In this document: in pieces, positions 1-64,000 of the stretch | Position numbering within the stretch: position 1 is the first letter of the stretch | Layout of the letters: every line of letters starts with the position of its first letter | Assembly: GCA_001600495.1 (NCBI GenBank) | Contig: BCKE01000010.1 | Coordinates: 390,517 to 454,516, forward strand | Direction of reading: 5' to 3' | Length of the DNA stretch: 64,000 nucleotides | DNA from: Pilasporangium apinafurcum | Taxonomy: Eukaryota; Oomycota; Peronosporomycetes; Pythiales; Pythiaceae | Program-made: the position numbers and the translations under genes | Notes under the pieces: model-generated | Seen by the model: only the letters and a program-made list of their open reading frames with translations | What the model was told of the DNA's origin: nothing | Databases searched by the model: none

Positions 1-1128
1 GAAAACCGCACGTTCAATGACACTGGTATGGACCAAGCCGTACGCAACCGAACACATCGATTACTACAAAATCGAAGCTCGTACCAACACCGACACTCAG
101 TGGAAATCTGTTGCCACCAATATCACTGGTCAGAAGTGGGTCGTGACCGATCTGCACCCAGCAATAGGGTATAGCTTCCGCGTTGTACCGCATTTCGCCA
201 GTAACAAATGGGAAGAAGCCGAGAAATGCACTTTTTCGCCAGTGATCAATACAGATTCCACCACACCTGATAAGCCGAAGGAGTTTCAGGTAGTAGATCG
301 AACAGCACATTCTATTTCAGTAACTTGGGAGATTCCGCGCTGCAATGGTCACGTCGTACTTGCATATGCGATAGAATACCGTTGTACATCCTCAATCGAT
401 GACTTTGCGCAGATGTCGAATCGCACAAACACTGACTGGCATGAGGTGGACGCACATATCCCCATCGACTTTCGCGTATACACCGTGAGCGGACTTAAAT
501 GCGGTCATGGGTACCAATTTCGTGTCAAAGCACGAAACACTATGGGCGACGGACCGTATGCTGAAATGAAGGAGGCCATCTGGACATATCGTGAGTAATT
601 GATTGTCGATTGATTCTTTGTGAAGAAATCTTCAGCTAATTCGCATGACGTTTGTGTACTTTTCCAGGATTCTTACCACCAACGGCTCCAGTTTGCGTAG
701 CGAGGACGAGTTTCTCGCTTCAAATCGAGTGGAAAGACGGTAGATCCGCAGAAACTGGTGATGATATCAACAAAGTCGGCGGCAATGACAACATCCCGCA
801 AACAGATGAAATTCTGTATGAAGTCCAAATGTGCAAAGTCGAAAGCCATCCAGCGATATCCAAGAGTGACGAGAGTGACTGTGAACAGCCTTCTATCGAC
901 AACATGGCCAGCAATTGGACGGTTTGTGCTCAGAATCTACGAAGCACGCGCGTAAACGTGTCGGGGCTCAGTCCGCTAGGTTGCTACCGCTTTCGTGTGC
1001 GAGCGTACAGCTATTCCAGTTCTCCACTGCCGCAGCAGCAAACAACTTCATCTATGGCTGCACTGAATGATAACTCGAGTGTCTTCAGCACACATAGCGC
1101 GGTTTTCCAAACGCTACGAAGGATGTAA
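1..1128 (+). CDS. Fibronectin type III repeat protein, 3' part
   Basis: The reading frame enters from the left edge, so the N terminus is missing. Two coding segments are visible, 1-590 and 668-1128, joined across a 77-base intron (donor GTGAGT at 591, acceptor TTCCAG ending 667, phase 1). The translation shows about three consecutive fibronectin type III modules: roughly 1-270, 275-585 and 670-1115. Each has the beta-sandwich pattern with a Trp in strand B (for example SVTWEIP) and a late Tyr/Arg strand (YQFRVKARN; YRFRVRAYS). No membrane segment or GPI signal follows the last module; the protein simply stops at TAA. FN3 repeats usually mediate protein contacts, often as tails of larger scaffold or kinase proteins. 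What precedes them here cannot be seen, so no specific function is assigned. Confidence 0.8.
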
Positions 1129-1232
1129 TAACCACGTCAAAATAACTACAATTAATAACACTCATTTGCCATAATACGGCTACATACCATACAAACTGGT
1201 CTCGGTCGTAGAAATTTCCTTTCAAATGGCCT

Positions 1233-2821
1233 TTACAATAATTTAAATCGCTCGATAAAATATTCAATCACTGCATCCACCACGTGTTCTGGTCGATTGT
1301 TATCATGCTGACCCGTAAACTGCAATAGTTTTTTCGGCCCGCCGTATTGCTCATATAATGTGATAGTGTGTGCGGGTGTGAAGAAATCTTTTTTCGATCC
1401 ACAAACAAAAAGACACGGCACAACCATTCGAGGTGCATCATCCAGCAGCTTGACATCTCGAAGGTGGTAACCTCCTGTCTTTCGGATAGAATTACCAATG
1501 ATAGACGCAGCTGCATTGACATCAAATATGCATCACAATGTGAGAACTGATTTATAGACGGCATAACTATGGAAGTAAACTAATAAACGTAGACATACCA
1601 GCAGTGAGCATCGCAGCAGGGAAATTCAGATCGCGTCGTTGGGCACTGGCGCTGACTTCAGTGAGCATATCCCAAATCACCTGTTCCATGTCACCATAGG
1701 TGCTGTCCACAGTGACACCAACCACAAATTTGTCCATTCCCACAGCTAATCATATCACAGAAGCACATCGTCCTTCAGAATCAATAAACCAAAATCAAAT
1801 GCATGGACTGCTAATGATCAAGCACTTACCACCTTGAGTTTGACTATATCCAGCGATGCGAATGCAGCCGTCAGCATTCTGTTGAATCAACTTTATACAT
1901 TCCTTCACACTTAACCCTTTCACAGGTACATTATTAATGGCAAGCAACACGAAATCGCCATTCTGCACGTCGATGCGCGTCATACGGAATGGCAGCCCAA
2001 TGGACGATGGTCGCTGGCACAGTAACTGCTGTGTGTGTTTGCACTCGACGATGTGCAGCTGCATCGCCTCATGCTTTGATAACCGCAGTGTTTTGTACTG
2101 GTACCCTATTGTGTCACGTAAATGTAGTAGTGCTGTCGCTCCGCCGATATCTCGTCCCCAGATGCCAACACTCGATGCTTTGCCCGTTGCGTACAGATAA
2201 TCCAAAACTACTCGAAGGTCATCACGTTCAAAGAAGCCAAACGACACACGGTCGCCTTCGGACATCCCTGCACCTGAAAAATCTAACGCTAGTAGCGAGA
2301 AGCCTGCGGTTAGTACTTTACGATGTAGATAGACGCATTCCTTGCGGGAACTGGACATGCCGTGCAGATAAATAATGCATGGAGCAGCTTTTGATGAGAA
2401 TGAATTGGAGACAACCTTTGGCATAGTTGTTCCTGTACATTGTTCTGGTTGAATAGGATTTGCGATGCAACTTTCCTTGCTTCGCCAGAAACTGCACTGC
2501 AGCACTTGGTTTCTTGGATTCGACAGTTGGAAATCTTCTCGCACGAATTCTACCGTTCTTCCATGGCAAAATAGCTCAAACGACTCAGCACCCAATTCTG
2601 GCAATGTATACTGCGCCCGTACTGGAGAGGTGATTGAGTGGATGAGTTCTTCGTAAGAATCTGTAAAAAGCTTCCACCACATTGAGAGATTCGACGCTTG
2701 CAACTCGCGCTTCTGCATCTATAGAACACAAATGCCATCAGTTCAACTGCATCCACACGGAGAAGCACAATGCACTCAACAATACCTCGTTTTCCATCTC
2801 GCCATTCTGAAAGATCTCCAT
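1233..2821 (-). CDS. Alpha/beta hydrolase with inserted PDZ-like domain
   Basis: Four exons read on the minus strand: 2821-2786, 2718-1830, 1745-1599 and 1510-1233, giving 449 residues. Phases agree at every junction. The start ATG at 2821 is preceded by an in-frame TAG. The hydrolase core shows an oxyanion-type motif (IIYLHGMSSSR), the GDRVSFG segment, a nucleophile elbow IWGRDIGGA, an acid-strand motif CGSKKDFF and a C-terminal His (TGQHD). Between the elbow helix and the next core strand (VVGVTVDSTYGDME) lie about 70 residues resembling a PDZ domain, with NGDFVLLAINNVPVKGLSV followed by a typical helix. The elbow carries Asp where serine hydrolases carry Ser; that is seen in haloalkane dehalogenase-like and epoxide hydrolase-like enzymes, or may mean loss of activity. 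Substrate is unknown. A cytosolic or peripheral membrane location is likely, as no signal peptide is seen. Confidence 0.8.
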
Positions 2822-3894
2822 CTTCACCTACTGCTATTGCTATTGTATCAGTGATGACTCGTCCGGTGTTTCTTGTTGAGACGAGCTGTCTTTGTGCGCG
2901 TGTCTGCACTTTCGCTTATGAAGTTGCTGAAGCAATGAACCATAGCTGCTCACAGTGAAAGGGTACGCTTGAGAGTAACCATTAAATACTGTAATGATCT
3001 AATAAAGTATATCATGTCACCGGATTTATTAATATTCTTTATAAAACTTTATCGAATCTTGATTTTAATAGGTATATACAGTAAAAACATGAAGCTTTTG
3101 CACTCTTTTCTTCTTCTTCTTTCTAGTCAGCTCATCTTTGGCTTTGGCAGAGAAAGGTGCTCTGGTTGTCCAGTTCAAATCCATCATTGCGATCTGCCAG
3201 GATCGAAAATGGCCAAGAATGATGGCAAACCCCACAAGACATGATTTCAGGAAGAAAAAGGAAATACAAGAATAGAAGCAAACCAGAATGAGATTCATTA
3301 GATGAAGAATATTCATACCGCGGCTGGCTGCTTTGCTTTTGTACTGGCTGGGTTTGATGGTGAGACGGTGGGTGGATAACATAGTGGGACATTGACGCTG
3401 TCGCCATTCTTTTTCCAACAGTTATTTTTGGTCGGTACATTTGAAGATGCACATATATTTCAATTCCAATGGAAATCATATGTATCACTTATTCGACAGG
3501 TGGATGATAAACTGATCAGCTCCTGGATTTCTTGCAGGAAGTACCCACATGGCGGTATCACATGATTCCGTAGTGATTTAAGAAAGAGTGGATTTTGAGA
3601 ACAATCAGCATTCGCAATAAGTTTGTGCGGGCATAAGAATATTTTAGTCATTTTTCAGCTCATACTGTACTCAAATGTCTAACGAGAGAACTATTGTGGA
3701 GCTGAGTTGGTAGCTTGTTCTTTCCATGCCTTGCACGAACTGTGCCGTTTTCTGCGTTCATATCTTCAGATTTCTGCAAGAATGGTGGAGACGATTTTCG
3801 ATCTTTCGCGCATCTTCTATCCTTCTTTTTTTCGCATTCACTGCTTTGCATAGGTAGCTATTTTGACAATTTCTCGCGTGACTTTTTTACATAG
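2822..3894. other. Intergenic stretch with unresolved short minus-strand frames
   Basis: No gene is assigned. Several open frames of about 60-118 codons lie in series on the minus strand (near 3851-3660, 3651-3460 and 3488-3132). One is Lys/Arg-rich and another is Gln/Ser/His-rich (around MATASMSHYV). A donor-like GTATGA follows the first. They could be exons of a small spliced gene or 3' untranslated sequence of the TFIIIC gene. I recognise no domain. Confidence 0.3.
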
Positions 3895-6800
3895 CTACTC
3901 AGCGCGTTGAAACTCTGCGACTTCATTTTGATAGTCTTCGACGATGCTGCCAAACCGTTGGATGCATTCCAGATGAGGAAAATAATGTACTACAAATCTG
4001 GATCGATCATAAGCGAGCATATTTCCCACAAAATTAACCACTTGTAATAATGGCCGTTTGCGTTTGTTGCTATTGCCGAATAAGGAAAGTGGCTGCACCG
4101 TAGCAGCGCGACAGTACACCAAGCCTTCTTCTACCAGCAATGCCAGTGCTTCGCGTGTGTCCTGAAGTGTCAGTAACTTGTCCATCTTGGCGTAGACTTT
4201 TTCTTCTGAAATTCCAGGCGCCAAGAGAATGAACGATATAATCTTGCGCTGAATGGCGAAGAGGAACTTGTAATTGGTGCTGCCATCCATTTTTAACCAT
4301 GGAAACGATAGTGTGTCTTTTTCTCCTTCAAATACCACACGAGGAAGTGATCCATTCTTCTCAATATTGGTCACAAGTGAAAATGAGCGTAGGAGCCACA
4401 CATCACCATGATCCTTGACAATGTACCGCTGGGTGAAGTATGCATTCACACAGAGCAGCACGCCTTCGTCGACAAGTGTGTTCAAGCACCTGCCCACTGT
4501 GGTAATTGTTACTGGAGGCAAGTCTTTGCGTTGCGCAGCAGCAACAGCATGTTCTAAAGCATTCATAAGCTCTGATATCGTCATGCCTGTTTCTCCACTT
4601 GCTTTGACAAATTCGATTACTGCTTGCTTCAGAACATCCTGAGATCGTTTATGGCGCTTAAATGGCCGAAATGCAACGGAGCCAAGTCCTTCGTTATCTT
4701 CATCATTAACCATGGAAAACGCTTCAAAGTGATGCAACTTCTCTTTATCCTCAAGTGTCACTGCATGTATCTTTGTCTCCACATGCCAGCTATCGGTGAG
4801 AAGTGATGGCTTCTTAAAATTCACTTGCTTCGCCAAATGGGCAGCGAATCCTGATCCTCCTTTTAAACTCTTATAGTTCAGAAATCGAAGGCTCCTCTTT
4901 TGAGAAGAAGCCATGCTGTTCATATCCTCACTATCACGTCCTTCATCAGCTCCATCGTCCAAAATTGGCGTATAATAGGCTGTCAGCGAACAAGTCCCGA
5001 TGACTTGGCACCCCAAATTGAAAGCACATTGTCCTGGAGTTGCATTTGAAGGGAAATCTGCTTCAAACAACTGATCATTGTTTTGAGAACCAATGGATGA
5101 CTCGCTATTAGTAACACCGTTGGCTGAATCAGAGGTAATCTCCTCCAGTGTAGAATGTACCATCATTTCTTGTTCAGCAGCTTGACGAAAAAGCAGCAAC
5201 GGATACGATAGCGTAGTTAATTTCAGTGAATCTTGTAGTCGTTGACTCATGACGTATCCTCTAATCTTTTCTCTTTCGGTTGCGCGAACAATCCAGTTCT
5301 TTAGCCATAAATATCGCCACACCAGGCGGATCTCCTGAGCGGTCCAAAACGAAATTAATTCTTCAGCAACAAGTGGATGGTATTCTTCTTGCGGCGACAC
5401 AATCATCATCACAGCCCGCCTAAACAGAGCAGTTAGTCGAGCAGACTGTAAAATAGCCACTTCTTCGTCAAAAATACCGCTCGGATGTTCAGCTTGGATG
5501 GCTGCACGTTTCGCTTGCTCGAACATCAATTTCACGGCTGGTTCCATTAATTTTTCCTTCAATCGCTTCTTCACATCAATCTTACGTTTACCCAACTTTC
5601 TCGCTATGGAGACAAGTCCAAAACCCGTTCTAGAGACGGTGGAATTACGAAACGCAATATGCTCGTTGTCTCGTTGTAGCCCCTGAGGAATGGCCACCTT
5701 CCATCGACTTGAGCAGTTCTCAATAAAATATTCCAGCAGTTTCTGCTCATGATCATCCGTCCAAAGAGGGAAATTTCTCGTCTTCTCTGGATACTCAAGG
5801 GTAGGTGGCACACGCTTCGAAATTCTGGTTGACTGTTGATCAACTGGAGGTGTCGATTTTCCACCATTTTCACTACGACGTCTCTTCTTCCGAGGTTTAA
5901 ATATCCTGGACACAATTCCTTTGCTACCGCGCTTTTCACCAAGAGTTGATTCGTTATCAACTTCTTCATTTTTCTTTTTTGGTGGCGGTTTTCGAGACTT
6001 TGGTATCCACGCTAGGATCTTCAGCATTCGTCGTGCACGTGTCTTCATGGGTTTGGGTACTTCACAGACTGCAGGCTCATTACGCCTGGGATTCTCGACT
6101 TCCATGACCATTTGCTCCAAGCATAAACACTCGAGAGCTTCCCAGTATTGATCCACATTATCTGCATGACGAAACGAAAAATTTAAGGGCAAAATGTCGG
6201 AGAAGCTATAGCTCTTCTCCGTTGTACCAACAATACGCACTGCTGCCATGTCGTTCACACTTTTGCGTTCTTCGCGGCCGTTACTTGAATGTCCGCGTCG
6301 ACAAAAGTTCATATCCTTATCATCCAGATATATTCGTGCATAGTTATTTAAACGAAATAATCCACCCAGCGCATTATCTTCCAACGCCTGTGTCAGTATA
6401 CCATCTCGACCATCTGTGTACCCTGCGCGTAGAATCTTGATCAAGTTTTTCATGCCAATTTTATGCGGAGCGATCAAATCTAAATCTGTTAACGTTCCCA
6501 GTACCTTGGCTGTCCGTTGTGATTCATGGCTCCAAACTTTCTCTCGCACCGATTCCGGAAGTGCATCAAACGTTCTTTTATTTACAACTGCTTCTTCTAG
6601 CAGAAGCTCTTCACTTGGTGTTAATGGCTTTCCACCAGAAAATACTTCGATATACAAATGAACTGGCATAGAATGCAGTACTTGTTCACGAGAGAATACG
6701 ATTCCTTTTGGAAAAGCATCTCCACTGTCATCGTCGCCATCGTCGTCGTCAATGGAAATCCCATTCGCTTCATCGCGCATACAAAACTCGTTGCGATGTT

Positions 6801-9249
6801 CGTGAAGAAACTTCCATAAATACCGATGGAAAACCTTGCAACGGAACATGACTCCATAAGCAAAGCCTAGTTTCCTGTACTGATAATTGTGAGTAACTGA
6901 TTTGTTTTGACTCACAAAGCGGCGTATTCGATAGCTAATTTCGTTCGGATTGGGTTCTTGTTCATGACATGCTGTGTCAGTCTCACAATTTGCTTCCACT
7001 TGTATTGGCCGCGGAGTTGCTCTGTTTGATTCTTGCTTCGATCCAACGTTAGACGTGGCACCGATATCGGCTCGTGCTCGTTTCCGTCGCTTTAGAACAA
7101 TAGGACCGCCGTGTGAATTATGGCTCTCGTCTTCGAGACCATTTTCGTCACTCTCCGCTGTGTGAAAGCGAACTACTTGGTTCTTATCGGCGTTTCGATG
7201 TATTCGACGCACGCGTTCATCTCGGCAATAGTTCTTCACAAATCCCTGGATAAATTGCTCGTTGTGCTCATATCCTGGAGACACCACACAACGTAACGCA
7301 CGAAATTTGGTTGAGACGTTCTTCGCAGGGAGAGGTAGCTGAAGCAGTCGAAGCTTTCCTTCCATCTCCAATTCGTTTGCAATACGGAAGATTGACCGTG
7401 TATCAACCATGCCAACTCCAGAGGGTTGTAAAGGGGTTATGCTCATTCCTGCCTCCAAAGTAGCATCATTAGTTTTCCCAAGTAGCTCTTTCTCCATACC
7501 GAACACACTGGCTCGCAAGGATGACAAACTGATAATCTTTTCTTCGGCAAGACGTTCTAGGATATGGTTTCGGCGCCGTGTTCGCGTCCCCTCTACCTCC
7601 ACTCCACCACTTAACGCCACCTTCAACGCTTTGTTTGCACGAACTGAGAACACTTCCGGTTTGACATCTTTGTCACCTTCCTCACGTGCATCTTCCCCTA
7701 ACTCCACTGCCTGCAAGGGCACAAGTAGTGAAGTATGACAATCGTTCGTATCGCCATTTTCAGTCGAGTACGCATGAGACGTTTGTGTCGATGTATTGGA
7801 TAAGTCATGCGGAGTGTCCACGTAGAGTCGAAATGCTTTGTTTTTCCCCAAGATAATCGATTCAGCCTTTAGTCCGTACGTTCCAGCTAAAAGACTCACG
7901 AGTTTGTACGGCAGTTTACTTCCGGGCAAACCAATTTCTTTCCGCATTTCAACAATTGTTGTGCCGTTTGTTCCACTTTCTTCAATGAGCCTATAAATTT
8001 GATGCAGTAAGCCAACCTCCAACTGAATACCACGATTCTCGTTGACTTGACCTCCATTTGTAACAGAATTTCGTGGCCTATAGCGAATGCAGTTCAATAT
8101 TTTAGGCTCTATACTTCCTCTCTTAGTTGGCTGAAGCACCGCTTGGAACAACTCCAGATGATAATGTTCGTCTTTTTTTGCTTCATGTAGTATATGTGAT
8201 CGCAAAGTTTCCAAGTGTCGCTTCGTCAAATTTAAATCTCGACCCAAATCCGAGAGGACTGACGACTTTGTCGTTAGCTTCTGTAAATACGTTTCTGCTG
8301 CTTCACAAATAATTTTCTTGCATTGCTCATCGGATTCAAATTCTGCCGATGCATCAAACATGTGGGGCGTGAAATCATTTGCAAACCGTGGCAAGTGCAC
8401 AATATTCAATCGCCGGATGCTCGGACGCGCCACGATCATCATACGCTTCACGACCAACCCATATGAAATCAATGTGTCCAAGCAATTATGTAGTTTCTTA
8501 ACTGATCCGTTAGTGCAAATCTTCATTAAAGCCGTCACAGTCATCCCCTGTATCCTCGCCTTCCCCACTGCTTCCAGAATAGAAAAGTGCTCTTCAAATA
8601 GCTCTGCCATAATCGCTTTCTTCGAGATATTCAGCGCTCGAAAACGCAGTTCTTCACACGCGACCACCTTTATTCTGGGATGTGACGGGTCCTTCATCAT
8701 GACCTCTTCATATTGCAGACCGTCTATGTTCGCTAAAATCGATTCACCACTGTCACCATACTGCCGTTTCTGTTGCTCTAATGCTATATCCCACGCTGTC
8801 ACTGTTTCTTGCATGCCATGTTCTCGCTTCATTGGTGTTCGCGCAACTTCTGGGCTTGACAGATGCCGGTTAGTACTATTCATGCTGTCACTTCGTGGTC
8901 GTTTCCGTCTCCGTATTGTTGGTGATACCACAACTGCTTCCTCGATTTGATCTTGCTCCTTTTGGGCATTTTTCGATTTCTTGTGTGATGTAGTAGCCTG
9001 TTCGTAGAAAAATCGCAGCACACCATGTGCGTGCTGCCGCCTCAATAGTTGCCACACGTGTCTGCGCAACGCCTGGTCATTGGATGGTTCGACAAGATCA
9101 AATAACACATCTACAGCTACACCATCACGACCCTCAAGTGCGATCGAATCCAAACAGGCCGCTACGAGCTCCTGCGGACGCATACGGTGAGAGAAACCCA
9201 TGCATTCCACACCTGCCACTTCGCTTCCCGCAATTTCACAATTGTGCAT
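3895..9249 (-). CDS. TFIIIC largest subunit, B-block binding (GTF3C1/TFC3-like)
   Basis: A single uninterrupted frame of 1784 residues. The ATG at 9249 is taken as start because the codon further out is TTG. The N-terminal third reads as B-block-binding TFIIIC with winged-helix segments; VVACEELRFRALNISKK and the following helix-turn-helix-like block (QGMTVTALMKICTNGSVKKL) are characteristic. Further winged-helix-like blocks recur (for example TTIVEMRKEIGLPGSKLPYK and MTISELMNALEHAV near the end). An acidic run (DDDDGDDDSGD) and a strongly basic stretch (KPRKKRRR, near 5900) lie in the middle. In the family this subunit contacts the B box of tRNA-type RNA polymerase III promoters and recruits TFIIIB, acting in the nucleus. 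The length fits the roughly 1200-2100-residue range of homologs. Lack of introns contrasts with several neighbours. Confidence 0.85.
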   Translation of the reverse strand: MHNCEIAGSEVAGVECMGFSHRMRPQELVAACLDSIALEGRDGVAVDVLFDLVEPSNDQALRRHVWQLLRRQHAHGVLRFFYEQATTSHKKSKNAQKEQDQIEEAVVVSPTIRRRKRPRSDSMNSTNRHLSSPEVARTPMKREHGMQETVTAWDIALEQQKRQYGDSGESILANIDGLQYEEVMMKDPSHPRIKVVACEELRFRALNISKKAIMAELFEEHFSILEAVGKARIQGMTVTALMKICTNGSVKKLHNCLDTLISYGLVVKRMMIVARPSIRRLNIVHLPRFANDFTPHMFDASAEFESDEQCKKIICEAAETYLQKLTTKSSVLSDLGRDLNLTKRHLETLRSHILHEAKKDEHYHLELFQAVLQPTKRGSIEPKILNCIRYRPRNSVTNGGQVNENRGIQLEVGLLHQIYRLIEESGTNGTTIVEMRKEIGLPGSKLPYKLVSLLAGTYGLKAESIILGKNKAFRLYVDTPHDLSNTSTQTSHAYSTENGDTNDCHTSLLVPLQAVELGEDAREEGDKDVKPEVFSVRANKALKVALSGGVEVEGTRTRRRNHILERLAEEKIISLSSLRASVFGMEKELLGKTNDATLEAGMSITPLQPSGVGMVDTRSIFRIANELEMEGKLRLLQLPLPAKNVSTKFRALRCVVSPGYEHNEQFIQGFVKNYCRDERVRRIHRNADKNQVVRFHTAESDENGLEDESHNSHGGPIVLKRRKRARADIGATSNVGSKQESNRATPRPIQVEANCETDTACHEQEPNPNEISYRIRRFVSQNKSVTHNYQYRKLGFAYGVMFRCKVFHRYLWKFLHEHRNEFCMRDEANGISIDDDDGDDDSGDAFPKGIVFSREQVLHSMPVHLYIEVFSGGKPLTPSEELLLEEAVVNKRTFDALPESVREKVWSHESQRTAKVLGTLTDLDLIAPHKIGMKNLIKILRAGYTDGRDGILTQALEDNALGGLFRLNNYARIYLDDKDMNFCRRGHSSNGREERKSVNDMAAVRIVGTTEKSYSFSDILPLNFSFRHADNVDQYWEALECLCLEQMVMEVENPRRNEPAVCEVPKPMKTRARRMLKILAWIPKSRKPPPKKKNEEVDNESTLGEKRGSKGIVSRIFKPRKKRRRSENGGKSTPPVDQQSTRISKRVPPTLEYPEKTRNFPLWTDDHEQKLLEYFIENCSSRWKVAIPQGLQRDNEHIAFRNSTVSRTGFGLVSIARKLGKRKIDVKKRLKEKLMEPAVKLMFEQAKRAAIQAEHPSGIFDEEVAILQSARLTALFRRAVMMIVSPQEEYHPLVAEELISFWTAQEIRLVWRYLWLKNWIVRATEREKIRGYVMSQRLQDSLKLTTLSYPLLLFRQAAEQEMMVHSTLEEITSDSANGVTNSESSIGSQNNDQLFEADFPSNATPGQCAFNLGCQVIGTCSLTAYYTPILDDGADEGRDSEDMNSMASSQKRSLRFLNYKSLKGGSGFAAHLAKQVNFKKPSLLTDSWHVETKIHAVTLEDKEKLHHFEAFSMVNDEDNEGLGSVAFRPFKRHKRSQDVLKQAVIEFVKASGETGMTISELMNALEHAVAAAQRKDLPPVTITTVGRCLNTLVDEGVLLCVNAYFTQRYIVKDHGDVWLLRSFSLVTNIEKNGSLPRVVFEGEKDTLSFPWLKMDGSTNYKFLFAIQRKIISFILLAPGISEEKVYAKMDKLLTLQDTREALALLVEEGLVYCRAATVQPLSLFGNSNKRKRPLLQVVNFVGNMLAYDRSRFVVHYFPHLECIQRFGSIVEDYQNEVAEFQRAE

Positions 9250-9561
9250 GCCCAAAATATTGCCACCATCAATTGGTGGCGCAAAATCCCTTGTTTTAAG
9301 CTAAAAAATGGATTATTCGGGATATCAAGGGAACGCCATTGTTTCTCATGTATACTTATTAAAATATGACATGAATTTGCTATTTGTTATATATTTCAAA
9401 TAAAATGTATATTTATTTAGAATATACTAAACCATGGAACAACTGGAAAAAATATCGGAATGAATGTACAGAAACTTACATCAAAGGAAACGACGAAGGG
9501 AAGACCATGAGAAGGAACGAGGCAATAGTATGTGGTGACAGGCTTGATAAGAGAAGAAGAT
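9250..9561. other. Intergenic, AT-rich
   Basis: About 310 bases between the start of the TFIIIC gene and the stop of the first receptor kinase. It must contain the TFIIIC promoter and the kinase terminator region. It is AT-rich around 9300-9440. I see no gene or repeat. Confidence 0.5.
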
Positions 9562-12111
9562 TCAGGACTGCTCGACGGTGATGGAGCACGGATGATCATC
9601 AAAAAAGTCGAACTCGTTGTTTATTGGTCCTTCCTCCATCAACAACGCCGTCGTCAGCACGTTTTCTTCAGCGATCGCCTTGAATTTACGACGAAACTTA
9701 CGACGCGATATCTTGACTTGTTCGAGTCGTTGCCCGAATTTACGACATGCACAGTTTCTACCAATGGGACTCGAATACTGATCATGGCGCTGAGTATAGT
9801 CAAACGGAGCAGTGGTGTTCGCCTTGTGCTCGGGGGAACTGCCTCGAGCGGTTACAGTGGTGCTTGCATCTGGTGAGCCATGTGTACTTGCTGAGGTGAT
9901 AGTGGACAACGACTGATCGCTATCCATACGTGGGATCACACTGCGGTGATCTAATACGCTGCTTGCACTGCCAGCAAACCGTTTGCAGAGCCGGATGTTG
10001 GGTTCATCGAAGAAGTAGATCGAATCATCATTTTCAAAGCCACGGGCGTGTTTGATATGATGAAGAAACCCAGCATCCATCCACGCATTTCCCATGCGAA
10101 TCCCTTCTGCAGGGCAGCCGACATAGGTCCGTTCTTCCATGCACTCGACGAGTTGTGTACCGACAACATTGCGCACGAACAATGGGCCAGATTTTTGCTG
10201 AGAGGGATCTGTTGGGAACTCGTCCAGTGCATCCATTATGAACGTCGCATTCACTTCTTCTTGTATAGCTTCTAGCACATTGACAATGGTCTGTGCCGAA
10301 GGACGCATGCGTGGATCTTGGTGCCATGCACTTTCAATGAGGTCACGTAGGTGAATGTTAAGCGATTGCTCAAGCTCTGGTCGCTTCCCGCCCATTACGT
10401 ATTCGAATGTTTGCAAGTGATTCCTTTTGGATTGCGGAAATTTTTCGGTGCATGGATGCAGAATATCCCACATCGTTATTGCGAACGAGTAAATGTCTGC
10501 TGCTTCGCCGTACGATGCCAATCCAGCTTTTGCGGTGATCAATTCAGGAGCCATGTAATCTACGGTGCCTTTGACAGTCATTTTCGTGTTGAAGCGAGAG
10601 CCTGTTGAAAATACTGGCTCAATTGGTGGTGGTACTCGAATTGGACGAACTACAGGATGCACCGAGCCATTGTGCAGAAATCCATCCTCAGCCACAGGAT
10701 CGATGGGATCTGCTTGGAAAACACTTCTGGATTCCCCGAAATCGGTCAACTTTACGTTGCACTCCTTATCGACAAGGAAATTGGAAGGTTTGATATCGCG
10801 ATGCAAAAATGGAGGCGAGAAACTGTGAATATATGCAACCGCTCGTGCTGCATCCAGCATATATGTGATGTTGATCAACAGCTGCTGACGGTTTGGATGA
10901 TATCGGCGGCGTGCATTGGCTCGCATAATATCGTCTAGATTTCCTTGACACAGTTCAGATACGAGGCAAATTGTTGGCGGGGAAACGCACATACCAAAGA
11001 AGTGCACGATGTTGGGGTGATGAAGTGCACCACACAGGGCAGCTTCCTGGGAAAAACTGGCGACAACGTCCTCATTGAAACTTGTAGGAGTGTACACCTT
11101 TACTGCCACGGGCATTCGTGAGTTCAATATACCATTAAACACTGTCGAGGTGGCTCCAACACCAATACGCTGCTTTAGCTCCAAGTGGGCGAAATCGATG
11201 ATATATTTACGATGCATTTCAATCAGGACATGTAGTCCCTGAGAAGAAATCCGTTCATGAATGTGATTCTTTTGTTGGTAAAGACCTTGGAGAGCAACTG
11301 CATTTTGACCCATNCCCCGCCAATACTCAGTGTCAGCTCTTAAGACCCGCCAAATGCCAAGTGGGCAAAGCGCAGCCCATAGCAACTTTGTGTATGTCAA
11401 ATAATAGCCGATATCGGGATTGCTGGCGAGGGTTAGATGCGTAGACACAATACTGAGTGCGTGGTAAATGAAGACAAAACAGCAAAATTCACGAATTGTT
11501 CGCTTGGATGCCCGTCCAGGAGGCCAAATAGAGACATATACGTAACCCGCTACAAGCACACAACGCGCCAGGGTCTCAAGTATCACGTGAGTCGTACGGT
11601 GTGTTGGATCGCCGTAAGTAACATGATACCAGACAAGCGGAATCGTATAAACCGACAACATTAAAGAGATAATGATTGTGCGTCGGAGTGCTGGAATGGA
11701 CACACTTTTCTGGTACATGAATACAATAACCAGCATAAACACAAACTGTCGTCCAGCGTAGAAGCTCTCGTACGTGATATCTGGTATCCCATCGTTGTAG
11801 AGATTTATTGTCAGCGCGATACACAAGAACAGCGTGTAGACACCACCAGTCACGCCTAAAATCCACAGTAAAGGCTCGAATGCTGGTAAAAGTATTTTTC
11901 TCCCAGCATTTGTGTCTCCTTTGAAGGCCTCAGATCGGTTGTATCGCATGTATGCAATCAATATCACGGACAGAATGAACATGGTCACGTAGGCGACGAG
12001 CATGAAAACCTGGGTGACATGAGCGAAGTTATGAAGGCGCTCGGCTTCGATCGTGGTTGAAGACATGTCTCCAGCGAGGAAAGACCCACTCGTGTTGTTG
12101 CTCGCGAGCAT
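9562..12111 (-). CDS. 7TM-TKL receptor-like kinase with DEP-like module, copy 1
   Basis: Intronless, 849 residues. Seven hydrophobic segments are predicted at about 32-55, 74-104, 119-137, 144-166, 176-197, 206-229 and 237-258. A linker (RADTEYWR) leads to a kinase domain at about 312-625. The kinase has a Gly-rich loop RIGVGATSTVF, Lys338 in VAVK, HRD at 437-439, DFG at 457-459 and APE at 521-523, so it looks catalytically competent. About 50 extra residues lie between DFG and the conserved MTVKGTVDYMAPE. Residues 650-712 match the second half of a DEP domain (IRMGNAWMDAGFLHHIKH, then a Phe-rich strand). The end has NCACRKFGQRLE, a basic patch and EENVLTTALL. It is closest to the gene at 13621-16128. 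It probably sits in a membrane with a cytoplasmic kinase. One ambiguous base (11314) falls in the linker. Confidence 0.9.
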   Translation of the reverse strand: MLASNNTSGSFLAGDMSSTTIEAERLHNFAHVTQVFMLVAYVTMFILSVILIAYMRYNRSEAFKGDTNAGRKILLPAFEPLLWILGVTGGVYTLFLCIALTINLYNDGIPDITYESFYAGRQFVFMLVIVFMYQKSVSIPALRRTIIISLMLSVYTIPLVWYHVTYGDPTHRTTHVILETLARCVLVAGYVYVSIWPPGRASKRTIREFCCFVFIYHALSIVSTHLTLASNPDIGYYLTYTKLLWAALCPLGIWRVLRADTEYWRXMGQNAVALQGLYQQKNHIHERISSQGLHVLIEMHRKYIIDFAHLELKQRIGVGATSTVFNGILNSRMPVAVKVYTPTSFNEDVVASFSQEAALCGALHHPNIVHFFGMCVSPPTICLVSELCQGNLDDIMRANARRRYHPNRQQLLINITYMLDAARAVAYIHSFSPPFLHRDIKPSNFLVDKECNVKLTDFGESRSVFQADPIDPVAEDGFLHNGSVHPVVRPIRVPPPIEPVFSTGSRFNTKMTVKGTVDYMAPELITAKAGLASYGEAADIYSFAITMWDILHPCTEKFPQSKRNHLQTFEYVMGGKRPELEQSLNIHLRDLIESAWHQDPRMRPSAQTIVNVLEAIQEEVNATFIMDALDEFPTDPSQQKSGPLFVRNVVGTQLVECMEERTYVGCPAEGIRMGNAWMDAGFLHHIKHARGFENDDSIYFFDEPNIRLCKRFAGSASSVLDHRSVIPRMDSDQSLSTITSASTHGSPDASTTVTARGSSPEHKANTTAPFDYTQRHDQYSSPIGRNCACRKFGQRLEQVKISRRKFRRKFKAIAEENVLTTALLMEEGPINNEFDFFDDHPCSITVEQS

Positions 12112-13620
12112 ATTAGATTGTTACGGAAATAAAAGCTGTGTTAGACTGAGACTCAGTCGGTTTGCTGGTCGATCATGTTATCATGGAAACAAACGGTTGG
12201 TCAAAAGAGGGAATATCACCATGCTCAACAAGATCGGCGAACGGCTGTTTAAATTTCACTGTTCTTCGAAAAACACGACTCTCTCCGATCGCTGGTTTAA
12301 CGTGTGCAACAATTACACGTAAGATCCTAATGTACAGAGAGAAGGTTCTTCATGCATGAACGTTCTGCAATTTTGGTGACGCTAATACTTTTCTTCGTTC
12401 GTATTCCACGGAGGAAAATCATGGAAGAAACACATTTTGGGCGGCACTTCGTCAATCTATCTGGATGACAGTCGCAATGCATAGAGCAATTGTTCCAAGT
12501 ATGAACTGGGTCTATGGTGTACGTGAATGCGTAGCTATCAGAAAACAACGCGTGTAAAGGGACACTCAAGAGCCCTCAAATTGCGAGTTCACTCTACCAT
12601 CGAAATATGAAACACGTGCTGGGCTCGTTTCCAGTAATTACACGGAAATCGCAACTGTGATTGCCCAGCCACTTCGCTCGATCAAAGCTGCGTTCATCAA
12701 ACGTTTTGATAGTCAGATATAACCAGATTCCGTTGAATAGTGAACTGATTTTTCCGTATAGTTGACGTGCATGAGTTGCTTCACATGATCATGCAAATGC
12801 CCGAATTATTTCACTCTGCTTTGGAATGGGGAATAGTGAGATTTGTCTGCGTTATGGATCGCATCTACTGGTGCTATAAATGCGCTTACTGCTTCTTGTG
12901 TAGCGTTGCGTGTTAGTTCCCACCGGATCTTGTCTCACGTGCGTACATGTTGGCAACCAAATGGGTAGAGAATGAGCCTCATTAAACGACCTGGTAGTTG
13001 TAGATATCTACACTTTATGGTTGATGATTGTCTTTCCGGTGAAAACGACTCGGGCTTATGAAGCGGATCCCAGTAAGAAAAACTAAACCTCGGTGAAAGC
13101 AAAGATCGGCAAGGCTCAGAAGATTTTAGCTGTTTAGACTTTTCTAACAGTCTCCATGTCTTTGTTCCCAAGAAATCGCGTGGGTATCACGTCCCGGTTG
13201 GATGAACTACTAGAGGCGCAACGCTTTTACATGCAATTGGTGTATTGAAAGAAAATTAAAAAGCAGAGAGCATAAGTTCTTACTTGGTACATTAGAACAA
13301 AAGCATGAATGCCACGAGTTTTTTCTATATATTCGTTGCAGATATCGGATAAACATTCATAGAAGCAATCAGGATCTTCTACGAAGAAACATGAATAAAG
13401 CGAGCAAAATTCCGCAAAAAGCACGATCTTTCGAAGAATCTACGACTCTAAGTGGCTCATCTCAACTGACTACTAGCCGGCGCAGGATGTTGAAGTGATC
13501 TTGTCACTATTGTGGAATTGAAGCGATGCCAGTACAAAGAGGAATATCTTTGGAGCAATGTGTTGATGTTACCCATATATGAGCTGCTAATCGTGTTGTG
13601 TAGCGTACAAATTCTACGCT
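12112..13620. other. Intergenic region between two tandem kinase genes
   Basis: 1.5 kb holding the promoter of the gene ending at 9562 and the 3' region of the gene starting at 16128. A 65-codon minus-strand frame (13424-13227), rich in Cys, Phe and Tyr, is open but matches no family I know. No clear kinase fragment or transposon is seen. Confidence 0.4.
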
Positions 13621-16128
13621 TTACGTGCGCATGATGACTATTGAGCAAGCACGTTCGTCAATCGCATCAAACTCTTGCTGCAGCGGTGTATCTTCTTCTG
13701 TGAGCAGTGCTGCTGTAAGTACATTTTCCTCTGCGATAGGTTTGAATTTGCGACGAAATTTGTCTCGACGTGTCAACTTATATTGCTCCACACGCTGCCC
13801 GAACTTGCGACAGGAGCATGTGGCAGCTGGTGCTCCATCCGTCGTGCGAGTACTGCGATTGGAGTACCGCTCAGTCACATCATGTGGATTCAGTTCAGAA
13901 CTCGCAGAGATGGACGAATACGCTCGAACAGCATCAGATGCAATACTGCCGCCACCATCAGCGAATGGCTGTGAGAGACGGATGTTTACTTCATCGAAAA
14001 AGAAAAGGGAATCATTATCTTCAAAGCCTCTGCCGTGCTTAACATGATGCAACAAACCCGAGTCCATCCAGGCGTTACCCATACGAATTCCCTCAGCTGA
14101 CGAGTTGACGTAGTGCAATATCTGCATTCTTTCAACCAAATGAGCGCCAGTCACGTAGCCTCGCGCCATAGAATTTGACGTCGAAGACAATGGCACAGTA
14201 ACATTGGGAGCAGGTGATTCTTCTTGCTGAGGGTGTAAGGTATCCAGAACGTCTAAGAGAAAAGTAGCGCTGACTTCTTCTTGAATCGCTTCTAGGATGT
14301 CTACAATACAGTGTGCAGTTGGTCGCCGAAGAGGATCCTGTTGCCACGCGCATTCGATCAGATGGCGAAGTCCTGTGTGCAAGAAAGGATTCAATTCTGG
14401 TCGGTTCCCGTCCATGACATATGCAAACGTTTGTAGGTGATTACGCTGGGTTTGTGGAAACTTTTCAACTCCAGGATTCAAAATATCCCACATCGTGATT
14501 GCCAGCGAGTAAACATCTGCTGCTTCACCATAAGATGCCAGGCCAGCCTTGCCTTCGATCAACTCAGGCGCCATATAGTCCACGGTACCCTTCACAGTCA
14601 TTTGTACATCCCTCATGCGCGGACTCAACAATTCTAGTGGCGGAATGAGTGGTTGCGTTCGATCATGGGACAAAGTTGAAGATGTTCTCCTCCGCCTGCT
14701 TTGTGAAAAAAAACCACTGCCCTTATTGTTCACGCTCTCTACCGTGTCCGGCTGGAAAACGCTTCGTGACTCCCCAAAGTCGGTCAATTTCACGTTGCAA
14801 TCGGTATCAACGAGGAAGTTCGATGGTTTGATGTCGCGATGAAGGAATGGAGGTGAGAAGCTGTGAATATAGGCGACAGCGCGCGCAGCATCAAGCATAT
14901 ACGCGATATTGATCAGTAATTGCTGTCTGTCTGGATGCCGGGAACGCCGCGCATTGGCTTGTATGATGTCATTGAGATTTCCTTGACAGAGCTCAGAAAC
15001 TAAGCAGATTGTTGGTGGCGACACACACATACCAAAAAATCGGACAATGTTTGGATGATGGAGCGCACCACAAAGTGCGGCTTCTTGGGAAAAACTAGCC
15101 ACCACTTCCTCATTAAACGTTGTAGGGGTGTAGACTTTGATAGCGACGGGGATTCTAGAGTATAAGATGCCGTGGAATACCGTCGAGGTCGCACCCACGC
15201 CAATACGTTGCTTCAGCTCCAGGTGTGCAAAGTCGATTATATACTTGCGGTGCATCTCGATCAGTACGTGCAAGCCCTGCGACGAAATCCGCTCATGCAT
15301 GTGGTGTTTTTGCCGATAGATCCCTTGCAACGCCACGGCATTCTTGCCCATACCGCGCCAGTACTCCGTATCAGCCTTCAGCACTCTCCAAATCACAAGC
15401 GGACACAGTGATGCCCACAATCGTTGTGCATGCGCCAAGTAATATCCGCTGTCTGGGTTTTTAGCCAGCACAAGGCATGTCGATAAGATATGTTGTATAT
15501 AATAGATTAACACAAACCCACAAAACTCGCGAATCGTTCGATTCGTTGCCCTTCCCGGGGGGAACACAAAGACATAGACGTAAAAGAGTATCAACAGACA
15601 GCGCACGAGTGTTTGGATGGTCACCTGCCGCGTGCGATGCGCCGGATTACCGAATTCGTGATGATACCAGACAACTGGGAGCGTGTAACATGCCAAAAGC
15701 AGTGAGATGACGACAGTGCGACGTAGCGCTGGGATGGAGACGCTCTTCTGATACATAAACACGATCACAAGCACAAACAAGAATTGCCGCCCAGCATAAA
15801 GAAACTCGTTCGGTAAGTCAGGGATATCCTTTTTGTACAGATCCATCCCAAGCGCAAAGCAGAGAAATAATGTAAGCGTGCCGGAGGCGGCCCCCAAGAT
15901 CCAGAGCAACGGTTCAAAAGCAGGAAGTAGTAGTTTCCGACCGGCGTTGGTGTCGCCTTTGAAGGCTTCATTGCGGTTGTAGCGCAAGTACAAAATTAGC
16001 AGCATGCAGAGTACGAACATGGTCACGTACGCGACCAGCATGATAATTTGCGTGACATGTGCAAAGTCATGGTCGTCTTGCCCGTCATTATCGACAAGAA
16101 AACGAGGAACGGCCATCGTGCTAGCCAT
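13621..16128 (-). CDS. 7TM-TKL receptor-like kinase with DEP-like module, copy 2
   Basis: Intronless, 835 residues from the ATG at 16128; the frame is open four codons further but only to a TTG. The layout is as in its tandem neighbour: seven hydrophobic segments between about residues 24 and 250, a KADTEYWRGMG linker, then a kinase from about 305. Lys331, HRD 430-432, DFG 450-452 and APE 520-522 are all present. The activation-segment insert has a basic, Ser-rich patch (QSRRRRTSSTLSHDR) that could be a phosphorylation or docking site. The DEP-like half (IRMGNAWMDSGLLHHVKH) and the CSCRKFGQRVEQYKLTRR tail with EENVLTAALL follow. Similarity to the copy at 9562-12111 runs through loops and linker, so these two are a recent tandem pair transcribed in the same direction. 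Confidence 0.9.
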   Translation of the reverse strand: MASTMAVPRFLVDNDGQDDHDFAHVTQIIMLVAYVTMFVLCMLLILYLRYNRNEAFKGDTNAGRKLLLPAFEPLLWILGAASGTLTLFLCFALGMDLYKKDIPDLPNEFLYAGRQFLFVLVIVFMYQKSVSIPALRRTVVISLLLACYTLPVVWYHHEFGNPAHRTRQVTIQTLVRCLLILFYVYVFVFPPGRATNRTIREFCGFVLIYYIQHILSTCLVLAKNPDSGYYLAHAQRLWASLCPLVIWRVLKADTEYWRGMGKNAVALQGIYRQKHHMHERISSQGLHVLIEMHRKYIIDFAHLELKQRIGVGATSTVFHGILYSRIPVAIKVYTPTTFNEEVVASFSQEAALCGALHHPNIVRFFGMCVSPPTICLVSELCQGNLNDIIQANARRSRHPDRQQLLINIAYMLDAARAVAYIHSFSPPFLHRDIKPSNFLVDTDCNVKLTDFGESRSVFQPDTVESVNNKGSGFFSQSRRRRTSSTLSHDRTQPLIPPLELLSPRMRDVQMTVKGTVDYMAPELIEGKAGLASYGEAADVYSLAITMWDILNPGVEKFPQTQRNHLQTFAYVMDGNRPELNPFLHTGLRHLIECAWQQDPLRRPTAHCIVDILEAIQEEVSATFLLDVLDTLHPQQEESPAPNVTVPLSSTSNSMARGYVTGAHLVERMQILHYVNSSAEGIRMGNAWMDSGLLHHVKHGRGFEDNDSLFFFDEVNIRLSQPFADGGGSIASDAVRAYSSISASSELNPHDVTERYSNRSTRTTDGAPAATCSCRKFGQRVEQYKLTRRDKFRRKFKPIAEENVLTAALLTEEDTPLQQEFDAIDERACSIVIMRT

Positions 16129-16989
16129 TGACGATGACAATTACTCGATAACAGATGACGAGAATGCGTAGTATTCAAGTACTTTGTGGATTTGGCAGTC
16201 GACTAAAATGCGAAGGCGATATGCTCGTACAAACTCAAGGTATATGGAAGAAGAGACATCATCGAAGATTTAAAGCTGTCAAGATAGAAGAGGAAACGTA
16301 CATGTTATGGCCGTTTCTGTACCGTTGAATTTGGTGATCCCGTTTGTCTCGTTTCTTCTGCAAAATGCGAACTTTCAGCGAAAACCCGGAAAGAGCGATG
16401 GAGTTGCAGGACTAGCAGTTTGTGTAATGAAGCAAGACGTTGCGAAAAAGGAAGGCGGTTAGTCTCCTGTGAGAACTATGACTCTCAATACATCAGAATA
16501 TTGAAGTTGCTATTTTGGGATTATACAACGCGTACAGATCCACAAATTGCGAAAAACTAACTGTTTTCAAGTGCATCCACTGACTAGTAATTGGGCTACC
16601 ACACATAGAAGAGGAGAATGATTGGGAACCCGACATCTAATGATCCTTGAACAGTAAGAGATAGTAGATATCAACGTAATTCATTCCCGCAAAGGAGCTA
16701 CTCTGATGTAAAAGAGATGTTATGGATTTTGTAATGGTGCACGCATTGTATAAGTGCTAAAAGTGATTTAAGTAGGATTTTGATAGACATTTGCGTGTGC
16801 TGTGCCTCAGTTCAATCTTGCAAACGAACTTTCGTCGACACTTTCTGTGAGTAGCCCATACTTGCCAAAAGTTGCATGCCTTCGGAGACCATTGCTTTGT
16901 TTTTGAGCTCGAAAGTGACAAGTTTCATCTATAAGTATGCCGATCTATAGTGATCACGCATTTCAGTTGAAAGACAATATCTGTATGAA
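16129..16989. other. Intergenic, upstream of kinase copy 2
   Basis: Contains the promoter of the minus-strand kinase gene and AT-leaning spacer sequence. I see no coding potential, repeat or RNA gene. Confidence 0.4.
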
Positions 16990-17290
16990 AAGTTAATTAT
17001 GTTTTTGTATTGAGTTTTCCAACGGATGAAAGCGATGATGTCGGACATGTATCACAAAGTCTCTAAGTGGTTGTCGGGCAACTACCATGAAGTCCTTCTC
17101 CCATCCTTTCAAGCATCTAACATGACGTCCAAGCAAAAAAGGATTTCAAACAAGGTGTCAAGAGTAATGCTTACATGGTCTCACTACAAGTTCAAGAAGG
17201 TATTGAAATACAAGATGGAAAGAGCTGGAGGACGCATGATCGAGTGTGAGGAATAGTATACAACAAAGATTTGGTCTCAGAGTCTAGGTG
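16990..17290 (+). pseudogene. Fanzor/TnpB-like nuclease remnant A
   Basis: An open stretch (17026-17256) translates to the middle of a Fanzor/TnpB-type RNA-guided nuclease: a basic helix, MYHKVSKWLSGNYHEVLLPS, then KRISNKVSRVMLTWSHYKFK and VLKYKMERAGGRMIECEE. A TAG stop follows, and the frame continues with YTTKIWSQS, which looks like a decayed version of the YTSKTCSxCG zinc-ribbon entry. In the family, the segment after the hydrophobic strand reads LPEF with the catalytic Glu of the RuvC fold; here it is LPSF, so that acid is lost. No N-terminal part or second zinc knuckle is recognisable, so this is a dead transposon fragment. Confidence 0.65.
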
Positions 17291-17537
17291 TCGGAGATGG
17301 CTACTCTGCGATTGTCTAGTCTTAATTAGCTTTTGTTAGTCAAGTCGGACTCAAAGAAATACAGGAGATCTTCCCTGAGATGTTTGTATCAAGTGGTATC
17401 TCGTATGGTCTCTTGAGGTGAGGTGAGACGCCATCCACTTCGAATCAGAGTGTCTATTAGGTGTAATGTTGTCCAGCATGACAGTAGAGTTGAGATATTG
17501 TCACTAATACGAGGTTATCATTTGGTAAACGCAAGAC
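17291..17537. other. Spacer between Fanzor remnant and DXO gene
   Basis: Presumed DXO promoter. I see no conserved element. Confidence 0.3.
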
Positions 17538-19171
17538 ATGAACAACCATGGAAAGCGCTCACAAGAGCCTGAGCAGCCACATCAAGTGAGGAAGCGCCAA
17601 TATAAGCGTCTTGCCTCTCTCAGTCATGATGCTCATTGCTTCAGAGTCCGACGAGTTGAGGAGCTGGCCGCTCTGTCCGAGCGCACGATGATCTCGCAGG
17701 TTGATTTCCGACAGACTCAGTGATGTCTCACATCGATGTGCAGGTCTAAAATTGTTGTCATTTTGTGTGATTGTAGCCTAAAGAAATCGCATACTTTAGC
17801 AAGTCATCCAACGGTGCTGTACGTTTCGATCGATCGAATCTAGTGAGTGGATGATACTAGTAAAAGTAGTAATAGCACCGTCGACATCTCGCTAACATTG
17901 GCATTACATTTTTGTTGACGCATGGTATAGCTAGCATACAAAGCAGCAAAGGTTGGGCCATTTGTTATCATTCCACAATGCAAGGAAATAGCTACTTCAT
18001 CCCACTAGGAAGCTGACGAGTAGTGTGTGAAACAATTTGTGATAGATCGGCGTCGATCTCCTGGATGGGATTGCCACATATGTATCCAAAGACGATGCGC
18101 ATCCGCTGGCGCACCCAGCTCCACTGGCGCCATTTCTGAGTGCGTTTGAGCATTTTCAGGGCAATAACAAGAATGCGCGTCAACCAGATTTCCTAACATA
18201 TCGTAATAACTTGAACAAGATCATGGGGGTGAGTGGCTCTGTTTTTTTCCGTTCGTTTCAGGAAGCTGGAGCTCAGTGTGTGTGTATCGTTGGGTGTACT
18301 TGTATATCTCCACTAGACCCCGTACAATTCCTCCAACGAATGGACTTTCCTAGTCGAGAAACGCGGTGAATGTGTTTATTTGGATGTTCAACGAACGCAT
18401 CAAGAAATGGAAAACAATCGCAACGCACACGAAAATCAGCGACGCGGAGCTTATGCAGGTCGGCGGTTCGAACTTTACTCTACTCACTCCAACCCAACCA
18501 CTGGCAAAGTCTCTGAGGCAACTGATGCAAATGCCAACTCCAAGCGATCTGTGGATGAAGAGGAAGAGTTCTGTGGGATTTTTGCCTTGACGTTGGGTGG
18601 TAAGCGGCTCGTGGTGGCAGCTGAAATCGATTGCTACGATGCCACAACCGATCAAAAAGAATACCTCGAACTGAAAACTTTTCGGGTGCTAAAAAATGAC
18701 AAAGACCGTTTTGTGTTCGAGCGGTTCAAATTGCTGGCCTTTTGGATCCAATCCTATCTCATTGGAATCCCGAGAATTGTCTGTGGATTTCGCACCGACC
18801 AGTTTCAGATCGCCAAGTTGCAAACATTTCATACCACGGCCATCCCTGATTTCTGTCGCAAATATTGGGTAAGTTTTTATTCCTTTTTTGTTGTGACAGA
18901 ATTGATTACTCTCGATTGACCTTCAGCTCTTGTTGCTTTGGATGTACAATCATATCACAAATTGTAGAATCCGCAGGTGTGTTTAAACTTCACCAAGACG
19001 CTGTTGGAGTGGCTGGCGGATCATACACGAGAAGGGCAGATCTATCAAGTTTCGTATCGACCTCGCGATCATGTCGTTGAGATGATAAACGTGAGACGCG
19101 AGTCGTTTTTACCCCAAAGCTGGCGGGTAGAGCAAAGCCAAGGAAGAGAGAATGAATCGAATGTTCAGTAG
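17538..19171 (+). CDS. DXO/Rai1 family decapping exonuclease
   Basis: Reconstructed from six exons: 17538-17654, 17777-17842, 17931-17951 (a 21-base microexon), 18046-18228, 18317-18868 and 18968-19171. All junctions are phase 0 and the product is 380 residues, close to the family's usual size of about 390. Diagnostic pieces in order: FRVRRPKEIAYFSKSSN (N-terminal strand), DLLDGIATYVSKDDAHP, DFLTYRNNLNKIMGTPY, EIDCYD and LELKT (metal-binding acids of the active site), then IVCGFRTDQFQIAKLQTF and the NPQVCLNFTKTLLEW C-terminal helix. Family enzymes remove incomplete or NAD caps from RNA and degrade the body 5' to 3', in nucleus or cytosol. The later exons are secure. The first three, including the microexon, were placed by homology and splice sites and are less certain. 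A Fanzor fragment lies just upstream. Confidence 0.8.
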
Positions 19172-19855
19172 GAAACAAGTAACGGGATGTTGTGTCAGTG
19201 ATCGGTTGGGAAATTTGTCTAAGAAGAAAGTGATTATTATCGCTGGTAAGCGCATAGAGTGGAGACTACAGAGCGGGTCGAAGTGTCTCTGTCCGTTTAC
19301 AAGAATGCGATGGTGGGTTGATCAGTTGTTGTGTTGTCTCTTTTAGTCGTTTAATTGCGAATCCCACCGAGGTGGCGTTATAATATTAATTATAAAAGGT
19401 GTTAAACTATACTTTCAAACAGTAAAAAATGACGTTTGAAAGGAGATTATTAATTTATAAAGGTTAAAAAAGGCTTGCTTCGCCTGTTTTTTCCGCTGGT
19501 ATGTCACGATTCAGTAAAACCAAACCTGCGACATGTATAATATTAAATAAGTACATTTCCAAAGCACATCTACATTTAGTATATATTTTTTCATTGAAAA
19601 GACTTATTTAAGTTATTTCAAACATCAGGTCAGGCAAAAAGATCGGGATCATAGTACGTCAGAGCACGGCAACTAATGCCGCCCTCTGCATCTTCCGCTC
19701 CACAACACCATGCACACTCTCTCTATCTTCTCATCGTACTCGACGCAAAATTCCTCACCATTCCTCAATTTTCCTTCTTCTCCGTCAAGACCCAGAAGAC
19801 CGAAAATTATATTGTAATCTCTCTCTCACAGCCACAAGAACAGAAAAACAATAGC
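19172..19855. other. Intergenic, AT-rich, upstream of secreted EGF-like gene
   Basis: Very AT-rich between about 19370 and 19660, then a C/T-rich tract (about 19700-19840) directly before the secreted-protein start, as expected for a 5' leader. A small hairpin, CCACC-GA-GGTGG, lies at 19364-19375. No gene is seen. Confidence 0.4.
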
Positions 19856-20884
19856 ATGAAGGCTTGGAAATTCTTCGTGACGCTCACTTTTGCGGCGCTA
19901 GCCACGACAGCCTATGCCGCCGACGATGATGATGACGTCGACCGCCCCGGCATATGTGAGGACACGGAAGATTGCACGGACGGCTACCAGTGTGTGGCTC
20001 TGCAGACAACCCGCGAAGAAACGGAAACCGTCAAGCAATGTCTGCCAAAGGTCAATGATTCAGACATTTGCTCCGGTCAGTACGCAGGTCTCTGCCCAAC
20101 GTTCTCGTCCTGGGTGGCGCCGTATAACGAGATCAGCAGCGTTTGCACGTACTTCCCTGCCGAGGACTGTGCGAAGGACCCGACAGCCAAGAGCGTCGAA
20201 GGTGAACTCTTGTGTGTGTCCGGTGCTGTCAATGCTGATGGGGATAGTGTTGATGTCATCTACGGCTGTGTCGATTTCGACCCCACGTCCAAAGAACTGC
20301 TCTACGGTTCCGATGATGCCACGGATTTGGCGGATGACATGGGTACAGTTGACGCTGTGATGGCTAGCTGCCTCGACACGTCGGCAAACAGCACATCTGG
20401 ATTGCTCTGCAGTGGCCAGGGTACGTGTATGCCGTTCGCTGTGGGTTCGCTCAACTACACATGCAGCTGCAACATTGGCTACAACGGCACGTACTGTGAG
20501 GGCATTGAATCCAACAAGTGCCAATTGCCGGGCCAATGTGCGACGGGTGTCTGCAACCTGGATACGCAAGTGTGTGAGTGTGCGGCCGGTACGACGGGAC
20601 CACAGTGCTCTCAATGCGACATCGACTCGGATGAAGCCTGTAACACTCATGGTACATGCACGGCCAACAGCACCTGCACCTGTGACGATGGTTGGGAAGG
20701 TCTCCAATGCACCAAGGAAGTGACCAAGGTCAAGGATGACGCAGAGGACGAGGACGACGTCGGCACCGATGACTCGACCAGCACAAAGACGTCGGGTTCC
20801 ATCTCGCTTCACTTCACTACGAATCCCATGTCGTGCGTGGCCATGGCCGTGATGACCGTGCTTGCTATTGCGGTGGTTCACTAA
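19856..20884 (+). CDS. Secreted EGF-like protein with probable GPI anchor
   Basis: Intronless, 342 residues from the ATG at 19856. The frame is open 60 codons upstream, but the ATG chosen is followed at once by a signal peptide (MKAWKFFVTLTFAALATTAYA, about 21 residues). A short Asp run follows, then a Cys-rich ectodomain. An N-terminal disulfide-rich region of about 190 residues precedes two or three EGF-like modules with spacings such as CSCNIGYNGTYC, CECAAGTTGPQC and CTCDDGWEGLQC. Several N-glycosylation sequons are present. An acidic Ser/Thr-rich spacer (DDAEDEDDVGTDDSTSTK) leads to a C-terminal hydrophobic tail ending AVMTVLAIAVVH, which fits a GPI-attachment signal. A surface or cell-wall location is expected. 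Codon usage is more GC-rich than neighbours, hinting at high expression. The ligand or role is unknown. Confidence 0.85.
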   Translation: MKAWKFFVTLTFAALATTAYAADDDDDVDRPGICEDTEDCTDGYQCVALQTTREETETVKQCLPKVNDSDICSGQYAGLCPTFSSWVAPYNEISSVCTYFPAEDCAKDPTAKSVEGELLCVSGAVNADGDSVDVIYGCVDFDPTSKELLYGSDDATDLADDMGTVDAVMASCLDTSANSTSGLLCSGQGTCMPFAVGSLNYTCSCNIGYNGTYCEGIESNKCQLPGQCATGVCNLDTQVCECAAGTTGPQCSQCDIDSDEACNTHGTCTANSTCTCDDGWEGLQCTKEVTKVKDDAEDEDDVGTDDSTSTKTSGSISLHFTTNPMSCVAMAVMTVLAIAVVH

Positions 20885-21155
20885 GGCAGCTTGGCGAAAA
20901 TTTGTGGCAGAAAGTGAAAAAGCTGAGCTGTTTCGTTGTGTTTTCATCTACCAATCTCCCCTTCCCCCCTTCAATACAGTAGCAAAATAAAATCAATTCC
21001 GGAAATGTTTTTCGCATTTGTGAAAAACGAGCGATTGATTTTTTTGTAATACAATAAATAATGCGCATATCTTCTTTGTTCTTCTTGATATTGTTGGGAT
21101 GGTGATTGTTGCGCAGCGTAGATCTAGACGTGACTGGTCTAATAGTGACGGCCAC

Positions 21156-22350
21156 TTACTTACAGTAGAAGTCGTTATTGTCTACACAGCCTCCTTCTGG
21201 TGACGTTAATACCACGTCTGCAAGTTGTTGAGCTGTAGGCACATGAATGTGTGATGAACGGGAAAGCATTATTTCCGTGTACGTCAGTCGGAACCAGACA
21301 GATTGTTCACATAGATTTTTATCATAATCAGATGTATCGAGTGAAATGCATAGCAACGAGCCTCTAAGGAGATCCAACCCATGTGATTGTAAGAAGTCCA
21401 GGTTTGTAGAAGTGAGGGTCAGTTTCAAAAATGATGTTACCTTTTTTTCATATATTTGTGACATATTTGTAATTTCGATAGTATATATGCTCATTATAAT
21501 AATTTATTGTTAGAATATAAATGACGGTAAGGAAAATGAAATTTTCGGGAAAAGATACAATATCTGTAATGTTTCAGCAAATTTTTTTGGATCTTATTCT
21601 GAAGAAATCCTTAGCCTACTACTCACTGCATAGAGCGCAAATGAAATCACATACATGGATCAACCATGACGTTCACACACTACTCAACTCAATTAGCTTC
21701 CAGCGTATTATCGTCAACACTATGGAGTAGGAACAGGTTGTGGTATGTTGCACCCCTTGAGTCCGTTAATATGATCTGGACTCGATGACGTTATGCGATG
21801 TGACAAATATTGTGACGGATTTACTAGAAAAAGATGCATGACAGGAAATTTGAGCGCACTAACTCAATGATGTTTACTTCTTTGATTTTTCGAGTAAACT
21901 GATCAGAGGTTCGTAATCTAAACTCTTATATTGAGGGGCACTGAATTTGTCTATTAATATTAAATCCAGATGAAGAGGAACAAAATTCTCACTTGACTGC
22001 AATTCGAAAATAACAAGTCCATAAATTTGACCTTTCATTCGTTTTGATTCGTTCAATTCATGAAAAACTTATCATCATGATGGATGAAGAATGGGACCGT
22101 CATATTTGACTATGTCCTCCCTGAAACGGAGCCAACCATGCGACAGCTCAATCATGAACCGAATCTCTGAATTCGCAACGAATGATAGCCATAAAAATGC
22201 ACCTATCAACGAGTCCAAGTCTTCATTGACTACACGTACCCCGAAATCAGCATCTGCGAACGATAAGAGACACAAAGGATTTCGAAAATTAGAAACTATC
22301 CACCTAGTATAACAGGAGTCAACAGGGTTGGGTTCGTATTCTTGCACATG
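21156..22350 (-). mobile_element. Degenerate Ty1/Copia-like retroelement fragment
   Basis: Three separate open pieces read in order on the minus strand (22347-22075, 22056-21874, 21494-21156). The first contains LLSFADADFG followed by spacing like the Copia RNase H motif (D..S..G....L, then I.LS). The last contains SHIHVPTAQQLADVVLTSP, which resembles the end of Copia polyproteins (V.T..QLAD..TK.L). The middle piece matches nothing I know. Stops and gaps separate the pieces and no long terminal repeats are visible. The two anchors in the correct order make a decayed element likely, though each alone would be weak. Confidence 0.45.
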
Positions 22351-23054
22351 AGATGGATCTCCATCGGTTTCAACTCGTTTAATAGAAGCTTCATTTTTCG
22401 TATTGAAGAATACTCAATTGATGTGGTGGAATCGAATAAGGTGGCCCTTGATAAGATTTGATAATATTCTTATGGCTATTGATTCAGCATGCCAGCTATC
22501 TAGGCAGCAATGGGCCAGACATCCGTTGCATTCTTTCAGATATACTGATGATCAATCCTATCCATTCTGTATCCCGTATGCCTCTATGTTTTCAAACTCA
22601 ACTCTCTCGCATCTAGCTCAGTGCTGGGGTATTTATACACCAAGAGCGACTCGTCGGCCAACGATCATCCATGAAAAAGCCACTCTACTGGTCAAGCGTT
22701 TCTCAATTTTTTTCTCCAGCACCTCAAGAAGAACCTCGCCGAAGATTTAAATTGAGCGAAACGGTTTGCTCGAATTTCTCTTTTCCGACTGGTCAAATTT
22801 GTTGTTTGCCACCAAGCTCGAGACTATCGCACCGGAGACAATTCTAACAACACAAAGAGCCACCTGAAAAGACACACTGGGCCCAGTTCTTCAAAGGTTG
22901 CAGCTCTCACTGAACACACATCCCGACAGAGAAACGTCACGCTACGGCTGATATATTTTGTACTTTTGATCGAAGATTTGTCGTCACAAGCCGATTTATA
23001 CTCCACTACATAGTCTTGCTCCATTTTGGAACAACATTTAGAAGTACGTGAGAG
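22351..23054. other. Intergenic, upstream of kinase copy 3
   Basis: Holds the presumed promoter of the 23055 gene. A 115-codon plus-strand frame (22403-22750) has no recognisable domain and I do not call it a gene. Nothing else is seen. Confidence 0.35.
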
Positions 23055-25628
23055 ATGCTTCGAGCTATGAAAACTGATGGTGGACTCAGTTTTGAAGGTG
23101 TGATGGATTTTAGAACAAAATCAATGATCCCGAACGAAGAAAATTACATCACTGTGCATCAGGGTCCATCTCGCGTGTTTTACAGCCAGTTGTTATCGAT
23201 GGTGGGATACTTGCTTTTGTGTCTGGTTTGCCTCGGTCTAATTGTGTACTTGCGCTTCAATCGCCGAGCCGCTCATCGGGGAGACGAAAAAGCAACGCAA
23301 AAGCTCATTTTGCCCGCATTTGAGCCACTCTTGTGGACTCTTGTTATTGCAACTGCATGCTATGTCGCGTTCTTCTCGGCGTCAATTGCGTTTACGTTCT
23401 TCAAAAACTCGATTCCGAAGCTTGTCAATGAGGCTTTTTATTCCGGTCGCCAATTCGTCTTTATGCTTGTGATCATTCTCATGCTCCAGAAAAGCGTGTC
23501 CATCCAGGCGATTAGACGAACTGTGCTCATTTCGCTTGTACTGTCAACATATAACATGCTGACATTGTACCTCTTATTAACCTGCATCCCTGTCAGCAAG
23601 GAAGTTAGATTTTGGTTGCAGGAAGCTTTCCGATTGTGTTTGACGATGCTGTTCATCTATGTGTTGGTCAAACCTCCGAATCGTGCTAGCAAGGGATCAT
23701 TGCAAGCATATTGTAGTTTTGTATTGGTGTACGACGCTATCAGTTTGATCTCCGACTTCATGACCTATTTTGATTTCATCAGAACCAACGCCGTACTAGC
23801 TTACTTTATTCGCTTCTGGTGCACGTTTTGCCCGTTGTTGATTTGGCAAGTGCTCAAGGCTGACACTGCACACTGGCGTGGCATGGGACAGCGTGCATGC
23901 TCATTGCTGAACATCTTTCGAGATGCTCATCCAATGGACGATCGAATATCATCGCGCGGAATACATGTACTGATCGAGATGCATCGCAAATTTATCATCG
24001 ATTTTGCGCACATGGATCTCAAGAAGAAAATCGGTATCGGCTCGAATGCCATCGTCTTCAATGGATTGTTGCATTCAAAGATACCAGTTGCAGTCAAAGT
24101 ATATACACCTCGGTACTTTACGGAAGAGACAGTTGCTGAATTCTCGCATGAAGCAGCTTTATGTGCGACACTCTGCCATCCAAACGTTGTCGTGTTCTAT
24201 GGAATGTGCATTTCACCACCAACAATCTGTTTAGTGTCGGAACTCTGCCAGGGAAGCCTTGAAGATATCACACGTATTACGGCCCAACGAGAGAGACCAT
24301 CACAACGACAGCAAGTACTTATCAATATTGCCTATATGCTCGATGCCGCGCGGGCTGTGGCTTATATGCACAGTTTTACGCCACCATTTCTTCATCGTGA
24401 TGTGAAACCAGCCAATTTCTTGGTAGATATCGAACATAATGTTAAGCTCTCTGATTTCGGCGAATCCAGGAGTCTTCCTCGAGACAAGTCATCGGAGTTT
24501 GATGGTGATCAGTTTGGTGGATCGAAGCTGTTTGATGATTCCTTCAGTCGTACCGCAAGTTATGATCAACCACCAGCTGTAAAAATGACTGTTACTGGCA
24601 CCGTCGACTACATGGCTCCAGAAATGATTAGTCGAACTGGATTGGCGTCCTATGGCGAAGCAGTGGATGTGTACTCACTTGCAATCACATTTTGGGACAT
24701 CGCACATCCTGGGCAGGAGCGATACCCAGATCTTAACAACAACCACTTTCTCGTGTTTGACAACGTTCGGAATGGATATCGTCCCGTCCTAAGTAACGAT
24801 ATTCATCCCAAGCTGCGCGATCTTATCGAAAGTGGATGGCAAACTGATGCAGCATTGCGTCCATCGGCGAGGCAGATCGTCTTTATCTTGGAAGGCATTC
24901 AGGAAGAAATCATGGCTTCCTTTGCGCTGGAAATGAGTGATGATATGCACAACAGTGGCCAGAAACTTCGCAGTGAGGTAGCCTCAACCGAAAAATGCTT
25001 TACTGGAGAATACGCAGTAGCTCGAATGGAAGAGTTGCAGTATGTTGAGTCTATTGGAGAGGGAATCAGGTTGGGGAATGCGTTAATGGACGCAGGGTTT
25101 TTACATCACCTGAACCACTCGCAGTCATTTGAGAGCACCGATTCGATGTACTACTTTGATGATGAAAATATCCAATACAGCCAACCACTCGCGATTCTGC
25201 AAGAAAGAGATGAAGAAGAAGATGATGAGAATAGCACTGACAAATCTGATGATCTGAGATTTAGAGCTGCCACATCCCCGCACACTACGGACACCTCATC
25301 AGGAGGCAAAACGTCACCGTCATTCTTCCAGCATATACGATCTGGTTTAACACCAACCAACATGTCATTTCGCACCTCCCAGTCCTTCTATACTTCCCAA
25401 GATTTATCTCGTCTTGCTAATAATTCCGTATGTCCCTGTAAACGGCTCGGTCAGCGCCTAAAAGTATCTGGTCGATATTCTCGACGGCATCGTCATCAGC
25501 ATCGTCGTATGCGTTCGGGAAGATTGAAGTCTTCGTCCATCGATGAGAATGAGAACACACTATTGCGTTCTCTACTGAATGAGGATGGAGAACAACAATG
25601 TTTGGAGTCCTTAGCCATTGTCGCGTAA
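23055..25628 (+). CDS. 7TM-TKL receptor-like kinase with DEP-like module, copy 3
   Basis: Intronless, 857 residues, start MLRAMKTDGG. It is the most divergent of the six copies. Seven hydrophobic segments lie between about 45 and 267. The conserved loops are present in variant form (TQKLILPAFEPLLW, FYSGRQFVFMLVIILML, KADTAHWRGMGQ). Kinase: RIGIGS-type loop (KKIGIGSNAIVF), Lys348, HRD 447-449, DFG 467-469, APE 521-523. The DFG-to-APE insert is acidic and Ser-rich. The DEP-like half reads IRLGNALMDAGFLHHLNH. An acidic run (DEEEDDEN) precedes the tail CPCKRLGQRLKV, a His/Arg-rich patch and ENTLLRSLLNEDGE. A degenerate copy of this tail lies about 400 bases downstream. The gene is convergent with WRNIP1. 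Confidence 0.9.
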   Translation: MLRAMKTDGGLSFEGVMDFRTKSMIPNEENYITVHQGPSRVFYSQLLSMVGYLLLCLVCLGLIVYLRFNRRAAHRGDEKATQKLILPAFEPLLWTLVIATACYVAFFSASIAFTFFKNSIPKLVNEAFYSGRQFVFMLVIILMLQKSVSIQAIRRTVLISLVLSTYNMLTLYLLLTCIPVSKEVRFWLQEAFRLCLTMLFIYVLVKPPNRASKGSLQAYCSFVLVYDAISLISDFMTYFDFIRTNAVLAYFIRFWCTFCPLLIWQVLKADTAHWRGMGQRACSLLNIFRDAHPMDDRISSRGIHVLIEMHRKFIIDFAHMDLKKKIGIGSNAIVFNGLLHSKIPVAVKVYTPRYFTEETVAEFSHEAALCATLCHPNVVVFYGMCISPPTICLVSELCQGSLEDITRITAQRERPSQRQQVLINIAYMLDAARAVAYMHSFTPPFLHRDVKPANFLVDIEHNVKLSDFGESRSLPRDKSSEFDGDQFGGSKLFDDSFSRTASYDQPPAVKMTVTGTVDYMAPEMISRTGLASYGEAVDVYSLAITFWDIAHPGQERYPDLNNNHFLVFDNVRNGYRPVLSNDIHPKLRDLIESGWQTDAALRPSARQIVFILEGIQEEIMASFALEMSDDMHNSGQKLRSEVASTEKCFTGEYAVARMEELQYVESIGEGIRLGNALMDAGFLHHLNHSQSFESTDSMYYFDDENIQYSQPLAILQERDEEEDDENSTDKSDDLRFRAATSPHTTDTSSGGKTSPSFFQHIRSGLTPTNMSFRTSQSFYTSQDLSRLANNSVCPCKRLGQRLKVSGRYSRRHRHQHRRMRSGRLKSSSIDENENTLLRSLLNEDGEQQCLESLAIVA

Positions 25629-25939
25629 ACCATATTTATTCCCTTCACTATAGGAAAAAAATGCAAACATCAATTTTGTCCGCTCATACGATAAGGTTGG
25701 CGAACTTAGAGTTGTCATATATTGTTACACTTAATATGTATTATTCGTCGTATGACCTCCTGATAACTTGGTAGTCTTCATTTCTATCTACCGTAGAGTC
25801 CGTCAAGAAGACTGGTGCGTCTTTTTCCGTTTGTCGGGCCGTGCCACCAACGCGATCAGCAATCGACAGCAGCCAAATGACATTTCATCATGCACGGCCA
25901 ATTTATTGTTTGAATGCATTGTTTCATTCTCTCTGACCA

Positions 25940-26199
25940 GTAGTATGACTCCAGGTATCATGTCGTCCACTCGGTCGATTTTCAACCTGAATTACCACTG
26001 CGTTCGCATAGATTACGAGCGCTCTCGACATAACAAGATATTGATATGTTCCTGTACACGACTTGGCCAGCACCAAAAAATATTTGATCAAGAAGAACGA
26101 GGTCATTGGCAACACCATCATCAGATCCAATCGGGCAGAATAAAGTATCCATCTGTTATCGAAAACACACTACTGCGTTCGTTACAGGATAATGAATAG
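25940..26199 (+). pseudogene. Detached remnant of a 7TM-TKL kinase C-terminal tail
   Basis: The frame ending at 26199 translates from about 26038 to ICSCTRLGQHQKIFD, a His-rich basic stretch and ENTLLRSLQDNE, which aligns with the last about 65 residues of the kinase at 23055-25628 (CPCKRLGQRLKV ... ENTLLRSLLNEDGE). Similarity is also visible at the DNA level around the ENTLLRSL codons. There is no kinase or membrane part upstream. It is a leftover of a tandem duplication or unequal exchange. The weaker match from 25940 to 26037 is included tentatively. Confidence 0.7.
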
Positions 26200-26387
26200 T
26201 AAGGTAGACAAGCATATTCAAATATCCACGGAGGTAACATAAGCATGTTGGAGGAGTGCACGACAATGACAGTTTTACCTATTTTATAGAAATGGTGGTG
26301 TTTATGGCATTGTATTGGTGTGATATCTCCGTATTTCATGTTTGTGTTCGTCAAAGCTCTCCGTCGACATCAAGGAGGCTTATCACA

Positions 26388-28133
26388 TCAATCTTCCTCC
26401 TTTGCGTCGGCTTGGGAGTCATTAAAGAAATCGACATTAATTAATTCATCAGGAAGGTAGGTTTGGTCCTTGACTTCTTCTGCTGTAAACGCTGGATTGT
26501 ATTTGTAGTCCTTCCCGTATCCAAGATCTTTCATTAATCGTGTAGGGGCATTCCGTAGATGCAAAGGTACATCCGGTTGTGCGCCTTCTCCCCACTCTCG
26601 TATCGTTTGCTTCGCGCGTTTGTAGGCAGCATAAACTTCAATAGATTTTGGTGCACGCGCTAACATTGTCGCACATTGCGCTAACACAACGTCACACTCA
26701 GGCATCCCAACGAAGTGTGCTGAGTGATATGCACTAACTGCTATGGGTAACAACTCGGGTGCTGCCAGTCCGATATCCTCAGCGGCGATTCGAATCATTC
26801 TCCTAGCGATGAACAATGGGTTTTCACCTCCCTCCAGCATCCTTGCTAACCAGTATAGCGCAGCATTAGCATCACTGCCACGGACGGATTTGTGAAATGC
26901 ACTAATACAATCATAGTGGAGGTCTGCGTTCCGATCGTAAAATAGCGTCTGTCGATTCGCAAAGCAGTGCTTTACATGCGCCTCCGTTAGAAGAAGAGCA
27001 CCAGTTGCAGTGTCAACTTCTTTTCCAGTTTGGATAGCCATTTCTAAACTGTTGAGCGCAACTCGTGCGTCTCCACCACAGTTCTTGGCTAGATATTCTA
27101 TTGCAGCATCTTCTACCTGGATATTGTTGGAAGGTTCCTCCTCTCTTTTCATTTGGCAGGATTCAATTGCAATTCCACTACTAGCGAGCAAATGAACACC
27201 AATTGCGGATGGATCTTTGAGTGCTCTTCGTAAAATCATCTCAATGGACTCAATAGTATGCTTCTTGAGTGTGTATACGCGGCAGCGACTGAGCAGAGCG
27301 TTGTTAATCTCGAAGGATGGGTTCTCTGTCGTCGCACCGATGAGTGTGATTGTTCCATCTTCAACAGGCGGAAGGAAAAAATCCTATTACAGTACACAAA
27401 GATCATTGCTCGCTATAAGCACGGCACATCAATGCAAATACAGAGTTCGCCTATACCTGCTGATTTTTCTTGAACCGATGAATCTCATCGACAAATACGA
27501 TCGTGCGTCGTCCAAGCAACTTTTTTTCTCCTCTCGCTTTCTCCACAGCCTCTTTCATGTCGGCCATTAGAGACGTGGCGCCAGACAAAACAATAAACTT
27601 GCACCCTGTGCGCTTAGAAATCACATGCGCCAGCGTTGTCTTGCCACATCCAGGCGGACTAGTTAATCGCAAAACAGTTGACATAAATTTCTAAGAACAT
27701 ACCTCTCATTTAATTTAGACACCTATCCAAGCACTTACCCCCAAAGAATCATGTTTGGCACGCGGTCAGCTTCAATCAGTGATGCCAAAAGCTTGTCTTT
27801 CCCTAGCAACTCGTCCTGGCCGACTAGATCCTCCAGCGTGTTAGGACGCATCCGTTCAGCGAGCGGTGCGCTGGACGTCATAGTGTCGCGCTTCCGCTTG
27901 CGAGAGCTTTCTATCACTTCTGAAGAAGCAATGGCATGCTGCGGTTTCTGTTGTTGTGATTGTGGCGACTTCAATGGGGAGCGAAACGCAGGAATATGTG
28001 GTGATATTTTCGGCGCGACACTCAACGGCTTCTCCGCTGTCCTGGTGCTTCGTGTCAAGCACGCTTCCACGTGCATCGCCAAGTTTTCTTGGCGAAAATG
28101 TCGCGAGCAGATCGGACACGCTGACGATGCCAT
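26388..28133 (-). CDS. WRNIP1/MgsA/RarA-type AAA+ ATPase with UBZ finger
   Basis: Three exons, 28133-27739, 27658-27457 and 27383-26388, giving 530 residues; phases agree. The N terminus carries a C-C-H-C finger (SACPICSRHF ... HVEACL) like the UBZ ubiquitin-binding finger of WRNIP1. After a basic linker come the AAA+ motifs: LEDLVGQDELLG, Walker A PPGCGKTT (split by the first intron), Walker B IVFVDEIHRF and sensor GATTENPSFEINNALLSRC. The C-terminal half is the tetramerisation and helical region typical of the family (RMIRIAAEDIGLAAPE, LHLRNAPTRLMKDLGYGKDY). Members act in the nucleus at stalled replication forks with ubiquitylated partners. Two CCAAT boxes lie just upstream. Identity is clear; the symbol WRNIP1 is by family only. 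Confidence 0.92.
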
Positions 28134-28186
28134 GTATCTAAGCTATGTGGTGTTGATGGATGGTTTGGAACTGATAAGATTCATAT

Positions 28187-28241
28187 TATTGACCAATCAA
28201 AAATGATAATTTGCTCATCTCAGTATTATCAACCAATCAAA
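28187..28241 (-). promoter_or_regulatory. Paired CCAAT boxes upstream of WRNIP1-like gene
   Basis: Two near-identical copies of ATTATT/C-(G/A)ACCAATCAAA lie 40 bases apart, with CCAAT at 28193-28197 and 28233-28237 on the plus strand (ATTGG on the transcribed-gene strand). They are about 60 and 100 bases upstream of the start codon at 28133, which is the usual distance for NF-Y-type control. Function is inferred from motif and position only. Confidence 0.45.
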
Positions 28242-29151
28242 CGATTTCAATAGCAATTTTTGCTTTGTCGGCATGGTTTGCTCTGGTCTGTAACATCAAG
28301 CGAAGCTGTGGCAGCAGATCGCCATCCGTTGCTTTATCGCCAGCGCTTAATGCACTCGTATAACCATTTACATATAAAGATATCATAGCTCTTTGGATCT
28401 AGTGCTAAGCCGTATTGCAGACACACTCGTTAAAATGTGTCGTATTTTGCGATTAGTTGAAAATACTTGATCTCATCTGTGTCAGTTCCATGAAGTCCAT
28501 ATCCACTGAATGCTGTGGGTTGCTGCCACGCTAAATCTCATAGCACTTCTTAGAAACCAATGATCGGAAGATGACATATGAGGAGTGAATGGAAGCTCGA
28601 ACTGTCTGTCGAAGGCGGACAAATAATGCTTTGATGGTTGCCGTGTTTCGGATAGCAAAGGATATTTTTCTGTAGTTCTGGTTGTGGGCATCACTCCAAT
28701 TGGCAACGTGCTAGCTACTCCAAGTGGCTGGATATGGTGACTCTTTGAAACCCCATCGTTCGATTCATCACTATTTGTTTGGCTAACAATTCTGGTCATT
28801 AAAGTCTTATTGATCATCAGTTGCTGTTACAACCAAAACACTCGAGTAGTTCGATATCAGTGCTTGTTCTTCTTGGCTGCATCGTACAATAATACGTAAT
28901 AAATGGGGCCAAAGAAGCACCGGAGCGATGTTAATTCAGCATCATCTCATATTTGAGGCAGGAATTAAAATGAAAAAAATGCGATAACGATTGGTATGCA
29001 CCTCACTAATAGCCAACATGCGCTAAATATTCCAAAAAGACCTTATGAGGTATCATTTAGTAACTCAGAGACAATCTTTGTTTACTTTGAGTTTCTTCCA
29101 AGTCACTATAGCGTCTCTTCCAAGCAATCAAAGTGTAGATCGTTCTCCACA
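28242..29151. other. Intergenic, no assigned gene
   Basis: AT-leaning spacer. A 111-codon minus-strand frame (28817-28482) is open but shows no domain. Nothing else is recognised. Confidence 0.35.
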
Positions 29152-29440
29152 CTACCAAGTTAGTGCAAAATACAACACCCCAAGGAAGGCAGCCCCGGTC
29201 ACCTTCACACAATGCATCCAAGTGAATTTGTCTTCATTCTTGAGATAGATATTGCGAGCAGCGTTTACATCTCGATCCATGATAGAGAGACATCTTAAAC
29301 ATACAAAGACTTTCTGTGTTTCCATGTCTTTGTCAATCATCCCACATTTAGATCATGTCTTGGTCGTGAACTCTTCTTTACATTCGACTAGCCATCCACC
29401 TGCTCGTTCCATCTTGTACTGCAACAACATAGTCAGCAAA
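29152..29440 (-). pseudogene. Fanzor/TnpB-like nuclease remnant B (zinc-ribbon end)
   Basis: Read on the minus strand from about 29440: LLQYKMERAGGWLVECKEE, FTTKT, a TGA where the first zinc-ribbon Cys codon should be, SKCG, then FVCLRCLSIMDRDVNAARNI. This is the C-terminal zinc ribbon and last RuvC motif (DRD..AARNI) of a TnpB/Fanzor nuclease. The KYKMERAGG/QYKMERAGG segment is shared with remnant A at 17.2 kb, so both come from the same element family. The single TGA is a one-base change from TGT. Upstream domains are absent. Confidence 0.75.
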
Positions 29441-29880
29441 ATGATAAAAAGGTAAAATCCATAGCATATAGAAATATTATATTGCTTAAATAACGAACTC
29501 ATGTGTAGCACCAATAATACATCAATCACATTTTGGTAGTCGTCGATGTGCAGGGGTTTATGTCCTCACAGCTCTAATTGATGACCTGCTATCGTCCAAG
29601 AACAGTCATGACTGGTTATTGACCAGCGCTCTAAAGATAAAGTTGACTTCGACTTCGTCTCACGAACTACGTAACGACAATGGTAATTCGAAGAGACATC
29701 AACCATCAAAATGAGATGTGTATTGTCACATGATACCTATTTCACATACTCTCACATGCATTGGAATGAAAATATCAGTTAGTCCTTGATGGCATGTCAA
29801 TATATATAAATGCACACGTGTTACCGAGTGCAAACACATTAAACAAACATAACAAAACGCTTCTCTTCAATCCAAACGTC
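29441..29880. other. Intergenic, 3' side of kinase copy 4
   Basis: AT-leaning sequence holding the presumed terminator of the minus-strand kinase gene. I see no gene. Confidence 0.35.
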
Positions 29881-32466
29881 TCACAATAGTGTCGCAGGTA
29901 CACTTCGGGATGGCGTATCGGTGAAATCATCCCATACACTGCTGTTAAACGCCCCCATGTGTTCATCCTGCTGGAGCAGGTTAGCAGTCAGTATGTTCAC
30001 TTCTGAAGTGACTTTGTGCTTGCGACGGAAACGTTGCTTCAGTGTTTTCCGACCTTCGAGTCTCTGTCCTAGTTTCTGACATGCACAGCCTTTGACTGTA
30101 CTGTCAATCGTATGACTACCAACGATTTCGCTCATGGCACCGTCACTCCCGAGATGTGACCGAGAGCTGGAATTAGCACGTGCATTACTCTCACTTTTGC
30201 TCTGTTTGGAACCATACCCATGCCAATCGGGAGAGATAGGCGGAGGCGAAGGCGGCTGGCAGTCCCCGGGTTCCAACATGGCAAACGGGTGGCACAGACG
30301 AATATTGTCATCATCAAAGAAATACTGAGAGTCATTGGTATTTTCAAAGCACTGTACGTGCTTGACATGATGCAGGAAACCAGCATCCATCAACATGTTC
30401 CCCAATCGAACACCCTCGCGAGTTGAGCCGATTGCTTCCAATTCCTCCATTTTCTTAATCACACACGCACCAGAGAACGTTTTGGAGGATATTTGTCCAT
30501 TTCTGGACTTGCTTGAAACGATATGATCATTCTCGAGCTCCTCCGAGAGATCCATGGCAAAATTAGAGCAGATTTCTTCCTGAATATTCTCAAGCGTTTG
30601 CACAATGTGCTGAGCAGAGGGTCGCTGACGAGGATCCATGCTCCAGGCGTCTCGAAGCAGTTCACGCAGCGACGGGTGCAGATTGTCGTCAATTATCGGT
30701 CGATCGCCCGCCAAGACCGATTCAAAAATCCGCAGGTGATTGTTGTCAGAGTTGGGATACTTTTCCGTTCCTGGATTTAGGATATCCCACATTGTGATAG
30801 CGAGTGAGTAGATATCTGCAGCTTCGCCGTATAATGCTACACCACCTTTGCCATTGATAATCTCGGGTGCCATATAGTCCGCCGTACCTTTGACAGTCAT
30901 TTGCAATCGCTTCTTGTTGGTTAATGATGGCATCGATGGTTGAGGATGAAAAACTAAGTCTTGGTTGCAGAGTTCGTGGTAATGCTCGTTACTTCCGTAT
31001 GTTTTATCCATTTCCATGTTGCCATTCTCCGTAGTGGTTCCATTTTGCCATGTAATGTTTGCCCTAGGTAGACTACGCGACTCGCCAAAGTCTGTTAGCT
31101 TCGCTGTACCGTCTACATCGACGAGAAAGTTACCCGGTTTGATATCCCGATGCACGAAGGCTGGTGAGAAGCTATGGATATAGGCAATTGCACGCGCTGC
31201 ATCGAGCATATAACCCAAGTTAATGAGAAATTGCTGACGACTGGGTTGCCGTCTATTGGCCACAACAGTGATAACCATGTCAAGACTGCCATAGCAAAGC
31301 TCCGATACCAAGCAAATGGTAGGAGGGGAGACACACATGCCATAGAATTTAACAATGTTTGGATGATTCAAAGCCCCACAGAGCGCCGCTTCATGGGAGA
31401 ACTCAGCCACGGTCTCCTCTGTCACAACTGTCGGAGTGTATACCTTGACAGCGACTGGTGTCTTGAAATGAAGCACACCATTGTACACGACGGCAGTGGC
31501 GCCGATACCAATGCGCTGCCTAAGCTCCAAATAGGCAAAGTCAATGATGAACTTCCGATGCATCTCAATCAGCAAGTGGAGACCCTCTGACGAGGTATGC
31601 TCGTTTACATTAGTTTTCTGACGAAAAAGACTCTGCAGCGCACACGCGCGTTGTCCCATGCCACGCCAGTGCTCAGTGTCCGCTTTCAGCACGCGCCAGA
31701 TGAAGAGTGGGCAAAGTGAACCCCAAATCAACATAGCATAGATGAGCGCGAAGCCCAATTTGATATGATGGTAATAGAAACTTGTCGCGTAGCTGAACTC
31801 GAAGGCGTGATCCACCAGCGCAAAAGCACAGTACTTACGTAACGACCGCTTGTTTGCTCGTCCTGGTGGACGAATCGCAATATAGACGTATAGCATCACC
31901 AAGCATCCATGTGCGACTTGCAGCAGTGCATAGCTGATGCTTGATGATCTACTCTGGTACGTTGCGATATACCAGCCCACAATGATCGAATACGTCGATA
32001 ACGCCAATGTAATCGCAACAGTGCGCTTGAGTGCAGGGATCGAGACGCTTGGTTGCAGCATAAACACAATAACGAGCAGCATCACGAATTGCCGCCCGGC
32101 GTAGAAACACTCGGTACGGAACGGATCAGCCGAGTCTACGTAGAGATTTTGAAGCAGAGATACGATGAGATAGAGAGTGAAGGCACCAGTTGCGAAGCAC
32201 AGAATCCACAATAACGGCTCAAATGATGGTAAGAGGATCTTGCGCACCGCGTCCGAGTCTCCTTTACGCGCGATGGTTCGATGATGGCGCATATAATACA
32301 ACAGCAGCCCAGAAAAGAGAAACATAATTCCATAGGAGACCAGTAACACCACTGTCAGCACCAGTAACTGGTCGTTTACATATTCCCGTAGCGATACATA
32401 CGCTGGAGACGCAGTAACGGAGGCATTAGAGTTTGTCGCATTCTGCGTTGATAGCGCGCGAAGCAT
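29881..32466 (-). CDS. 7TM-TKL receptor-like kinase with DEP-like module, copy 4
   Basis: Intronless, 861 residues from the ATG at 32466 (MLRALSTQNATNSN, matching the MLRA start of the 23055 gene). The frame stays open to 32724 with earlier ATGs, but that extension has no counterpart in the other copies. An Asn/Ser/Thr-rich N terminus with possible glycosylation sites precedes seven hydrophobic segments (about 34-260). Conserved loops: RKILLPSFEPLLW, CFYAGRQFVMLLVIVFML and KADTEHWRGMGQ. Kinase: Lys341, HRD 439-441, DFG 459-461, APE 523-525, with an insert of about 50 residues before MTVKGTADYMAPE. The DEP-like half (VRLGNMLMDAGFLHHVKH) and tail (CACQKLGQRLEGRKTLKQ, then ILTANLLQQDE) follow. 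It groups with the copies at 39351 and 43462. Confidence 0.9.
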   Translation of the reverse strand: MLRALSTQNATNSNASVTASPAYVSLREYVNDQLLVLTVVLLVSYGIMFLFSGLLLYYMRHHRTIARKGDSDAVRKILLPSFEPLLWILCFATGAFTLYLIVSLLQNLYVDSADPFRTECFYAGRQFVMLLVIVFMLQPSVSIPALKRTVAITLALSTYSIIVGWYIATYQSRSSSISYALLQVAHGCLVMLYVYIAIRPPGRANKRSLRKYCAFALVDHAFEFSYATSFYYHHIKLGFALIYAMLIWGSLCPLFIWRVLKADTEHWRGMGQRACALQSLFRQKTNVNEHTSSEGLHLLIEMHRKFIIDFAYLELRQRIGIGATAVVYNGVLHFKTPVAVKVYTPTVVTEETVAEFSHEAALCGALNHPNIVKFYGMCVSPPTICLVSELCYGSLDMVITVVANRRQPSRQQFLINLGYMLDAARAIAYIHSFSPAFVHRDIKPGNFLVDVDGTAKLTDFGESRSLPRANITWQNGTTTENGNMEMDKTYGSNEHYHELCNQDLVFHPQPSMPSLTNKKRLQMTVKGTADYMAPEIINGKGGVALYGEAADIYSLAITMWDILNPGTEKYPNSDNNHLRIFESVLAGDRPIIDDNLHPSLRELLRDAWSMDPRQRPSAQHIVQTLENIQEEICSNFAMDLSEELENDHIVSSKSRNGQISSKTFSGACVIKKMEELEAIGSTREGVRLGNMLMDAGFLHHVKHVQCFENTNDSQYFFDDDNIRLCHPFAMLEPGDCQPPSPPPISPDWHGYGSKQSKSESNARANSSSRSHLGSDGAMSEIVGSHTIDSTVKGCACQKLGQRLEGRKTLKQRFRRKHKVTSEVNILTANLLQQDEHMGAFNSSVWDDFTDTPSRSVPATLL

Positions 32467-33774
32467 TCGACTAGTGGAGTTTTCAGTAGTGTGTTCTAGT
32501 GTGGGCGTTTCAATGTAGAAAATGATCATAAAAATGACAACGAGTGGTGGGTCTTGAGGGGAAAACGAGTTGTGTGAGATCATGCGACAGCAAACAAGCA
32601 AGAGCGATGATGCATCTTTTTCACGCCCACTAAGGTAATCAGTGCACAACAATTTGAAAACAAAAGGTCCAGTCCCCATTGAATTATAGCAATCCACGGA
32701 TTTTTTTTGCCGCGATGTGTTCAATGAACATGAGCTTCCTTTTAAAATGTGGAAGGAAACGAACCAGTAGATTCAGCGCCAGATCATGTGCGGCTTTTCA
32801 TGATTCGCTGATACCCGTGTTTCATTGGATAAAAAACATAATAACAATTTTCTATTGGATAATAATCGATATGGTTTCTTGTGTGGTAATTTTTCTAACA
32901 TTCATTTTTCGAACATTGTGCAGCCAACTTCTGAATGGACACCACTGAGCAGATACTTCTTGAAATGTTTGAAAACGTGTGACATTATTAGGAACGTGAA
33001 CAAGGAGAGCTATGGGGATAATGATTTCCCTTATTGGCTGACGTAGGTTGTCTGCAACGAACATCATTCGAGCCGACTCTGATTTTCGTTTGCATGCTTT
33101 CGTGTGTGGTTATAATGTAAGACACTGTTTCATATCTTTAATTGTATACATAATAACTCGCTGTGAAAAGTTATAGTGTAATCGTTTGTATGGTTGGCTG
33201 GTTCAAGCTCAATACTCGAAAAATGGGCATCTTTCTAGGTAAGTTTATCAAATCCAATAATTCAGTTTCTACATTTCTTCCAAAAGAGTAAGTCTGTTTT
33301 GATTCTTGTCTTTATTTTGTTTGTAGTTGACGACATCCATCGTCAATCATGAACCCGCTTCCTCGCATGCGCACAAAGGGTAAGATGGTAAAGGGTTTAA
33401 TCTCTTCTATATATGAGCAAAGGGATCTTCGTTTAGCTGTGACGCTGTATTAGCTTCCTTTTTCGTAGTAACTGTTTAGTTGCTCACATTTATCGAAAAT
33501 ACTCCCTTTTCCAAACACCATCGAGATTACATTTTCTGTGTCAGGTTCTTATGGAGGCTGGTGTCGAAATGCTGGATGTAGTTCTCTACATTTTCACATC
33601 AAAATATAATTTCATGGATGCTGCATGAAATTCTTTTCTATTGCTGCACCGGTAAATCGGTACGGACCTGCTTTATCGGTAAATACCGGTATTATGTATC
33701 AGATTTCTTAGAGGACACAGCCAAAAAGGAAGACAATCGACATCGATTCCGATCCTTCTCTCTCCCATTTCCAC
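32467..33774. other. Intergenic region between divergent kinase and FIG4 genes
   Basis: Shared upstream region of two divergent genes. A spliced-looking unit occurs at 33190-33350: an ATG-led 49-base exon, an intron-like GTAAGT..TTTGTAG segment (33239-33326) and a short continuation that stops after eight more codons. It may be a leader exon or a tiny upstream frame. No domain is recognised. Confidence 0.35.
33648..33693. promoter_or_regulatory. Repeated CGGTAAAT element with 12-base palindrome
   Basis: CGGTAAAT occurs twice (33650 and 33677), and the second copy runs into the perfect palindrome AATACCGGTATT (33682-33693), about 80 bases upstream of the FIG4-like start. The symmetry suggests a dimeric protein binding site. 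This is inference from sequence alone. Confidence 0.3.
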
Positions 33775-36700
33775 ATGAGCATCTCAGGACCGCTCTACCG
33801 TCGGTCGCCGCGGCTGTTTAGCAAAAATAAACCAGGTGACTGGACGTTGGTGTGGTGTGAATTACCGTTGGAACAAGCGGAAATCATCATCCGTCAGGAG
33901 CAAAATGGTCGACGACTGGCGACGATCCCCATTCGCGAGTGCGACATCGCGCATGTACGCAGCGATGGCCGCGATTGTGTGGAAATCACGATCAATAAGA
34001 CCAAGAAGGAAACGTTTTCGTCGCATGAGAGTAGCTACGATGTTGATTGGTGGTATGCTTTTTTACTTTTACGAGATAGAAATGATTGATAGATGCTAAT
34101 CATGTTGGCTTTGGTGACACAGGATGAACACCCTCGTGTCTGTGAAACGTGATTTGGAACTTGGGGTGAACCCGCACATTTCAATGGTGTGTGCACCCAC
34201 AACAGAGACGCCAGCGCGACCAAAATCGGTTCGACGCCCGTCGACAACACTAACTACTACGTCTAGTAATTCTCCAAATAATACATCGAATGCTACGATT
34301 GTTCGTCCAAAGCTTCGTCGTCGTCAGCCATCATTGGCCACGGCTAGCCTTACGGTATTTGAGCGCTTTACCATATATGAAACGCCAAAGGTGAGCGAGT
34401 TCAAGCCAGTTATATCTTGCGAGTGAAATATCATAACGATTGATTGTTCCACGTAAATGACGTGCTGATGTAGACTTACTATATCGTCTGTTCAGATCGA
34501 CATTATTCACGGTTCCGCATGCTAGAACTCGATCGAACGATTGAAAAGCCGAGAAATCTGCAGGAAATTCTGAAAGAAGATGTTAAACTCTATTCCTGGG
34601 ACGTTATGGAGGCAAAATTGCAGGCATTAGCTGAAGAAACAAAACGCAATGGAGTCGGCAAACTCGTGCGTGCCTTTACTGCGGTTGCGATCGTCGGATG
34701 CATCCGTTTCTTGAGAGGCTACTATTTTATCTTTGTCACTCAGCGACGAAAGATTGGCAACATTGGTGGGAGTTCAATCTATGGGATCGGAGCCACACAG
34801 CAATTGAATGTTAGTTGTATTGTTGAAGACAGCAGCACATGGACATGGCTCAATCGATGGTTCAATCCCAGTCCAGAAGAGGAAGCTGAGGCGCGGTATT
34901 TGGGACTCTTCCATTTCCTGGATCTGACGAAGGATTTCTTCTTCAGCTATTCGTATGATGTCACGCATTCCTTGCAGTATAACATGACGACTGAGTCACC
35001 AGAGCCATCGGAGATGTTCACATGGAACTTGCACTTGACGAACGAGTTGAAAGAGTGTCTTAGTCCTGGTGCTGCATCCGACTTGGTGATCCCTTTTGTC
35101 CTTGGTTGCTACGAACAGCGCAAATGCTCTGTTTTTGGGCGATTAATTAGTATTATTTTGCTAGCTCGTCGTTCCCGCCATTTCGCCGGAACACGGTACT
35201 TGAAGCGTGGAGTTGCAGATACTGGCAAGGCAGCGAACGATGTTGAAACTGAACAGATCATAGAGGATGAAACTATGGGAGTTGGGAAGTTTAGCTCCTT
35301 TGTGCAACATCGTGGCTCGATTCCTGTCTTTTGGTCACAGGAGACATCGGCAACGCTCCCCAAGCCGCCTATTGTTTGTGAGTATTCGTGTTTATTTGAA
35401 AAATCTTATTTGAACGTATGTTTAGTATTGATATTGATGACATTTTCTTCTATTATGTTGTTGTAGTGAATCGAATTGATCCAACTTATGCAGCGACTCA
35501 TAAGCACTTTGCTGATCTCTTTTCTCGATATGGTTCGCCGATAGTTGCGCTGAATTTAGTCAAGCATTCGGAGAAAAAAGAACGTGAAGTGATTGTGGGC
35601 AACGAGTATATGAACGCAGTCGAGTACATTAACGGGTTTCTGCCACGAGAGCATCGAGTTCGATACGTCGCCCTAGACTATTCTCGGTTAGCGAATCCGA
35701 GAAAACAAAAAGGACTAAACGTGCTTCATTCGCTTGACAAAGTTGCAGTGTGGGCGCTCACTCAAACAGGATTCTTTTGTAGTGCTCCGAAGCGCCAAAT
35801 TAACAGCAACGGGAATAAACGAAGCGTGAAAGCATTTGGTGCTCAATCGTCACATTATTCATCACTAAAAGATCAAGGAAATGAGAAGTTAGTGAACGAA
35901 CGTGAACCACCACCGTCGCCGACGATCCCACGCAATTCTGGAGATTGGTTTGAGCAGAAGGGAGTACTGCGGACGAACTGCATCGATTGCTTGGATCGAA
36001 CCAATGTGAGTCAATTCAGCGTGGGCATGAGAGCGTTGGGTCAGCAGCTTTATGCCATGGGAATTCGTAACACTCCTCTGCTCGAGAGTCGATCGGAATT
36101 GGTGCGTGTGCTTATGATTTTGTATTCTTTGGTTGGTGATGCAATCTCGATGCAATACGGCGGGTCTGAAGCTCATAAGAATGTGAAGAATAGCGCCCGT
36201 CATGAAAATGTAAAGGGTCGTGAATTGCTGACATCCATTCGCCGGTACTACAGCAACTCATTCACGGACACAGCAAAACAAGATGCAATTAACATGTTCT
36301 TGGGCCATTTTATTCCGCAAGAAAATTATCCACCATTGTGGGAATTAGATTCCGACTACTACTTGCACAACTTTGAAGTACACAACGGCAAAAATGCATG
36401 CGAAAAAGTCCGACAGAGTCTTGCATTCCACGAAGAAAATAAACGAAAAGCGTTTGGAGATGACTATCACTTGCGCTACGGTTCTCAGCTTGTAGAAGAA
36501 GACGATGAATTGATGGATGGAGTGGAGCATGAAAGGGGAATGCTTAGTATCCGAGATCAAGAAAAACGTGATGCATACATTCGCGAGTGTAAGAAGCTAC
36601 TGGAAGACTGGTGGAAAGAGCCACTGGACCAATTTGAACGACCAAAAATCTATATTACCAAGCGGCAACCTAAATTGATTCTTTCTAGCGAGATCGAGCG

Positions 36701-38214
36701 TGACGATCTTTCATCCATAAAAGATTCCGATGACGCGCCTGAAGTGAGTTGCTGCGGTAACAAAGCAAATGGTGTATCTCCATGCTCAGATGATTTTTTC
36801 CATATGTACCATCCAGAAGAACTCACGTCGTTCGACAAGGCATTGGGATATAAGTTTATGAGTCCAATGGATTTATCGAACGAGCTCCAAGAAGAAACAA
36901 AACCAAGAAGCGGGAGCAGTGGAGCTGACAATTTAACCCCGGCGACTCCAAAGACAACGATGAAAATGGCAACTACTGCGAGGAATGACGAGCATCCGTC
37001 GGATTACACGGTCCTTTCTCGACGACTGAGTTCAAAGTATCCGGGATCGGGTCGCTCTTATCGAAGTATGAGTGCACCTGACATTGGTGAAGAGATAGAA
37101 CGACCCGAATTCCATCGCAAAGGTAGAGATAGTTCTCGTGAATACAAAGCCGGAGAAGATGAAGAACCGGTTGGGTTTGATGGTCGCCATATGTCGCGAG
37201 TATCATTGACTGCGAACAGTAATCGGTTCCATGGACCTCATCACCACAAAAGCATGTTGAGTCTGCGAGAGGAAGACATGAGTGTCGAAGAATACGTTCA
37301 AAATCGAGGGTAGGTTGCTCTTAGTCCTTCTACAGAAGATTTATGGACTAATCGTTGGGTATACAGACACAGGAGGTTTGTTGGTGATTGTACAACTACG
37401 GTTACCGACAATGTTTACGAGAGGTGAGGAATTTCATTTACTCTCATTGACGTCGGAACTGGAAGTCTATATATGTTTGTGATATCGGGTGTAGATATGT
37501 GCATTGGGATCGCAATCGTGCGCTGTGGGAAACTGAAAACGAGAGCGTGAAAATGTATTTTGAGTCATATTTACGGGAGAACAACATTAGCTCGGATGAT
37601 GCACGTGGGCTGCGCGAAGCTCAGCTCCGTGGTGGTGCAACTTTCAAAATTCAGTCGGGACCGTATGCAGGCCTGGATCAGAATGTGAAGGTTCGAACGC
37701 TTCTTGCAAAACGACTGAAAACAGACCCAGAGGACAAGAAGTAAGTGCTTTAGCGTCATCTTTCGTGTTGTGCACGCTTGGTCTGATCATTATCTATTCC
37801 CATAGGATCTTTGAGGATACACTGGACTACAAGAAACTTGTTCAAACCAATGCATCGTCTATGCCTGCTGAAAGTGTCGAGTTGTACAAATCATTCTTTG
37901 ATGAAGAGCTACCTGATGTCAGTATTTTTCCATCAGAGAAAGCAAACACCTCCAAGAATAATACTGGGTTTTCGGTAGAAGCCAACAAGCTCACTGAACT
38001 TGCTAACACTTTCCGTAAAGCGTCTCTATCCAAGCGCAAGGGCAACGGATCTCGTGGTGTTCGCTATGGCAACTGTGACTTGATTCCAGTTGGCCCACTT
38101 TTTAAATTGGATGGAGGCAAAGATCACGATTTTATTCTATTCAACGAATCGGCTGCCGAGAATTCATTTGGTGATTTTATCAAGAACGAGACCGATCTCT
38201 CCTTTCTGCCTTAG
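33775..38214 (+). CDS. FIG4-type SAC-domain phosphoinositide phosphatase
   Basis: Six exons, 33775-34052, 34123-34390, 34474-35377, 35467-37309, 37495-37740 and 37806-38214, giving 1315 residues with consistent phases. The first about 120 residues form a beta-rich, PH-like segment ending in a WW-containing helix. The SAC domain begins at YYIVCSDRHYSRFRMLELDR and contains YYFIFVTQRRKIGNIGG, FSYSYDVTHSLQYN, FAGTRYLKRG, VETEQI, GSIPVFWSQ and the catalytic CX5R(T) motif in RTNCIDCLDRTN (DNA near 35980). RYYSNSFTDTAKQDAINMFLG follows. These blocks match FIG4/Sac3 rather than Sac1. The family removes the 5-phosphate of PI(3,5)P2 and works with the PIKfyve complex on endosomes and vacuole. The protein is longer than the roughly 900-residue animal FIG4, with a Ser-rich C-terminal region. 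No membrane segment is seen. Confidence 0.9.
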
Positions 38215-39350
38215 GTTATTTTGGTAGCTGCATGCATTTTAATAGTGCCTATTGTCAATGTCTTTGATCGCCAGCGGTTCTTTGGGGTTTGCTCACTAAA
38301 ACTATTCACACGTCTTTCTTGTATTGAAACCAATAATCCTGATCACTTGAAAGGTGTACGTAGCCAATACCACTGATCATATGTTATAACTGCCAGGTAT
38401 AGTGAGTGAGAATACGAATGGCTCCATCTTGATAATAGATCGACTTGAATGGCAAAGCAATGATTTATTTAATGGCTTCCGTCACGAACAATTGTAGGGA
38501 TTCATGGAAAGTCTTCTGACCACTCACTGTTCTTCGCCTTCTAACCTCCGCAACACGATATTTCCACGCATTTTCGAATCAGCCGATAGACGGTTAAACA
38601 CCGAACTTGGCATATCCTTCTTGTTGCCCATTCGTCGCAGCCTCACACAATATTTGCTGTCGCCACTTTTTCATAGCCGCATGGGTTTCATTTTGGAAAA
38701 GATCTCGATCGCATGATTTTCTTGTCCACCATCTTCATTATTGACCAATGACATGCCTATATTATCAAATTATTATCCAATAAAAAAATAGAATAAAGGT
38801 TGAAAAAGTCAGTAGACGCGGCCCCCAAGGGCTCCGCTCCATTTTGTATTTCGTTTAATCCATCGCTTCTTTTTTTTTCCATGCCCTTGTACTTTCGTTT
38901 CGTGAATATTTCTTCCTTCACTGACTCTGCTGCCACGATCGACGAACGAGAGATATCGGCTGTCAAAAGTTGATGTTTTGATGTTCTTTGTTCCAGTAAC
39001 TCACGCCATCAAAACGAGTATGAATTCGGTTCTGTAGAAAATGTACCATCAGGATTGTGCTTTAAGTGTTTCACAGTTGACAATGCCATTTAAAATCGCT
39101 TTCACGACTTCATTCGATTTTTTCTTTTGCGCATTTTCTTCCATCCTTTCTGCCATCTGCCGTTTTTTTCTTCTTGCCACGCGTAGGTACCCTTGACAAG
39201 ATCCGTTGATGCATTGTTGCATGACAAACCCAGTTTTTTTTGTTTAACATTCATGTATAAAACGGAGCAGTGTTGCTCATAGCCCTCTCTCTGTTCCCAT
39301 ACTTCTATCTGCCTTGTGGCACCCACCACGGCATTGAGTGAAGCGAATAC
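38215..39350. other. Intergenic, upstream of kinase copy 5
   Basis: 1.1 kb with the FIG4 terminator side and the promoter of the 39351 gene. Two frames of about 70 codons (38504-38716 plus, 38966-38757 minus) show no domain. I see no gene. Confidence 0.4.
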
Positions 39351-42032
39351 ATGCAGACATTGGATGTAGCTACCTATGAGGCGGACCACGTCGCTCGATG
39401 GCTCGCCCCATGGAACCAAAGCGATCAAGCAGTAATCATCAACAGCGTGACAGTCGAGTATCTGACCAATCAGGTCTCGATTCTTTCCAAGGTCATGCTG
39501 CTAAGTTACGCCGCCATGTGTGTGCTGTCGGGGTTGCTTATCATCTACATACGTTACCATCGCACTGAAGCGCTCAAAGGAGACACAGAAGCAGCGAGGA
39601 AGATCCTTCTGCCGTCGTTCGAGCCACTGCTCTGGATTCTATGCATCGGAACAGGCGCATACTCTATGTACTTCATCTATGCGTGGATCAACAACGTCTT
39701 CTTGACACGAATTGCCTCACTGCCCACCGAGTGTTTTTATGCTGGTAGACAATTCGTGCAGCTCCTGGTGATCATATTCATGCTGCAGAAAAGCGTCTCA
39801 ATCCCATCACTCGTGCGTGCTACGACCATTACGTTCTTCTTGTCGTCTTACTCAGTCCCAGTCGTCTGGTACACCTCCACACACGATGAAATAGGCAACG
39901 CCAAAACGTACTACTGGCTACTCACGACCATCCACGGCCTTGTGTTCTTAGTGTACGCCTACATACTGATTCGTCCGCCTGGACGCGCGAGTAAGCGGAC
40001 ACTGCGTGAATACTGTGCGTTCGCATTTATCTACAACAGCTTTGAGGTTGCTTATCCCGCGGCATTCCACGAAAACAAAGTCAAACTGGGGTTTGACCTT
40101 ATTTACCCGTTGCTCATTTGGGGATCATTTGCACCATTTTTTATCTGGCGCGTGCTCAAGGCTGACACGGAACACTGGCGCGGGATGGGGCAGCGCGCTT
40201 GTGCACTACAGTGCCTCTTTCGCCAGAGAACTAACGTCAACGAGCGAATCTCATCTGAAGGGTTGCATTTATTGATTGAGATGCATCGGAAATTCATCAT
40301 TGACTTTGCGTACTTGAAATTGAACGAGCGAATCGGAATTGGTTCTAGCGCAGTCGTATACAAAGGCATACTCCATTCAAAAACCCAAGTCGCCATTAAA
40401 GTGTACACACCTACAAGCGTCACGGAAGATACAGTCGCGGCGTTTTCCCATGAAGCAGCGCTCTGTGGCGCATTGCATCACCCAAATATCGTGAAATTCT
40501 ATGGCATGTGTGTCTGTCCGCCCACGATTTGTCTTGTCTCGGAATTTTGTCACGCAAGTCTCGATACTGTGATCGATGTAGTCGCGCACCGTCCTCATCA
40601 GCCAAGCCGAGAGCAACTACTGATCAATATCGGATACATGATTGATGCAGCGAGGGCGGTAGCGTATTTGCATAGCTTCACGCCAGCATTTGTGCATAGG
40701 GATATCAAACCGGGGAATTTCCTGGTGGATTTCGACGGCAACGTGAAATTGACCGATTTTGGGGAATCGCGCGCGCTACCCAAAGCCAATATTGAATGGG
40801 AGAAAGCGACTTCAACCACCACTAGTCAAACAAATACTTCAAATAACAACACCGAAAAGCATACGCCTGGTAGTAATCACAGTGTGGATGATAGCTACAC
40901 GGAGCTCAACCACCACGAAATTAATTTTGCGCCTGATGTTTTCGACAGTCACAGCTCGTTGGCCACATTCAGTAGCAACAGTCACAATCACCATCGTCAC
41001 CATACTGTGAAAATGACCGTGACCGGCACAGTGGACTACATGGCACCGGAGATGATCCAGGGCAAAGCCGGTATGGCGTCTTACGGTGAAGCGGCTGATA
41101 TCTACTCACTAGCAATCACAATGTGGGACATTCTCCACCCTGGAAGCGAGAAATACCCAGAATCTCACAACAACCACCTGCGTGTCTTTGAATCAGTCAT
41201 GGCAGGTGATAGACCTGATCTCGATCCAGAATTACATCCAGCATTGCGTGAGATCATTACACGCGCTTGGCACGTCGATGCTCGAATTCGACCAACCGCA
41301 GAGATGATCGTGCACACACTTGAGTCCATCCAAGCTGAATTATGTGCTTCTTTTGCGTTGCACCTCGTAAAGGACCTTGACCATGAAATGATGCTACATA
41401 AGAGTGGTGGTAACCACATGGCATCTATTGTCAAGAGCTTTACAGGCAAACAGGCCGTGTACCGAATGCAGGCACGTGAAGCTGTAGCCTCTAGTGACGA
41501 AGCCGTGCGGCTGGGTAATATGCTGATGGACGCAAGGTTCATGCACCACCTCAAGCACACGCAATCGTTCGAGCGGAGCGATGATATACTGTACTTCTTC
41601 GATATTGAGCGCATTAACCTCTTGCAGCCGTTTGCCATCCCAAGCTCGGCAGAGTCATCGATGGTAGAGCCTATAGAAGGTGCTACTGGTTCCACCACGG
41701 TCCCAGCAGGAGCTAACGCTGATATGTTGACTTCAATGATGTGGAACCAGTACCGACTACGACCCAGGCATAGCAGTGACAGTACAGTGACTGCGACGAG
41801 TGGTAGCAGTCATAACGACATAAGCAGTCTGCTAGACCCAGCGCCGATTATGGGGTGCGCTTGTCAACGACTCGGTCAGCGGCTGGATGACCGCAAGCCT
41901 TCACGTCGAAAACTACAATACAAGCAGAAGACAATTCCAGAGGAAAACATATTGACGATCAACTTGTTGCAGGAGGAAGACGATAATTCTGTGGACAGAC
42001 TGGATATCCGTTATGATAGCGGTGGACACTGA
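39351..42032 (+). CDS. 7TM-TKL receptor-like kinase with DEP-like module, copy 5
   Basis: Intronless, 893 residues, the longest copy. Seven hydrophobic segments lie between about 43 and 268, with RKILLPSFEPLLWILC, CFYAGRQFVQLLVIIFML and KADTEHWRGMGQ. Kinase: RIGIGSSAVVY loop, Lys350, HRD 449-451, DFG 469-471, APE 555-557. The DFG-to-APE interval is the longest of the family, with about 70 extra residues rich in Thr/Asn and ending in a His cluster (SHNHHRHH). The DEP-like half is VRLGNMLMDARFMHHLKH with a Phe strand. The tail has CACQRLGQRLDDRKPSRR and EENILTINLLQEEDD. It stands in the same orientation as the 43462 gene, with which it forms a tandem pair. Membrane location with a cytoplasmic kinase is inferred. 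Confidence 0.9.
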   Translation: MQTLDVATYEADHVARWLAPWNQSDQAVIINSVTVEYLTNQVSILSKVMLLSYAAMCVLSGLLIIYIRYHRTEALKGDTEAARKILLPSFEPLLWILCIGTGAYSMYFIYAWINNVFLTRIASLPTECFYAGRQFVQLLVIIFMLQKSVSIPSLVRATTITFFLSSYSVPVVWYTSTHDEIGNAKTYYWLLTTIHGLVFLVYAYILIRPPGRASKRTLREYCAFAFIYNSFEVAYPAAFHENKVKLGFDLIYPLLIWGSFAPFFIWRVLKADTEHWRGMGQRACALQCLFRQRTNVNERISSEGLHLLIEMHRKFIIDFAYLKLNERIGIGSSAVVYKGILHSKTQVAIKVYTPTSVTEDTVAAFSHEAALCGALHHPNIVKFYGMCVCPPTICLVSEFCHASLDTVIDVVAHRPHQPSREQLLINIGYMIDAARAVAYLHSFTPAFVHRDIKPGNFLVDFDGNVKLTDFGESRALPKANIEWEKATSTTTSQTNTSNNNTEKHTPGSNHSVDDSYTELNHHEINFAPDVFDSHSSLATFSSNSHNHHRHHTVKMTVTGTVDYMAPEMIQGKAGMASYGEAADIYSLAITMWDILHPGSEKYPESHNNHLRVFESVMAGDRPDLDPELHPALREIITRAWHVDARIRPTAEMIVHTLESIQAELCASFALHLVKDLDHEMMLHKSGGNHMASIVKSFTGKQAVYRMQAREAVASSDEAVRLGNMLMDARFMHHLKHTQSFERSDDILYFFDIERINLLQPFAIPSSAESSMVEPIEGATGSTTVPAGANADMLTSMMWNQYRLRPRHSSDSTVTATSGSSHNDISSLLDPAPIMGCACQRLGQRLDDRKPSRRKLQYKQKTIPEENILTINLLQEEDDNSVDRLDIRYDSGGH

Positions 42033-43461
42033 GTCAACAGAGGGATGACAGCGATCTTCATGTGATCGTGATGAGTACTGTGTGGATATATACATATCTT
42101 CGTAAATAAGTGTTTTACTATCGTGTCTGCATGTGAATAAGGGAATACTAGTCGTGTCGATTTGGCTAGCAGATAGCCATAGTCTTAAGAGTGAATCAAC
42201 TTGCGTATCTAAGGTGTGCTGGTCGTGTGTTGATGTTTGATGAGTAGCAAGCGCAAGGACTAGTTGTAATCCACGCCCATGCCATTGATATCCATCAAAA
42301 CTGAGCTCACGTGTTCAATGACTGAAGTATTTCCATATTCCCATTTGTTATTACGGCACAATGATGGTCAGATTTACTGGGAGTCACTTGAGTTCGCCAC
42401 TATAACTTCGTTGCTATCGAGAATGCTGGTGAGTCACGACGTATATATCGGGAGCACTTTCGTGCTGTAACGAACCCAGCTGGGGCTTACTACCCTGTAT
42501 GGATAACAACTCGTTGATGACTTTGGTGGAAAAGATCATTTTTTTTCCATGATTGAATAGCAAAACGGAACAAAATCAAATCAGAAATCCCCAACAGAAA
42601 AAGTGTAAAAAGTTTAGAGGCCCGTGTTAAAATAGTAGTAAAACCTTGTTCGTGCTACATTAATGCGGATGAGAAGACAAACCGAGACGAGCATTGCGCG
42701 TGCATATTTGCTCAGGACTAGCAGTACATTTGAAGTGATCGAAAGTCTTCTCAGTGTATGGCCTAGTATTCTATGTGTACTCCCACGGCAGGCTTATATT
42801 GTACAATTTTCATTGTACCAGGGGTAAAGAGTGCTTACCGAACGAGGAGCTACTTGTGGAAGACTAAGGAAATCATCATTTGGAATTAACATGCATATGG
42901 CGCAGCTGTACTAATTGAGAAAGCATATTCCAATGACCTTTCGTTTTTTTTTTGTCACAGAAACGCACAGAATAAATTAAAAAAAAGGCGAGTATCATTC
43001 GATGCATGGCGCAAAAGCTGCAACGACCGTGCCTGTCGCACATTACCACGCACTCATCCCTATGACAATTCATACTCCTTCATAAAAAATGGCAGAACGC
43101 TGCTCACAAAGTTCAATTTTACATCTGAAAACGGATTACCTGCAGGATTCTAGTCGCGTCTCTTGGGGCTCTGTTACAGGTTCTGAGAGAATCAACCAAT
43201 CAAGCGCACAGAGATCGCAATTTTCTAGCCAACTACGTGCTTGAAACACTGATCTTGAAATGTGATAGACCGTCTCTTTTCTTTTCCATATTTCCATCGA
43301 TGGAATTCATTCATGTCACCATCAAAGTCTACATTGTGCTAGCGATGATGTACTAATGGTTTAGTGGTCATGATCCTTCTCTTTGGTGTTGACGTGGTTT
43401 TCGCTCCACTTTTGCTTTGGAACTCATAGAAACTTCTTCTAACCAACAGTATAGGATAACT
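42033..43461. other. Intergenic between tandem kinase copies 5 and 6
   Basis: 1.4 kb of AT-leaning spacer. It carries the promoter of the 43462 gene, including a Thr/Cys-pyrimidine-rich stretch near 43270-43290. A 63-codon frame at 42279-42470 has no domain. No gene or repeat is seen. Confidence 0.4.
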
Positions 43462-46032
43462 ATGGCTGATACTCAAAGCTCCATGCAAAACCTGACGGAA
43501 GATCAGCTAGCAGCCATGAAGGCACTTCAGGACTACTCAAATTTGCACTTGATCGTGCTTAATGTGATGATGATGGTGAGCTATGCCATCATGTGGGTCT
43601 TATCGTCTGTGCTCCTTGGTTACATGCGGCACAATCGTGCAGTTGCACGAAGGGGAGACGTCGAAGCCGCAAGGAAGATCTTGCTTCCTTCATTCGAGCC
43701 GTTGTTGTGGATTATGTGTTGCGCCACAGCGGGTTTTACGATCTTTTGTATGTTCGCGCTGATTTTCCATCACTATGCAGATAATGTATTGTCCATCGAC
43801 ATATTTTACGCCGGTCGGCAATTCGTGCAGCTGCTCGTTGTGATATTCATGCTACAACATAGCGTCTCCATCCCGGCATTGAAACGCACAATCGCGGTCA
43901 CATTATTGCTCTCGTGTTACTCAGTCCCAGTTGCCTGGTACATCTCGCTGCATACAAACAGTAACAGCTCCAGCTACAACACGACCGACTACTGGTCGAT
44001 GATGGCCACTCACGGATTACTAGTATTGGTGTACGTATACGTCGCAGTTCGTCCACCTAGCCGTGCGACGAAGCAAACATTGCGTGAGTACTGCGGATTT
44101 GCATTCATCTACAATGCGCTGGAGTTTGCCTATGCGACCGCATTTACGCACAACCATATCAAGTGGGGCTTTGCGCTCATCTATATGATGCTTATTTGGG
44201 GGTCATTATGTCCGTTCTTCATCTGGCGCATCTTAAAAGCCGATACCGAGCACTGGCGAGGCATGGGTCAGCGTGCATGCGCACTTCAGCATTTGCTCCG
44301 CCAAAAAACGAACGTAAATGAGCATATCTCGTCTGAAGGGCTTCACGTGCTCATTGAGATGCATCGCAAGTACATTATTGATTTCGCGTATTTGGAACTA
44401 AAGCAACGCATTGGTGTTGGCTCCAGTGCTAAGGTCTACGAAGGAGTGCTCCATTCTAAGACACCTGTGGCTGTGAAAGTCTACACACCGACAAGTGTGA
44501 CGGAAGATACTGTCGCCGAATTTTCTCATGAAGCAGCGCTTTGTGGTGCATTAAATCATCCGAACATTGTCAAATTTTTTGGCATGTGTGTGTCTCCACC
44601 TACGATTTGTCTTGTCTCGGAACTTTGTTATGCCAGTTTAGATGTCGTGATTACTGCAGCTGCTACAAAACACCAGCCTAGCCGACAGCAATTCCTGGTC
44701 AACTTGGGCTACATGCTTGATGCAGCCCGTGCTGTAGCCTATATCCATAGCTTCTCACCAGCATTTGTGCATCGTGATATCAAACCAGCAAATTTTCTGG
44801 TTGATATGGAGGGAACAGTCAAGTTAACTGACTTTGGTGAATCACGGACGCTCCCGAAGGTTCGTATTGAATGGGGAATGGCACCACACGACTACACTAG
44901 TACCACAAAGAAAGAGGATGTGTATGACAATGCTGAGCACTACCTCGAACTCTCCAGCCATGGGACCGTGGTATCTACGCCTCCATCCCAACAACCAACC
45001 AACAAAAAACACCTTGAAATGACCGTCAAGGGTACAGCAGACTACATGGCTCCAGAGATAATCAATGGAAAAGCCGGACTGGCTTCATATGGTGAGGCTG
45101 CTGATGTTTACTCGCTTGCCATCACAATGTGGGATATCTTGAATCCAGGCGTGGAAAAGTACCCAAACTCCAATAGCAACCGCTTCCAAATATTTGAATC
45201 GGTTTTGGCAGGCGATCGTCCAACGATCAACGGGTCTTTGAATTCATCTCTTTGCGAACTGCTTTGCAGTGCCTGGCATATAAATCCTCGCCAACGCCCG
45301 ACCGCTCAAACCATCGTCACAGCGCTCGAAAGAATTCAAGAGGAAGCTGGAGCAGAATTTGCTAAAGAGCTATCCCAGGAACTAGCCAATGACCTTGTGT
45401 CCCATTCAGGTTCAAAAACTACTCCTAAAAGCTTCTCAGGAGAACGAGCTGTCAGGAAGATGGAGCAACTCAAAGCAGTTGACTTCAAACGAGAGGCGAT
45501 TCGTTTAGGTAATATGCTCATGGACGCAGGATTTCTGCATCACGTTAAGCATGCACAGTGCTTTACTTGTAGTGGCACTGCGATGTTTTTGTTTGACGAA
45601 GACAAAATTCGATTGTGTCAACCGTTTGCAATGTTAGAAGGCGCACCTTCACCTTTCAATACCACGCCTGAATGGAATAGTCACGAGAATTTAGGATCCA
45701 GCAAGCGAGAAAGGCAGCAGCGCGACATCTCGGAGGTGCAACCGAATAAAAAAAGTGGTGCAGCGACTGTAGAGATTAGCACCAGCAATAGCAGCAATTA
45801 TGAAAATTACAATAGCGAGAGCGGATGTGCGTGTCAGCGACTTGGGCGGCGATTGGAAACCCGGAAAACGGCAAAGCGCCGATTTCGACGCAAGTACAAG
45901 GCTATCCCAGAAGAAAACGTGTTGACGGTCAATCTCCTGCAGCAGGATGACCAGTCCACGACACCGAATCGAAATTCGTGGGACGATACTCCTGAGTTGT
46001 CATCTCCGATTGTGATCACCACATTATTTTAA
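43462..46032 (+). CDS. 7TM-TKL receptor-like kinase with DEP-like module, copy 6
   Basis: Intronless, 856 residues from the ATG at 43462 (MADTQSSMQN); the frame extends 15 codons further only to a TTG. Seven hydrophobic segments lie between about 28 and 258, with RKILLPSFEPLLW, IFYAGRQFVQLLVVIFML and KADTEHWRGMGQ. Kinase: RIGVGSSAKVY, Lys339, HRD 437-439, DFG 457-459, APE 530-532. The insert before MTVKGTADYMAPE is about 50 residues. The DEP-like half (IRLGNMLMDAGFLHHVKH) has the usual Phe-rich strand. The tail has CACQRLGRRLETRKTAKR and EENVLTVNLLQQDD. It is closest to the copies at 29881 and 39351. It is convergent with the LRR-like gene, whose stop is 220 bases away. Confidence 0.9.
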   Translation: MADTQSSMQNLTEDQLAAMKALQDYSNLHLIVLNVMMMVSYAIMWVLSSVLLGYMRHNRAVARRGDVEAARKILLPSFEPLLWIMCCATAGFTIFCMFALIFHHYADNVLSIDIFYAGRQFVQLLVVIFMLQHSVSIPALKRTIAVTLLLSCYSVPVAWYISLHTNSNSSSYNTTDYWSMMATHGLLVLVYVYVAVRPPSRATKQTLREYCGFAFIYNALEFAYATAFTHNHIKWGFALIYMMLIWGSLCPFFIWRILKADTEHWRGMGQRACALQHLLRQKTNVNEHISSEGLHVLIEMHRKYIIDFAYLELKQRIGVGSSAKVYEGVLHSKTPVAVKVYTPTSVTEDTVAEFSHEAALCGALNHPNIVKFFGMCVSPPTICLVSELCYASLDVVITAAATKHQPSRQQFLVNLGYMLDAARAVAYIHSFSPAFVHRDIKPANFLVDMEGTVKLTDFGESRTLPKVRIEWGMAPHDYTSTTKKEDVYDNAEHYLELSSHGTVVSTPPSQQPTNKKHLEMTVKGTADYMAPEIINGKAGLASYGEAADVYSLAITMWDILNPGVEKYPNSNSNRFQIFESVLAGDRPTINGSLNSSLCELLCSAWHINPRQRPTAQTIVTALERIQEEAGAEFAKELSQELANDLVSHSGSKTTPKSFSGERAVRKMEQLKAVDFKREAIRLGNMLMDAGFLHHVKHAQCFTCSGTAMFLFDEDKIRLCQPFAMLEGAPSPFNTTPEWNSHENLGSSKRERQQRDISEVQPNKKSGAATVEISTSNSSNYENYNSESGCACQRLGRRLETRKTAKRRFRRKYKAIPEENVLTVNLLQQDDQSTTPNRNSWDDTPELSSPIVITTLF

Positions 46033-46252
46033 ACTTAGTTCGAAAAGCGAGATGTATCTTGTGCGTAAATGATAATGTATATTGTAGCGTGATGGGATCA
46101 AAGATTGAAGGATGTGCAGGTGAATAATTTCTATGAATTTATAGCAGGAGCTTCACGAAAATTTGATAAATCAATCCTACCAGGTCTTGGACAACTTACT
46201 GCCTATAAAGGCTATTCGTGCTTATATGTATATCTTCACTCCATTGTGAGGT

Positions 46253-47454
46253 TTAAAATGTGACTCTCAGCCGAGGATGAAGCTCTTGGAAATGCGCACG
46301 CACATAATCCTCCACAACGTCGAAGCAATCAGAGATTGCAAGCTCTTGCAATTTTGACAGCGGGGTTTCTAGTAATTGATAGGCAAACGTTACCAAGATC
46401 TCCGTTGTCAGCCAACAGCACCACGAAAACCTTATCGTTTTCAGCGAACGCAGATTGGCGATTTGTTTGAGCAATGCACTGCCTTCTTCACTTGCAGCCA
46501 TATCAAAACAGTCAATAATCTCGAGGCGCTCCAAAAATGGATGGTCCGTTGTCAGTCTGGTCAGAAATTGTCCTGACAAACCTGTGCAAGACACTAATCG
46601 TAGCGATTGCAACTGGACTTCATCATGACTTTGCACAACATCCACTTCGTCCACGTCCAATTCGTCCCAGCTCTCGACTTCATGCTGCATGAAGCGATCG
46701 AATTGCCACATCAGTCGTTGGGGGTCGTGTTCGCTCTTATCAAAAAGCAACGCCAGCGCTTTTTCATCGCGAACAAAGCCGAGGGTGAGTTTGTCTGTAG
46801 GCTGATGCAGCAGCAGACTCACGTTCCCATCATTGATTGTTTTGAAGGCGGTCGACAATTCAGCTAACCGTGTGATCATCCACGGCTCAAAATGACGGAA
46901 AAATTCTTCTGTGTACGGGCAAGAGGAGCTGTAGCAATCGAATGTTCTTGCAATCTCGTAAAGACATCTACATTTATACGAAGGACATACCAGCCACTAC
47001 TTCATCAGCAACAGATTCTCGCTAGGTTGACACATAGGTAAGCAATGAGAAGTGTTGTTACGTACCGCTCTTGTAGTGTCATGCATTTATCGATGGTCGA
47101 CGCCTTGTGCAATTCGGTGGTAATCGATTCTACGCTTTTAAGCTTGATGAGCTCCACTTTGTCGTCCTTCAGCCGTGCTTGCATCAGCGCCTTCACAACG
47201 TCCACACGCAGCACTCTACGTTTCAGTGCAGAAGCAGCAGCGTCCTTATGATTACTAGCTCCGTTAAGTTGAGCATATTTGTGATGAGCTTGCCTGGCTT
47301 TCTGATTCTGGGTGGCTACGCGTGCCGCTTCCTGCTGCCACCGCTTGACCAGCATAAACCTAGCCAAGCAAGAGCTGCGTGAGAAAAGACTACAATAGTT
47401 GATAGTCATTTTATCCCGCTGTAGGTTGGATATACTTTTCCATTTTGGATGCAT
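46253..47454 (-). CDS. Leucine-rich-repeat-like protein, unrecognised
   Basis: Two exons, 47454-47066 and 46967-46253, giving 367 residues; the intron is 98 bases and phase 2. The N-terminal third is basic and helical (KRWQQEAARVATQNQKARQAH). The second exon shows repeats of the RNI/F-box-partner type, such as LQSLRLVSCTGLSGQFLTRL, LERLEIIDCFDMAASEEG and LQELAISDCFDVVEDYV. These resemble LRRs that pair with ubiquitin ligases or act as scaffolds. No F-box, kinase or membrane segment is evident. The upstream ATG at 47454 is the first in frame; the Met at residue 16 is an alternative start. No specific function is claimed. Confidence 0.6.
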
Positions 47455-47891
47455 AACCGCCGCATTGCCTGCCCTTCCGATTGCGACCCATTTTATTTGC
47501 GTATGTTGCCGAAATGCATACTTGAAATCGTCCTAGTTATTCTATTTAATGTAAATAGAAATCCAAAGTCTCAAATAGTATAATTATGACATACATTCTG
47601 AACCATCACTCACCAAGAAAGGAAAACCCCAAAATTTCTTAGTTGCATATCAAATGAATGCCATCAGAACGAGATGAGAACATTGCGTTACTCTTCTTCT
47701 ATGTGTGTGTTTGTGTGTGTTTTTTTTTAATTGGATATGTTACCTGTATGTAGACCCAGTGTATATTGCATGGGCTACATGTTTTTTTTACCATGCTATT
47801 CGTGGCAGAGTGTAGCCATTTTTGACAACAATGTGCCATTTTGGTGACAATAGACAGCACAGTGAGTTTAGCAGTTGACACTTTGAATCGC
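47455..47891. other. Divergent promoter region with TG/T-rich simple repeat
   Basis: Lies between two divergent genes. It contains a TG-repeat followed by a T-run at about 47702-47729. No other element is recognised. Confidence 0.5.
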
Positions 47892-48416
47892 ATGAAGAAC
47901 ACAACAACCACACATGTCTCTGCGGTGGCAACCTCGCCATCTCCAAAACCTAGTTCCGATGACTTCGAACAAGGGGTCATGATATCAAACGACTCAACAA
48001 TGACACTAACATCCTATACACCTTCACAACGCAAGATCGCATATAACCCGTCTGCTGGGGAAGTACATCGACGCGAACGCGATGCGCTATGGCGAATTGA
48101 AGCAGATGCGAAAATCCGCCAAGCGAACGCGAAAGCACGAGAAGATCAAACGGAAAAGCGGCGTTGGGGTCTCGCGAAGCAAGTACAAGACGGACTTATG
48201 CACAACTTTGGCATCAACTACGGCGTTGCTGAACTCTCGACGCTCATTAAGCAAGGCATGGCACTCAAGAGAGGTACAGATAGCACAGATAAACGCGAAC
48301 TGACTGCACAAGAAGTCGCGTATGTGCAATTCCTCGCTGCTGTGGAGAAATATGATCTAAAACAAGTAGTACTCTTATTAGACAAGTTTCCGAAAGGCCG
48401 GAACAAAAAAAAATGA
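47892..48416 (+). CDS. Hypothetical basic protein
   Basis: One exon of 174 residues from the ATG at 47892; the frame is open 17 codons further, but only to a TTG. The N-terminal third is Ser/Thr-rich and probably disordered. The middle is a charged helix (RRERDALWRIEADAKIRQ and following Lys/Arg/Glu), and the C-terminal part a compact helical region ending in a basic tail (KFPKGRNKKK). No family is recognised. It faces the 48452-49642 gene tail to tail with only 35 bases between stops. An upstream exon supplying a different N terminus cannot be excluded. Confidence 0.55.
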   Translation: MKNTTTTHVSAVATSPSPKPSSDDFEQGVMISNDSTMTLTSYTPSQRKIAYNPSAGEVHRRERDALWRIEADAKIRQANAKAREDQTEKRRWGLAKQVQDGLMHNFGINYGVAELSTLIKQGMALKRGTDSTDKRELTAQEVAYVQFLAAVEKYDLKQVVLLLDKFPKGRNKKK

Positions 48417-48451
48417 AAAACATCAACACTCACAATCACTTGATAATATTG

Positions 48452-49642
48452 TTAAAATTCCAGTATTTTAATATCTTCCATTAACATGGCCTTCGATTCG
48501 TACAGCTGGACCAGTTCTTCTAAATTTGCCTCAAGCAATGGACCAGCAAAGTGGTTTTCTAATGGGAGTAGCCGATGCTTAATATCATCCTCTTGTTCCA
48601 TCCTCCACTGCTCAAATTGGTCAGACGATCGAAACAGCGTGCGCTTATCGTTCAATACCGTTTCCAGCGATGTCTCAAGTAGATATTTAATCCGTAGAGA
48701 CGTTTGCTGATCTTGTTCATCATACGGAAATCCATTTCCGGTCTCATCGGATGCACGCAGATCTTCCTTGGGAAGTTTTGCTAATTCTTCCAATAATTGT
48801 TGCCAAGCGAGCTGAATGGTCTGGAAGAATTCATTCTCGGCCATATGTTGGTTTTCTCCAACCTCGTAATTTGTACAATGAAGCCACTTGCTTTTCATGG
48901 CGTGGTCCATAGCGGAACCGCCGTCTTTTGCCCCAGAATTGTGGTGATGTGCACCCACCCACTTTCTGCCTACACGCAGCTTTACCATTCGAACTTCACC
49001 CGTGAGAAATCCGTTGATGCGCACATTTACGTGGATCCTGAGGTCGTACAGCTGATCAACCTTCATGCGCCACGACGTCGGCGGCTGCCAGACCGTCCAC
49101 ATGCATTTTTGAAGGAGAAATCCAATCACTTGGCGATCACGAAGCTCCAGTACCGGGGCATTTTTGTGTAGTGTTGGCACATTCAACAGCTCTGGCCCAC
49201 AATTGTATACCTTGTACTGTCGTTTGCCAATCTCAATCCGCTCTACACTACATCCAAATAATACATTAGTTAGCCGATATGAGAACATGTGCTGGCACTG
49301 CAACACATATGACACGGACTCTTCTACATCAATCTGATACGCCTCGGCGATGCAGGTCGTGGAAATGGCCTTGACGAACAATATCTTCGACATGACTTCA
49401 ACATGGTCCACAAACCGCGAGATGCGCTGCAAGACGTGTTTCTCCACTGAACGATGCACACGTGAGATGACTTTATCATCCACAATACCATACCATCGCT
49501 CTGCAAGGTGCCATACGTGCATGAACCCATCTTGTGCTGATACTGCTGTATGACGAGCGTGCATCATGGCCACTTGGGACTGGTGTTTGATGACTACCAT
49601 CTTGTCCGGTGGTGGCGCAATGACACCCACGGCATTCCCCAT
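48452..49642 (-). CDS. Unrecognised protein with possible N-myristoylation site
   Basis: One exon of 396 residues. The N terminus MGNAVG has Gly2, as needed for N-myristoylation, though residue 6 is Gly rather than the preferred Ser/Thr. The central region (about 60-270) is mixed alpha/beta with several Trp/Tyr pairs (for example MHVWHLAERWYGIV, CMWTVWQPPTSW). The C-terminal third is long charged helices that could form a coiled coil (ANLEELVQLYESKAMLMEDI). It resembles a lipid-binding or START-like fold only in broad outline; I do not claim a family. It is a neighbour, tail to tail, of the small basic protein gene. Confidence 0.6.
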   Translation of the reverse strand: MGNAVGVIAPPPDKMVVIKHQSQVAMMHARHTAVSAQDGFMHVWHLAERWYGIVDDKVISRVHRSVEKHVLQRISRFVDHVEVMSKILFVKAISTTCIAEAYQIDVEESVSYVLQCQHMFSYRLTNVLFGCSVERIEIGKRQYKVYNCGPELLNVPTLHKNAPVLELRDRQVIGFLLQKCMWTVWQPPTSWRMKVDQLYDLRIHVNVRINGFLTGEVRMVKLRVGRKWVGAHHHNSGAKDGGSAMDHAMKSKWLHCTNYEVGENQHMAENEFFQTIQLAWQQLLEELAKLPKEDLRASDETGNGFPYDEQDQQTSLRIKYLLETSLETVLNDKRTLFRSSDQFEQWRMEQEDDIKHRLLPLENHFAGPLLEANLEELVQLYESKAMLMEDIKILEF

Positions 49643-50400
49643 TATCTAACCAGCTTATTGAAATAATACATTCTCGAGCCAATGACTTGGCTTGACATCT
49701 TGATAGAGAGCGTGCTTTTTATAGATTGATCCAATTTTTATAGTTGTGGCTACACTAGAGCAACTAAAGAGATGACGTCATGGCGGCAGATTTTTGTCTC
49801 ATTCGTGTCTCGAATCTTCGTCAGTAGGATCAAATCTCACAGTAGATGCATATGACTCTTATCCGGAATGAAGATGAGTTCCACATCTTCATCTTCCCCC
49901 CTCGCCTTTCCTCCTCGGCTGGTTTCCACACGTCCGTGCACCCATTTGTTCCGTGTCGTCAACTCACACACCTTTCACTGTCCTCAACTATACACTATAC
50001 GTGTTTTTCTTTGTTATCCGGAATTATACACGTTTTTGGCCATTTTCTGACTTGAGGGGCTTCTATTGGGCTATCTTGCATTTGTCGCACTGGCCCGCCT
50101 GAGTTTTTCAGGTCTGTGTGTGTGTTGAGGAAGAACAGCAGAGACGAAAAAGAAAAGGAGGAGAAGAAGCAGAAGAATCGAAGGGAGAGAGCTTCCCCAT
50201 ATATCTACTGCGCCCACCGACTGTTTAGGAGAGTGCCCGACCCTTTCTTTTCTCTGTCGTCAGTGGCAACAGCGAGCAGACGACGACCAGTACGAACAAG
50301 CGGATACGCAAAGACTTCAACACAAACTTGAACGAATCATAAACACAAAATACAAACCAAACACACAGAAACACACAAAATTTATTTAGATAAAAAAAAA
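49643..50400. other. Divergent intergenic region and 5' leader
   Basis: 760 bases between divergent genes. The half nearer the 50401 gene is purine-rich (GAAAAAG/GAGGAG around 50140-50180) and ends in an A-run directly before the ATG, as expected of a leader. No gene is seen. Confidence 0.45.
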
Positions 50401-53400
50401 ATGTCGGGCTGGGGCCTGCGATTGAATCCGTTTGGGAACAGCTATTCATCGCTCGAGGCGGAGCAGATGCGGTTCATCCATAAAGCGTATTGCGAAGCCA
50501 TGGAAGTCGGTGAAGAAGACCTGCCGATCCAGTTAAAAATGGACGATAAATTTTACCCGACGTATCGACCTACACCATCGGATTTTGATGAACATACATT
50601 CATGCGCAAGATGCAGGACGTCGTTGGGTTACTCAGAAATCCTGCCGAGGCGATTATCTCGACGATTTGTGCATACCAAAAGGTAAGGGTATTGATTGTC
50701 TTACTGGAACCTGGTGTAGTTTGGAAGAATCCAATATGTATGTCGCGTTGTATATTTCCAGGAACGTCATGAACGGACTTTTAACTTTACTGGATACATG
50801 AATGACCCGAGAACGTTGTTACTGGAAGAATTCAAAGACTGGGCCATGCGGACACTGGCGCCAGCGACATGTACAAATGAGGCGATTTCGAACGAGGTTC
50901 GCCGTCGACACAATTACGTACTGCGACTACAACACGGTCAGCAAGGGCTATTCCACTCTGGTAATGGTGAACGATCACTGATGGGTACATTAAAGGATGT
51001 GCGGAGTGTCATTGAGAATCGAGTGCTGCCAACCATTGAAGCTGAACGCGCACACTCATCGGCGCGTGAGCACTTACACACACTAGAAGCACGTGGCACT
51101 GATGGTCTTATGCACGGTGTTCAATTTCTCTTTTACGTGCTTCGTAACACACCAAATACACCAGCTGATTGTACTATCAGTAACCTACAGACGCAGCAGC
51201 ACGCAGGCATGAAGGTAATGAGTGCTCTTTATGTGCTGACTATAACGCTCCAGGTGTAATTCAAGTCGTGATTTGCTTATATATATGTTTAGGATGCCAT
51301 GCAATCAAGATCTGGGGAAATGTTGCAAGTGCTACTCACTACACCTTCTTTCAAGTAAGTTCGAAATTCCAGTTCCTTGCTTTAAATCTTTTGTAGTTGA
51401 TTACTTACTTGGTGTTGTGCAGAGAATTGTTCCCACCGCCACCGACAGCAAATTCGCCTCGTGGCAATTCGCTGAGTCCATTACTGTTGACAGATGAGGA
51501 GCAGAACGAAATGGCGACCACTGCGGTGTTCAGCGATACGAATGCGAATGCTATTGTGCCATCGGTGCTCACACGATCGCTCCGCAATAACACTAGTTCA
51601 AACGAGACAGCGATCACTCCAAAGGAATTTCTGACCCAAAGCAATTCTGGTATTGTTGCCTTGAAGCCTGATGCCGTTGATGAAGCTTTGGAAACCTTTA
51701 CCAAACTTCACGGTTTGCTGAAGCTCTTGGCCGATTTGCTGGTATCCTGCCGAAAAGCCCGTCAGTTGGCAGGACCTGGCGGTGACCTGCTAGTATACGG
51801 TCCTGGTGGCGAAGAAGTGCGTCGATTGATGCAAGCTTTAGAAGCAGTGCAAACGGAAATTGGTCGATTGGTGACTAGATTGACTCAAATTGGCGTTCGT
51901 GAGCTGGACCGTCTGAAACCGAATCAAGAAAAAGCTTGGCGATGGAGTTTCAGTAAAGTATTGCCTTTGGAGAACTATTTGGCGCATGACTTTGGTGCTT
52001 GTGTGGAGCCGATTCAGCGAATCTACGCAAACGCCGATCCATTGCATGTTCAAAAGATGTATAAGCAATTTCGCCAAGCAACGGGTGTTTGGGTTCAAGA
52101 AAATAATTTCATTTGCCGGCACGTTACTGCGGCCTTGGGTGGAGGGTTTATTGAACCCTCTAATACAAAGGTAGGTTTTGCTTGGGGATCGCAAATTATG
52201 GCAGTTTTAAAGCAACAATTCCTGTGTTTTTTTGTGTAGCAATTGGAGCAAGAGCAACCAGAGGAATCACCAAAAATTGAACTAATTGAAGATGGCGATT
52301 CTACAGCAGACACAAGCAATGCTCTTGTGGTGGCATCGAAGGTGCAAAACGGCCATCGTAGAACGAGTAGGAGCGCTGATGTCGACGCTGCAATGGTTAT
52401 TCGAAATAGTAGTCCCCAGAAAGAACAGCAACTCGTTGTCGCAAATGGCCGGCGAGTAGAACCGATCAACACCATAACCCAGGATTCTTCGTCGTCATTC
52501 CTGTCTACCGCAGCTAGCCTTGTTTCGTGGGCTGTTCGTGGAAAGACGACACCAACTAAAACTGATTTAAACCATGAGAGTGCTAGTAGCCCCCAGAACT
52601 CGGAAACTGACGAGGATGACGATGGCAATGTGGAAAAAGCTCCTCACTCTGGAGGATCATCTGCAAGTTCAGCAGAATCTGACTATGCAGCAGCAGCTCA
52701 AGGTGTATTAGATGTGCTACTTCTAGTTCGTCAGTCGATTCAGCGTGTTGGACAGTTGTCGTGGGGAATTCGAACGTCGTATCATACATCAGCGATTGAT
52801 GAAGGCGATTTCAATGCATTCATTGTATTGTGCTCCATCTATCAAGCAGTTTCCGTTCCATGCTGCAGTGATCTCTTGCTGCGTGTGCGCCAGCATCGAG
52901 TTAGACTTCGCCAGGTGCTGCAAAAGCATATTGGATCAATTGTGAGTTGTATTTTTGTACTTCAGCGACGGATTGTGGACGAAGAGAAAAGTATTCATGG
53001 CATGGCATTGGTTTATCGCCGTTTGGAAACGATTTTTTCTGATTTCGAGATCGAAATGGATGCATTGATGACAAAATTTAAGCAAATGATGGTGGATTGC
53101 TCCAAAATGAAAACTGGTATCCTGGCGATGCCACTTTCGCAACAACATGAGGCGATTGATGGATTTGGAGCCGCTGGCGTTGCATACAATTCGATTAATG
53201 CACTTGCAACGAGTATTGGTGGCGCTAATGCTCCATCAGCTGCAGTGCTCACGCACGGTGAATACATGACGCAGATGGGTTCGCAGATGGATTTGCACTG
53301 GAACAGCATCTCACACCTTTATCAGAGCTTGAAAGGCACGGAGGAGTCTGTATCTACAGTCTCGCATCGACTGAAGGTATATATGGAGTGATTTTTTTCT

Positions 53401-53675
53401 AAGCTGATACCAGTGTGTGTGACTCACTTATTTTGATCTGATGTTGTAATTCAGGGATACACAAAAATTCCGACGATTGTGGTTCCTCCGCAGCAGCTGG
53501 ATTACATTTTTGAGGTAAGAGCAACAGATTGTGACGTTTGCTGTGATCGCTGAAGTTTAATGGCGATGTATTGCTTCCTTGTTTTTGATTTGTGCAGTAT
53601 AACTATGAAGGTTTCTTCCGTCAGTCAACAAAAGATCTGGAGATCTTGTTAGATTCTTTCCAAACCACGCCGTGA
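50401..53675 (+). CDS. Unrecognised large helical protein, seven exons
   Basis: Seven exons, 50401-50682, 50762-51214, 51293-51354, 51423-52170, 52240-53376, 53455-53514 and 53598-53675, giving 939 residues. Splice sites and phases agree throughout. The start MSGWGLRLNPFGNS follows an A-rich leader. The protein is mostly helical. A conserved-looking N-terminal block (MDDKFYPTYRPTPSDFDEH, ERHERTFNFTGYMNDPRTLL) is followed by helical bundles (MQALEAVQTEIGRLVTRLTQ). A Ser/acidic disordered linker around residues 530-660 precedes a second helical bundle. It ends in YNYEGFFRQSTKDLEILLDS. No catalytic motif or membrane segment is seen. The layout resembles subunits of tethering or pore complexes, but I recognise no specific family. 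Confidence 0.7.
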
Positions 53676-53902
53676 TACGCAAACACAACCAAGAACTGAA
53701 CAACAGAGCCAAGTGTATGCGGCAGAATATTTTAATGGATCATCAGCAAACACAAAGAAAAAAAGAAAATGAAACGAACACAAGAGCAATTTCCATTTTA
53801 CAAATAGTGAGCGTAGGAACACGTAGGATAGTTTAGATGAGCGAGCGAGTGTTCCTCGCTCCTCCTCTTTGTTTTCTTTTGTTTTGGCAGTATGTACGAT
53901 TT

Positions 53903-54634
53903 TTAAAAAACGTCTAGGAAATCATCATCAGGAATCTCTTCTGACGTTGTGCGTAGAGCTTCACCATCGTCATTTGCTGCCTCGCTTGCGGTACTATTGG
54001 TACGATCTAATCCACTACGCTTGCGTTTCTTGATCTTTGAAGCTTTCCCTTGTCCACTAGCTGACGCGACAGAGTTGCCTTTCCCAGCGGAGGAGGTGGT
54101 GACTGCAGCTTTCCTATCGCTATAACCAGCAGTAGCACTGCTTCCTTTCGAACCAGACGCTCCAGTATTTCCAGATGCGCTGCCGATATTAGTAGTAGTG
54201 CTACTACTCCTAGGTGTTCCGTAATTGATACTTCCGCCTGAGAGTGTGACGGTCAATTTCCGTCGACCTGAAGTGGTGCTGCTGCTGCCGCCGTTGTTGT
54301 TGTTGGCTGCGATGTCTTCCTTGCCAGAGAAATCAACGAGATCAACCGTTGGTTCACTGCCGAGAGTTGTATAGAAGCAGCAGCTAGAGAACAGGTGTTC
54401 CGCTTCGGTGTATGGCTTGGTCTTCTTCGGATTTGTGTCTTTGCGTGGCTGCTTGCTGTCGATGAATCCGTCCCAACCGCGGATAATGTTGCCGTGCGGA
54501 GTCTCTTCCAAGTATGCAGCTTCTTCTTCAGTGATCTGTGCCTGAAGCTTCAAGATCGTCTCATGAAGCTTTTTCTGACCGTCAAAGAGCGACCGCATTT
54601 CCTCCGAGATGCCTGTCATCCTAGCTACTTCCAT
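53903..54634 (-). CDS. EAF6/MEAF6-like histone acetyltransferase subunit
   Basis: One exon of 243 residues. The N-terminal about 75 residues match the EAF6/MEAF6 family: a coiled-coil helix (LHETILKLQAQITEEEAAYL), then EETPHGNIIRGWDGFID. In yeast and animals this small protein joins NuA4, HBO1 and MOZ/MORF acetyltransferase complexes in the nucleus. The rest is a low-complexity Ser/Gly/Thr/Asn region with a basic patch (KIKKRKR), followed by an acidic end (EEIPDDDFLDVF). The tail is longer than in animal MEAF6. The gene is convergent with the 50401-53675 gene and its start lies 157 bases from the stop of the Na+/H+ exchanger gene, which is on the same strand. Confidence 0.85.
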   Translation of the reverse strand: MEVARMTGISEEMRSLFDGQKKLHETILKLQAQITEEEAAYLEETPHGNIIRGWDGFIDSKQPRKDTNPKKTKPYTEAEHLFSSCCFYTTLGSEPTVDLVDFSGKEDIAANNNNGGSSSTTSGRRKLTVTLSGGSINYGTPRSSSTTTNIGSASGNTGASGSKGSSATAGYSDRKAAVTTSSAGKGNSVASASGQGKASKIKKRKRSGLDRTNSTASEAANDDGEALRTTSEEIPDDDFLDVF

Positions 54635-54791
54635 CCAAGTTTTTATCCAATTTTAAAGCCAGAAACACCACTGACCTGTTACATTTGATAGTCTAATTTA
54701 TTCGATACGTGTTTAATGCATTCGTCTATTATGATTACCCCTATGGATTTATATCCTACGAAACTGTAGTACATGTGTTCATCGATCTTCT

Positions 54792-57021
54792 TTAGACATC
54801 GTTGGAAATGTCATGATTCTGCGCAACTTCAGCTAAGGAGAGTCGAGAAGACGATACATTTACTGACTTAGACTCACTGGTACCATTCCGTGTAGAAGCC
54901 TTGGTGATACCACACTTTAATTCTTGTTCTCGCTGGTTTCGCTCATTTCGAGGTTGGCCACCAAACACTGGCTTGAGATAAGCCTCATCAATGCGCTCCC
55001 ATAACCGATGAATGCCCAACGGATTGCCTCGTGAGCGATGGATTGGCTGGAAAGACGCATCAGCATCGTGCTCATTATCATCACCCAGCAGCCGCTCCGT
55101 AGCGTATTCACTAAGATCAAGAGGTAATGAATAGGTCAGTACACAACACACATGACCACATCCAGCGATCACATCGCTGAATACTTACTCATCCCGTCCG
55201 TTTACTTCTTCTTGCTGTCGCGATGTCAATCCATAATGACGAAGTAGTGGACTTGTACCCATGCCAAACACCTACAAAAAACCAAATTACAAGACAACAA
55301 AGATTAAAGCACTCCTCTATCTCATCCAAAAGCGATATGCTCATACCAGCGTCGTGAACATGACCGTAAACAGTGTGGTGCTTTGAATAATGCTCGAGTG
55401 CGTTGGGTCTTTCGTCCACACGTTCAATGCAAGCGCGAACGCAATCGCACCACGGAGACCAGCAAACCAGATCACGACCATATAGCTAAATGGAATCTTC
55501 TCTTGTCGCTTAAGATTCGCCAACATACACAGCGGGAAGGTATTAACCAGTCGTCCGAGCAAACATGCAGCCATATTCACGAAAATGAATCCCCAGTCCC
55601 ACGTGAACAGCTCGGAATACGCCACGACGCTCATGCCCATGTAAATAAATACAAAGTTCTCAGCCATGAACGCACTAGTCGACAACAGGTGGCGCAACGC
55701 AGTCGCGCTTTCTTCAGCGATATTATACAAATGGTAATGGCTCATCAATACACCCGAGATGAAAAGAGCAACGATGCCACTCAGTCCAGCCAAATCTGCG
55801 ACCACATAACTCAAGTACGCCGACAGGAGCACAATCGAGATCTCGTAGGATGGATAGCCGCGCAAAGCAGTGTTTGCTTGCTTTAGCAGGAACGCAGACG
55901 TGAAGCAGACGATGGCTGCGAGTGCTACGGACCCCAAACCAATGTAAAATACTTTACCGATCACGATCCAGGCATCACGCAGCGTCACATCTTCCGTCCC
56001 ATCATGAATCATTTGCTGGAACAACCAAAATGATACGATAGCTATACCAAATCACACGTAATCAGTTAATAAGAGGTAACAGAAATAGACCACAATCGCA
56101 ATACACATACCAACGCCATCGTTGAGCATACTTTCGCCAAAGACGAGGTTAAAGAGCAGCGGCGGCACGCCATTCTTCTTGAATACTGACAAAGTCGCAA
56201 CGGGATCCACAGCTGAAATGAGTGAGCCATACAAATACGCTTCCGTCGCGGATATTTTGGTGATCAGCCCCATGTTACCGAACCAAATGAGCATGCCCCC
56301 TGTTATGAACGTGGCGACTAGCGTTCCAACGATCGCCAACAGCAAAATCGCAGTAAAATTTGCAAAAAAGCCCTAAAAAAATACAAAGAAGAGAGAAAAC
56401 ATTGAAAATGAGATATCTGCTCGGTATGCAAAACAAGCGCATAGTAAAGCATGGACATACACTTTTCTTCATGTTGAAACCTGCTTCTAAAATGATGGGT
56501 GGCAGTAAGCTACAATCATTAAGACAAAGTCAGCATCTTCAGTTGCATATTGTAAGCAAGAATCTTGCACTACTACAATACGAAGCGACACTCACGCGAA
56601 GAAAAGGATTTCAGGGTTTAAACCATTTTTCAGGGATTGCTATCAAGATTCATACATATTGTCAATCGTAACCTTCAGAAATGAGTCAGCATTACCGCAA
56701 CTGTCACTTACTACGGGCGATATAATACGAACCCCTGCGCCAAACTAATTGAGCAAACCACGCGCATACATGTAAGCATTGATTTTCATGTTATACATGC
56801 TCTCCTCACGGTCAACCAAACCAACAATAGGCATTACTCACAATCAGCCCGAAAAACATTGCACAGGCCGATTCCGAGATGAGCACGGGCGTCTGTGCGC
56901 GATCCAGTCGATAGGAGACCAATACGAGCAGCAATTGCAGACTAGCGATGACAAATAGCTCGACACGCGTCCATTCCGCACTATCCTGTTCCATCTGTGG
57001 CACAGTCGCATTCAGATCCAT
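54792..57021 (-). CDS. Na+/H+ exchanger (CPA1/NHE family)
   Basis: Eight exons, 57021-56842, 56744-56712 (33 bases), 56639-56596, 56509-56461, 56372-56111, 56041-55347, 55271-55189 and 55110-54792, giving 554 residues with all phases consistent. About ten to twelve membrane segments are predicted. Diagnostic blocks: FFALLPPIILEAGFNMKK (amiloride-site motif), YLYGSLISAVDPVATLSVF, NLVFGESMLNDGVGAIVS, SHYHLYNIAEES, TAFMAENFVFIYMGMS-type helix and WFAGLRGAIAFALALN. Family members exchange Na+ or K+ for H+ across endosomal, vacuolar or plasma membranes and set lumen pH. The hydrophilic C terminus (about 120 residues) is Arg/Ser-rich and short compared with animal plasma membrane NHE1, so an organellar type is more likely. 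Confidence 0.9.
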
Positions 57022-57553
57022 CGTGAAATGAGCAAGGAAGGCTTTTGTCGAGAGAAGAAACTGGACTGAGGACGATGCAGATACTTCACAAAAGAAATAA
57101 ATTTCTGATAAGTACGACTTGACAGCTAAGTACGCATCGTCCTTCTCAAACTATGGATGCTTGTATACTTACTAAGTACGAATTCAGCATTCATTCTTGG
57201 AGACGAGGTTGATGGTTGACCTGCGACGTATGGTGTTGCCTGCGTTATTTATGCTCCTCATCCTACACAGCATCACCTTGGAGAGCAGTACGTACATGAG
57301 AACTACTATGCTCAGACGTACAGTAGTATTGATCTCGACGACTGCTGACAGTCCTGATTGGAGCACAGCCGTGATGACTTTAATAGCGGAAGCTTCCATG
57401 GGAAGCCCACGTCGAGATCGAATTAATTTCTCCAAATACATGCGTTTGCTTTGGCATGGGAGACAATTCTGCATATTAATCTACAATTGTCAAATATATG
57501 AACCACGAAGGTAATGATCCTGCAATGGTGCAACACCTTTTGTTGGATATCTA
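57022..57553. other. Intergenic with one small open frame
   Basis: A 96-codon minus-strand frame (57474-57184) includes a hydrophobic stretch (LSIVVLMYVLLSKVMLCRM) that could be a membrane segment, followed by a basic tail. I know no homolog, and the opposite strand is also open here, so I do not call it a gene. Confidence 0.35.
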
Positions 57554-58387
57554 TTATGGTTGACGCCACTGCGTCTTGAGGAGCTCAAGATCAGCTTCTG
57601 TGTCAATACCCGGAAGCGTCGAAGCTACTTGTACCACCTGTATTTTGTGGCCAGAAGATAGGACTCGCAATTGCTCCAGGTCTTCCGCACCTTCCAGTGG
57701 AGAGCGTGGTAGAGTGGGGAATTGCAACAAAAATTCTCGTTTGAATGCGTACAGACCCACATGACGCAAGTATAATGTGTCTTGTGGGGAAAATTTCCCA
57801 TCTTTCGAGTGCGGAATCATAGCACGTGAGAAGTAGAGCGCATTACTGAGATAAAGGCAAACAGCAATTTACATATAAGGTAACGGCGTAACAAACATAA
57901 GTCATATCAACGCTGATGCGTACCTCTGGTGATCTGTAACACATTTCACAACATCCCTATTTCGCGCGTCTCGCTCGTTCAATATTGGTGTCACTAATGT
58001 ACTCATAACACACTCGGAGTGCTTTCGAAGTGCATCGATGCACATATCGATATGAGTTGGGTCCACGCCTGGTTCGTCGCCTTGTACGTTCACAACCACG
58101 TCATATTCATGCATCTCTACTGGATCCATATGTCGCAGAGCCTGTACGACACGGTCTGTACCGGTATTGCAATCACTAGTGAGCATCGTCGCACCACCTG
58201 TGTGTTTGATGACATTGAGGATTTGCTGACTGTCGCTCGCGACTATGACCTTCGTGAGTAATTTTGACGCAGACACCGCAGCGTATGTATGTTCGATCAT
58301 CGTTTTCCCAAAGAATTTCACTAGTGGTTTTCCAGGAAAACGTGTAGACGCCATGCGCGCAGGTATTACGGCCAGCGCCTTCTTCAT
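57554..58387 (-). CDS. kdsB: CMP-KDO synthetase (KdsB family)
   Basis: Two exons, 58387-57924 and 57845-57554, giving 251 residues, close to the usual about 245-250. The start has the nucleotide-binding motif IPARMASTRFPGKPL. Further on come VNVQGDEPGVDP (metal/CTP site) and YLRHVGLYAFKREFLLQF, and the end is LPGIDTEADLELLKTQW. The enzyme couples CTP to 3-deoxy-D-manno-octulosonate, giving CMP-KDO. It is classic in Gram-negative lipopolysaccharide synthesis and also occurs in plants (rhamnogalacturonan II) and some protists. No organelle targeting peptide is visible. The spliceosomal intron shows it is a genuine nuclear gene and not bacterial contamination. It is divergent from the phosphatase-like gene at 58651. 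Confidence 0.9.
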
Positions 58388-58650
58388 CTTCCTACTTCCT
58401 TGTCAAACGAATGAAGCAAAATGTGCAGTTCAACTCGTACTTAACGGGAGTGATGGTCGTATTTAGTCATGATATAATGACAGAGTACGTAAGTACGGAT
58501 TACTGAAAGAAACGGACAGGTTAGTTGCTGCCCGAAGAGCTCCATTTGGGTCATCCTTCGACACCGACTTACTCGTCTATAACTGCCTGCTCGCCGTACT
58601 CAATCGCTACGTAAACCTAAAAGTCAGAATTGCACTGCACTGCGGATGCG

Positions 58651-60037
58651 ATGCTACTTGAAGCGGGTCTGAAAAAGGACAATAATGCGAACGACAAAGC
58701 CATGCGTCGGTCGTGGTCGACTGGCATGATGGGGAATAACAACACATACGTCAACTACGAGCGATGGCTAAAGTATATCGCATTGACCTCCTTCAGCGTG
58801 TGGATAGTCTTTGTGCTCCTCTATTGGAACGATGTGGCGTCGCCGTCGTTTACGGCGTCGGTTGTGAACGGAGAAAGTAAGAAAGTAGTGCGTGGACAAG
58901 CACGCGATTCCATAGTCACCTCCGAGAATGCGTTTCCGGAGGAAACCAACTTCATCGTGATTGGCGATTATGGGACGGGAGACGACTCACAGATGATCGT
59001 GGGCAATGCGCTCAAGCTTTATGCTGCGACGCTGGATCCGCAGCCCGCATTTGTTGTATCTACTGGGGATCAGATCTATGAGCATGGGTACGAAGGAACG
59101 GCATAGATCTTGCAATGGAATATGGCTTGTCTATTAGCTATGCAATTAAATGTTGTATCACTCACTGAAAAATGATTCGAATTCGTGGGATTAGGATTTT
59201 GTCGTCTACGGATCCAAAACTATCGGAGCGGTTCGAACAAGTGTATGATCATCCCGGTTTGCAAGTGCCTTGGTATATCACGTAAGTTGAGCACCTGAAG
59301 AAATTATGTAGGACATGTCATCGTCATATATGATACACTAATCCGACATCCACACTCTCTTGTCTGTTAGTATCGGTAACCATGATTGTGAAGGCTCGAT
59401 CGCTGCCATGTTAGAGTATGCAGAGCACAAGAATTCGCTTTGGTACATGCCTCGGCGGTATTATAGCATCGATCGTCCGGTCGCTCCGAAGACGATTCTT
59501 CGGATGATAGTGATCGACGCCTGTGATCTCGTTTGTGGTCATGAACCCCGTAACTTCCGCTGCAAAGATCCTATGAACGCACAATCATCTCATGAAACAC
59601 GTTTGGAGCAATATCGATGGATAGAACGTGAGTTGAGCGCACCAAAACCGGCAGGTGTTGAGCGTATGTGGACCATCGTCGTAGGTCATTGGGCTATATA
59701 CAGTTATGCGGGCAATGCTGACACGGCCGAGCTGATTCAGATGTTGGATCCACTCCTGCAAAAGTATCGAGTTCATGCGTACTTCAATGGTCACGACCAT
59801 TGCATGCAACACATTAAAAAGCGCGAAGATGGCTGGGATCGACACTATTTTGTATCTGGTGCTGGTGGTTATCGCGTTCACGAGCTGCAGTCCAAAGCAC
59901 GCGAAAATGCGGATTTGGTGCATGCAGCTATGACCAACGGATTCATGAGTGTGCGTGTCGCAAGGACACTCTTCCGTGTGCAATTTGTGGACAGAACTGG
60001 TGAAATCTTGTACACTACCGAGATCGATTACGAATGA
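58651..60037 (+). CDS. Purple-acid-phosphatase-like metallophosphatase, membrane anchored
   Basis: Three exons, 58651-59087, 59195-59281 and 59371-60037, giving 396 residues from the first ATG in frame. An N-terminal cytoplasmic tail is followed by one membrane segment (YIALTSFSVWIVFVLLYW), predicting a type II membrane protein with an outer or lumenal catalytic domain. Metal-ligand motifs follow in order: GDYGTGD, STGDQIYEHG (split by intron 1), ITIGNHDCEG (split by intron 2), VGHWAIYS and FNGHDHCMQH. These match the small tartrate-resistant acid phosphatase type. Substrates would be phosphomonoesters. It ends soon after the catalytic fold (TGEILYTTEIDYE), as in single-domain members. Confidence 0.85.
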
Positions 60038-60248
60038 AAGAATACAGAACGCTTCTAGCGGCAGATAAACAGAAACAAAATCATACTGCAATAATCGAAT
60101 GTAATAGATAGAGTACCATTCTCCATTTCAATGGACATTCATTATGTACTGCCGTTCTTCTATTCACAAACTTGCGCTCGTGGCTCTGTCTTTTTCACCT
60201 TTAGCATTAAGCGCGATGCTCTTTGATGGTATTAGTATCATGTTTTTA

Positions 60249-60776
60249 TTATGAATCCTTCTTGAGTGAGTGCCAACTAAACTCCTTCGCTTTGGTGATT
60301 AATAGGACAAGCTGATTCTCCTTCCGCTTGGTCTTGACATCTGAGATCTCATCGTATAGCTTGGTAATGGCTAACACACGGGTCTTACCATTGTATTTGA
60401 TTACCTTGAGAGATAAACTTGTAGCAGTCCAGTCGACCTGCGTGTTTTCCTCCGGATGACCGCCAATATCGGGCAATGTAATGTATATCGATACGCGCTT
60501 CTTGCCATCTGACCATGCGTAGTTTGTGATGGTCTCCACGACCTCCACTTCATCTGGATCAACTGTCTTCGTCTTCAGTAGACGCGGTGCGGCTTTCCCA
60601 TCCCACTCGTGGATTTCCACATCGTCTCGCTTCTTGTGCGCATAATAATAGCTGTTGGTACCTTTGGTCCTGATGTTGGAATGCAACGCCGAACTCGTAT
60701 GAATATCGCTCGAATCGGTCGGCGATTCTCCGTCTACTTGCACTGTTTGTTGATTCTCCATATCAACGTCGGTCAT
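60249..60776 (-). CDS. CS-domain protein, CacyBP/SIP-like
   Basis: One exon of 175 residues from the ATG at 60776; the frame runs 27 codons further, only to a GTG. The first about 60 residues are acidic and polar. A CS (p23-like) beta-sandwich follows, with ITNYAWSDGKKRVSIYITLP, TATSLSLKVIKYNGKTRVLA and ENQLVLLITKAKEFSWHSL, closest to calcyclin-binding protein/SIP. The usual CacyBP N-terminal SIAH-binding helices and C-terminal SGS segment are not evident, so it may be a CS-only relative. CS domains work with HSP90 and ubiquitin ligases in the cytosol or nucleus. The gene is convergent with the phosphatase-like gene (211 bases between stops). Confidence 0.75.
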   Translation of the reverse strand: MTDVDMENQQTVQVDGESPTDSSDIHTSSALHSNIRTKGTNSYYYAHKKRDDVEIHEWDGKAAPRLLKTKTVDPDEVEVVETITNYAWSDGKKRVSIYITLPDIGGHPEENTQVDWTATSLSLKVIKYNGKTRVLAITKLYDEISDVKTKRKENQLVLLITKAKEFSWHSLKKDS

Positions 60777-61402
60777 CGTTTCGCACAAGCACACGAATTG
60801 GGCTACCAGCGGCGTATGCTGCTTAGACGAATAAGTTGCAAATGGCAAGTTGTGCACGAAGTTCTAGAATAGATCTATAATACATTAGTTATTAATTTAA
60901 GTGTATGAGTTATCCTCCTGATAGTCGTTTCATACAATAGAAATAAATTTATCGAAAATGAACAGTAACACACTAATAATTTCAGTTGTTAAAGGAGCGC
61001 TTATGCCCGCGGCAGTTACACTTTAATTGTAGCATGTATTTGTAACTTTTTAACGGGTTGACGTTGATGAGTAGAACCTACCCATTTTCATTAAACCCAT
61101 TTCACCAACAGAAACCACAAACCCGACCCAGTTGAAGTATTTCAAAAATTCAAAAGCTCAAATGTTTTACCACATCCCTAAGTGTTTGTTTTTTTTTCAA
61201 AAAGGTTCTAGCCACAATGATAAATTAGTGTTAGGATTTCCCAAATCCGCCTGCGATGCAATGGCTAAATCCACAGATACGCTCGTCAATACAAAATTTA
61301 AGTATACGCTCTCCCTGTCTCCCAACACTTCACTCCCCTACCATTTCCAGTTCCTGTACATAATACCGAGAGAGAGAGAGAAAGAAGTGAAGACGCTCGA
61401 GT
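60777..61402. other. Intergenic, CDC20 promoter region
   Basis: AT-rich spacer between divergent genes, ending in a short GA-repeat (about 61370-61386) 16 bases before the CDC20 start. No gene is seen. Confidence 0.45.
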
Positions 61403-63092
61403 ATGGCGGCGTCGTCCACCGAGTTTCTGCGCTACGAACGCACTGTAGCGAGTGCCTCATCGACCAGCTCGAGCTCTAATAGCAGTACAAGTACTAGTAG
61501 CAACAACGCCAACATCCGCACGTCGCTTATTACTCGTACAGGCAGCGCCAAGAAACTGAGTAAAGATGCTTCAGGCTCGACTACCAAGAAGAAAAAGCCT
61601 TCGAAAGACGCCAAGACGCCAAATAGCAGCAGTAACAATACGAATAGTAGTCAAAATGGACCTGTAAGTCGTGTGCGTTTGGACGGTGGCCTCATTGGCT
61701 CTTGTCTTCGTAATGGCTAATCACGTTATGCTTCCGTTAACTACATGTCAGGCTTCGGATCGTTTCATTCCGAATCGAAGTGCGATGAACATGGAATTAG
61801 CGCAGTGTCGGTCACCTGCAACTGTTGCTGCTGAAGCTGCTACCAGTACGAGCTCAAGCACCAGCGGTGCAGACGAAGAAGAGAAACAGAATTATAAGAA
61901 ACGCCTCGCGAGTGCTTTGTTGGGAAATGAAGAAGGTGAACGCCACAAAATTCTCAAATTCACCGCTAAACCAGCGGTTGCCGCTCCAGAATCCTTTAAA
62001 TCATCACTGCATGCGCGGTTCTCACACAACAAAATCAGTTCTGTACCAGCGGCAGCGGCCAAGAAGCTCAATCGCTATGTGCCCTCAGCTCCTATGAAAG
62101 TGTTGGACGCACCGGAACTGATGAACGATTATTACCTCAACTTGCTTTCTTGGGGGTCCAACAATGTGCTCGCCGTGGCGCTCGGTCAATGTGTCTATCT
62201 CTGGAACGCTGAAACTGGCGATATTAATGAGCTGATGGCGCTGGAGGGCGATGAATATGTCAGCTCCGTGCAATGGAGTGACAGTGGTTCTTCCCACTTG
62301 GCTATTGGCACAAGTGATGCTGTAGTGCAATTATGGGATGTAACTGCCTCCAAGCAAGTCCGATCGATGAACGGCCATTCGTCTCGGGTTGGTGCGCTGG
62401 CATGGAATAGTTACATCCTTTCTTCAGGTTCCAGAGATAGCAGTATCATCCATCACGACGTACGTGCGCGCCATCATCATCTCTCAACGCTCTCGAGCCA
62501 TGAACAGGAAGTATGTGGCCTACAATGGTCTCCCGACGGGTCCACGCTCGCTTCAGGTGGTAATGATAATGCCTTATGTTTGTGGAAGGCATCCGCGATC
62601 GGAAGTAGCAACAGTGTTCAGAGCCCCGCGCATCGTCTGGAACATCACACGGCGGCAGTGAAGGCGATTGCATGGTGTCCATGGGAACGAAATCTTCTCG
62701 CTACTGGTGGTGGTACTGCAGATCGTTCTATTAAATTTTGGAATGCCTCCAACGGCGCAATGCTTAATTCAGTGGATACAGGCTCGCAGGTTTGCTCGTT
62801 ACTGTGGTCAACTTCGGAGAAGGAACTGCTGTCTTCGCATGGATATTCCCAGAATGAATTATGTCTGTGGAAATACCCAAGTATGACGAAAGTCAAGGAG
62901 CTGACAGGCCATACATCTCGTGTGTTGCATCTTGCAGCGTCTCCAGATGGCACGACGGTTGTGTCTGGTGCCGCTGATGAAACTCTTCGCTTTTGGAAAG
63001 TCTTTGGATCAAATCGCAAGGCTACGAAGACAGGATCATCTAGTGGTGATTTATCGAGCTCGTCGCTGTCAAGCGTAATGAGCATCAGGTAA
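61403..63092 (+). CDS. CDC20: CDC20/Fizzy anaphase-promoting-complex activator
   Basis: Two exons, 61403-61663 and 61752-63092, giving 533 residues. A Ser/Asn/Lys-rich N terminus is followed by the C box (ASDRFIPNR, immediately after the intron), a KILKF motif resembling the MAD2-binding segment, and NRYVPSAPMKVLDAPELMND, which is typical of CDC20 rather than CDH1. A seven-bladed WD40 propeller follows (LLSWGSNNVLAVALGQ, VQLWDV, LASGGNDNALCLWK, TGGGTADRSIKFWN). It ends in Ile-Arg (SVMSIR), the IR tail that docks APC/C. It selects substrates at the metaphase-anaphase transition in the nucleus and cytosol. No obvious KEN box is seen. Confidence 0.93.
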
Positions 63093-63625
63093 AATATGGA
63101 GGTGCGGTCTGAACTCTATGGACAAGAAAAGCGTACATTGCAGCAAACGGTTTTCCGTACGGGTTAGGATGGGCTAGACTCTGTGTGTGCTCTTGTTTTG
63201 TTTGTGCTTTGTTTTCTATGTTTGTGCCTGACGTGATGTAGACGAAACACAGGATATGGAAACAAAGAGGTAGAGTCCCCAACTTGATGCTTTTTAAGAA
63301 ACAGCGACGATGGTAACATTAGACGAAGAGAACTGCACAGTCAGAGACACGATGACGATGAGTATAATTATGTGAAGGCAATGTTTTATACCTGAACCCA
63401 TCCTTTTTGTTACTCGGCTTGTGGTTCTCTGATGCGACTTTACATTCTGCTTGAATCCTTGAGTGAGTGACGCACCAGGAAGGTAATCGTCTCGATCGCC
63501 TAAGGAGATCCTCATAGATGCCAAAGATACCAAAGTACCGGACACCTACTCCCTCTTGGGCCTATAACACCAGTAAANCTGGCAGGACTCCTCGAAGAAG
63601 GCGACTTCGATATTTTTTTGCTTTA
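63093..63625. other. Intergenic, 3' side of CDC20
   Basis: Untranslated and spacer sequence between CDC20 and the Fanzor fragment. It contains a TG-rich stretch around 63180-63215. No gene is seen. One N lies at 63578. Confidence 0.45.
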
Positions 63626-63835
63626 TCAGGCGAAGTGTTCGCGCAAGATAGATCCGCCGATATTCTTGTGGAAGATGTTCTTTGTGGCACTTACATCACG
63701 ATCGTGATCAAACGTACACTTCTTGCATTTGAATGNCTCGCTTTCACTGAGTCTCTTGTTGATCTTCCCGCAGCGTGAGCACGAGATGGACGTGTATCTC
63801 TCACAGACTTCTTCCAAGTGTCCGCCTGTGCGCTC
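63626..63835 (-). pseudogene. Fanzor/TnpB-like nuclease remnant C (zinc-ribbon end)
   Basis: Read on the minus strand: ERTGGHLEEVCERYTSISCSRCGK, then FKCKKCTFDHDRDVSATKNIF and a short end IGGSILREHFA. This is a TnpB/Fanzor C terminus with a CxxC-CxxC zinc ribbon and the last RuvC motif DRD..A.KNI. An in-frame TAG lies just upstream (63838-63836). Beyond it, to the right edge, another frame is open and very basic, as in the helix before the RuvC core, but the core itself is missing. It is thus a deleted copy, or one with a frame break. One N (63736) falls inside. Confidence 0.7.
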
Positions 63836-64000
63836 CTAACACAGAAAATGGAGCGCACAAACCGAATCTTGCGTCGCAGACGATAACGCTGACGTTTGCT
63901 CGTGTGTATTCTTTGTCGTGCTTGCTTCTTCGCAGTCCGTGTCCGTGTCTTACAAAATCTCTTGCAATTACAGACGGACTTCTTGCATGTAGTTGACTCA
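63836..64000 (-). other. Basic open frame at the right edge, possibly element N-terminal part
   Basis: A minus-strand frame rich in Lys, Arg and Cys (for example RQRIHTSKRQRYRLRRKIRF) is open to the window edge, out of frame with the zinc-ribbon remnant. It may be an upstream part of the same element. The window ends before this can be judged. Confidence 0.3.

Follow-up and report, generated by a model that had tools for sequence, protein, structure and literature searches.

A cluster of predicted seven-helix receptor kinases that carry DEP and share a basic tail in the oomycete Pilasporangium apinafurcum

Oomycete receptor kinases that join a GPCR-type membrane part to a TKL kinase (GPCR-TKLs) have been described in Phytophthora infestans. 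According to the accessible text of van den Hoogen et al. (2018, PMC5784254), whose inventory of oomycete GPCRs was selected on the presence of 5–9 TM helices, P. infestans has 17 GPCR-TKLs, 8 of them with one DEP domain C-terminal to the kinase. The P. infestans kinome of 2010 (Judelson and Ah-Fong, PMC3019232) includes, in its accessible part, a membrane-spanning kinase whose DEP domain is intracellular, and names TKL as the commonest type among clustered kinase genes; the GPCR signature is not mentioned there, according to the accessible text of PMC5784254. Models of direct activation that skip intermediates, including G proteins, have already been proposed (PMC6033456, accessible text). 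In choanoflagellates, GPCR-TKL/K proteins are regarded by their authors, from clustering of the 7TM domains, as probably convergent (PMC12716839, accessible text).

We analysed a 64,000-nucleotide stretch of P. apinafurcum DNA, hereafter the window (C10:390517–454516; the genome comprises 136 contigs totalling 36.47 Mb). The elicitin family, which is not known outside oomycetes and thus marks the genome as oomycete, gave 50 matches in this genome and 0 in 14 control genomes; the latter seem prokaryotic, so the absence there says nothing on other eukaryotes. An earlier note on this DNA had proposed six genes, each encoding membrane segments, a TKL kinase, a DEP-like domain and a tail in one chain. 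Indeed, we found six uninterrupted open reading frames at 9562–46032, each running from start to stop (835–932 aa), with Pfam matches to a kinase and to DEP in 6/6. The order was the same in all six: seven hydrophobic segments, a TKL kinase with intact motifs, DEP and a conserved basic tail, with no stop codon separating the membrane and kinase parts.

Three of the genes lie on the reverse strand: K1 (9562..12111, 849 aa; DEP 9970–10179, tail 9637–9753), K2 (13621..16128, 835 aa; DEP 13963–14175, tail 13699–13818) and K4 (29881..32466, 861 aa; DEP 30271–30483, tail 29968–30090). The longest frame of K4 is 29881–32679 (−), but the alignment suggests that the start at 32466 is likelier than that at 32679. 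On the forward strand are K3, the most divergent copy (23055..25628, 857 aa; DEP 24987–25199, tail ~25431–25586 with an internal insert of 11 residues), K6 (39351..42032, 893 aa; DEP 41427–41639, tail 41853–41975), which has the longest activation segment of the family, and K7 (43462..46032, 856 aa), which we used as the reference copy. Single unread bases (N) occur at window positions 11314, 63578 and 63736; the first sits in a K1 codon where the other seven copies of the family agree on one residue. The remaining window frames that were scanned look ordinary (GTF3C1-like, hydrolase, EGF-like, MgsA_C AAA+, SAC phosphatase and CDC20-like), apart from two that matched no Pfam family. Rfam models at gathering scores and a tRNA scan found nothing across the whole window, and a scan for core-promoter motifs upstream of the six cluster genes was uninformative.

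A search of the genome with K7 revealed eight full-length members: the six in the window, one on contig C24 and one on contig C40. Both outlying copies are intact reading frames, each with kinase and DEP; an in-frame TAA counted inside the C24 match is the frame's own stop, as the frame ends at L012:1510 and the match extends 9 bases beyond. The K7 7TM domain as the query returned the same eight copies and one chance-like match (E 0.12). The K7 tail as a protein query (up to E 10) gave 7 matches, all family members, and missed K3 with its tail insert, so divergent tails elsewhere could also escape such a search. Searching for the tail by DNA pattern was too loose and was abandoned, as it produced 57 matches (all eight copies included) against 54 in the reversed control. 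No relatives were found among viral contigs, and a further collection of genome contigs gave two weak matches, to the kinase part only.

We then considered the membrane domain, which in K7 spans residues 29–262 (43546..44247, +). About seven membrane segments had been claimed for each gene. The mean hydropathy profile of the eight aligned copies (residues 1–299 scanned) shows seven maxima, all within residues 35–254 (K7 numbering), a number within the 5–9 N-terminal TM helices by which the inventory of PMC5784254, in its accessible text, was selected. Mean Lys/Arg content was 5.4, 1.9, 4.2 and 6.2 in the would-be inside stretches versus 1.1, 1.9, 1.2 and 1.1 outside; the second inside loop comprises three residues only. 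This positive-inside pattern predicts an N-out/C-in topology. A single-sequence hydropathy scan with a cut-off of 1.4, however, recovered only 5 to 7 of them per window copy, and the same cut-off also picked one kinase window in 4/6 of them. TM6 or TM7 is weak in six of the eight copies, scoring 0.73–1.03 in K7, K1, K2, K4, K6 and the C40 copy versus 1.25–1.74 for the best cytosolic windows. The count of seven, thus, rests on the alignment and the charge pattern, and not on each copy taken singly.

Neither Pfam nor a PDB profile search matched any of the eight 7TM domains to a GPCR family, so the label 'GPCR' rests on topology. Transporters and channels fared no better, with no Pfam match below E 0.2 among the eight domains, and the PDB profile search returned only claudin-3 (0.25) and an acetylcholine receptor subunit (0.47). 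Comparison with the 7TM part of the GPCR-PIPK proteins of the same genome gave an hhalign probability of 0.3 per cent, which is a weak test, the PIPK profile being built from seven divergent pieces just 13–26% identical to the first. Among these PIPK proteins, L047 (GPCR-PIPK-like) differs from the family in that its membrane part is recognised by two Pfam models, 7tm_2 (E 3.5e-5) and Dicty_CAR (E 0.0012), and L052 has below-cut-off matches to NMN_transporter (E 0.0004) and Frizzled (0.003). L043 and L049, which are PIPK proteins or pieces, matched no 7TM family in Pfam.

The kinase domain (residues 311–628 in K7; 44392..45345, +) was matched by Pfam in 8/8 members, with the better of PF07714 and PF00069 at E 3.6e-38 or lower in all six window copies, while PIP5K was matched in none of the eight. 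The closest PDB kinases were plant CTR1 and TAK1 (E 4e-38 to 1e-30), with MAP3K9, Roco4 and the tyrosine kinase FAK1 (~1e-26) coming next, among the best 60 of 92 matches. CTR1 and TAK1 are grouped with the TKL kinases; on the whole the kinase appears to be of the TKL type, judging by its nearest PDB relatives. The VAVK/VAIK, HRDxKPxN (the Ser/Thr form), DFG and APE motifs are intact in 8/8 copies.

The activation segment sets the family apart from the other kinases of the genome that were examined. From DFG to APE it measures 56–99 aa in all eight members, versus 26–28 in 15 of 17 distinct control segments, the other two measuring 34 and 42, so that each member carries an insert of 30–70 residues, longer than is found in any of the 17. 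The control came from the genome search with K7, which gave 62 matches; 30 of these were assigned to loci, eight belonging to family members and 22 lying elsewhere, and the 32 matches without a locus were left out. All 22 other loci were scanned: L018, L021 and L023 yielded no segment by pattern and L019 yielded two, and identical segments were counted once (L022, L024 and L028 repeat others). The sequence of the insert is variable (mean pairwise identity 0.16; pN/pS 0.81); in K7 the variable part covers residues 463–518 (44848..45015, +).

Two further kinase arrangements were noted elsewhere in the genome. On the cluster's own contig, C10:156646–158346 holds a single 764-aa frame with two kinase domains and hydrophobic segments before the first. 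In L066 (C78:13200–15200), the frame 174–1904 (+) joins an elicitin domain (E 2e-16) to a kinase (E 9e-50), with a sub-cut-off receptor-type TM match between them; in L065 (C19:219400–221300), the frame 33–1901 (−), open at its 5′ end, joins elicitin (E 1e-20) to a kinase (E 2e-52). Each looks like a receptor kinase whose ectodomain is an elicitin, a domain that does not appear in the accessory-domain table in the accessible part of PMC3019232.

A DEP domain follows the kinase (K7 residues 657–722; 45430..45627, +). The PF00610 search found it in 6/6 window copies (E 8e-8 to 6.5e-3), all under the whole-protein cut-off of 32.7 bits, and as a single domain in 8/8 members (E 2.9e-9 to 6.5e-3), where only the C24 copy exceeds that cut-off. 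When the genome was scanned with the DEP model, four of the six window copies were listed, two of them above cut-off, and K1 and K2 were absent. A chance match is ruled out by a profile of the eight DEP regions, for which a PDB search with an E limit of 1 returned 17 sequences. These include P-Rex1 (5e-13 over two DEP stretches; best single 1e-6), P-Rex2, DEPTOR (7e-5), whose entry title names the DEP domain, Epac-type RapGEFs, pleckstrins and Iml1; the others are DEP proteins as well. The domain had been described initially as a half DEP, which does not hold: the matches cover model positions 10–72 in K3 and K6, 13–72 in K4, 11–63 in K7, 20–72 in K1 and 19–70 in K2, so that the domain, at about 65 residues, is nearly whole. 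In the C40 copy, where DEP is below cut-off, Pfam matches only model positions 36–72. Neither of two results that the earlier note had named as refuting its proposal, a helix count below seven and a lack of DEP in every copy, was obtained.

The tail (K7 residues 788–828; 45823..45945, +) has the pattern C-x-C, G-x-R, a basic stretch and then N-x-L-x-x-x-LL in all eight copies, and both cysteines of the CxC are invariant in 8/8. Its first 30 residues carry a net charge of +7 to +11. It is a constrained element, with a pN/pS of 0.41 versus 0.86 and 0.78 on the flanking sides. The cysteine pair beside basic residues resembles an acylated membrane anchor, which suggests a putative lipid modification.

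Conservation differed strongly between the two faces of the membrane domain. Mean column identity was 0.67 in the cytoplasmic loops (17/43 positions invariant) and 0.76 in the junction between TM7 and the kinase (28/56), which is more conserved than either loops or helices, versus 0.31 on the outer face (4/50; residues 1–28 left out). The inner-versus-outer loop difference was matched in 0 of 20,000 permutations, a result to be taken as a guide, since alignment columns are not independent. The variable outer face together with conserved loops and junction is the pattern of receptors that differ in what they sense but signal alike through the kinase they carry. The pN/pS ratio was lowest in the junction (0.18), followed by the two kinase halves (0.22 and 0.29), DEP (0.34), the tail (0.41) and the 7TM domain (0.46), and reached 0.66–0.86 in the N-terminus, linkers, insert and C-end; since pS is saturated, these values only rank the regions.

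The proteins are probably receptor kinases of the GPCR-TKL DEP subtype in which diversified sensors feed one shared, membrane-tethered kinase output. Different outside ligands would act on the diversified outer face, and the signal would travel by way of the conserved inner loops and the TM7–kinase junction directly into the fused kinase. Its long activation segment may act as a flexible regulatory or autophosphorylation gate, and DEP with the CxC-plus-basic tail, perhaps lipid-modified and membrane-binding, may keep the kinase close to the membrane or to a partner receptor. The eight copies would in this way read different cues into one common output.

A poorly conserved outer face and the short N-terminus before TM1 could also be expected if the 7TM part were mainly a membrane anchor and not a ligand sensor, the kinase being constitutively active or only a scaffold. 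However, the 17 invariant loop positions, together with 16/133 invariant TM positions, seem excessive for an anchor, and each of the eight copies accommodates seven hydrophobic segments at matching positions, although six have one weak helix. We regard an anchor role as highly improbable.

The receptors might instead couple as GPCRs to G-alpha, the fused kinase being a built-in GRK, as proposed in the accessible texts of PMC5784254 and PMC6033456, that mainly phosphorylates its own or partner receptors (desensitisation) and is recruited to receptors by DEP. In the same texts P. infestans is reported to have a single GRK and to lack PKC, which would suit this reading, as would the binding of receptor loops and tails by the DEP domain of some RGS proteins (PMC5784254). 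A G-alpha gene is also present in the genome (one match over cut-off on C47, in a frame with one TAG, and a further piece adjoining), so the receptor kinases could couple to a G protein. Yet the 7TM part is without a GPCR family match in either Pfam or the PDB, and inspection by eye of the eight aligned copies found neither DRY nor NPxxY, both GPCR motifs. The junction is conserved above loops and helices, as direct coupling predicts, though this is compatible with a built-in GRK too. We consider G-alpha coupling with a built-in GRK unlikely.

A relative in the same genome bears on the origin of the architecture. L017 (= L053; C7:387598–389187) has seven hydrophobic segments, a TKL-like kinase and the LxADTxxW junction motif common to the family; it is without DEP (Pfam), tail or insert, and its activation segment has 28 residues. 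Against four of the eight copies its alignment spans the 7TM part from residue 16–17 with 30–34% identity, against two it begins at about residue 70, and against the other two only from the junction. The 7TM domains of L017 and the family matched in hhalign at E 0.0012. A common origin of the 7TM domains is likely, although short of certain, given an hhalign probability of just 19 and the failure of the K7 7TM query to retrieve L017. Since all three are missing from L017, DEP, tail and insert look like a single package, either gained with the subfamily or lost in L017.

In a bolder proposal, the 7TM domain would not be a GPCR but would belong to a separate family of oomycete sensors, each directly gating the kinase fused to it, with insert, DEP and tail working together as a built-in membrane-docking switch that a single ancestor gained and all eight copies have retained. 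We consider this proposal doubtful. Should direct gating be true, the receptors would be one-molecule alternatives to the chain from receptor through G protein to kinase. The insert, the CxC-plus-basic tail and the inner–outer contrast offer concrete sites for probing signal transfer from membrane to kinase.

The earlier note had also described a local expansion. Six copies are indeed clustered, but the expansion is not recent (pS ~0.8), and the C24 and C40 copies lie outside. Protein identity between copies is 42–66%, and mean pS is 0.755–0.887 in all 11 regions (28 pairs). The copies face both directions and are interspersed with genes for EGF-like, MgsA_C AAA+ and SAC-phosphatase proteins, and C40 groups with K1 and K2 (support 1.000 for this clade, but only 0.468 for the branching inside it). 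Saturated pS, the two orientations, the unrelated intervening genes and the nesting of C40 with K1 and K2 rule out a recent tandem expansion; by its sequence divergence, the cluster is old.

Judged by domain content, the receptor kinases are of the published oomycete GPCR-TKL type, DEP subtype, and so belong to a known family. The supposition that their parts had not been described together fails for 7TM, TKL and DEP, which the accessible text of PMC5784254 reports in a like order, with membrane helices at the N-terminus, then a TKL kinase and behind it a single DEP; the numbers also agree, with eight DEP-type genes in P. infestans and eight here. Of the shared tail we found no description. 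The activation-segment insert and the CxC-plus-basic tail of the present family are without mention in that accessible text. More widely, no description of the insert, the tail or the inner–outer contrast was found in the open-licence texts consulted, taken without supplementary tables, which is weak evidence of absence. With the P. infestans transmembrane TKLs the family shares an intracellular DEP and the clustering of TKL genes, while the accessible part of PMC3019232 describes no six-gene cluster of the DEP subtype. The choanoflagellate GPCR-TKL/K proteins are likewise 7TM domains fused to a kinase, theirs being TKL or other (PMC12716839, accessible text). Oomycete GPCR-PIPKs, too, combine membrane helices with a C-terminal kinase, which is a lipid kinase there and a protein kinase here. 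To the published type the present family adds a count of eight genes, six of them clustered, a near-complete DEP domain, the activation-segment insert, the tail and the contrast in conservation between inside and outside.
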